A DNA stretch of 34,181 bases from an uncultured Lachnospiraceae bacterium (GTDB taxonomy: Bacteria; Bacillota; Clostridia; Lachnospirales; Lachnospiraceae): the NCBI GenBank assembly GCA_947627245.1, contig CANQVH010000039.1, positions 1-34,181 of the forward strand, given 5' to 3'. The translations under genes were made by a program, and so were the position numbers. A model generated the notes under the pieces. The model was given only the letters and a program-made list of their open reading frames with translations. It did not search any database and was not told the origin of the DNA. How positions within the stretch are numbered: position 1 is the first letter of the stretch; every line of letters starts with the position of its first letter. Shown piece by piece: positions 1-34,181 of the stretch.

Positions 1-27
1 TGTAATGAAGTAATATACTTCATTACA
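1..27. repeat. Perfect 12-bp inverted repeat at window edge
   Basis: TGTAATGAAGTA and its exact reverse complement flank a 3-base spacer. It is followed by CTTTT and lies 30 bases before the helicase start. It could be an operator for the helicase or the tail of a terminator for a gene left of the window. The AT-rich stem argues against a strong intrinsic terminator. The missing left flank prevents a decision. Confidence 0.5.
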
Positions 28-57
28 CTTTTGCGACAGCCGGAAGGGGAGAATGGT

Positions 58-2223
58 ATGGGAGCAATCCTGTTCGGGCACAATCAGGAAGCATACGAAG
101 CGGCTGCCGCCATGCTGGAGAAAAAAGGCCGGGCGGCTGTGATCCATCCGACCGGTACGGGGAAGTCCTTCATCGCATTCCAACTGTGTACGGATCACCC
201 GGGTGCGATTGTGTGCTGGGTGTCACCGTCTGAGTACATTTTTCAGGCACAAATTGAAAACTGGAACGCGGCATGCGGGTCAGAACTTTCAAATATCCGT
301 TTCCTTACATACGCGAGGCTTATGCTGATGCAGGAGGAAGAGCTTGCGCAGATCCGGCCGGATTATATCGTGCTCGACGAATTCCACCGGTGCGGCGCGA
401 AGATGTGGGGACAGGGCGTGCAGAGATTACTGGCGCAGTATCCGAAAACTCCTGTGCTCGGGCTCTCCGCGACGAACATCCGTTATCTGGACGGGCAGCG
501 GGACATGGCCGACGAGCTGTTTGATGGGAATATCGCTTCCGAGATGACGCTCGGGGACGCGATCGTGCGCGGCATCCTGAATCCGCCGAAGTACGTGCTT
601 TCCATGTATTCCTGTCAGAAGGAGTTGGAGCGCTACCGCGAACGCGCCAAGAATGCGAAGAGCAAAGCAGTGCGCGCGGAGGCGGAGAAATATTTGGAGG
701 CTTTGCGGCGGGCGCTTGAAAAGGCGGACGGACTGGACGAGATCTTTCGGAAGCATATGGCGGCAGAATCGGGTAGCGAAATACAAGAGAAAGCGGGACA
801 GATTGATAAGGCAGAAAAATTTTACGCAAAGAGGCAGTCCAGACGATTTGGAAAATATCTTATATTTTGTGCGAATTATGAGCATATGCAGGAGATGATC
901 GCAAAGGTTCCGGAATGGTTCGCGAAGGTGGATCCAGAGCCGCACGTTTATTCGGTCTACTCAGAGGACGCGCAGGCGGAGGAAGCGTTCGCGAGGTTTA
1001 AGGCGGATGAAAGCAGGCACCTGAAGCTCCTGTTCTGCATCGATATGCTGAACGAAGGCATCCACGTCGAAGATGTAAGCGGGGTGATCCTGCTGAGACC
1101 GACCATCTCACCGATCATCTACAAGCAGCAGATCGGACGGGCATTGTCCGCGGGGCAGAAGCAGGGCGAAAATGCCGTGATCTTCGACGTGGTGATGAAC
1201 ATCGAAAACCTGTACAGCATCGGGACGGTCGAGGACGAGATGCAGGCGGCGGTGCGGTATTACCGGGACCGCGGAGAATCGGAGCTGATCGTCAACGAGC
1301 ATTTCCGCATCACGGACGAGGTACAGGACTGCATGCGGCTGTTTCGAAAGTTAAACGAGACATTGGGCGCTTCATGGGAGCTGATGTACCAAGCTGCCGA
1401 GCAGTATTACGAAACACATGGAAATCTGGAAGCGACGAAGCGGTATATGACGGAGGACGGGCTGTCTTTAGGGCAGTGGCTGGACACACAGCGAAAAGTG
1501 CGTGCCGGGAAGGTAAAAGGCGCCCTCACGGAAGCACAGATTAAAAGGCTGGACGTGCTGGGGATGCGCTGGGGATCGAAGAGCGACCAGAACTGGGAGC
1601 AGCATTTCAAAACGGCGCAGGAGTATTACCGGGAGCACGGGAATCTGCTGGTGAATGTGTGGAACGGAGATTATCATGACGTGAATCTCGGAAAGTGGCT
1701 TGCGCAGCTTCGAACTTACCGGAAGAGCGGCATCCGGGCGAATTACCTGACCGAAGAGCGGGCCGAAGCGCTTGACTCGATCGGGATGGTATGGGACGTG
1801 CCGGATTACTTGTGGGAACAGAATTATCATGCGGCGGTGCAGTACCACAAAGAGCACGGAGATCTGGATGTGCCGTACTATTACGTCACTCCTGACGGCG
1901 TGAAGCTTGGCGTATGGATTGCAAATACACGCTTTGCCGGAAGGAATGAGGGAACCGGAAGGGCAGAATTGACAGAGGATCAGAGGCGACGGCTTGATGA
2001 GCTTGGCATGATTTGGGAGAACAGAAACAATGCTATATGGGAGCGTTCTTATGCGGCGGCATGCCGTTACCGGAAGGAGTATGGCAATCTGAATATTCCG
2101 GTCGCCTATGTGACGGAGGACGGCTGTCATCTTGGGCGTTGGATTCGAAAACAAAGAAATTCCTATAACAATAGGATGAATAAAGAACGAAGGATAAAGC
2201 TGGAAAAAATCGGAATAAAGTAA
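58..2223 (+). CDS. DExH-box helicase with four C-terminal helicase-associated (HA) repeats
   Basis: Superfamily 2 nucleic-acid helicase of about 721 residues. Visible motifs are Walker A GTGKS (residues 33-37), DEFH Walker B (about 105), a GLSAT motif III and QQIGRAL motif VI (about 355). The C-terminal half holds four divergent copies of a roughly 70-residue unit with the pattern W-x-(10)-YY-x-x-HG-(N/D)-L ... LG-x-W ... LGM-x-W, typical of the helicase-associated domain. The ATG at 58 is chosen because AAGGGGAG precedes it closely; an in-frame TTG at 31 has no such site. Such proteins are often accessory or mobile-linked in Firmicutes and their substrate is not known from sequence. It stands alone, 167 bases before the glycan genes, with AT-rich last codons. 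The helicase class is secure; the biological role is unknown. Confidence 0.88.
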   Translation: MGAILFGHNQEAYEAAAAMLEKKGRAAVIHPTGTGKSFIAFQLCTDHPGAIVCWVSPSEYIFQAQIENWNAACGSELSNIRFLTYARLMLMQEEELAQIRPDYIVLDEFHRCGAKMWGQGVQRLLAQYPKTPVLGLSATNIRYLDGQRDMADELFDGNIASEMTLGDAIVRGILNPPKYVLSMYSCQKELERYRERAKNAKSKAVRAEAEKYLEALRRALEKADGLDEIFRKHMAAESGSEIQEKAGQIDKAEKFYAKRQSRRFGKYLIFCANYEHMQEMIAKVPEWFAKVDPEPHVYSVYSEDAQAEEAFARFKADESRHLKLLFCIDMLNEGIHVEDVSGVILLRPTISPIIYKQQIGRALSAGQKQGENAVIFDVVMNIENLYSIGTVEDEMQAAVRYYRDRGESELIVNEHFRITDEVQDCMRLFRKLNETLGASWELMYQAAEQYYETHGNLEATKRYMTEDGLSLGQWLDTQRKVRAGKVKGALTEAQIKRLDVLGMRWGSKSDQNWEQHFKTAQEYYREHGNLLVNVWNGDYHDVNLGKWLAQLRTYRKSGIRANYLTEERAEALDSIGMVWDVPDYLWEQNYHAAVQYHKEHGDLDVPYYYVTPDGVKLGVWIANTRFAGRNEGTGRAELTEDQRRRLDELGMIWENRNNAIWERSYAAACRYRKEYGNLNIPVAYVTEDGCHLGRWIRKQRNSYNNRMNKERRIKLEKIGIK

Positions 2224-2390
2224 AAGAAATATTAATCTATTTTTCTGGTGTTTGGGTTGGGAATATAGAAGTAGAAAGCAGGAAGAGTGTGTTGATATGG
2301 GAGCTGTGGAAATAGAACAGTGACAAGGAACAGAAATATGACACCGAAAACATAGTAAAAATCGTTCGAAAGAACCGGAGGGATGGATGA

Positions 2391-3068
2391 GTGGATACAT
2401 ATATGGAAAAGGAAATGCAAGTCGGGAAAACGGGCGGCCTGAAGGCATGCCCGAACGAGAGCAAGGCATACGCTTTTACTAAGCGGGGATTTGACATCAC
2501 GGCAAGTTTGGCGGCACTTATCATCCTCAGTCCGGTGCTCCTGCTGACGGCAGTCGCGGTCTATATAGACGACCCCGGGCCGGTCATTTATTCGAACGAA
2601 CTGGTGGGGAAGGGCGGAAAGCCGTTCCGGATCCTGAAGTTCCGGAGCATGTACCGGAATGCCGCAGAGATCGCGGTATCGGCGCATGCCGACAAAGGGG
2701 ACGCGAGCGTCACGTTCAAGCTGGCGAATGACCCGAGAGTGACACGGGTAGGACGGTTTATACGGCGCGCCTGCATCGACGAGCTGCCGCAGCTTGTGAA
2801 CATCCTGCGCGGGGATATGAGCTTCGTGGGACCGAGGCCCCTGCCGCCGTATGCGTTCAAGCAGTTGACGGAGTACGACCGGCAGCGCTACATGGTGCGG
2901 GGAGGGCTTTTGTGCTACTGGCAGATCAGCGACCGGAGCAAGGTCACGCTGGAAGAATGGATGGACATGGATATCCGCTACATCAACGAGGCAAGTGTTT
3001 GGACAGACCTGAAGATCCTGCTGATGACCGTGCCGGCCCTGTTCATGACGATATGGAAGAATTACTGA
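2391..3068 (+). CDS. Initiating sugar-phosphate transferase (bacterial sugar transferase family)
   Basis: Polyprenyl-phosphate sugar-1-phosphate transferase of 225 residues that would start glycan assembly on undecaprenyl phosphate at the inner face of the membrane. One hydrophobic segment (about residues 36-59) precedes the catalytic part with KFRSM, the RRACIDELPQL motif and SFVGPRP, all hallmarks of the WcaJ/EpsL-type family. The short form lacks the extra N-terminal membrane helices of WcaJ/WbaP. A GTG start at 2391 is preferred because GGAGGG ends 8 bases upstream; the ATG at 2383 is out of frame and ends quickly, and the ATG at 2403 is too far from the site. The 2224-2390 gap shows no convincing promoter. 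It presumably provides the first sugar for the downstream Wzx/Wzy locus. Confidence 0.9.
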   Translation: MDTYMEKEMQVGKTGGLKACPNESKAYAFTKRGFDITASLAALIILSPVLLLTAVAVYIDDPGPVIYSNELVGKGGKPFRILKFRSMYRNAAEIAVSAHADKGDASVTFKLANDPRVTRVGRFIRRACIDELPQLVNILRGDMSFVGPRPLPPYAFKQLTEYDRQRYMVRGGLLCYWQISDRSKVTLEEWMDMDIRYINEASVWTDLKILLMTVPALFMTIWKNY

Positions 3069-3195
3069 AAAGCGATCCAAGGAAGTGCGCAGGACAGACA
3101 TTGGAAAGTGCAATACCCCCAAATACGAAAATGCGAAAACGGATATAAAAGATCAAAGCCAGATATAGAGAAACACAGAAAGGAAGACATAACTT

Positions 3196-5127
3196 ATGAA
3201 TATATTCGTACCGGGCAGGCTTTGCCTGTTCGGGGAACACAGTGACTGGGCCGGGCTATATAACCGCACAAATTCAGAAGTGGAGCCGGGCATGGCGATC
3301 GTGACCGGCATCGAGCAGGGGATCTATGGCTACGTGGAGCGCTCGGACAAGTTCCGCTTCCGCGGCATGAAGGAGGACGGCAGCCACGGGGAATGGATCG
3401 AGTGGCCGATGTCGGTGAAGCAGCTCAAGGCGACCGCGGAAGAGGGCGGCTATTATTCGTATGTGGCGGGCGTGGCGGCGTTCATGCTGGAATACTACGA
3501 CGTGGGCGGCTTGTCCGTGGACATCACGAAGGTGACGATCCCGGTGAAGAAGGGCCTGTCCTCGAGCGCGGCGATCTGCGTGCTGGTGGCGCGTGGCTTC
3601 AACCTGACCTACGACCTGCAGATGTCGGTGCGCGGGGAGATGGAGGCGGCCTACCGGGGCGAGATCATGACGCCGTCGCGGTGCGGGAGGCTGGATCAGG
3701 CCTGCGCATACGGGGAGAAGCCGGTGCTGATGCGGTTTGCGAGCGAGAACATCGAGGTGGAGCGTCTGGCAGTGGGGAAGGACCTGCACTGGGTGTTCGC
3801 CGACCTGAACGGGGAGAAGGACACGAAGAAGATCCTGTCGTCCCTGAACGCATGCTACCCGTTCGCACAGGACGAGCAGTCGAAAAAGGTGCAGGAGGCC
3901 CTCGGGCCGGACAACCGGAAGCTCGTGGAGCAGGTGATAGAGGCGATGCGGCGCGGGGACGCGGCAAGGATCGGCGCGCTGATGGACGAGTCCCAGAGGC
4001 TCTTCGATGAGAAGGTCGCGGGGGCATGCCCGTCGGAGTTCGACTCGCCCCTGCTGCATGCGGTGATGGCGGACCCGGAGGTGAAGCACCTGTCGCTCGG
4101 CGTGAAGGGCGTGGGGAGCCACGGGGACGGGACGGTGCAGATGATCTGCGCGGACGCGGAAAAGCAGGAGGCATTGTGCGCATACCTGAACGGGAAAGGG
4201 ATGGATGCGTACGTGTTCACGATAAAAAGACAAAGGAGCGTGAGGAAGGCGGTCATCCCGGCGGCGGGCTTCGGGACACGGATGTTCCCGGCGACGAAGG
4301 TCGTGAAGAAGGAGCTGTTCCCGGTGGTGGACCGGGACGGCATCGCGAAGCCTGCGCTGCTGGTGCTGCTGCAGGAGCTGGAGCAGGCGGGGATCGAGGA
4401 GGTCGCCCTGATCGTGAGCCCGGGGGACCGGGAGGAGTTCGACCGGCTGTTCAAGCGGGACCTGACGATCGAGCATTACCGGAAGCTGCCGAAGGCGCTG
4501 CGGGAGGTCAACGTGGCGATCCAGCGGCTGGGGCAGAAGATCACGTACATCGAGCAGGAGGAGCAGTTAGGCTTCGGGCATGCGGTGTACCAGGCGAAGG
4601 ACTTTGCCGGGGAGGAGCCAGTGCTGATGCTTTTGGGAGACCACATCTATACGACGGACAGCCGGAAGAACTGCGCGAGCCAGTTGATGGACGCCTATGA
4701 GAGGAGCGGGCAGTTGACGCTGTCTCTGGACGAGGTGAGGCTGGAGGACGTGATGCATTATGGGATCATCACGGGGCAGTTCACGGACGGGGAGGAGCGG
4801 CTGATGCAGGCGTCGGACATGGTGGAGAAGCCGACGATGGAATATGCGCGGCTGCATCTGGGCGTGAAGGACAAGAGGGGCGTGGATAAGTATTACTGCG
4901 TGTTCGGGCAGTATGTGCTGACGCCGAAGGTGTTCGAGCTGCTGGGACGCGACATCGCGGAAGGGCGGAAGAGCGAGAACGGGGAATACGGGCTGACGAG
5001 CGTACTTCGTGAGATCTGCCGGACGGAAGGGATGACGGCCTACCGGATCGACGGGGAGCGGCACGACATCGGGATCCCGGAGGAATACCTGAGGACGATG
5101 GCGAAATATGGAAAGGAAAACGAATAG
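3196..5127 (+). CDS. Bifunctional GHMP sugar kinase / sugar-1-phosphate nucleotidyltransferase fusion
   Basis: A 643-residue fusion. Residues 1 to about 345 are a GHMP kinase: GRLCLFGEHSDW (galactokinase-like signature), GLSSSAA phosphate-binding loop near 120 and a GVGSHGDGTV motif-3 segment near 305. Residues about 349-643 are a nucleotidyltransferase with AAGFGTR...P.T..KK, resembling GalU/UTP-sugar pyrophosphorylases. One protein could therefore phosphorylate a free sugar at C1 and convert it to a nucleotide sugar, a salvage route. The domain order is the reverse of the fucokinase/GDP-fucose pyrophosphorylase Fkp. The substrate is not visible; galactose, arabinose or a related sugar are candidates. 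A GAAAGGAAG site precedes the ATG. No frameshift or stop separates the domains, so the fusion is real in this sequence. Confidence 0.85.
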   Translation: MNIFVPGRLCLFGEHSDWAGLYNRTNSEVEPGMAIVTGIEQGIYGYVERSDKFRFRGMKEDGSHGEWIEWPMSVKQLKATAEEGGYYSYVAGVAAFMLEYYDVGGLSVDITKVTIPVKKGLSSSAAICVLVARGFNLTYDLQMSVRGEMEAAYRGEIMTPSRCGRLDQACAYGEKPVLMRFASENIEVERLAVGKDLHWVFADLNGEKDTKKILSSLNACYPFAQDEQSKKVQEALGPDNRKLVEQVIEAMRRGDAARIGALMDESQRLFDEKVAGACPSEFDSPLLHAVMADPEVKHLSLGVKGVGSHGDGTVQMICADAEKQEALCAYLNGKGMDAYVFTIKRQRSVRKAVIPAAGFGTRMFPATKVVKKELFPVVDRDGIAKPALLVLLQELEQAGIEEVALIVSPGDREEFDRLFKRDLTIEHYRKLPKALREVNVAIQRLGQKITYIEQEEQLGFGHAVYQAKDFAGEEPVLMLLGDHIYTTDSRKNCASQLMDAYERSGQLTLSLDEVRLEDVMHYGIITGQFTDGEERLMQASDMVEKPTMEYARLHLGVKDKRGVDKYYCVFGQYVLTPKVFELLGRDIAEGRKSENGEYGLTSVLREICRTEGMTAYRIDGERHDIGIPEEYLRTMAKYGKENE

Positions 5128-5140
5128 AAACAGAAGCTGA

Positions 5141-5173
5141 CAAAAGAAAAGCCGCCAGCGGTAGGCTGACGGC
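5141..5173 (-). terminator. Intrinsic terminator of the toxin-antitoxin module
   Basis: Read on the minus strand, GCCGTCAGC and GCTGGCGGC form a 9-bp stem (one wobble) around a 5-base loop, followed directly by TTTTCTTTT. It lies 37 bases past the toxin stop codon. It may also help end the plus-strand kinase fusion transcript, but the T-run favours the minus direction. Confidence 0.75.
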
Positions 5174-5209
5174 AGTTGGATGCAATGCAGCGCTTGGTCT
5201 TTCATACTG

Positions 5210-5485
5210 TCATAACAGATCCGAGTGTGTTCCGGTTCTGGAGAGGAAGAGGATAAGATCATCACCGTCCACGCGGTAGATGAGCAGCCAGTCGGGGGAA
5301 ATATGGCATTCGCGAAATCCGGTATAATCACCGGTCAGCGCATGATCCCTGTTCTTCTCAGGAAGCGGCTGCCGGCTGGCAAGGGTGTTAACCACCGCGT
5401 CAAGCAGATCAAGGTCATACCCACGCTTTGCTGCTGTCTTCAGATCCTTCTTAAACCGGTTGGAAAGAACTATGTTAAGCATCAT
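5210..5485 (-). CDS. yafQ: YafQ-family toxin (RelE superfamily mRNA interferase)
   Basis: A 91-residue basic protein whose C-terminal part, H-x-x-PDWLLIYR followed by RTGTHSDLL, matches the YafQ/RelE fold. The family's catalytic histidine is in the GTH motif. YafQ toxins cut mRNA at the ribosome and are neutralised by a DinJ antitoxin. The start ATGATG overlaps the last 11 bases of the antitoxin gene, the usual coupled arrangement. It is oriented against the surrounding glycan genes and ends before a clear terminator. Length and active-site residues are normal, so it is probably functional. Confidence 0.88.
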   Translation of the reverse strand: MMLNIVLSNRFKKDLKTAAKRGYDLDLLDAVVNTLASRQPLPEKNRDHALTGDYTGFRECHISPDWLLIYRVDGDDLILFLSRTGTHSDLL

Positions 5486-5756
5486 GAAGTACCTCGTTCA
5501 TCGCATCGAGGAAAGAGGGATACCGTTTATACTGTTCCGGATGAGCCTTCATCGTATAGAACTCGTTCATAGCGGCAGCGGTCTCGGCGTTTGGGATTTC
5601 CCTCTGGATAGAAAAAGGGAACCCCTGTACGCGCAGGGCCTGCTTCAGAAAAACCGTGATAGCAGTCGTGAGATCCATACCAAGATCTGCAAACAGCGCC
5701 TGACTGTTCTTTTTCAGGTCGGCGTCCAAGCTGATGTTTGTGCTTACTTTCGACAT
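5475..5756 (-). CDS. dinJ: RelB/DinJ-family antitoxin
   Basis: A 93-residue protein whose N-terminus (KVSTNISLDADLKK) is a ribbon-helix-helix DNA-binding segment, followed by the MDLTTAITVFLKQAL helix typical of RelB/DinJ. It would bind the downstream toxin and repress its own promoter. AAGGAGGT sits 6-7 bases before the ATG. The toxin start lies inside the last codons, so the two are translationally coupled. A near-consensus promoter and a palindrome lie just upstream. Confidence 0.9.
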   Translation of the reverse strand: MSKVSTNISLDADLKKNSQALFADLGMDLTTAITVFLKQALRVQGFPFSIQREIPNAETAAAMNEFYTMKAHPEQYKRYPSFLDAMNEVLHDA

Positions 5757-5786
5757 AGGGATACCTCCTTAATAGATTTCGTTACC

Positions 5787-5815
5787 ACTATACCGCCCAA
5801 AAGGCGTGTTGTCAA
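5787..5815 (-). promoter_or_regulatory. Promoter of dinJ-yafQ
   Basis: On the minus strand TTGACA (-35, plus 5810-5815) is 17 bases from TATAGT (-10, plus 5787-5792). The -35 is perfect and the -10 has one mismatch. The antitoxin start is about 30 bases downstream of the -10. The spacer contains a small CGCC/GGCG dyad. Confidence 0.82.
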
Positions 5816-5819
5816 TATA

Positions 5820-5831
5820 TTATGCGCATAA
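5820..5831. promoter_or_regulatory. Candidate antitoxin operator palindrome
   Basis: TTATGCGCATAA is a perfect 12-bp palindrome 4 bases upstream of the -35 of the dinJ promoter. RelB/DinJ ribbon-helix-helix dimers bind short palindromes next to their promoter, so autoregulation here is plausible. No second copy was seen. Confidence 0.5.
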
Positions 5832-5946
5832 CAGGCACGATTAAATGAAACAAATATTACATAATCAATCAGCCGGCCCGGCATGATCTTAAAATCCTGC
5901 CGGAAACTGTGAAGGTTATTGTGACAAAAGAAGGAGCGCAGTGAAC

Positions 5947-6918
5947 ATGATTTTGATATGTGGAGGGGCCGGATACATCGGCTCGCATGCAAACAAACTG
6001 CTGGCTGCCCGCGGATATGAGACAGTTGTCTTTGACAACCTTGTCTACGGCCACCGGGAGGCAGTGAAGTGGGGAAAGTTCATAAAAGGCGACCTGAAGG
6101 ATCCGGAAGAGATCGATGCGGTATTTGAAAACTACCCGATCGATGCGGTGATGCACTTCGCGGCATACGCGTATGTAGGCGAATCAGTGGTCGAACCAGA
6201 GAAGTATTACGTAAATAATGTGGCGAATACGCTGAACCTCCTGCATGCGATGCGGGAACATGGATGTAATAAGATCATCTTCTCGTCGACATGCGCGACC
6301 TACGGGGAGCCGGAGAAGGTGCCGATTACGGAGGACATGACACAGAAGCCTGTGAACCCATACGGGGCAAGCAAGTTCATGGTGGAGCGGATCCTGAAGG
6401 ATTACGGGAATGCCTACGGGTTAAAATACATAGCCCTGCGTTACTTTAACGCGGCGGGCGCAGACCCGGAAGGAGAGATCGGAGAGGAACACAATCCGGA
6501 GACACACTTGATCCCACTGGTGCTGGATGCAGCATCCGGGAAAAGGACAGATATCAAAGTATTCGGCACTGATTATCCGACGCGGGACGGGAGTTGCATC
6601 CGGGATTATATCCATGTGACGGATTTAGCAAGTGCCCACCTGCTTGCCTTGGAATATCTGGACAATGGCGGGGAGAGCGGCTGCTTCAACCTCGGGAATG
6701 AGCAGGGTACAAGTGTACTGGAAGTCATCGAAGCAGTGCGGAAGGTGACAGGAAGGGATTTCAAAGTGACAAGGACAGACCGGCGGCCGGGAGATCCGGC
6801 GACATTGGTCGGATCCAGTGAAAAGGCGAAGCAGGTGCTTGGGTGGAGACCTGAGTATGGGGATATAGAGACAATCGTGGAACATGCATGGAAGTGGCAC
6901 GAGAACGAAAAATACTAA
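5947..6918 (+). CDS. galE: UDP-glucose 4-epimerase
   Basis: Short-chain dehydrogenase-type epimerase of about 323 residues interconverting UDP-glucose and UDP-galactose (or the GlcNAc/GalNAc forms). N-terminal NAD motif GGAGYIGSH, catalytic SST-C and Y-G-A-S-K (Tyr139, Lys143) and the RYFNAAGA segment are all present. AAGGAG at 5931-5936 is 10 bases before the ATG at 5947; an in-frame GTG at 5941 is only 4 bases away, so ATG is preferred, although GTG is possible. It is the first gene of the long glycan operon. Its product feeds Glf, which needs UDP-galactose. No convincing promoter was found in the 115 bases upstream. Confidence 0.95.
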   Translation: MILICGGAGYIGSHANKLLAARGYETVVFDNLVYGHREAVKWGKFIKGDLKDPEEIDAVFENYPIDAVMHFAAYAYVGESVVEPEKYYVNNVANTLNLLHAMREHGCNKIIFSSTCATYGEPEKVPITEDMTQKPVNPYGASKFMVERILKDYGNAYGLKYIALRYFNAAGADPEGEIGEEHNPETHLIPLVLDAASGKRTDIKVFGTDYPTRDGSCIRDYIHVTDLASAHLLALEYLDNGGESGCFNLGNEQGTSVLEVIEAVRKVTGRDFKVTRTDRRPGDPATLVGSSEKAKQVLGWRPEYGDIETIVEHAWKWHENEKY

Positions 6919-6942
6919 GCAGAAAGTTGAGGTAACAGCAGG

Positions 6943-8142
6943 ATGGAAAGAGACCCTCTTGTATCGATTATTGCTCCGGTATATAACGTCGAGCAGTACC
7001 TGCCTAAAATGATCGACAGTGTTTTGGCGCAAACCTTCACAGACTTTGAGTTGCTGCTGGTAGACGATGGGACACCGGACAATAGCGGGAAGATCTGTGA
7101 CGAAGTTGCAGCAAGGGACAACCGTATCAGGGTGATACACAAGAAAAACGGAGGCTCGGCAAGTGCACGAAACGAAGGGATGAAAGCAGCGAAAGGCAAA
7201 TATTTCTTCTTTGTGGACTCGGATGACTGGATCGAGGAGAAAATGCTGGAAACCCTTGTTGGCACAGCAGAAAAATATCAATGCATGCTGACGGTTACCG
7301 GATACTGCATGGAGTACTACGAGGATGGGAAGGCGACGGCTTATGATGTATCGCCGGAACCGGCAGCATATTTAGATCAGGAAGATTTCCGCAGAAATGC
7401 GTACCGCTATTTCAACCAAAGTTTTTTCGCGTTTCCATGGAATAAACTTTATCTTGCTGATCATATCAGGAAAAACAAAATAACATGGCCGGAAAACTTC
7501 CGTCAGTGGAACGACCTTCCCTTTAACGTGGATTACATGATGGATATATCTTCTGCTGTGTTTGTACCCGGGTCTATGTACCATTACTTTCGGTCGCGTC
7601 CGGGAGCAGAGGGAGCGGTTGTCTCAGAAAGCCCGGTTTTATACAGCATACGCAGAGAGCAGTTTGAATATATTTTGAAGCTATATCAGTATTGGGGTGT
7701 CAACGACACAGAAAGTATGGGAGAAATCCACGCATATTATGTGTCACGTCTCCTGCAGTGCATACAGGAGACTGCGGCGCAGGAAGGCATCCCGAAAAAG
7801 GAAAAGTATAGGCAGATCAAGGAGATCCTGTCAGACGGGCAGACCCGGAAGAGTCTGGGGATGGCAAAGCCGAAGAATTTTATGATGCGAACAGTTGTCC
7901 TGCCCTTGAGATGGGGACTGGTTTCTCCCTGTTACATAGAAGGAAAAGCCATTGGTTTCGTTAAGAACAAGATGGCAAACACATTCTATCACCTTCGGGC
8001 AAGTGTTGTAAATAAGGGGACTGTCCGGAAAAAGATGTGGGGGGGGGTACAGCTCCTAACTGAATTAAGAAGCGCATCACCCGTTATATCTTTCAGGCTG
8101 ATTGATATGTCTGGCGCTGCCGCCGAAAGGATGGTGGCGTGA
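6943..8142 (+). CDS. GT2 glycosyltransferase with poly-G-gated C-terminal tail
   Basis: Inverting family 2 glycosyltransferase of 399 residues acting on a lipid-linked glycan in the cytoplasm. The GT-A core shows VSIIAPVYN, the LLVDDGTPD segment, NGGSASARNEG and the metal-binding VDSDDW (about 90-95). A run of nine G at 8039-8047 encodes W-G-G near residue 367. With nine G the frame continues 31 more residues (from VQLL to AERMVA) and stops at 8142, one base before the next gene's ATG. With eight or ten G the protein would end within 3-4 residues of the tract (TAA 8057-8059 or TGA 8061-8063). The tail lies outside the recognised catalytic fold, so the switch may act mainly on the downstream GT8 gene. 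Confidence 0.88.
   Translation: MERDPLVSIIAPVYNVEQYLPKMIDSVLAQTFTDFELLLVDDGTPDNSGKICDEVAARDNRIRVIHKKNGGSASARNEGMKAAKGKYFFFVDSDDWIEEKMLETLVGTAEKYQCMLTVTGYCMEYYEDGKATAYDVSPEPAAYLDQEDFRRNAYRYFNQSFFAFPWNKLYLADHIRKNKITWPENFRQWNDLPFNVDYMMDISSAVFVPGSMYHYFRSRPGAEGAVVSESPVLYSIRREQFEYILKLYQYWGVNDTESMGEIHAYYVSRLLQCIQETAAQEGIPKKEKYRQIKEILSDGQTRKSLGMAKPKNFMMRTVVLPLRWGLVSPCYIEGKAIGFVKNKMANTFYHLRASVVNKGTVRKKMWGGVQLLTELRSASPVISFRLIDMSGAAAERMVA
8039..8047 (+). repeat. Poly-G tract 1 (G9), end of GT2 gene
   Basis: Nine consecutive G followed by TAC. The present length keeps the frame open to 8142; either one-base change meets a stop within 16 bases. Candidate slipped-strand phase-variation site. Confidence 0.85.
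8115..8139 (+). promoter_or_regulatory. Hairpin holding the ribosome binding site of GT8 gene A
   Basis: CGCTGCC can pair with GGTGGCG (7 bp, two wobbles), placing the weak ribosome binding site AAAGGA in the loop about 12 bases before the ATG at 8144. Only ribosomes translating the GT2 tail would pass through it. Pairing is inferred by eye. Confidence 0.45.
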
Positions 8143-8143
8143 T

Positions 8144-9181
8144 ATGGTTGTAGTTTATAACAGCGATGAGCGTTTCGCCGGCATTTTTGCCACATCTGTC
8201 CTGTCTTTGTTTGAGAATAACAAGGATGCGGAGGAGATAACGGTTTATCTTATCGAGAACGGGGTAAGTGAGGAAAGCAAGGCAAAATTTCAACAGATAG
8301 CAAGAAGTTATGGCAGGACGATCATTACACTTCCGATGCCGGATCTTGAAAAATTGGCCGGAGTGGAGGTAGTCATTCCGGGGTATAACCGGATGGCGAC
8401 CTGTGGACGGCTGTTTATTGCCTCCCTGCTTCCGCAGGAAGTGGAAAGGGCTATTTATGTTGATAGCGACACAATATTTGTGGATTCGGTGTCGGAACTG
8501 TGGGATTTCGATTTGTCCGGCTGTCCGATCGCAATGGCTAACGGAGCGATGGGACCTTGGTATCGAAGCATTCTGGGAATCCCAAAGGATGGAATATATT
8601 TTAATTCCGGTCTGCTTCTGATTGATGTAAAGCGCTGGAGGGAGGAGCGCGTTGAAGATTCTTTCCTGTCCTTTTTAAAAAGTCAGGATGGGTATGTCGC
8701 GTTTCCGGACGAGGGTGTACTGAATGCGGTGTTCGATGGGAAGATTAAAATGCTCCCGCTCCGTTATAACGTAATCAGTCTGGTATATGCATTCTCTTAT
8801 AAAGAGCTTATGCGTATCAAAGGGCCGCAGAACTTTTACAGCGGTGAGGAGATGGAGAAGGCCGGGAAGCATCCGGTGATGGTGCATTTCACGCATAACT
8901 TTTATCTGCCGGTCAGGCCGTGGATGAAAGGATGCAGCCATCCGTATGCAAAACAGTTTCTGATGTACCGGGACATGACCCCATGGAAAGACGAGCCATT
9001 ATGGGAAGATAATCGTTCGCTGGTCAGCAAGGCTTATACATTTTATAGCCATTGTGCTCCGAAACCGCTTATGGTGTGGACATCAAGGATGATTAATGTC
9101 TATCTGACACCGATGATGCACAAAGTTAAACAATATAGGCACAGAAAGCACGCATCGGGGGGGGGTACAACTCCTAACTGA
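8144..9181 (+). CDS. GT8 glycosyltransferase, paralog A
   Basis: Retaining family 8 (LgtC/glycogenin-like) glycosyltransferase, 345 residues, transferring galactose or glucose from a UDP-sugar. It starts MVVVYNSDERFAGIF, the expected family start, has the metal-binding D-S-D (about 106-108), GIYFNSGLLLI, PDEGVLNAVF and the C-terminal H-F-x-x-N-F...RPWMKGC. The ATG at 8144 is chosen because it begins the conserved fold; an in-frame TTG at 8102 would add 14 residues. Nine G at 9157-9165 near the 3' end make the protein finish S-GGG-TTPN. With eight G it would instead gain the same 31-residue tail as the upstream GT2. The first 97 residues are nearly identical to paralog B, the rest clearly different. 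Confidence 0.9.
   Translation: MVVVYNSDERFAGIFATSVLSLFENNKDAEEITVYLIENGVSEESKAKFQQIARSYGRTIITLPMPDLEKLAGVEVVIPGYNRMATCGRLFIASLLPQEVERAIYVDSDTIFVDSVSELWDFDLSGCPIAMANGAMGPWYRSILGIPKDGIYFNSGLLLIDVKRWREERVEDSFLSFLKSQDGYVAFPDEGVLNAVFDGKIKMLPLRYNVISLVYAFSYKELMRIKGPQNFYSGEEMEKAGKHPVMVHFTHNFYLPVRPWMKGCSHPYAKQFLMYRDMTPWKDEPLWEDNRSLVSKAYTFYSHCAPKPLMVWTSRMINVYLTPMMHKVKQYRHRKHASGGGTTPN
9157..9165 (+). repeat. Poly-G tract 2 (G9), end of GT8 gene A
   Basis: Nine G followed by TAC. In this state translation stops at 9181, 81 bases before the next ATG. Eight G would open the tail frame to a TGA at 9258-9260; ten G would stop at a TAA just after the tract. This switch is therefore in the short-tail state, opposite to tract 1. 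Confidence 0.85.
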
Positions 9182-9232
9182 ATTAAGAAGTGCGTCACCT
9201 GTTATTTCTTTCAGGCTGATTGATATGTCTGG

Positions 9233-9257
9233 CGCTGCCGCCGAAAGGATGGTGGCG
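9233..9257 (+). promoter_or_regulatory. Hairpin holding the ribosome binding site of GT8 gene B
   Basis: Identical to 8115-8139. AAAGGA is in the loop of a 7-bp stem, 12 bases before the ATG at 9262. In the present G9 state of tract 2, ribosomes stop upstream and would not cross it. Confidence 0.45.
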
Positions 9258-9261
9258 TGAG

Positions 9262-10275
9262 ATGGTTATAGTTTATAACAGCGATGAGCGTTTCGCCGGC
9301 ATTTTTGCCACATCTGTCCTGTCTTTGTTTGAGAATAACAAGGATACGGAGGAGATAACCGTTTATCTTATCGAGAACGGGGTCAGTGAGGAAAGCAAGG
9401 CAAAATTTCAACAGATAGCGAGAAGCTATGGCAGGACGATTATTACACTCCCGATGCCGGATCTTGAAAAGCTGGCCGGGGTGGAGGTAGTCATTCCGGG
9501 ATATAACCGGATGGCGACCTGTGGACGACTGTTTATTGCATCATTGCTGCCGGAGAGTATTGATAAAGTGATTTATGCTGATTGCGACACGGTTTTTGTA
9601 GATTCGATTGAAGAACTGTGGGAGACGGACATATCGGGACATCCGGTCGGGATGACTGACGGTGCTCAGAATATGGCATACCGAAAGCTTCTAGGGTTGT
9701 CTGGGGAAGGTATTTATTTCAATTCGGGGCTTCTTTTGATCAATTTAAAACTATGGAGGGAAGAACAGTCGGAACAGGCGTTTATTGATTATATCGTGAG
9801 CAGAAACGGTTATGTGACCTTTCCGGATGAGGGAGTCCTCAATGCGGTATTTGACGGGAGGATCAAGCTGCTGCCGCTGCGATACAATGCGATCACGGCG
9901 ATCTTTGCTTTTTCGTATGAGGAGCTGTGTCACATTAAAAGCCTGAAGGATTTCTATAGTCCGCAAGAGGTTGAAGAAGCGAAGAAAAGCCCTGTAATGG
10001 TCCATTTCACAAATAATTTTTATATGCCGTTAAGACCGTGGATGAAAGGGTGCGTCCACCCGTATACACAGAGTTACTTGAAATATCGGAACATGACGCC
10101 ATGGAGAGAGGAACCGCTCTGGGAGGACAGCCGGTCGATGCTCAAGAAACTTTATACGGGATATTGCCATAAGGTTCCGAAAGCAATATTTGTTATGACA
10201 TCGAACATTATCAATGTACATCTGACACCGATGATGCACCGATATAAAAAGTGGAGACACAGCAAAAAGGAGTAA
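9262..10275 (+). CDS. GT8 glycosyltransferase, paralog B
   Basis: Family 8 glycosyltransferase of 337 residues with the same architecture as paralog A: MVIVYNSDERFAGIF start, the D-C-D metal site (about 106-108), GIYFNSGLLLI, PDEGVLNAVF and H-F-x-x-N-F...RPWMKGC. After residue about 97 it is clearly diverged from A, so donor or acceptor specificity probably differs. It lacks a 3' G tract and ends normally two bases before the glf ATG. The ATG at 9262 fits the family start; the ribosome binding site AAAGGA is weak and distant, so initiation may depend on ribosomes arriving from gene A, which do not reach it in the present tract-2 state. Confidence 0.9.
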   Translation: MVIVYNSDERFAGIFATSVLSLFENNKDTEEITVYLIENGVSEESKAKFQQIARSYGRTIITLPMPDLEKLAGVEVVIPGYNRMATCGRLFIASLLPESIDKVIYADCDTVFVDSIEELWETDISGHPVGMTDGAQNMAYRKLLGLSGEGIYFNSGLLLINLKLWREEQSEQAFIDYIVSRNGYVTFPDEGVLNAVFDGRIKLLPLRYNAITAIFAFSYEELCHIKSLKDFYSPQEVEEAKKSPVMVHFTNNFYMPLRPWMKGCVHPYTQSYLKYRNMTPWREEPLWEDSRSMLKKLYTGYCHKVPKAIFVMTSNIINVHLTPMMHRYKKWRHSKKE

Positions 10276-10277
10276 AT

Positions 10278-11411
10278 ATGGATCATTATGATTATCTGAT
10301 TGTAGGAGCGGGCTTGTTCGGAGCAGTATTTGCAGAACGCGCAAAAAACATCGGAAAGAAGTGTTTGGTGGTTGACCGTCGGGATCACATCGCAGGAAAT
10401 GTATACACCTATGAACGCAACGGTATTCATGTTCACGCTTATGGGCCGCATATTTTCCACACGAATGACAATGCAGTATGGGAGTATGTAAATCAATTCA
10501 CGCGATTCCATAACTTCAAACTGGGAACCATAGCGAATTATAAAGGAGAGATCTATTCCCTGCCGTTCAATATGTACACATTCAATCGTATGTGGGGTGT
10601 GTTAGCGCCGGAGGAAGCAGAAAAAAGGATCAGGGAACAGCGAGAGGCTGCCGGAATCAAGGAACCTCAAAATCTGGAAGAGCAGGCTATATCACTTGTG
10701 GGTACGGACATCTATGAAAAGCTCATTAAGGGCTACACGGAAAAGCAATGGGGTCGGTCTTGCAGGGAGCTTCCGTCTTTCATTATCAAGCGACTGCCGG
10801 TGCGGTTCACATGGGATAATAACTATTTCAATGCACTGTATCAGGGAGTTCCTGTGGGCGGGTACACGCAGATGGTGAAAAATATGTTGGAAGGTATTGA
10901 AGTACGCTTGGGTGTGGATTATTTGACGCATAAGGGGGAGCTTGCTTCATTGGCAGAAAAGGTGGTATACACCGGAGCGATTGATGCTTATTTTGATTAT
11001 AAGCTGGGAGCATTGGAATATCGTTCGGTACGGTTTGAAACGGAGGAATTGAATAAACCGAACTATCAGGGCAATGCGGTAGTGAATTATACGGATAAAG
11101 AGACACCATGGACACGGATTATAGAACATAAATGGTTTGAGTTCGGAAAGGATGCAGCGGGTAATGACATACCGGGGACGGTGATTAGCCGTGAGTACAG
11201 TGCAGAGTGGAAACCGGGGATCGAACCCTATTACCCTGTGAATGATGAGAAAAACGGAGCATTGTATGCCGAGTACAAGGTACTGGCAGAGCAGGAGGAG
11301 AATGTGATTTTCGGTGGACGCTTAGGAGAGTACAGGTATTACGATATGGATCAGGTGATTGCGCGAGCGTTGGCAGTTTGCGGCAAGGAGCTGCGGGAGG
11401 GTTTGGTATGA
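10278..11411 (+). CDS. glf: UDP-galactopyranose mutase
   Basis: FAD-dependent enzyme of 377 residues converting UDP-galactopyranose to UDP-galactofuranose. It shows the N-terminal dinucleotide motif VGAGLFGAVFAE, RRDHIAGN, the conserved YGPHIFHT segment and the FGGRLGEYRYYDMDQVI C-terminal flavin-binding signature. Length is normal. AAAAGGAG lies 5 bases before the ATG at 10278. Its presence implies galactofuranose in the glycan and gives GalE a purpose. The stop overlaps the next start (ATGA). Confidence 0.97.
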   Translation: MDHYDYLIVGAGLFGAVFAERAKNIGKKCLVVDRRDHIAGNVYTYERNGIHVHAYGPHIFHTNDNAVWEYVNQFTRFHNFKLGTIANYKGEIYSLPFNMYTFNRMWGVLAPEEAEKRIREQREAAGIKEPQNLEEQAISLVGTDIYEKLIKGYTEKQWGRSCRELPSFIIKRLPVRFTWDNNYFNALYQGVPVGGYTQMVKNMLEGIEVRLGVDYLTHKGELASLAEKVVYTGAIDAYFDYKLGALEYRSVRFETEELNKPNYQGNAVVNYTDKETPWTRIIEHKWFEFGKDAAGNDIPGTVISREYSAEWKPGIEPYYPVNDEKNGALYAEYKVLAEQEENVIFGGRLGEYRYYDMDQVIARALAVCGKELREGLV

Positions 11412-12355
11412 GACCATTGCCGTCCAAGGTGGTTATGACCGTAAAGCAGAACAGATTTTTGTTTAATACTGTTGGCAAGGCATATTACTATGGGTTCCTT
11501 GGCGTGAAGGAATTGTTATTTGATGTCGGGACTGCGATAAAAAGAGTTTTTCCGGATAACGATGTGAAAGCGATCCGCGCATTGAAAGGAACCTGTTCCG
11601 GAAAATGTTTCATCATTGGAAACGGGCCTTCTTTGAGAGCGGAGGATTTGGATAGGATTAAAGAACAACGTATTCCGTCGTTTTCCTCTAATAATATAGA
11701 CGCCATATTTGAGCGCACCGACTGGCGCCCGGATTACTATGTCTGTCAGGACAAAAACGGCCTGAAAACGCAGGAGCACCACAAGGTGGCGTTAACGTAT
11801 CATTTTGGAACGTATTTTTTTGCGAAAGACGCGAAAAAGATAGTAGAGGAATGTGAATTGACAAAGCAGGAAAACGTACTCTATTTCCGGGCCGATGTGT
11901 CGAATATGACGAGAGATCCAAACAAGTGCAGCCCGGATGCATCTTTGCGGGTTGCCAGTGGCTTTACGGTAACTTACGCGGCAATACAACTGGCGATGTA
12001 TCTGGGGTATGAGGAGATCTATCTGCTTGGCGTCGACTGCAGTTATCCGAAAATTGCAGATAGGAATGGTCTGCGGATTGAGTATGACGGGCCAAGCCAC
12101 TTTGATGGATGCGCTCAGAATGAAACGGTCAGCTACGGATATGCCAATGTCGAGGGCATGATGCAGGCATACAGGAACGCAAAGAAATATGCGGACGAAC
12201 ATGGGATAAAAATATACAATGCGACTCGCGGAGGTAAGCTGGAAGTGTTTGAAAGAGTAGGTCTCTCTAAAGTTATTGGGGGGGGTGGGATAACCTATCT
12301 TCTTGATATCGTTCATCTTACTTCGGACAGACGTGTCCGGGGTGCAGCGGCATGA
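11408..12355 (+). CDS. DUF115/GT42-like protein A (candidate nonulosonate transferase) with poly-G-gated tail
   Basis: A 315-residue protein with CFIIGNGPSL near residue 70, a WRPDYYVCQD segment, and ASGFTVTYAAIQLAMYLGY followed by IYLLGVD. This pattern is shared by the DUF115/Maf-like family and resembles the GT42 sialyltransferase fold motif (GNGPSL; SG...A-x-ALGY..IY-L-G-D). With NeuB and NeuA homologues downstream, transfer of a CMP-activated keto sugar is a reasonable inference; pterin-kinase-type DUF115 activity is the alternative. Its natural end is near KIYNATRGGKLEVFERV, shared with paralog B. After it, eight G at 12278-12285 lead in the present frame into a 21-residue tail that ends in the next gene's start (ATGA at 12352). 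Confidence 0.8.
   Translation: MRPLPSKVVMTVKQNRFLFNTVGKAYYYGFLGVKELLFDVGTAIKRVFPDNDVKAIRALKGTCSGKCFIIGNGPSLRAEDLDRIKEQRIPSFSSNNIDAIFERTDWRPDYYVCQDKNGLKTQEHHKVALTYHFGTYFFAKDAKKIVEECELTKQENVLYFRADVSNMTRDPNKCSPDASLRVASGFTVTYAAIQLAMYLGYEEIYLLGVDCSYPKIADRNGLRIEYDGPSHFDGCAQNETVSYGYANVEGMMQAYRNAKKYADEHGIKIYNATRGGKLEVFERVGLSKVIGGGGITYLLDIVHLTSDRRVRGAAA
12278..12285 (+). repeat. Poly-G tract 3 (G8), end of DUF115 gene A
   Basis: Eight G followed by TGGGATAA. G8 opens the tail to 12355. Seven G stops at TAA 12291-12293 and nine G at TGA 12304-12306. Confidence 0.82.
12321..12342 (+). promoter_or_regulatory. Hairpin sequestering the ribosome binding site of DUF115 gene B
   Basis: CTTCGGACA pairs with TGTCCGGGG (9 bp, two G-T wobbles) around the 4-base loop GACG. 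The last four G of the stem belong to GGGGTG, the only Shine-Dalgarno-like sequence before the ATG at 12352 (7-base spacing). A ribosome reading the tail to 12355 would melt it. Confidence 0.55.
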
Positions 12356-13230
12356 GTGTGCTGGCAAAGGTGAGTATCAGACGCAGGATCAAGGAGAATA
12401 GGTATATCCGTTTTATGGCGATTCCTTATATGCGTGTAAGGGAGTATTATCGGCGAAAAAAATATCTGCAGGAGGATGATCCGGCATATTTCAGAGCGCT
12501 GAAAGGCGGACATGCCGGGGAACGTTGTTTTGTGATTGGCAACGGGCCGAGTCTGTTGCCGGAGGATCTGGACAAGCTGGCGGCTGAGGGTGAGACATGT
12601 TTCGGTACAAATCGAATTTATTGTATCTATCCTCAAACGAAATGGCGACCTGACTATTATATCTGCTTTGATATGGAAGCGGTATCTACGCTCATGCAGG
12701 ATATCAAAGACGCAGGAGATTATCCGAAGTTCATCAACTATAAAGGAGCCAGATTCGGGCGTGAGGAGAAGGACAATATTCACTACATATTTGTGGCGGA
12801 TAAGTTTATGGCCGATGCATTTAAGCAAGAGTGCCCGACGCTTCGGGATGATGTCGACAAAGGTGTCACCAGAAGCGCGACCGTCACTGTTGCTGCCATT
12901 GAAATGGCGATTTATATGGGCTTCAAAACTATTTATCTGTTGGGCGTTGACAACAATTATTCACTGAAACGATTCAGAGACGGACATGTCGTCAAGGATA
13001 CGTCGGTGCAGACAAGCTATTTCGCAGGCATGGAGGATCCCAGAGGAGGAGACGGAACCGAACGCGCGGTACAGGCGATTGATTTTATGAATGATTCTTA
13101 TACGATAAGCAGGACTTTTGCGGAGGAAAGAGGCGTGAAAATATACAATGCCACGCGCGGCGGCAAACTGGAAGTGTTTGAGCGGGTCGACTTTGATTCT
13201 TTGTTTAAAGAAAGCAGGAGAGCAGAATGA
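12352..13230 (+). CDS. DUF115/GT42-like protein B (candidate nonulosonate transferase)
   Basis: A 292-residue paralog of the preceding gene: CFVIGNGPSL near residue 60, GTNRIYCIYPQTKWRPDYYICFD, then TVTVAAIEMAIYMGF..IYLLGVD and the shared end KIYNATRGGKLEVFERV. It has no tract or tail. Its start overlaps the upstream stop (ATGA) and its ribosome binding site is buried in a hairpin, so translation probably depends on gene A ribosomes. It overlaps the HAD-SIS gene by four bases. Two such proteins next to a CMP-sugar pathway suggest two transfer steps or two acceptors; this is inference. Confidence 0.8.
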   Translation: MSVLAKVSIRRRIKENRYIRFMAIPYMRVREYYRRKKYLQEDDPAYFRALKGGHAGERCFVIGNGPSLLPEDLDKLAAEGETCFGTNRIYCIYPQTKWRPDYYICFDMEAVSTLMQDIKDAGDYPKFINYKGARFGREEKDNIHYIFVADKFMADAFKQECPTLRDDVDKGVTRSATVTVAAIEMAIYMGFKTIYLLGVDNNYSLKRFRDGHVVKDTSVQTSYFAGMEDPRGGDGTERAVQAIDFMNDSYTISRTFAEERGVKIYNATRGGKLEVFERVDFDSLFKESRRAE

Positions 13231-14315
13231 AAAACATTCAGATGATCGTCTTTGACGTAGACGGTGTGATAACCGATGGAAAACAATACATAGACGGACA
13301 GGGCGAAGAGACGAAGACAATCTCCCTGAAAGACATGGATGCCCTTAGTCTTTTGCATCAGGCCGGCTACAAGATAGGGTGTATTTCTGGAGAGGATACA
13401 GCCTTCAGCAGAAGACTTTCCCAGATAGCTCCGCTGGATTTTGTAAAGCTTGGATGTAAGACAAAGATAAAAGCAATAGAAGAAATTGAGAAAATGTTTC
13501 GATTGAAGGATTGCGACCTGTGTTATATCGGTGACGGAAAATATGATATTCCTGTCATGGAGAGGGTTGGCTTGGGAATATGCCCCGCCGATGCGATTGA
13601 TGAGGTGAAGCATGTGGCGGACGTAATCCTGAAGCGCAAAGGCGGCGAAGGCTGTATTGCCGAGTGCTATACGCTTCTGGAGAAGAGAAAAATATACACC
13701 GGTACGATAGCAGGAGACGCCGTCGGGAATGAGCTTATCCGGGAACGCATAGAAGGGCATCGGGCAGTGTTTGACGCGTTGGCAGCAGACGAGGATCTTT
13801 GTACAAGGATCGGCGTTTCTGCCGGAATGATAAATAACTGCTATCAAAATGGCGGGCATCTGTTTCTGTGCGGCAATGGAGGCAGCGCGGCGGATGCGCA
13901 GCATCTTGCGGCAGAGCTCGTCGGCAGATTCTATCTGGAACGAAGAGCTTTGAGTGCGGAAGCTTTGTCTACGAATACGTCTGTCCTCACCGCTTTGGCG
14001 AACGACTATGATTACGATATGATTTTTGCCCGGCAGGTAGAGGCTAAGGCATCGGAAGGGGATGTCCTGATCGGGATTACCACCAGCGGAACCAGCAAAA
14101 ACATCCGGCAGGCGTTTCAGAAAGCAAAGCAGCAGGGGGTAAAAACGATCCTGATGACGGGGAAGATCGCGGAAAATGCCGAGATACTTCAGGACACGGA
14201 TTGCCTGCTGGCGGTCCCTTCGCGGGATACGCCGCGGATTCAGGAAATGCATATTTTGATGGGACATATTATCTGCGAGCTTGTAGAACGGGAGATTGCA
14301 GAAAATATACAATAA
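13227..14315 (+). CDS. HAD phosphatase (KdsC-like) / SIS isomerase (GmhA-like) fusion
   Basis: A 362-residue two-domain protein. Residues 1 to about 160 are a KdsC-type HAD phosphatase with DVDGVITDG and GDGKYDIPVM, the class that dephosphorylates KDO-8-phosphate or sialic acid 9-phosphate. Residues about 175-360 are a SIS domain closest to the GmhA/phosphoheptose isomerase group: GNGGSAADAQHLAAELVGRF near 215 and TTSGTSKNI. It therefore likely makes and dephosphorylates an aldose-phosphate precursor for the NeuB-like synthase immediately downstream. Whether the sugar is heptose-based is not visible. Its start overlaps the upstream stop. Confidence 0.85.
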   Translation: MKNIQMIVFDVDGVITDGKQYIDGQGEETKTISLKDMDALSLLHQAGYKIGCISGEDTAFSRRLSQIAPLDFVKLGCKTKIKAIEEIEKMFRLKDCDLCYIGDGKYDIPVMERVGLGICPADAIDEVKHVADVILKRKGGEGCIAECYTLLEKRKIYTGTIAGDAVGNELIRERIEGHRAVFDALAADEDLCTRIGVSAGMINNCYQNGGHLFLCGNGGSAADAQHLAAELVGRFYLERRALSAEALSTNTSVLTALANDYDYDMIFARQVEAKASEGDVLIGITTSGTSKNIRQAFQKAKQQGVKTILMTGKIAENAEILQDTDCLLAVPSRDTPRIQEMHILMGHIICELVEREIAENIQ

Positions 14316-14342
14316 ATACAAGAGCAAAGGGAAGGAAGAGAC

Positions 14343-15179
14343 ATGGGCAGAGAGCATATTTTTATCATTGCTGAAATCGGCATCAATCACAACGGAGATC
14401 TGGATATTGCAAAGAAACTGATTGACTGGGCGGTGCTGGCCGGCTGTGATGCAGTGAAGTTTCAGAAACGGACCGTGGACAAGGTATATACAAAGGAGTA
14501 TCTGGACAGTTACCGCGAGAGTCCGTGGGGGACTACGCAGCGTGCGCAGAAGGAAGGACTGGAGTTCGGCAAAGCGGACTATGACGAGATTGACCGGTAC
14601 TGCAGGGAGAAGGGCATCGAGTGGTTTGCCTCGGCATGGGACACGGAGGCGCAGGAGTTCCTCCGGCAATATGACCTGAAGCACAACAAGATTGCTTCTG
14701 CGATGCTTACCAATGATGAAATGCTTGAGATGGTCGCTTCGGAAGGAAAATATACATTTATTGCGACCGGGATGAGCTCCTATGACGAGATCGATCACGC
14801 GGTAGAGGTATTCCGGAAGCAGAACTGTCCGTTTGAGCTGATGCACTGCAACAGTACATATCCGATGCCGAAGGAGGACGCAAATCTCAGGCTGATCCCG
14901 GTATTGAAAGCGCGATACGGATGTAAGGTCGGATACAGCGGACATGAGACAGGCCGGATCGTATCTTCCTCCGCGGCAGCGCTTGGGGCCACGTCTATAG
15001 AGAGGCATATCACGCTGGATCAGACGATGTACGGTTCCGATCAGGCGGCGTCTCTCAACGTCAGGGATCTGGTGCGTCTGGTGGAGGACATCCGGCTGAT
15101 TGAGACGATTCTGGGAGACGGGGAGAAAACGCTTTCTTCCAAGGAGCTGGAGACGAGAAAAAAACTGCGCGGCTGCTGA
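14343..15179 (+). CDS. NeuB-like 2-keto-3-deoxy sugar acid synthase lacking the SAF domain
   Basis: TIM-barrel synthase that condenses phosphoenolpyruvate with an aldose. Visible family residues are AEIGINHNGD, AVKFQKR, FASAWD, ATGMSS, HCNSTYPMP, GYSGHETG and ERHITLD. The protein has 278 residues and ends just after the barrel; classical NeuB enzymes are about 340-350 residues with a C-terminal SAF (antifreeze-like) domain that helps bind substrate. The lack of SAF suggests a different aldose or a partner providing the function. The next 86 bases contain a tandem copy of the gene end rather than SAF remnants. A GAAGGAAGAG site precedes the ATG. Confidence 0.87.
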   Translation: MGREHIFIIAEIGINHNGDLDIAKKLIDWAVLAGCDAVKFQKRTVDKVYTKEYLDSYRESPWGTTQRAQKEGLEFGKADYDEIDRYCREKGIEWFASAWDTEAQEFLRQYDLKHNKIASAMLTNDEMLEMVASEGKYTFIATGMSSYDEIDHAVEVFRKQNCPFELMHCNSTYPMPKEDANLRLIPVLKARYGCKVGYSGHETGRIVSSSAAALGATSIERHITLDQTMYGSDQAASLNVRDLVRLVEDIRLIETILGDGEKTLSSKELETRKKLRGC

Positions 15180-15240
15180 GAAGGATGCAGATGCACGGAG
15201 AAAGAAACTGCGCGGCTGTTGAGAAAAATGCAGGTGTATG
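15155..15240 (+). repeat. 43-bp imperfect tandem repeat duplicating the neuB-like gene end
   Basis: Two units, 15155-15197 and 15198-15240. Both encode the C-terminal R-K-K-L-R-G-C-stop in one frame. The second unit forms the spacer before the cytidylyltransferase and contributes part of its GGAGG ribosome binding site. Confidence 0.8.
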
Positions 15241-15251
15241 GAGGAAGAGGA

Positions 15252-16034
15252 ATGGACAGGCGGCTGTCGGAACTTGTAGACGAACAGAAGAACATTGCAT
15301 TGATACCTGCACGGGGCGGCTCCAAATCCGTGCCGAAAAAGAATATCAGAATATTCAACGGACATCCTCTGATCGCCTATTCCATCGCGGCGGCCAAGCT
15401 GTCAAAACGGATTGACCGGGTGATCGTCAGCACGGACTCAGAGGAGATCGCCGGGATCGCGCGGCATTATGGCGCGGAAGTGCCGTTCTTGAGACCGTCG
15501 GAATACGCGCGGGATGATTCACCGGATATCGAATTTGTCAGGCATGCGATCGAATGGTTTGCGAAGCATGAGAGAAAAGTACCGAAATACATATCCCATA
15601 TCCGGGTGACGAGTCCTGTTCGGGACTGGCGGGTCATCGATGAAGGGATTGACACGATCATGAGGGATAAGAACGCCAGCTCCCTGCGCTCAGGGTATAT
15701 ATGCGTGCACCCGCCATATAAATGGTTCCAGCTAAGTGACGCAGAATATGCCAGACCTCTGATGCCGGGCATGACCTGTGACGAAGCAAATCTGCCAAGA
15801 CAGGGGTTCCCGAAGGTACTTGTCCCAAACGGATACATCGATGTCTTGCGATCTGATTTTATCATAGAAAACGACCTGATGCATGGGGAAAGGATGATCG
15901 GGTTCGTCACGGAAGAGGTGCCGGACATCGATACGGAAGCGGATCTTTGCAAGCTGGAGATGTATAAGGGGCAAAAAGAGGCGTTGGACGAGCTGATGCA
16001 TTATCTGAACAAGATTGGAGAGACGACGGCATGA
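15252..16034 (+). CDS. neuA: NeuA-like CMP-sugar (acylneuraminate) cytidylyltransferase
   Basis: A 260-residue nucleotidyltransferase activating a keto-deoxy sugar acid with CTP. It has the N-terminal IPARGGSKSVPKKNI nucleotide-binding motif, STDSEEIA and RVTSPVRD. Length fits NeuA/PtmB/LegF rather than the longer bifunctional forms. The ATG at 15252 is chosen because GGAGG lies 7 bases upstream; in-frame ATG 15228 has no site. The true sugar (sialic, legionaminic, pseudaminic or other) cannot be told, since none of the usual UDP- or GDP-sugar modifying genes for Leg or Pse are in the window. Its stop overlaps the methyltransferase start (ATGA). Confidence 0.88.
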   Translation: MDRRLSELVDEQKNIALIPARGGSKSVPKKNIRIFNGHPLIAYSIAAAKLSKRIDRVIVSTDSEEIAGIARHYGAEVPFLRPSEYARDDSPDIEFVRHAIEWFAKHERKVPKYISHIRVTSPVRDWRVIDEGIDTIMRDKNASSLRSGYICVHPPYKWFQLSDAEYARPLMPGMTCDEANLPRQGFPKVLVPNGYIDVLRSDFIIENDLMHGERMIGFVTEEVPDIDTEADLCKLEMYKGQKEALDELMHYLNKIGETTA

Positions 16035-16399
16035 ACAAATATGTGGAGACAGCTTATCAGGAAAAAGAAAAACCGTTTGGGGAATACCCGCTCCAACTGG
16101 CTGAATATCTGATGGAGAGATTCGGGCTGAAAAAAGGCATGCGTATTCTGGACAATGGCTGCGGGAGGGGAGAGTTTCTTCATGCTTTCAGTTCCCTTGG
16201 GATGGAGGCGAGCGGAACGGATATTTCCGATTTTTGCAAGCAATCGAAGGTGGTGGATCTGAATCACGATATGCTTCCGTTTCCGGACAATTATTTTGAC
16301 GCGATTTTTTCAAAGTCGGTGATCGAGCACATTGAGAATACCGAGCATTATATGAGCGAGATGAGGCGTGTTCTGAAAGAGGGGGGGTACTTATTCTGA
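16031..16399 (+). CDS. SAM-dependent methyltransferase, 5' part (phase-OFF, frameshifted at a G tract)
   Basis: N-terminal 122 residues of a class I methyltransferase: motif I ILDNGCGRGEFL near residue 40, TDIS, and the YFDAIFSKSVIEHIE motif IV region. At 16381-16387 seven G place the frame into Y-L-F-stop (TGA 16397-16399), right after the VLKEGG motif where the fold should continue. With eight G it would read ...KEGGVLILMVPDW and join the downstream part into a 215-residue enzyme of normal size. The gene is best described as switched off in this sequence. It likely methylates the CMP-activated sugar or the glycan (inference from neighbours). Confidence 0.85.
   Translation: MNKYVETAYQEKEKPFGEYPLQLAEYLMERFGLKKGMRILDNGCGRGEFLHAFSSLGMEASGTDISDFCKQSKVVDLNHDMLPFPDNYFDAIFSKSVIEHIENTEHYMSEMRRVLKEGGYLF
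16381..16387 (+). repeat. Poly-G tract 4 (G7), inside methyltransferase
   Basis: Seven G preceded by A and followed by TAC. The tract covers the two glycine codons of the conserved LKEGG motif. G7 is OFF; G8 restores the complete reading frame to 16677. Confidence 0.88.
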
Positions 16400-16677
16400 T
16401 GGTTCCCGACTGGGAAACACAGTACTTCATCTTTTATCAGGACCCTACTCACATTCACCCTTACACCAAAAAGTCGGTCGACAGGCTGTTGAATATGTGT
16501 GAATTCAAAGAGGTCAGTTCTGAGAAATTTGTCCAGCTCCCCAGCGTGTGGAGGAATAGCGTCATGCGGTTTTTCAGCCGTATGATCCGTCTGGCGGGGC
16601 CGGTAAAGAAAATATATAAGAACAAATTTATACGTTTTTCGCGTGAACTGATGATATTGGGGAGTGGAACAAAATGA
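16399..16677 (+). CDS. SAM-dependent methyltransferase, 3' part (out of frame with its start)
   Basis: Continues the methyltransferase fold from MVPDWETQYF, with Y-Q-D-P-T-H-x-H-PY-T and the LL...F substructure typical of the C-terminal half of class I sugar methyltransferases. Its first ATG (16399) overlaps the upstream stop as TGATG, so re-initiation could yield a separate 92-residue piece and keep ribosomes moving to the next gene, whose ATGA start overlaps the stop here. It is unlikely to be an independent gene. It lacks a ribosome binding site of its own. Confidence 0.8.
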   Translation: MVPDWETQYFIFYQDPTHIHPYTKKSVDRLLNMCEFKEVSSEKFVQLPSVWRNSVMRFFSRMIRLAGPVKKIYKNKFIRFSRELMILGSGTK

Positions 16678-17519
16678 GCATTGTCTGGGGCGTGATGCAG
16701 GGCCGTTTTACGGATAAAGGGGGTTTTTACCCGCAGCAGTTTCCATGGGATGCATGGAAGCAGGAGTTTTATACTGCAGGGAAATACGGGATCGACTGCA
16801 TGGAATGGATGTTCAATGCGGAGCGCTATGAGGACAACCCGGTCTGGACGGACAACGGAAGGAAAGAAATCGCGGACATTGTGCAGGATTCCGGAGTAGG
16901 CGTCGGTTCAATTTGCGCCAACTACTATATGGAGCATTCCTTGCTGGCGGATGAAGCGGCGGATATTCTCGACCGTCTGCTGGATGCCGGGGAAGAACTG
17001 GGTGCAAGGCATATCGTTCTGCCCCTGTTTGGTGCGAGCGGGATTGAGGATGCTGATACGCTGTCTGAGCTGTCTGATTGGGTGGGGACACGGCTCTTGG
17101 GCCGGGACATCAGGGTGTGCCTTGAGACGGATATGCCCGTGGATTTCCAGCTTGCCGCATGCGACAGGTCAGGCGGTGACAGGATCGGAGTTTGCTATGA
17201 CGTAGGCAACGCGGCCGGAAGAGGCTGCGACTACGCGGACGATCTGTCAAAAATCAGTAGGGGGGGGTATTACCACGAGATTCATCTCAAGGATAAAAAG
17301 CTCAACGGGAACAGCGTAATGCTGGGACACGGTTCGGTCGATTTTTCCAAGGTTCTGAACATTGCCGAAGGCAGGGATCGACTGATGGTATACGAGAGCT
17401 TTTTTGATGTCTGTGCGGTAAAGGATACGGCAAGAAATATTGCATATATCAGGGGGATATTTGATGGGAAAAAAGATATTGTTTGTGGGGCTGGGGAGTG
17501 CGGGCCAGCGCCACCTTAG
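16674..17519 (+). CDS. Xylose-isomerase-like TIM-barrel sugar isomerase/epimerase, phase-ON
   Basis: A 281-residue protein of the AP-endonuclease-2-like TIM-barrel family (sugar phosphate isomerase/epimerase). Visible are GVMQGR at the start, a C-L-E-T strand, VCYDVGNA and HEIHLKDK, containing the expected metal-ligand Glu, Asp and His. Eight G at 17260-17267 encode the R-G-G before YYHEIHL (about residues 196-198), so the present length is ON; seven or nine G would truncate the enzyme before its last third. The end overlaps the next gene by 56 bases, giving an unusual C-terminus (GAGECGPAPP). Substrate unknown; probably the same modified sugar as its neighbours. Confidence 0.82.
   Translation: MSIVWGVMQGRFTDKGGFYPQQFPWDAWKQEFYTAGKYGIDCMEWMFNAERYEDNPVWTDNGRKEIADIVQDSGVGVGSICANYYMEHSLLADEAADILDRLLDAGEELGARHIVLPLFGASGIEDADTLSELSDWVGTRLLGRDIRVCLETDMPVDFQLAACDRSGGDRIGVCYDVGNAAGRGCDYADDLSKISRGGYYHEIHLKDKKLNGNSVMLGHGSVDFSKVLNIAEGRDRLMVYESFFDVCAVKDTARNIAYIRGIFDGKKDIVCGAGECGPAPP
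17260..17267 (+). repeat. Poly-G tract 5 (G8), inside TIM-barrel gene
   Basis: Eight G followed by TAT. In frame as sequenced. Either one-base change leads to a stop within about 70 bases. Confidence 0.82.
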
Positions 17520-18516
17520 GAATCTGAAAAGACTGTACGGAGACAATGCAGAGATTATGGCATACCGGGTACGCAAACTGCAGCGGGTGTTCGACGACAG
17601 GATGCATATCGTAGAAGGAAAGAATCTGGATGACGAATACGGCATCACGGTGTTTGACGACTACGACGAGGCGCTGCGGGCAAAGCCGGACATAGTTTTT
17701 ATTACGAATCAAAACAGCCGTCACATGGAGCATGCGTTAAAGGCGGCCAAAGCAGGGTGTCATCTGTTTATTGAAAAACCTCTGGCAGTGACGATGGAGG
17801 GCGTAGACGAACTGGCCGTCGAGATGAAAGCACATGGGAAGATTGCGTATGTCGGCTATCAGAATCGGCTGCATCCCTGTGTGAAAAAGGCGAAGGAAAT
17901 TTTGGGCGCTCATAAACTGGGCCGGATCTATATGGTCTACAGCGAGCTGGGCGAGTATCTGCCGGGGATGCATCCGTGGGAGGATTACCGGAATATGAAC
18001 GAAGCGCGGCAGGAGTCCGGCGGCGGAGTGGTGCTGTGCCAGCTTCATGAATTGGATTACCTGTATTATCTGTTTGGGACGCCGGAGGAGATTTATGCGG
18101 TCGGCGGACACAGAAGCGGTCTGGAGATCAATGTTGAGGATACGGCGACGGCACTGTGCCGATATGACTATGAGGGCAGCGAGTGCGCGGTAAACGTACA
18201 TCTTGATTTTTTGCAGTCGCCGCCTACCCGCCATTGCAAGATTGCAGGAGAGTTTGGGCGCTTCGAATTTGATTTGCTGAGAAATGAATACAAACTGTAC
18301 CTGACAGATGGGACAACGGAAGAAAAGACGTTCAGCGAATTTGAGCGAAACGATATGTTCTTGGAAGAACTGAGCATTTTCATGGATGCGGTATCCGGGC
18401 GCTGCGACAGGACGCTGATCGATATAAACGAGGGAAAGAAGAGTCTGGAGTTTGCTTTGAAAATCAAGGAAGCCATGAAGAACGGCGGTGTATGCCGGAA
18501 TATACATTTTTCCTGA
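17464..18516 (+). CDS. Gfo/Idh/MocA-family NAD(P)-dependent sugar oxidoreductase
   Basis: A 350-residue oxidoreductase with N-terminal Rossmann motif VGLGSAGQRH, the EKPLA motif near residue 104 with the catalytic-loop lysine, and GYQNRLHP. Family members oxidise or reduce hydroxyls on nucleotide or free sugars. Such enzymes recur in nonulosonate and flagellin-glycan clusters beside NeuA/NeuB homologues. The start is inside the previous gene, with AGGGGG about 8 bases before the ATG. No G tract of seven or more. Function on the keto-sugar precursor is inferred. Confidence 0.88.
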   Translation: MGKKILFVGLGSAGQRHLRNLKRLYGDNAEIMAYRVRKLQRVFDDRMHIVEGKNLDDEYGITVFDDYDEALRAKPDIVFITNQNSRHMEHALKAAKAGCHLFIEKPLAVTMEGVDELAVEMKAHGKIAYVGYQNRLHPCVKKAKEILGAHKLGRIYMVYSELGEYLPGMHPWEDYRNMNEARQESGGGVVLCQLHELDYLYYLFGTPEEIYAVGGHRSGLEINVEDTATALCRYDYEGSECAVNVHLDFLQSPPTRHCKIAGEFGRFEFDLLRNEYKLYLTDGTTEEKTFSEFERNDMFLEELSIFMDAVSGRCDRTLIDINEGKKSLEFALKIKEAMKNGGVCRNIHFS

Positions 18517-18565
18517 GAAGTGAATGCACAGTGCATTGTGCGTTTCAGGGGAAAGGAGACTGAGA

Positions 18566-19402
18566 ATGAACGCTGTAGAGCGATTAATGATTCCCGGGCG
18601 AGTCGTTATCATTACGGGAGGCGCCGGATTGCTGGGGAGAAAGCATGCCGAGGCTGTAATAGAAGGCGGCGGCATACCTGCCTTGCTGGATATTGCGGAT
18701 GAGTATCTCAGCCGTGCCAGAGAGACCCTGTCAGAAAAGTATCCGGGGAAAAAAGTGGAATGCCAAAAAGCAGACATTACCGATCGGCAGCAGGTAGAGA
18801 CAGTGGGTAATGTCTTGCTGGAGAAATACGGTCATATCGACGGCCTCATCAATAATGCGGCAAATAATCCCAAGGTGGAAGGCACGTCGGAAAACATGAA
18901 GCCAATTCGCTTTGAAAATTTTCCGATGTATATGTGGATGAATGATCTGGCTGTCGGGCTCACGGGTGCGTTTGTGTGCTCGCAGGTGTTTGGGGCGATC
19001 ATGGCCGAAAACAAGCGGGGGGGGGTAATTCTCAACATTTCTTCCGATTTGGGAATCATTGCCCCGGATCAGCGCATATATCGCCGCGAAGGACTGCCGG
19101 ATGACGAGCAGACGGTAAAGCCGGTCACTTATTCCGTAATCAAGCATGGGCTGATCGGGTTGACGAAGTATCTGGCTACATACTGGGCTGAAAGGGGAGT
19201 GCGGGCCAACGCACTGTGTCCGGGCGGTGTATTCAACGGACAGAATGATGAATTTCTGACGAAGCTCACGAATCTCATTCCCTTGGGGCGTATGGCAAAT
19301 GTGGACGAGTATAAGAGCACGGTGCTCTATATGCTTTCCGACGCCAGCAGCTATATGACAGGAAGCACCTTGATCGTGGACGGCGGGCGGACATGCTGGT
19401 GA
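18566..19402 (+). CDS. SDR-family oxidoreductase (PtmA-like), phase-ON
   Basis: Short-chain dehydrogenase of 278 residues: TGGAGLLGRKHA cofactor motif near 17, NNAANNP, ISSDLG with catalytic Ser about 160, Y-S-V-I-K (about Tyr189, Lys193) and the C-terminal LIVDGGRTCW. The last part and length recall the flagellin-modification SDR PtmA, which works beside PtmB (a NeuA homologue). Nine G at 19017-19025 encode R-G-G just before VILNISS; one G less creates an immediate TAA and one more truncates within about 80 bases, so slippage would remove the active site. The ATG at 18566 has AAAGGAG 7 bases upstream; the in-frame ATG 18524 lacks one. Confidence 0.88.
   Translation: MNAVERLMIPGRVVIITGGAGLLGRKHAEAVIEGGGIPALLDIADEYLSRARETLSEKYPGKKVECQKADITDRQQVETVGNVLLEKYGHIDGLINNAANNPKVEGTSENMKPIRFENFPMYMWMNDLAVGLTGAFVCSQVFGAIMAENKRGGVILNISSDLGIIAPDQRIYRREGLPDDEQTVKPVTYSVIKHGLIGLTKYLATYWAERGVRANALCPGGVFNGQNDEFLTKLTNLIPLGRMANVDEYKSTVLYMLSDASSYMTGSTLIVDGGRTCW
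19017..19025 (+). repeat. Poly-G tract 6 (G9), inside SDR gene
   Basis: Nine G followed by TAATTC. In frame as sequenced. Loss of one G puts TAA in frame directly after the tract. Confidence 0.84.
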
Positions 19403-19434
19403 GAAGGATATTATTGAAATGGGAGGATATAAAT

Positions 19435-21168
19435 ATGTCTTTTCTTTTGAAAGTAGATCAAGTTGGAGCAGATTATATAAGAACAACGAAAGAGAGTTCA
19501 AGGCCTGTTTATTATGATGAGCAGAAGAAAAAGCTTCTGGTTGGTTATGTATTCTGCGATAAAGAGAGAGAAGCCTTAGACTGTGGATGGGAGCAGGATC
19601 CCAAAGCTCTGCAGCAGTTTGATGGCTCTATGGCATTAATCTCGTGGGGGGCGAAAGTAGTTCTTTGCTCTGATTTGATGGGCTGTGAAAAAATATATTA
19701 TTATCAGGGCAATCACAGTTTTCTTGTATCAGATGATTTTTGGGATATTATCCGAGAAATACAGCCGAAATTCTCCGATCTTGATGAAAAAAATTTACGT
19801 GCGCGACTTCTTGTGGGAAGCGGATATTTGAGTGAGGAAACCGTCATCAAGGGAATGTCTATTTTGCTGCCGGCGGCAAGAGTTGAATACGATTTACTGT
19901 CTGGGAAATTGAAAAACGAGCAGTACCAACTCTACAGATTCAGTGGTGAAGTGACAGATATAGATGAGGCTGCAAAGAGAATCGGTCAGGCGATTGACAC
20001 AACGATACAGCGTATTCAGGAAAGACATGGAGACGTAGTATATGGTCTTGGACTTTCCGGTGGGCTGGACTCACGGCTTGCATTGCATTACGCATTAAAA
20101 AATGGTATGAGGCTATCCTGTTTCAATGTTTGCAAAAAGCGCCCCAATGGTGTTCTGACAGCAAGAAGTGTTCGATTGGCACAAAAATTGGCGGATTTAT
20201 ATTCTGTTCCCCTTACAATCGTGGAATGGGATCCTAAGCAGATTGGAGCAGTAAAACAGGTACAGCTCAGGCAATATCCTGACGGCCCTTTACAGGAGGC
20301 AGCGAGAGATATTTATAAATACGTACCGGATTGGAAACCGGATTTTGATGTCTTGCTGACCGGTGGTATGGGTATGGGGCAGCAGTTATTTGCTACGCAT
20401 TATGATGAAAAAGAAAACGCTGAGCTTTCTCAGATAATGGAATATGTTACAAACGGAATCCTTTACTCCTACAACAAAAGCATGATTAGCCGCGGCCTGC
20501 ATGTGCTGTTTGGAGCGCCAATCAAACAGAATTCCTTCCGCTATCCGTGGGAACAGAAATTATTTTTTGATTCGAGGGAAGACATAAATAGACGTGCAGT
20601 GGCGGTGGCAGAGAATCTCATGAATGAAGGGACTTCCTATTTTGAAACGATTTTCAATATTCGGGGAAGGTATTTTGGAGCATATTCGTGCAATGGTGCT
20701 TTTGAGAGCATGTACAGACTGAAACCGGCGTATTCTATTTATTCGTCCTATGTTCTTAAAGAAGCGTTGAGGTTTTCTACATGGTTATTGCCACATCGTG
20801 GTCTTACACGAGGAACCATTCGCTTCAATTTACCGGAGGCGAGTCAGATTGCGGAGGAAGGACATGATGCGGCACCTGCAAAGATCAATAATTTCCGATT
20901 CCTGAGAAAGTGTATGGCTCTGACAGATCGCGTAATTCGGGGAGATGGGTCGCATGTTTCGACAAAGTATTGGCGTTCGCAGGAGGTATGGCATTCGTTT
21001 GAGGAGGACATGAATTCTGGTGGCAAATGGTTCTGGGAAATTATGGATACAGATATACCGCTTGATGAGGTAAAGAAGACATCTGAAATTAAAATGACAT
21101 CACTTTGGGACACTAAACGTCTTTTGGATGCTTTAGAGACAAAAGAATATTTGAAGTGGGATGGATGA
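19435..21168 (+). CDS. Asparagine-synthetase-like ATP-dependent amide ligase without catalytic Cys2
   Basis: A 577-residue protein with an AsnB-like C-terminal synthetase domain: ATP-pyrophosphatase P-loop LSGGLDSR near residue 207 and LLTGGMGMGQ later. The N-terminal part resembles a glutaminase domain (FDGSMALI, CSDLMGCEKIYYY), but the protein starts M-S-F rather than M-C, so the nucleophile that releases ammonia from glutamine is absent. In O-antigen loci AsnB-like proteins amidate uronic acids (for example WbpS); a related ligase role is inferred. GGGAGG lies 7 bases before ATG 19435; an in-frame ATG at 19393 overlaps the SDR stop but lacks a site. From here to 26 kb base composition becomes visibly AT-richer, suggesting a separately acquired segment. 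Confidence 0.75.
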   Translation: MSFLLKVDQVGADYIRTTKESSRPVYYDEQKKKLLVGYVFCDKEREALDCGWEQDPKALQQFDGSMALISWGAKVVLCSDLMGCEKIYYYQGNHSFLVSDDFWDIIREIQPKFSDLDEKNLRARLLVGSGYLSEETVIKGMSILLPAARVEYDLLSGKLKNEQYQLYRFSGEVTDIDEAAKRIGQAIDTTIQRIQERHGDVVYGLGLSGGLDSRLALHYALKNGMRLSCFNVCKKRPNGVLTARSVRLAQKLADLYSVPLTIVEWDPKQIGAVKQVQLRQYPDGPLQEAARDIYKYVPDWKPDFDVLLTGGMGMGQQLFATHYDEKENAELSQIMEYVTNGILYSYNKSMISRGLHVLFGAPIKQNSFRYPWEQKLFFDSREDINRRAVAVAENLMNEGTSYFETIFNIRGRYFGAYSCNGAFESMYRLKPAYSIYSSYVLKEALRFSTWLLPHRGLTRGTIRFNLPEASQIAEEGHDAAPAKINNFRFLRKCMALTDRVIRGDGSHVSTKYWRSQEVWHSFEEDMNSGGKWFWEIMDTDIPLDEVKKTSEIKMTSLWDTKRLLDALETKEYLKWDG

Positions 21169-21195
21169 AAGTTTTGCAAAGAGGAGGTATGAACA

Positions 21196-22428
21196 TTGGA
21201 GGAAACCATAGCTTGTGCTGACAATACGATAAGGGTATTGCATGTCATAGGAAAGCTGGGCAGTGGAGGGATAGAAACGCTTCTGGTTTCGCTTATTGAG
21301 AATATGAGCAGATCAGATATGGAAATTCATTTTCTTCTTTTTGATGAAAAAGTGCAGGGATTTTATGATGATCTTGTGAAGCGTCAGGGTTGCGAACTGG
21401 ATTACATCAAATCGATAAACTGCAACAATAAAATCAGAAAGACAATCATACGCATGAAGCGCATCAAATCTTTTTTGGAGCAACAGAAATATACGATCGT
21501 TCATTTGCATGGAGGACCGCAGCAATACATATATGCTTATATTGCCCGCAGAACGGGAGCCAAAGCGGCAATCATTCATTCTCATAGCGTGAGGGAATCC
21601 GATGGACTGAGGACGAAAATGGTGTCGATTCTGAAATATTGTTTTAGAAATTCAGTTTCCTATTATTTGGCGTGTTCAGAGGAGGCTGCAAAATTTGCAT
21701 GGCCCAAGAATGTAAGTCGGGAAAAATGTGCTGTTTTAAAAAATGGTATTCCTGTTGATAAATATCGATTCAACAAAACGACACGCGACAGCTTCAGAAA
21801 AAAATATGGTTTGAATGAGAAATTTGTGATAGGTCATGTGGGCAGGTTTGCAAAAGAAAAAAACCATGAATTTCTTCTGGAAGTGTTTGATTTAATCTTA
21901 AAAGAAAATTCAGAAAGCGTACTTTTGCTTATCGGCGAAGGACCACTGGAAACGCCAATACGAGAAAAAGCGAACAAGTTAGGTATAGCAGACAATGTTC
22001 TGTTTTTTGGAACTACATACGATGTGGCGAGCGCGTTGATGGGAATGGATGTTATGTGCTTCCCGTCTGTTTGTGAAGGTCTGGGAATTGCGGTGATTGA
22101 AGCACAGGCTGCATCTTTGCAGGTAATTGCATCGGATAATGTCCCCGATAGCGCTGATATAACCGGATACATAAAGAGGTTAAACTTGAACGATCCAGCT
22201 CGTGTATGGGTGGATGCAATCAATGCCTACAGAGGAGGCTATAGAAGAACAGATATGTCTGATGCGATTAGAAAAGCAGGATATGACATTAAGGATTCCG
22301 CGGAAAAATTGGAAAAATTGTATAGGAATTTAGCATCTGCCTCGGGGGGGGGCAGTCGTCAGATAGCATTTGCGGTCTTTGAAGACACCCGGTCATACCG
22401 CTCCTGTATACAGGAGGTGGCGGCATGA
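21196..22428 (+). CDS. GT4 glycosyltransferase with poly-G-gated C-terminal tail
   Basis: GT-B fold family 4 transferase of 410 residues: N-terminal VLHVIGKLGSGGIETLL, NGIPVDKY, GHVGRFAKEKN and the donor-binding SVCEGLGIAVIEAQ (E-x7-E, near 290). A TTG start at 21196 is used because GAGGAGG is 8 bases upstream; the ATG at 21189 is in another frame and stops after ten codons. Near the 3' end nine G (22344-22352) are in frame and lead to a tail ending QEVAA at 22428, overlapping the next start. The catalytic fold is complete before the tract. Confidence 0.9.
   Translation: MEETIACADNTIRVLHVIGKLGSGGIETLLVSLIENMSRSDMEIHFLLFDEKVQGFYDDLVKRQGCELDYIKSINCNNKIRKTIIRMKRIKSFLEQQKYTIVHLHGGPQQYIYAYIARRTGAKAAIIHSHSVRESDGLRTKMVSILKYCFRNSVSYYLACSEEAAKFAWPKNVSREKCAVLKNGIPVDKYRFNKTTRDSFRKKYGLNEKFVIGHVGRFAKEKNHEFLLEVFDLILKENSESVLLLIGEGPLETPIREKANKLGIADNVLFFGTTYDVASALMGMDVMCFPSVCEGLGIAVIEAQAASLQVIASDNVPDSADITGYIKRLNLNDPARVWVDAINAYRGGYRRTDMSDAIRKAGYDIKDSAEKLEKLYRNLASASGGGSRQIAFAVFEDTRSYRSCIQEVAA
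22344..22352 (+). repeat. Poly-G tract 7 (G9), end of GT4 gene
   Basis: Nine G followed by CAG. G9 keeps the tail open to 22428. Eight G stops at TAG 22364-22366 and ten G at TGA 22380-22382, both before the downstream hairpin. Confidence 0.84.
22401..22416 (+). promoter_or_regulatory. Hairpin sequestering the ribosome binding site of the second GT2 gene
   Basis: CTCCTGTATACAGGAG is a perfect inverted repeat (6-bp stem, TATA loop). Its 3' arm is the Shine-Dalgarno CAGGAGG of the ATG at 22425. Only ribosomes in the G9 tail frame translate across it. Confidence 0.65.
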
Positions 22429-23441
22429 CGGAGATTATATTGAGCATTATTATAGGCGCTTATAATGAAGAAAGAAATATCAAAAGGTGTTTACGGTCGA
22501 TCTTGGATAATACCTTGAGCGAGATAGAGGTGATCGTAGTAGATGATGGTTCTACGGATGAAACATATAATATTTGCACGAAAATAGCTGAAGAAGATAA
22601 GCGTTTGCGGGTAATCAGAAAAGAAAACGGCGGAGTATCTTCCGCAAGAAATATAGGGCTCAAAATGGCAAAAGGAACATATTTTGCTTTTATTGACGGA
22701 GATGATTATGTCTCTCCCCAGATGTTTGAGGTGATGATTGATTCCCTGATGCAGCAGAATGCAGATATATGCTATTGCAGATGCATAAAAGAGACATTAA
22801 CTGGAGAAGTAACATGGAAGTCTCGCAAATATAAAACGCCTTTAGTAATTGGAAGAGACAATGTATTCAAAATGGTATTAAGTGAAAAGCGCACAGTAGG
22901 GATGGGAGCGTGTGGGAAGATTGCAAAAAGAAGTATACAGGAGGAGAACCAGATTTACTTTGATGAGAAGCTTCATTGGGGTGAAGATGGGGTATTCTGG
23001 TGCAGGTATCATGTTTTTGCAGAGAGAATGACGCTCATCAATGAGTGCTTTTACCATTGTGTATTAGATGGAAATAATGTAACTACTATTTCAAGATTGA
23101 CCCCAAGACAATTAACATATGTAGATGCTTGTGAGCAGATTGTTTGTTTAGGGAACGACACATCAAAATATTTTGGATATCTTGCAAAAGCAAAATACCA
23201 TGAAAGTATAGGACATATGTACATAAGAACCTATATATATAATGAAGAAAATCGACTGCCGGATAAATTAGAGAGGGGAATAAAGAAATACAGATGGGAA
23301 TTCTATTCTTCACCGGAAGTTTATTTTTCGGTGAAATGCTATTATTTTATAATGTTATGCTCGATAAATCTTCATATAGACGCTAAATGGATTTTTAAGT
23401 TAAAAAGTCTTAAAGAAATCATAGCTAAAAAGAGGAAATGA
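22425..23441 (+). CDS. GT2 glycosyltransferase
   Basis: Family 2 transferase of 338 residues: LSIIIGAYNEERNI, VIVVDDGSTDET, NGGVSSARN and the metal site FIDGDDY near residue 90, then a W-G-E-D segment. It shares the core layout of the first GT2 gene but is a distinct protein. The ATG overlaps the GT4 stop, and its AGGAGG is hidden in a hairpin, so expression probably follows the state of tract 7. It overlaps the polymerase gene by four bases. Confidence 0.92.
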   Translation: MTEIILSIIIGAYNEERNIKRCLRSILDNTLSEIEVIVVDDGSTDETYNICTKIAEEDKRLRVIRKENGGVSSARNIGLKMAKGTYFAFIDGDDYVSPQMFEVMIDSLMQQNADICYCRCIKETLTGEVTWKSRKYKTPLVIGRDNVFKMVLSEKRTVGMGACGKIAKRSIQEENQIYFDEKLHWGEDGVFWCRYHVFAERMTLINECFYHCVLDGNNVTTISRLTPRQLTYVDACEQIVCLGNDTSKYFGYLAKAKYHESIGHMYIRTYIYNEENRLPDKLERGIKKYRWEFYSSPEVYFSVKCYYFIMLCSINLHIDAKWIFKLKSLKEIIAKKRK

Positions 23442-24619
23442 TGAAAATGTATTATGGGCAAACGAGGTGGAGATCTCATTTATCATGGAATATTAGCTAC
23501 ATTTTAATGATATTTTTATTGACGATTCCACATTTAAAACCGGACTATTTTAATTCTATTCCGATTATGGACAGCATCTTTAACGCTTTCAGGATCCTTT
23601 CATTTGTAATTTTAGCAATCAGATATTTTTTCTTTTATAGAAGGATTAGTAAAATCATTATTGTCCTTTTTTTGTTGGAGCTATTTTTGTTGGGCAACAC
23701 GGCACTACATAACGGAAATACATACAATTCACTACTGGATGTTTTCCCGACTGTAAGCATCTGTATGCTCTATGATATGGTCGATAAGAAGAGAATCGTT
23801 TCCTTTGTATCTGTTCAGTTATTTTGCCTCGAATTACTAATATACATTAATTTTTTAACCATACTTTTGTTCCCAGAGGGTTTATATACGGCGTATTACA
23901 CATATAATTTTTTCCTTGGTTATTATAATACTCTTGACAAGTATTTTCTGCCTGCGTTGATGTTCGCATTTTTATATAAAGAAATGACGGGGAAGAAAGC
24001 GAGGGCGTATGTGTTGACAGCAATTATTTTTGCATCTGGGATTTTGGTTTGGTCCGGCGGCATATTGATAGCGCTTGCTGGTGTAGCCATTGTATACTGT
24101 TTCTTCAAGGAGAAAACGGTTATTTTTAATTATTACAGCTATTGGCTGATGCATATTGTGTTTTTCTTGTTCGTGATCTTGCTTCACACACAGGATACAT
24201 TGCGATGGGTCATTCAGGATGTTTTGGGTAAATGGAATTCTCTGGAGGGCAGGATGCTTGTCTGGCAGATTGAATTAAAACGATTCATGGATTCTCCCAT
24301 AGTGGGATATGGAGTAGAGGATAGCTCCGTTAGAATGGGGCAAAATGGATGGGCGTCACATGCACACAATTTATTACTGGAAATATTGCATCGAGGGGGA
24401 TTGGTTTATCTGACGTTGTTTATATGTATTATTATTCTTGCAGGACGAAAAATGATGAAAAACAAAAATACAGAAGTGGTAAAAATTATTTCGGTTGTTA
24501 TGCTTGGATGGTGTCTTCACACATTGGTTGAACCAATGATGGGAGCATTGTACATGGGGCTATTTGTAATCGCGTATCATTGCGAGGATTATATAAAAAT
24601 ATGCAGATGTAATTCATAA
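23438..24619 (+). CDS. Wzy-like polysaccharide polymerase (multi-pass membrane protein)
   Basis: A 393-residue integral membrane protein with many hydrophobic segments and a larger periplasm-facing loop after WVIQDVLGKWNSLEGRMLVW, followed by GYGVEDSS and ASHAHNLLLEIL. The H-x-H-N-x-x-L-x-x-L motif is common in O-antigen ligase/Wzy proteins. It would polymerise repeat units outside the membrane. Strongly AT-rich, as usual for wzy. Starts at 23438 and 23441 (ATGATG) are both possible. It sits between a GT and the flippase, the normal Wzy position. Confidence 0.85.
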   Translation: MMKMYYGQTRWRSHLSWNISYILMIFLLTIPHLKPDYFNSIPIMDSIFNAFRILSFVILAIRYFFFYRRISKIIIVLFLLELFLLGNTALHNGNTYNSLLDVFPTVSICMLYDMVDKKRIVSFVSVQLFCLELLIYINFLTILLFPEGLYTAYYTYNFFLGYYNTLDKYFLPALMFAFLYKEMTGKKARAYVLTAIIFASGILVWSGGILIALAGVAIVYCFFKEKTVIFNYYSYWLMHIVFFLFVILLHTQDTLRWVIQDVLGKWNSLEGRMLVWQIELKRFMDSPIVGYGVEDSSVRMGQNGWASHAHNLLLEILHRGGLVYLTLFICIIILAGRKMMKNKNTEVVKIISVVMLGWCLHTLVEPMMGALYMGLFVIAYHCEDYIKICRCNS

Positions 24620-24636
24620 CGGAGATTAAGACGGAG

Positions 24637-26064
24637 ATGTTGAAAAAACCAAAAATGCGAACGGAAAACAAAACAGTTCAGAGCGTCTTTATTGTGGTGG
24701 CCGGTAATATTGCATTGCTCTTGGCAAGATGCTTCTTGTGGCTGATTATTCCAAAGCTGCTGGGCGTTGCGGAATACGGCTATTATAAGACGTTTACCTT
24801 ATATTTGACATATGCCATGTTCCTGCATTTCGGTTTTCCGGACGGAATTCTTCTTATTTATGGTGGGAAGGATTATGAAGATATTAATAAGCGGGAATTT
24901 TGCATGTACTCCCGCTTTTTTCTGATTTTTCTAGGAGCTATTTCACTTCTTTGTGTGATTGGCGGCTTTATTATACGAGGAGTGGACAAGTATCTTTTTT
25001 TCATGCTTGGTGCAGATGCTTTTTTTATCAATATGGCGACCTATTTCAAATTTATTTCTCAGGCAGTAATGCGTTTTGGTGAACTGACTAAGCGCAATAT
25101 GCTTGAAGCGGTTTTACAAGTGGCTTCTGTTATAGTGTTTGGAATTTTGTCAAGGCTGCATGTAATAGAAGCAAACGGGAAAATGTATATCATGTTTTTG
25201 GTGGCGATTGATGCGTTTATTTTGCTCTGGTATATTCCTAAGTACCATGATTTTATATTTGGAATTCGTGAGAAAATATCATGGGCAAAAATAATGAATA
25301 TATTTCGAGTTGGAATTTTGCTGACAATGGCATTCCAGATCTCGCATCTGGTGTTCGTTTTGGATCGACAAATGGTTTCGATTTTGTTTCCGGTAACAAC
25401 CTATTCTTTGTATTCGTTTGCATATAGTATAACGAATTTAATTACAGCGACGATTGGCGCAGTTGCGGTGGTGCTTTTCCCTAAGTTAAAACGGTTGGAA
25501 ACAGACAGGATGATGATGCAATATCCGGTTTTTATATCAGGGATTGCGGTAATAGTCTTTTTTTTGCTGTCATGCTATTACCCGATGACTTTTTTTATTC
25601 GATGGTTTTTACCGGAATATGTTGATTCCGTGCGTTATATTAAGATAATATTTCCGGGTCTTGCCATTTCAAGTTGTATTAATATTGTTATCTTTACATA
25701 TTACAAGGTATTGAAACGCTTAAAACAGTATTTATTCATTTCGCTTGCTCTTTTGGGGATTGGTTTTTTATTTAACATCAGTGGTTATATTTTGTGTCAG
25801 GATCCGGCCGTGTTCTCCGTTGCTTCTATTTTAACGTTGCTTGTGTGGTATTTTGTTTCTCAGAAATATATGATAGAGGGAGGATATAAAGTAGATTTTT
25901 GTAATTATGCGTATGTGTGTATTATGATTGGATGGTTTTACTTTGTGTCTTATATTATCAAGATGGATTATATTGCGATGATGATATATTTAGTCGGATT
26001 CTTTTTAATTACATTTGTTTACAAAACTGTAAATACAATACGTTCTGAAAAAAATAAATTATAA
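24637..26064 (+). CDS. Wzx-like flippase (polysaccharide biosynthesis membrane protein)
   Basis: A 475-residue hydrophobic protein with about 12-14 predicted membrane segments and the start pattern ..GNIALLLARCFLWLIIPKLLGVAEYGYYKTF seen in Wzx/MATE-like exporters. It would flip lipid-linked repeat units across the membrane. Last gene of the glycan operon. AT-rich, with T-runs of 7-8 that look compositional. No terminator follows, so the transcript may run into the Rpn units. Confidence 0.88.
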   Translation: MLKKPKMRTENKTVQSVFIVVAGNIALLLARCFLWLIIPKLLGVAEYGYYKTFTLYLTYAMFLHFGFPDGILLIYGGKDYEDINKREFCMYSRFFLIFLGAISLLCVIGGFIIRGVDKYLFFMLGADAFFINMATYFKFISQAVMRFGELTKRNMLEAVLQVASVIVFGILSRLHVIEANGKMYIMFLVAIDAFILLWYIPKYHDFIFGIREKISWAKIMNIFRVGILLTMAFQISHLVFVLDRQMVSILFPVTTYSLYSFAYSITNLITATIGAVAVVLFPKLKRLETDRMMMQYPVFISGIAVIVFFLLSCYYPMTFFIRWFLPEYVDSVRYIKIIFPGLAISSCINIVIFTYYKVLKRLKQYLFISLALLGIGFLFNISGYILCQDPAVFSVASILTLLVWYFVSQKYMIEGGYKVDFCNYAYVCIMIGWFYFVSYIIKMDYIAMMIYLVGFFLITFVYKTVNTIRSEKNKL

Positions 26065-26066
26065 CC

Positions 26067-26095
26067 TTGCATTTATCTCGCATCTGTTCTATAAT
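26067..26095 (+). promoter_or_regulatory. Promoter of Rpn gene 1
   Basis: TTGCAT, 17 bases, TATAAT. The same elements and spacing precede the second unit although the spacer bases differ. Transcription would start close to 26102, at the first base of the 19-base inverted repeat arm. Confidence 0.78.
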
Positions 26096-26107
26096 AAATA
26101 TATAGAA

Positions 26108-26130
26108 TTCCTCTGCTAAAAGTGGAGGAA
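26108..26130 (+). promoter_or_regulatory. 5' UTR hairpin covering the ribosome binding site of Rpn gene 1
   Basis: TTCCTCT pairs with GGAGGAA (7 bp, one wobble; loop 9 bases). The 3' arm is the Shine-Dalgarno 5 bases before ATG 26136. The 5' arm is also the core of the 19-base sequence complementary to 27257-27275, so the two pairings exclude each other. Confidence 0.55.
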
Positions 26131-26135
26131 AGTGA

Positions 26136-27107
26136 ATGGAAACAATCAAAAGAAGCAAGTTAGAAACGCTGACAATGAAGGACAATTTCATGTTCGGCGC
26201 CGTGATGTGTGAGCCCGAGAATTGCAGGCCGTTTTTGGAGATGGCGCTGGGGTTTCCGATTGGGAAGCTGGACGTCAGTATCGAGAAGAGTCTGGTGTAC
26301 CATCCGGAGTACAAGGGAGTGCGCCTTGACGTCGAGGCGAGCGACACCAACCACACTCGTTACAATGTGGAGATGCAGGTAATCCAGAAGCCGTATCTGG
26401 AGCGCAGGGCGCGATACTACCACAGCCAGATCGATATGGATCTGCTGCGCAGAGGCGGCGGATACGGGAGCCTTTCGGACGCATATGTGATCTTCATCTG
26501 TGACTTCGATCCCTTTGGGTACAAAAAGTATCGGTATACGTTTCAGAACATGTGTCTGGAGGAGAAGGGCTTTTTCCTGAAGGATGGGCAGACGACGATG
26601 TTCTTGAGCACCCGCGGGGAGAATCCGGAGGAAGTACCGGGGAGTCTTGTTAGCTTTCTAAAATACATAGGATTAGGCTTATCGGAGAGTACGAAAGAAT
26701 CAGAGGACGGCTATGTGCGGCAGTTGCAGGCTGCGGTGCGCAGGGTAAAGGCGAGCCGGGAGATGGAGGCGAAATATATGCTGTTGGAGGAGATGCTGCT
26801 GGACGAGCGGGAGGCCGGTCGCGTGGAAGGCCGTGAAGAAGGCCGAGCAGAAGGTCGCGTGGAAGGCCGTGAAGAAGGTCGAGCAGAAGGTCGCGCGGAA
26901 GGTCGTGAAGAAGGTCGTGCGGAAGGCCGAACAGAGGGTAAGGCAGAAGCGATTCTGGAACTGCTTGAGGATCTTTCGGATACTCTTCCGGAGGATTTGA
27001 GAGGCAGGATCCTTTCTGAGAAAGACGACGATGTCCTGAAGCGGTATCTGAAGCTGGCGAAGACGGCCGTTTCGCTGGATGAGTTTATACAAAAGATTTC
27101 TGAATAA
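26136..27107 (+). CDS. Rpn-family PD-(D/E)XK nuclease/putative transposase, copy 1
   Basis: A 323-residue member of the Rpn (recombination-promoting nuclease) / PDDEXK_2 family. It begins MKDNFMFGAVM after a short lead, with the likely nuclease core RLDVEA (about 63-68) and N-V-E-M-Q (about 77), consistent with D-x(n)-E-x-Q of this group. A middle region is followed by a helical C-terminus with eleven four-residue repeats (G-R-x-E) at 26817-26948 and a conserved end (LPEDLR...DEFIQKISE). Such proteins are abundant in Clostridia; they cut DNA and stimulate RecA-independent recombination, and some have been linked to phage defence. Here the gene is between 19-base inverted repeats, immediately after the glycan operon. 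Confidence 0.88.
   Translation: METIKRSKLETLTMKDNFMFGAVMCEPENCRPFLEMALGFPIGKLDVSIEKSLVYHPEYKGVRLDVEASDTNHTRYNVEMQVIQKPYLERRARYYHSQIDMDLLRRGGGYGSLSDAYVIFICDFDPFGYKKYRYTFQNMCLEEKGFFLKDGQTTMFLSTRGENPEEVPGSLVSFLKYIGLGLSESTKESEDGYVRQLQAAVRRVKASREMEAKYMLLEEMLLDEREAGRVEGREEGRAEGRVEGREEGRAEGRAEGREEGRAEGRTEGKAEAILELLEDLSDTLPEDLRGRILSEKDDDVLKRYLKLAKTAVSLDEFIQKISE
26817..26948 (+). repeat. 12-bp tandem repeats (11 units) in Rpn gene 1
   Basis: Eleven imperfect units of the type GGYCGNGNNGAA, encoding GRVE, GREE, GRAE and similar. Copy 2 has six. The five-unit (60-bp) difference equals the whole length difference between the two proteins. Confidence 0.93.
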
Positions 27108-27141
27108 AATATACGAATGGGACAAGTCTGAAAATCGACAG

Positions 27142-27162
27142 CCGAATGCAAATTAGATTCGG
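27142..27162 (+). other. 3' UTR hairpin of Rpn unit 1 with covariation
   Basis: CCGAAT pairs with ATTCGG. In unit 2 the equivalent stem is CCGGAT/ATCCGG: both sides changed and pairing is kept. Confidence 0.6.
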
Positions 27163-27226
27163 TTCTGAAAGGAATTTTCTCTGATCGCCCTGATTGGAGA
27201 AGATTTCATCTGTTATGTAACTGTTG

Positions 27227-27241
27227 ATGCCGATTCGGCAT
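27227..27241 (+). terminator. Candidate terminator hairpin of Rpn unit 1
   Basis: ATGCCGA-T-TCGGCAT, a perfect 7-bp stem, followed by GCTTTC. Conserved at 28415-28429 with only the loop base changed. The T-run is weak. Confidence 0.45.
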
Positions 27242-27319
27242 GCTTTCAAATTTGAATTAGCAGAGGAATTCTATAAAAATAATGGATAAAACCATTTGAA
27301 AAGAGAGGGAAAATATATC

Positions 27320-27348
27320 TTGCATTCCATATTTATTTGTTCTATAAT
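27320..27348 (+). promoter_or_regulatory. Promoter of Rpn gene 2
   Basis: TTGCAT, 17 bases, TATAAT, matching the first unit. The spacer has diverged while the boxes and spacing are kept. Confidence 0.78.
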
Positions 27349-27388
27349 AAGTGCGTAGAATTCCTCTGCTAAAAGTGGAGGAAAGTGA

Positions 27389-28300
27389 ATGGAAGAAATC
27401 AAAAGAAGTAAGTTAGAAACGCTGACAATGAAGGATAACTTCATGTTCGGGGCCGTGATGTGCGAGCCCGAGAACTGCAGGCCGTTTCTTGAGATGGCGC
27501 TGGGCTTTCCGATTGGGAAGCTGGATGTCAGTATCGAGAAGAGTCTGGTGTACCATCCGGAGTACAAGGGAGTGCGTCTTGACGTCGAGGCGAGCGACGC
27601 AAACCACACCCGTTACAATGTGGAGATGCAGGTGATCCAGAAGCCGTATCTGGAACGCAGGGCGCGGTATTACCACAGCCAGATCGATATGGATCTGCTG
27701 CGTAGAGGCGGCGGATACGGAAGTCTTTCGGACGCATATGTGATTTTCATCTGCGACTTTGATCCCTTCGGGTACAAAAAGTATCGGTATACGTTTCAAA
27801 ACATGTGTCTGGAGGAGAAGGGCTTTGTCCTGAAGGACGGGCAGACGACGATGTTCTTGAGCACCCGTGGGGAGAATCCGGAGGAAGTACCGGGGAGTCT
27901 TGTCAGCTTTCTGGAATACATAGGATTAGGTTTATCGGAGAGTACGAAGGAATCAGAGGACGGCTATGTACGGCAGTTGCAGGCTGCGGTGCGCAGGGTG
28001 AAGGCGAGCCGGGAGATGGAGGCGAAGTATATGTTGTTGGAGGAGATGCTGCAGGATGAGCGGGAAGCCGGCCGCGCAGAGGGTCGTGCGGAAGGTCATG
28101 CAGAAGGTCGTGTAGCAGGCCGAGCAGAGGGTAAGGCAGAAGCGATTCTGGAACTGCTTGAGGATCTTTCGGATACTCTTCCGGAGGATTTGAGGAGCAG
28201 GATTCTTTCTGAGAAAGACGGAGATGTCCTGAAGCGATATCTGAAGCTGGCGAAGACAGCCGTTTCTCTGGATGAGTTTATACAAAAGATTTCTGAATAA
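27389..28300 (+). CDS. Rpn-family PD-(D/E)XK nuclease/putative transposase, copy 2
   Basis: A 303-residue near-duplicate of copy 1 with the same nuclease core (RLDVEA, N-V-E-M-Q), the same hairpin-covered GGAGGAA before the ATG, and the same C-terminal segment. Differences concentrate in the G-R-x-E repeat tract (six units at 28070-28141 against eleven), with otherwise scattered substitutions such as T/A in the D-x-NHTRYNVEM region. Both copies are intact, suggesting recent tandem duplication or insertion of related units. The terminal repeat number may vary between strains. Confidence 0.88.
   Translation: MEEIKRSKLETLTMKDNFMFGAVMCEPENCRPFLEMALGFPIGKLDVSIEKSLVYHPEYKGVRLDVEASDANHTRYNVEMQVIQKPYLERRARYYHSQIDMDLLRRGGGYGSLSDAYVIFICDFDPFGYKKYRYTFQNMCLEEKGFVLKDGQTTMFLSTRGENPEEVPGSLVSFLEYIGLGLSESTKESEDGYVRQLQAAVRRVKASREMEAKYMLLEEMLQDEREAGRAEGRAEGHAEGRVAGRAEGKAEAILELLEDLSDTLPEDLRSRILSEKDGDVLKRYLKLAKTAVSLDEFIQKISE
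28070..28141 (+). repeat. 12-bp tandem repeats (6 units) in Rpn gene 2
   Basis: Six units encoding GRAE, GRAE, GHAE, GRVA, GRAE, GKAE. Same phase and flanks as the eleven-unit tract in copy 1. Confidence 0.9.
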
Positions 28301-28414
28301 AATATACGAATGAGACAAGTCTGAAAATCAATGACCGGATGTAGATCCGGTTCTGAAAGGAATTCTCTCTGATCGCCCTGACTGGAGAAAATTTCATCTG
28401 TTATGTAACTGTTG

Positions 28415-28429
28415 ATGCCGACTCGGCAT
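28415..28429 (+). terminator. Candidate terminator hairpin of Rpn unit 2
   Basis: ATGCCGA-C-TCGGCAT followed by GTTTTC. Same stem as unit 1 with a slightly better T-run. Preceded at 28335-28350 by the covarying CCGGAT/ATCCGG stem. Confidence 0.45.
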
Positions 28430-28469
28430 GTTTTCAAATTTGAATTGGCAGAGGAATTCTATAAAAAAC

Positions 28470-30086
28470 TTATCTGTACAACACCACCGGATAACCGATA
28501 TCAACCGTGTTGTAGATCACCCGGGCGGCGTCAAGCGGCAGGTTGACACAGCCGTGGGAGCCGTTGCCCTTGTAGATGGTGCCGCCAAACTCGTCACGCC
28601 ATGTAGCGTCGTGCAGCCCGTAATTGCCGTAAAACGGCATCCAGAAATTGACAAACTCACTATAGCCGGGACCGTCGAGGGTGTCCGGCGATGCTTTATA
28701 ATAGATATAATAGACACCGTCCGGCGTCTCGCAGTCCGGATCGCCGGAATTGCCGGAAACGCAATCAGTCTCAAGGAGTTTCTTGCCGTCCTTGTAGAGA
28801 TAGACCTTTTGGTTTTCAAGATCGATCTCCACATAGCCGTCTTCTATTTTGCCGCGTTCGCTTTCTTTGGCGGTTACGGCTTTTTCTTCCCACACCGGAG
28901 TCAGAAACTGCACCTGATTTGTTTCAAGATATTTTTCAAGCATGGCTCTCGTCTCTGCACAGTCAAGCTTCTGACCGGTATCTCCTGCATACACGATGAT
29001 CTCATCCCCGCCGCTGGTGTGGAATGACATCGGCTTTCCCTGCACATCATATTTTTCGGCCAGTTGGGTAACGAATGTATCAAGGTAAGCGGGATCAAGG
29101 ACAAATTCATGGTTTTCGTTTTCTGAAGTGTGGGCGGCCAGCTCCTTCGCGGTGATTGCTTCGGTCTGCGTGTCAAATTGCAGGGCGAGGCGTAAGCCGC
29201 TGTAAGGGCCGTCTTCTCCGTACGGATTGACAAGATCGGTGTCGGCGTAGTCCTCGGCGCTGATGCGTGTGTGCTCGAATTTCCACATCTGGGAAAGCTC
29301 TCCGGTATAATCGCGCAGAACAACCGGGTCTCCGGAATAGGGTCGGGAATTGTCGAGCGTCAGATACTGTCCGGCTGCGGTTCTGATGTAACAGTAGCCG
29401 TAGAGAGCTTTTTCGATGATCCATGATTCGGCGTCGGAGGCGTCGCCACGCTCCGAGTATATTGCAACGTCAGTGGAAGTGAGACTGCTTTTCGGACTTC
29501 CGACAGGCGCAGTTGAGGCATTTTTGTCTGTAATTGCGGCATTCTCAAGTGCAGCCGAGGAATTTTCAACCGTAATTGTGATATTCTCAGCCGTAGTCAT
29601 GGTACTTTCGTTCACAATTTTGACGTTCTCAGGCGCAATCGAAACGGAATTATTTTCCGGCGAAGCACTGAGAGCGCCGCCCGTGTGCAGGGCTCTGATG
29701 CGAAAATATCCGTCCGGAATAGCTTCCGCATAAAACTTTTGCTGGTTGACATCCATAGAGCGGAAAAGCTGGGCGGTTCCGTCGTCTTTATCACGAACGG
29801 TGCAGTTCCGGATGTCGAGCACGTAATCCGAATTCTGCGCGCTGGAGATCTCGTACAGTCCCTCCGCGACGCCTCGGGCGTAAGTTGTTTCCTTTGGGGA
29901 GGCCGGTAAAATGTCTGTCACTGCAGGAGGCTCCGGAAGCTGTATAACGACAGAATCCTGAGGATTATGGACGTCCGGAACCTCTTCGATTTCTACGATT
30001 TCAATCTCGACTGCGGACGCGGACAGACTGCCGAAGCAGACGGCACCCGTGAAGATAGCAGATAACAGAATAGGAAAACGTTTCAT
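28470..30086 (-). CDS. Secreted L,D-transpeptidase with ricin-like and peptidoglycan-binding domains
   Basis: A 538-residue exported cell-wall cross-linking enzyme (YkuD fold). It starts with a signal peptide (MKRFPILLSAIFTGAVCFGSLSASA without the last residues; cleavage about residue 25). Next come a beta-trefoil/ricin-like region (Y-V-L-D-I...D-G-T-A-Q-L; Y-L-T-L-D-N...Q-M-W-K-F), interrupted by a low-complexity stretch rich in EN/TAEN, then a PG_binding_4-like segment and the C-terminal YkuD domain with H-D-A-T-W and the active-site SHGCVNLP (Cys about 513). The start at 30086 has GGAGG about 10 bases upstream; the frame stays open further but that part overlaps the TPR gene and lacks features. 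It converges on Rpn unit 2. Confidence 0.9.
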   Translation of the reverse strand: MKRFPILLSAIFTGAVCFGSLSASAVEIEIVEIEEVPDVHNPQDSVVIQLPEPPAVTDILPASPKETTYARGVAEGLYEISSAQNSDYVLDIRNCTVRDKDDGTAQLFRSMDVNQQKFYAEAIPDGYFRIRALHTGGALSASPENNSVSIAPENVKIVNESTMTTAENITITVENSSAALENAAITDKNASTAPVGSPKSSLTSTDVAIYSERGDASDAESWIIEKALYGYCYIRTAAGQYLTLDNSRPYSGDPVVLRDYTGELSQMWKFEHTRISAEDYADTDLVNPYGEDGPYSGLRLALQFDTQTEAITAKELAAHTSENENHEFVLDPAYLDTFVTQLAEKYDVQGKPMSFHTSGGDEIIVYAGDTGQKLDCAETRAMLEKYLETNQVQFLTPVWEEKAVTAKESERGKIEDGYVEIDLENQKVYLYKDGKKLLETDCVSGNSGDPDCETPDGVYYIYYKASPDTLDGPGYSEFVNFWMPFYGNYGLHDATWRDEFGGTIYKGNGSHGCVNLPLDAARVIYNTVDIGYPVVLYR

Positions 30087-30191
30087 AACCGAAAAACCTC
30101 CGCAAATCGTATATGTCTGATTGTAGCACAGAACCGGCAGAAAGGACAGAAGCATTTTTGGCGGATTTTCGTAGCTATGTGGGAAGAATTG

Positions 30192-30200
30192 TGTTATACT
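30192..30200 (+). promoter_or_regulatory. Extended -10 promoter of the TPR lipoprotein gene
   Basis: TGTTATACT gives an extended -10 (TG-n-TATACT) 24 bases before the ATG at 30225. No good -35 is seen, which is acceptable for extended -10 promoters. Confidence 0.5.
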
Positions 30201-30224
30201 GCTAACGAAAAGGTGGGAATTTCT

Positions 30225-31280
30225 ATGAAAAAGATCGATTTGAGAATCATCGCAGGGATGCTGGTGCTGGCTGCGGCTCTGTTTGCCGGAGGCTGTGAGA
30301 TGGGCGGGGCGACCGGGAGGAAAACGCTTGCGGCGCAGAAGGCGCTGGACGACGGTGAATATGATCAGGCGCAGCAGCTTTTTGCGGAGGCGGCAAGGGA
30401 CGGTGAGGAGCAGATGCTGGCATACCGCGGACTTGGTCTGGCATATATGGAGCTTGCGCAGTATGATGAGGCGGCGCAGGCGTTTGAGGCGGCGCTGGAT
30501 TCTGCGGACAGCCGCATGGAGAGCAATGTTCTGGACGTCGAATTGTATCTTGCTACGGCACAGTACCGTGGCGGAAGCTATGACGATACCGCGGCGACCT
30601 GCGATCATATTCTTGAGGAATATGAGTCGGCTGACGCGTATTTTCTGCGTGGAGCGAGCCGGCTTCACGACGATATGCAGGAGGAGGCGGTCGTCGACTT
30701 TGACGCGGCCGTTGCGCTGCGACCGGACAGCTACGATCTGTATTTGGACATCTATGAGTGTTATCGCGAGCTGAATCTGTCGGGTTTGGGCAGTTCTTAT
30801 CTGCAGGATGCATTGGCGATTCAGGGTGAGGATATGGAGCATTACTACAACCGCGGCAGGATTTATTATTATCTGGAGGATTATGAGGAGGCGCAGCGGC
30901 AGTTGACGGGACCGGTGGAGGCGGAATATGAGCCGGCGATGTATCTGATGGGCAAGGTGTATCTGGCGCTTCAGGATTATGTGCATGCGCAGGGAATGTA
31001 CCACAGAGTGGAGGATAAGTCCGGAAAGAGCACGACGACCTGCAACGGGCTGGCGCTGTGTGCGCTTTCGAGCGGTGAGTATGATATGGCGCTGTCCTAT
31101 ATTGCGGACGGGCTTGAGCTGAATTCCGGGGACAAGCGAGAGCTCTATTTCAACGAGATCGTTGCCTACGAGAAGAAACGGGATTTTGCTACGGCAAAGG
31201 CGAAAGCGCAGGAGTATATGCAGCGCTATCCGGCAGACGAGGCGGGCGCCAGAGAATGGACTTTTTTGTCGACGCGGTAA
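30225..31280 (+). CDS. TPR-repeat lipoprotein
   Basis: A 351-residue exported lipoprotein. The signal sequence ends in the lipobox L-F-A-G-G-C (Cys24). The mature part is a chain of tetratricopeptide repeats from about residue 35, visible as alternating A-x-x-x-x-(G/D)-x-Y-x-x-A and L-x-x-x-P patterns (for example DGEYDQAQQLFAEA, AQYDEAAQAFEAAL, EDYEEAQRQL). TPR proteins mediate protein-protein contacts; the partner is unknown. The ATG at 30225 begins the signal peptide and follows AGGTGG. It lies divergently from the L,D-transpeptidase, so a cell-wall role is possible but unproven. Confidence 0.88.
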   Translation: MKKIDLRIIAGMLVLAAALFAGGCEMGGATGRKTLAAQKALDDGEYDQAQQLFAEAARDGEEQMLAYRGLGLAYMELAQYDEAAQAFEAALDSADSRMESNVLDVELYLATAQYRGGSYDDTAATCDHILEEYESADAYFLRGASRLHDDMQEEAVVDFDAAVALRPDSYDLYLDIYECYRELNLSGLGSSYLQDALAIQGEDMEHYYNRGRIYYYLEDYEEAQRQLTGPVEAEYEPAMYLMGKVYLALQDYVHAQGMYHRVEDKSGKSTTTCNGLALCALSSGEYDMALSYIADGLELNSGDKRELYFNEIVAYEKKRDFATAKAKAQEYMQRYPADEAGAREWTFLSTR

Positions 31281-31435
31281 AGACAGATGCGCGAGTAGAT
31301 GGCTTGCCGATGCAGTGAGAGACGGGAGGCAGACAGGTGGTAAGCGGCGGGCGCGAAAGCGGAAGGGCCGGCTGAAAGAGACGGGGCGCTGGCGCTTCCG
31401 TCGCTGTATATTGAAAAAAGAGAGAGCGGGAAAAT

Positions 31436-32677
31436 ATGGAGGTTTCACAGACGCAGGAAATCAGGGAACGGGTGATCTTGATCGGTGTGCAGGTGCAGAC
31501 CGGGGATGACACGGACGAATCGGTGAGCGAGCTCGGCGATCTGGCGCAGACAGCCGGCGCGGAGGTGGTCGGGACGCTGATCCAGAGGCGTGAAAGCATT
31601 CATCCGGGAACTTATATCGGAAAAGGAAAAATAGAAGAGGCGCGTGCGCTTCTCATGGCGACGGAGGCGACGGGAGTTATCTGTGACGACGAACTGAGCC
31701 CGGCGCAGTTGAATAATCTGCAGCAGGAGCTGGACTGTAAGGTGATGGATCGGACACTTTTGATCCTCGATATTTTTGCGCGTCATGCGACGTCGCGCGA
31801 GGGTAAGCTCCAAGTGGAGCTGGCACAACTGAGATACAGGGCGGCAAGGCTTACCGGGCTTGGCCGCTCGCTTTCGCGTCTTGGAGGCGGGATCGGTACG
31901 AGAGGGCCGGGTGAGAAGAAGCTTGAGACGGACCGCCGCGTGATCCGCGCGAGAATCGGTCACCTGAAACGGGAGCTGGAGGAAGTGATCCGTCATCGTG
32001 AGCTGATCCGCGCGCAGCGGCAAAAGTCGCGGCAGAAAATAGTGGCGCTCGTGGGATACACATCGGTCGGAAAGTCTGCGATCTTCCGCGCACTGACCGG
32101 AGCGGATGTTCTGGAGGATGCGAAGCTGTTTGCGACATTGGATACGACGACCCGCATGGTGCAGCTTTCCGGAAGACAGGAGATTCTGCTGACTGACACA
32201 GTCGGGTTTATTCGCAAGCTGCCGCACCATCTCGTGGAGGCGTTTAAGAGCACGCTGGAGGAGCTTTGCTGTGCGGACGTCCTGATCCATGTGGTGGATT
32301 CGTCGAGCACGCAGATGGAGGCGCAGATGCAGGTTGTGTACGAGACGCTCACGGAGCTCAGCGCCGGAGACAAGCCGGTGATCACGGTTTTCAACAAGCA
32401 GGATCTGCTTGCCGGGCGGCAGAATTTCCGTGATTTTCGCGCGGAAAAGTGCATCCTTGGCTCTGCGCACACGGGCGAGGGCATGGAGGAGCTGAAGGAT
32501 GCGATCGGCGAGATCCTGCGCGCGCAAAAAATCTACATCGAGCGGCTCTATCCGTATGACCGCGCAAGCGTTATCCAGCTCATCCGCAGGAAGGGCGAGC
32601 TGCTTGAGGAAGCCTATCAGCCGGACGGAATTCTCGTGCGGGCGTACGTTCCGCGGGATATATATCTTCGTGTATAG
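31436..32677 (+). CDS. hflX: Ribosome-associated GTPase HflX
   Basis: A 413-residue translational GTPase that splits stalled ribosomes. The N-terminal HflX domain carries GGGIGTRGPGEKKLETDRR; the GTPase domain has G1 GYTSVGKS (about 206), G3 DTVGF (about 254) and G4 NKQD (about 320). Length is typical. The stop codon (TAG) lies inside the left end of the palindromic element at 32670, so that element borders or has slightly altered the C-terminus (...IYLRV). Confidence 0.95.
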   Translation: MEVSQTQEIRERVILIGVQVQTGDDTDESVSELGDLAQTAGAEVVGTLIQRRESIHPGTYIGKGKIEEARALLMATEATGVICDDELSPAQLNNLQQELDCKVMDRTLLILDIFARHATSREGKLQVELAQLRYRAARLTGLGRSLSRLGGGIGTRGPGEKKLETDRRVIRARIGHLKRELEEVIRHRELIRAQRQKSRQKIVALVGYTSVGKSAIFRALTGADVLEDAKLFATLDTTTRMVQLSGRQEILLTDTVGFIRKLPHHLVEAFKSTLEELCCADVLIHVVDSSSTQMEAQMQVVYETLTELSAGDKPVITVFNKQDLLAGRQNFRDFRAEKCILGSAHTGEGMEELKDAIGEILRAQKIYIERLYPYDRASVIQLIRRKGELLEEAYQPDGILVRAYVPRDIYLRV

Positions 32678-33074
32678 TGAACAACCGGACGCCGCAAGAG
32701 CCGATGTGCCTGCCCACCGCAAACAAGTTGTTCTCCTTGATTCGTTGCGCCGCTTATTGACAACTGTCTCCGCAAACTCGCTACGCTCAAACATGCTCCG
32801 ACAGTTGTCGCTATGCTCACGAATCCGCGTCGAACTGCCTATCGTTTGCTTGCGGGCAGGCAACATCCGGCTCTTTTGCGGCTGTTCCGTTCGCAGACTA
32901 CGCATAGCCCGAACAGGGAATTGCGATGCCAAGGGCAAACCGTTGAGGGCCGTCGGTGCTTAGCGAGCGAATGCGAGCTTATGCACCGCTACGTGACCGA
33001 TCCGAGCGGAAGCGTGTTTGCATTGGCATCGACAATTCCTGTCGGGCGTCCGTATATCGAAGTTTACTATACAC
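32670..33074. mobile_element. Noncoding element with terminal inverted repeats and two large hairpins (MITE-like)
   Basis: The ends are GTGTATAGTGAAC (32670-32682) and GTTTACTATACAC (33062-33074), inverted with one mismatch. Inside are two long imperfect palindromes: arms 32686-32726 with 32844-32889 (both containing the TGCCTGCCC / GGGCAGGCA core), and 32906-32940 with 33016-33047 (GCGATGCC / GGCATCG core). A further perfect stem GACAACTGTC / GACAGTTGTC is nested at 32759-32809. Base composition is C-rich and unlike the neighbours. No convincing gene is present. It fills most of the 570-base gap between hflX and nrdD. A structured RNA is the alternative. Confidence 0.65.
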
Positions 33075-33136
33075 AAACGTAGGATATTTGCGGCGTTCGA
33101 TATCCGCACTACATTTTGTGTTTTGTAACAAAATTG

Positions 33137-33183
33137 ACACATATATGTAGTGCTTTTTCCATTGACTTCCCATATATGTGATG
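33137..33183 (+). promoter_or_regulatory. Tandem NrdR-like boxes upstream of nrdD
   Basis: ACACATATATGTAGTG (33137-33152) and TCCCATATATGTGATG (33168-33183) share CATATATG at a 31-base distance, the helical phasing expected for paired NrdR boxes of ribonucleotide reductase operons. The second box lies in the promoter spacer, as expected for repression by NrdR. Confidence 0.68.
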
Positions 33184-33190
33184 TTATAAT
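33162..33190 (+). promoter_or_regulatory. Promoter of nrdD
   Basis: TTGACT, 17 bases, TATAAT, ending 56 bases before the start codon. A second perfect -35 TTGACA occurs at 33134-33139 next to box 1. Confidence 0.85.
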
Positions 33191-33246
33191 GAAAATCACG
33201 GTACAAAAGATTCATGTTTTTTCAGAGTTTCAGGGAGGGGTTTGAT

Positions 33247-34181
33247 GTGTTTAAAGTAGTAAAGAGAGACGGAGAGATTGCTGAGTTTGATCTGTCGAAG
33301 ATCAGTGGGGCGATTGCGAAAGCGTTTGACGCGAAGCAGATGGAGTACAATAACGACATGATTGACCTGCTTGCGCTTCGCGTGACTGCTGATTTCCAGA
33401 AGAAGATCAAGGACGGCCTGATCGATGTCGAGAGCGTACAGGACAGCGCCGAGCAGGTGCTGATTCAGGCAGGGTACGCAGAGGTTGCGAAGGCGTATAT
33501 TCTTTATCGCAAGCAGCGGGAGAAGATCCGCAACATGAAGTCCACGATCCTCGACTACAAGGAGATCGTGAACAGCTATGTGAAGGTGGAAGACTGGCGT
33601 GTGAAGGAGAATTCGACGGTCACCTATTCGGTAGGCGGTCTGATTCTGAGCAATTCCGGCGCGGTGACGGCGAACTACTGGCTGTCTGAGATTTACGATC
33701 AGGAGATCGCGGACGCGCATCGGAATGCCGATATCCATATTCACGATCTTTCGATGCTGACCGGATACTGCGCGGGCTGGTCGCTCAAGCAGCTCATTCA
33801 GGAGGGCCTCGGAGGGATCAAGGGGAAGATCACCTCGGCTCCGGCGAAGCATCTGTCCGTGCTGTGCAATCAGATGGTGAATTTCCTTGGTATCATGCAG
33901 AATGAATGGGCGGGCGCGCAGGCGTTCTCCTCGTTCGATACCTATCTTGCGCCGTTCGTAAAGGCGGACAACCTCAGCTATCCTGAGGTCAAGAAGTGCA
34001 TTGAGTCCTTTGTTTACGGTGTGAATACGCCGAGCCGCTGGGGTACGCAGGCGCCGTTCTCCAACATCACGCTCGACTGGACCGTCCCGAACGATCTGGC
34101 GGAGCTTCCGGCGATCGTGGGCGGCAGGGAGATGGATTTCTGCTACAAGGACTGCAAGAAGGAAATGGATATGATCAACAA
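33247..34181 (+). CDS. nrdD: Anaerobic ribonucleoside-triphosphate reductase (5' part)
   Basis: N-terminal 311 residues of the glycyl-radical class III ribonucleotide reductase that makes dNTPs without oxygen. Residues 1 to about 95 form the ATP-cone (FKVVKRDGEIAEFD...VAKAYILYRKQRE), the allosteric activity site, followed by the catalytic barrel start (NADIHIHDLSM, GYCAGWSL, VYGVNTPSRWGTQAPFSN). GTG at 33247 is the start, behind AGGGAGGGG; the ATG at 33245 is out of frame and stops after four codons. It runs off the window, so the radical glycine and zinc site are not visible. Confidence 0.95.
   Translation, partial: MFKVVKRDGEIAEFDLSKISGAIAKAFDAKQMEYNNDMIDLLALRVTADFQKKIKDGLIDVESVQDSAEQVLIQAGYAEVAKAYILYRKQREKIRNMKSTILDYKEIVNSYVKVEDWRVKENSTVTYSVGGLILSNSGAVTANYWLSEIYDQEIADAHRNADIHIHDLSMLTGYCAGWSLKQLIQEGLGGIKGKITSAPAKHLSVLCNQMVNFLGIMQNEWAGAQAFSSFDTYLAPFVKADNLSYPEVKKCIESFVYGVNTPSRWGTQAPFSNITLDWTVPNDLAELPAIVGGREMDFCYKDCKKEMDMIN

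Follow-up and report, generated by a model that had tools for sequence, protein, structure and literature searches.

The window analysed here, a 34,181-nucleotide stretch of DNA, contains an operon of glycan genes that is punctuated by seven poly-G tracts, all on the + strand. A recount of the 34,181 bases reproduced the position and length that an earlier note had given for each tract, together with the TA found directly 3′ of five of the seven, and showed that the window has no further G or C run that reaches seven, the next longest being a single G6 at 19646. Four of the tracts lie at the 3′ ends of genes, where they are candidate switches for the gene that follows. The GT2 glycosyltransferase gene at 6943..8142 (PF00535, 3e-35) contains a G9 tract at 8039..8047, and its last 30 codons, beyond the tract, form a tail (8050..8142) that ends TGATATG at the start of the next gene, GT8a; this tail frame is in use in the assembly, and the alternative frames terminate 9 and 13 nt past the tract. 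A hairpin is predicted over the ribosome-binding region of GT8a at 8114..8140 (minimum free energy (MFE) of the −50..+12 segment, −22.9). The GT8a glycosyltransferase gene (8144..9181, ATG at 8144; PF01501, 4.5e-32) has the C-terminal sequence GGGTTPN and carries a second G9 tract at 9157..9165, at which the tail frame is unused in the assembly. This 30-codon frame (9168..9260) encodes a peptide identical to that of the first tail, the five codons that differ doing so at third positions that are synonymous in the tail frame, and a hairpin is predicted at 9232..9258 (MFE −25.8) over the ribosome-binding region of GT8b (9262..10275; PF01501, 1.3e-32), a glycosyltransferase gene whose own end bears no tract.

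The other two 3′-end tracts share this layout. MptE-like gene 1 (11378..12355, with a likely ATG at 11408; PF01973, 5.6e-16) contains a G8 tract at 12278..12285, with the tail frame in use, and a 22-codon tail (12286..12355) whose end is the ATGA at 12352; the alternative frames stop 5 and 18 nt past the tract, and a predicted hairpin at 12319..12344 (MFE −21.3) lies directly before the start of the tract-free MptE-like gene 2 (12352..13230; PF01973, 5.3e-11). PF01973 is also the family carried by maf proteins. The GT4 glycosyltransferase gene (21196..22428; PF00534, 7.6e-26) contains a G9 tract at 22344..22352, again with the tail frame in use, followed by a 24-codon tail (22353..22428) that ends at the ATGA at 22425, the other frames stopping 11 and 27 nt past the tract; here the predicted hairpin (22398..22423, MFE −23.4) pairs the AGGAGG ribosome-binding site of the downstream GT2 glycosyltransferase gene (22425..23441; PF00535, 9.9e-39). 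At all four 3′-end tracts, one of the three frames gives a tail of 22–30 codons with a stop that overlaps the following start codon or lies almost against it, an arrangement taken here as one mark of translational coupling (4/4), and the remaining frames terminate within 5–27 nt of the tract.

The remaining three tracts lie inside conserved domains. A methyltransferase gene (16031..16677) is read in two frames, 16031–16399, which matches PF08241 (1.9e-17), and 16399–16677, which matches no family; the reading frame is broken only at the G7 tract (16381..16387), which is out of frame both here and in a paralog (L081:15843). A G8 tract (17260..17267) is in frame within a TIM-barrel (AP_endonuc_2) gene (16674..17519; PF01261, 2.4e-14), and a G9 tract (19017..19025) coincides with the RGGV codons of a short-chain dehydrogenase (SDR) gene (18524..19402; PF13561, 1e-37), in frame here as well as in a paralog (L081:18474). 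Among the SDR matches listed (120 of the 7,998 scored), [RW]GGV occurs at the tract codons in 7 of 120 homologs, all of them within the nine closest listed, and the SDR tract therefore looks recent. A scan of named genomes for the SDR confirmed four loci, one of them from Lachnospiraceae (L101, 69% identical), in which the SDR is tract-free, yet two G9 tracts occur elsewhere in the stretch. At 16381, 17260 and 19017, slippage would switch the enzyme in which the tract lies by an ordinary frameshift. The description of all seven tracts as lying inside genes thus holds for these three and is refined to gene 3′ ends for those at 8039, 9157, 12278 and 22344.

The excess of long tracts claimed for the window was recovered for runs of eight or more: six G8+ runs were observed on the + strand against a mean of 1.26 and a maximum of six when the window was shuffled 300 times with its dinucleotides preserved. 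The seven G7+ runs compare with a shuffle mean of 4.18 and a maximum of 12, so that the within-window excess is clear for G8+ and unclear for G7+. The + strand histogram of the window comprises 104 G4, nine G5, one G6, one G7, two G8 and four G9 runs. Pattern searches across the whole genome (G000) identified 52 runs of exactly G6, seven of exactly G7 and 44 of G8 or longer, the last group comprising 13 G8, 22 G9, seven G10, one G11 and one G12 with a mode at G9; a genome of the same genus (G015) is likewise bimodal (13 G7 versus 47 G8+), and in a genus survey of 40 genomes G8+ runs were fewer than G7 runs in 26 and equal in one, which weighs against the reading favoured below. This bimodal genome-wide length distribution rules out plain chance as the source of the tracts. 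The window tracts belong to a set of long G tracts found across the genome, and their supposed confinement to one operon did not stand: four other clusters in the same genome hold 3–5 G8+ tracts each within 12–15 kb. Loss of mismatch repair is unsupported as a cause of the tracts, since the MutS gene is intact; an intact MutS would also lower slippage, which counts against a slippage reading. A comparison of the tracts and post-tract sequences with viral contigs gave no matches.

The assembly consists of 151 contigs with an estimated contamination of 7%, and single tract lengths may be off by one. It is scarcely credible that the tracts are nothing but homopolymer assembly errors, or fixed glycine-rich stretches with no switch function: a one-base error cannot yield 44 G8+ tracts with a gap at G7, nor can it account for the tails and hairpins or for tracts at matching positions in other species, and fixed glycine codons would leave unexplained the three end frames among close homologs described below.

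Comparison with homologs indicates that the tract position in the GT8 and MptE-like genes corresponds approximately to the native C-terminus. A GG near the end is absent in 49 of 77 GT8 homologs. Among 108 MptE-like homologs, whose ends were judged by eye because the automatic C-terminus rule was misled by a conserved GG motif, four have GGG followed by a tail and four have GGG followed by 4–6 residues; the 99% identical homolog P0198 has one tract glycine fewer, a whole codon that keeps the frame. In the GT8 tandem, the copies at 8039 and 9157 match at 26–30 of 30 positions in all eleven full bins from the first G onwards and at only 10/30 and 9/30 in the two bins before it. Because the similarity between the copies begins at the first G, the tract travels with the downstream gene; being copies of each other, the two sites are not independent.

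These comparisons bear on a reading in which phase variation is intragenic only, the tails being normal C-termini, so that slippage would trim or extend the upstream enzyme and leave the next gene unaffected. This reading is unlikely but deserves weight, as three of the seven window tracts are intragenic and automatic labels place 15 of 44 tracts in G000 and 20 of 47 in G015 within genes; these labels are rough, 19017 being tagged ‘antisense or other’ though the SDR is in frame there and L098 being possibly non-coding. It fits poorly with GT8 and most MptE-like homologs, which end at about the tract with no tail, and with a duplicated unit that starts at the tract and runs on into the next gene. 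Predicted hairpins bear on it from both sides. A fixed rule applied to 98 tracts identified 13 tail sites, nine of them with strong predicted hairpins, spread over three species. Relative to 51 tract-free overlapping starts used as controls, the 13 rule sites differ in hairpin z (p = 0.0028), with z ≤ −2 at 7/13 sites and 3/51 controls (Fisher p = 2.5e-4); the nine hairpin sites alone, which were picked after the folds had been seen, give p = 1.3e-5 for MFE and p = 6.4e-5 for a less open ribosome-binding region. The greater predicted strength of the hairpins at the next start than at the control starts argues against an effect restricted to the upstream gene, and the four rule sites with no hairpin (L088, L130, L137 and L148) speak for the intragenic reading. 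The hairpin z is near zero at L084, and folding of whole tails gives weaker values (−0.43 at 8039). Of the nine sites with strong predicted hairpins, five are flanked by two genes of a single family (GT8/GT8, MptE/MptE twice, LicD/LicD and GT2/GT2).

The comparison among relatives that the earlier note proposed shows, at the protein level, that frames differ: the GT8 homologs P0124, P0126 and P0130, which are 84–90% identical, end in three different frames, and P0136 and P0143 (89%) end in two. Three frames per tract, rather than two, also replace the binary switches of that note. In a search for GT8 loci in relatives, three others among 47 genomes of the genus matched at E ≤ 1e-60 (50%, 39% and 38% identical), as did five others among 397 genomes of the family at E ≤ 1e-70 (37–38%); no close relative of the operon is among these matches, and the three-frame evidence is therefore at the protein level only. 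A further explanation is that RNA polymerase slips, or ribosomes shift frame, at the tracts, so that each cell would make a fixed mixture of products and nothing heritable would switch. RNA polymerase is known to slip at homopolymers of eight or more, the source naming runs of A or T (PMC3711429). As a full account this explanation is very improbable, since homologs 84–90% identical occupy different frames; mixtures on top of a DNA-level change would be compatible with the data. The differences in frame between close homologs, and in tract length between paralogs and species, argue that the DNA itself changes.

Alanine is the last residue of the tail at all nine hairpin sites and in eight of nine long tails among GT8 homologs, and Ala-ended tails may resemble ClpXP degrons. 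The tail could accordingly be a C-terminal tag, either a protease signal or an anchor, through which the tract would set the lifetime or location of the upstream protein, and the purely synonymous changes in the window tails are consistent with this. Such a role is nevertheless improbable as the main explanation: a final alanine can result from a stop that overlaps the next start together with the ribosome-binding site, with no need for selection on the protein, and the rest of the tail varies widely among homologs. A combined scheme, in which the non-tail phase would leave the upstream enzyme short and stable with its neighbour silent, and the tail phase would destabilise the upstream enzyme through its Ala tail while opening the hairpin so that the neighbour is made, is doubtful; if it were correct, slippage would replace one sugar by another instead of adding or taking one away.

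The reading favoured here, which we regard as somewhat better than an even prospect, is that a surface polysaccharide undergoes slipped-strand phase variation and that the 3′-end tracts act as gates on translational coupling to the glycosyltransferase that follows. Tract length would change by slipped-strand mispairing as cells divide, and the four 3′-end tracts would control the next gene and not the gene that they terminate. In the tail frame (ON), ribosomes would traverse the tail, melt the predicted hairpin and initiate the next glycosyltransferase; in the other two frames (OFF), they would exit early and the predicted hairpin would remain closed. The upstream enzyme would be complete in every frame, as judged from tract-free homologs of GT8 and MptE-like proteins, the two groups that the comparison covered. 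In combination, the tracts would vary a Wzx/Wzy-type surface polysaccharide. Indirect evidence lends good support to the proposal of a multi-gene phase-variation system, namely the bimodal lengths, the glycan-gene context, the gene split only at its tract and the close homologs that end in three frames, and from these we infer that switching occurs within the strain. The part of the proposal that is unsupported is that of seven equal, gene-breaking ON/OFF switches, because the four tracts at the 3′ ends of genes are more plausibly switches of whichever gene follows.

Among the papers listed in searches of open-access PMC, preprints excluded, none was concerned, judging by title and abstract opening, with poly-G phase variation in Lachnospiraceae or with phase-variable translational coupling. 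If the favoured reading is correct, likely gut commensals possess poly-G phase variation at the scale of Campylobacter, and a repeat placed past the end of an enzyme to gate the next gene would be a switch design undescribed in the literature searched. It would help to explain how one strain presents many surface polysaccharides to phages and host, it would mean that gene-finders mis-assign the ends of such genes, and it would supply a rule by which the tract length at a gene end predicts which glycosyltransferase is made.

Several known systems share elements of this arrangement. In translation attenuation, as at erm leader genes, a hairpin that hides the ribosome-binding site is opened by upstream translation. 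Here, likewise, a ribosome translating the upstream frame would melt the hairpin that covers the following ribosome-binding site, with DNA tract length as the control instead of a drug-stalled ribosome. Polysaccharide loci of gut Bacteroides, which have invertible promoters, similarly allow a single gut strain to make different surface polysaccharides, by DNA inversion and not by the tract slippage proposed here. Among the GeneTack classes, in the available text of that study, translational coupling of overlapping genes shares the ATGA-type stop/start overlap with the window sites and the phase-variation class shares a tandem repeat at the frame transition; the two are separate classes there, whereas here the length of one tract would decide coupling (PMC3711429). 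Another parallel is the poly-G/C phase variation of the flagellin-glycosylation locus of Campylobacter jejuni, maf genes included (PMC13130089, PMC3068675, PMC6321876). There, as in the window, G tracts recur within a single glycan locus that has nonulosonic-acid-type genes. MptE-like (PF01973) genes are among those that bear tracts. In scale, the 28 phase-variable loci of C. jejuni NCTC11168 compare with the 44 G8+ tracts of the present genome (PMC13130089). No flagellin was found among the scanned window proteins, and the MptE-like proteins exceed the PF01973 cut-off but score only 20.4 bits with the PseD model, against a cut-off of 670. Unlike C. jejuni, the organism here is an anaerobic, likely Lachnospiraceae bacterium, the locus, a polysaccharide operon, includes Wzy_C and two GT8 genes, and four of the seven tracts are located at gene ends before predicted hairpins.

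The operon in the window encodes an EPS-type sugar-phosphate transferase, an unusual galactokinase-like/GalU-like domain fusion (3196–5127), GalE, a GT2 followed by two GT8 enzymes (GT8a and GT8b), UDP-galactopyranose mutase, two MptE-like proteins, a further unusual fusion (13227–14312) of a KdsC/KDN-9-phosphatase-like domain with a GmhA-like isomerase, NeuB, a cytidylyltransferase, a methyltransferase, a TIM-barrel protein, a Gfo/Idh/MocA oxidoreductase, a short-chain dehydrogenase (SDR), a 591-residue protein weakly similar to asparagine synthase, a GT4, a second GT2, a Wzy_C protein and a 475-residue protein of no family, which by position only may be a flippase. From this content, the product would be a polysaccharide of the Wzx/Wzy type that includes a nonulosonic-acid-like sugar. 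Between the GalU fusion and GalE, an antitoxin gene of RelB type is paired with a YafQ-type toxin gene (5213–5756, −; PF04221, PF15738), and two tandem near-identical genes (26136–27107 and 27389–28300), the first matching PDDEXK_2 “transposase” (PF12784), share GRAEG-type repeats close to their C-terminal ends. The source, probably a gut Lachnospiraceae, is represented by a 3.84 Mb assembly (151 contigs, 97% complete, 7% estimated contamination), of which the window is one entire contig (C39), and the closest named locus found belongs to an uncultured Lachnospiraceae bacterium. The family sample spans 334 genera among 397 genomes; each species is represented by one consensus assembly, homologs were compared as protein, and the numbers of sites are small.

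The seven G runs listed in the earlier note (8039, 9157, 12278, 16381, 17260, 19017 and 22344) are all present, and the window contains no further run of at least seven Gs or Cs, as had been claimed. The excess over chance is clear for runs of eight or more (G8+; 6 observed versus 1.26 expected, maximum 6 in 300 dinucleotide shuffles) but not clear for all runs from G7 upward (7 versus 4.18 in the same number of shuffles); because the shuffled counts of the latter reach 12, the window count is not overwhelming by itself. The length distribution in the whole assembly settles the question against chance, because chance counts drop with length, whereas pattern searches counted 52 runs of six G, 7 of seven G (both exact lengths) and 44 of G8+ (13 G8, 22 G9, 7 G10, one G11 and one G12), a distribution with a trough at seven and another maximum at nine. 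A pattern of ten A residues matched only twice, both strands summed, and MutS is intact. Among 40 genomes of the genus, G8+ runs outnumber G7 runs in 13, are fewer in 26 and tie in one; the property is strong in some species and invisible in others, and the clearest case after the window's genome is G015 (47 G8+ versus 13 G7). An excess of G8+ over G7 also occurs in the congeneric genomes G008 (19/2), G011 (20/6), G048 (37/22), G050 (7/0) and G051 (25/11). In G028, a 1.9 Mb genome from another family of the order, a G8 pattern matched 143 times forward and 39 times reverse, overlapping matches counted, a strong strand bias in the contigs as stored.

Within the window's genome, G8+ tracts cluster on contigs C2, C4, C10, C39 (the window) and C65, with 3–6 tracts each per 12–15 kb. 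Tracted genes scanned in the fetched clusters are mostly glycan genes by Pfam, including GT2, GT4, GT8, MptE-like (PF01973), SDR, methyltransferase (PF08241, FkbM), MBOAT, acyltransferase 3, TupA-like ATP-grasp and PGA_cap families; a few are non-glycan (Fe-S/FrhB-type, DUF4910, HD-domain), and one tracted 711-residue protein matched no Pfam family. Other tracts in this genome (L099:2306, G12; L070:1500, G9; L082:17452, G9; L062:1499, G10) are found at the 5′ ends of genes or upstream of them; these genes encode a histidine kinase, a 7TM-HD protein, an HD-domain protein and a choline-binding-repeat protein, so that signalling and surface protein genes may also be variable. The L101 locus, from an uncultured Lachnospiraceae MAG, carries G9 at 6961 and 12958, both as TAC-G9-TA and within 4 kb of an SDR homolog.

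The tracts had all been described as lying inside genes, a description that covers two kinds: three lie within conserved domains, and the other four occupy gene 3′ ends. The frame is intact at 17260 (TIM-barrel protein) and 19017 (SDR); at 16381 the tract breaks the reading frame of the methyltransferase, with 137 open codons upstream of it, 95 downstream in a different frame, and no other stop between them. A methyltransferase paralog from the C2 cluster (L081:15843) is likewise out of frame, at the same motif and with the same tract length, and an SDR paralog (L081:18474) has G9 at the same codons, in frame. By rough automatic labels, intragenic tracts are in frame in 8 cases and out of frame in 7 among the 44 G8+ of the window's genome; for the 47 of G015 the figures are 9 and 11. 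Genes broken at the tract alone look like switches rather than decay.

After the 3′-end tracts at 8039, 9157, 12278 and 22344, one frame, termed the tail, runs without a stop for 30, 30, 22 and 24 codons, terminating at the start of the following gene (TGATATG, TGAGATG, ATGA and ATGA), and the two other frames stop 5–27 nt past the tract at all four. Native C-termini were compared for the GT8 and MptE-like 1 tracts: the former sits where the tract-free GT8b and many homologs end, and the latter (12278) inside the stretch in which the neighboring copy and a majority of 108 homologs terminate. From the first G on, the 8039 and 9157 copies share 26–30 of 30 bases per bin in eleven full bins, versus 10/30 and 9/30 in two upstream bins; since identity begins at the first G, the tract travels with the downstream gene. 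All five codon differences between these tails are third-position and synonymous in the tail frame, a small sample which suggests that this frame is translated and kept.

Relatives differ in the frame that they use. The 77 GT8 homologs (E ≤ 1e-40; two, P0121 and P0122, are the window's own) were sorted by a simple rule into 19 with GG and a short end, 9 with GG and a long end (alanine last in 8) and 49 with neither, these 49 lacking a GG close to the C-terminus. Four short ends read T[TS]PN, one being the window's own, and five read YNS, YSS or YS; the post-tract bases of the window, TACAACTCCTAACTGA, encode TTPN or YNS in two frames. P0124 (TSPN), P0126 (tail) and P0130 (YNS) share 84–90% identity over 330 residues, bearing out at the protein level the expectation that close relatives would differ at the tract, and P0136 (TTPN) is 89% identical to P0143 (YNS). 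Among 108 MptE-like homologs, four (P0198, P0205, P0225 and P0292) have GGG and a tail of 21–23 residues ending in AA/AAA, and four (P0236, P0252, P0265 and P0278) have GGG and four to six residues. P0198, which shares 99% identity with the window protein across 97% of the latter, has three glycines versus four, a one-codon difference at the protein level that keeps the frame.

Folding of −50 to +12 around the starts downstream of the four tracts predicts hairpins (MFE −22.9, −25.8, −21.3 and −23.4), and two further sites in this genome gave −17.1 (L081:5000) and −17.0 (L084:17501). A fixed rule requiring an upstream frame of at least 100 codons, a next ORF of at least 120, one frame stopping at the start and two stopping earlier was applied to 98 tracts (47 from the window's genome, 48 from G015, 1 from the congeneric G042 and 2 from L101, with only part of the G7 tracts of the first two), and selected 13 (7, 5, 1 and 0). 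Strong hairpins are predicted at 9 of the 13, including −27.2 and −21.7 in G015 and −26.8 in G042. These nine, chosen after the folds were seen, differ from 51 tract-free overlapping starts (mean MFE −10.9; p = 1.3e-5) and have a ribosome-binding-region unpaired fraction of 0.04–0.51 versus a control mean of 0.51 (p = 6.4e-5). Composition-corrected z-scores matter because the control starts have somewhat lower G+C; z ≤ −2 occurs at 7/9 sites versus 2/51 controls. With the misses included, all 13 sites still differ from the 51 controls (z, p = 0.0028; MFE, p = 0.0033; z ≤ −2 in 7/13 versus 3/51, Fisher p = 2.5e-4). Whole-tail folds at six sites retain the hairpin (z from −0.43 at 8039 to −2.92). 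For the start at 22425, the AGGAGG site is itself paired by the predicted arm; arm sequences vary between sites, the two GT8 copies excepted.

Beyond the observed positions, lengths, frames, overlaps, duplication boundary and homolog frame differences, we propose that the tracts change length by slippage within a strain. In the tail frame, ribosomes would open the predicted hairpin and initiate synthesis of the enzyme encoded next; ribosomes in either other frame would leave early, and little of that enzyme would be made. Because the assembly uses the tail frame at 8039, 12278 and 22344, leaving it unused only at 9157, the ON state would apply to GT8a, MptE-like 2 and the second GT2, and the OFF state to GT8b; by their domain tracts, the SDR and the TIM-barrel protein would be ON, and the methyltransferase would be OFF.

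Among the literature matches listed, which cover the field in part, no paper was found on poly-G phase variation in Lachnospiraceae or on phase-variable translational coupling. A survey with GeneTack, as far as the portion consulted goes, treats phase variation and translational coupling as separate classes (PMC3711429), and a term search of PMC6321876 found no mention of coupling, polarity, fusion, C-termini or Firmicutes. The window tracts resemble the poly-G tracts through which glycosylation genes phase-vary in Campylobacter (PMC13130089; see also PMC3068675, PMC6321876), and the design of the 3′-end tracts resembles translational coupling; each of the two is known, and their proposed combination in the window appears to be new.
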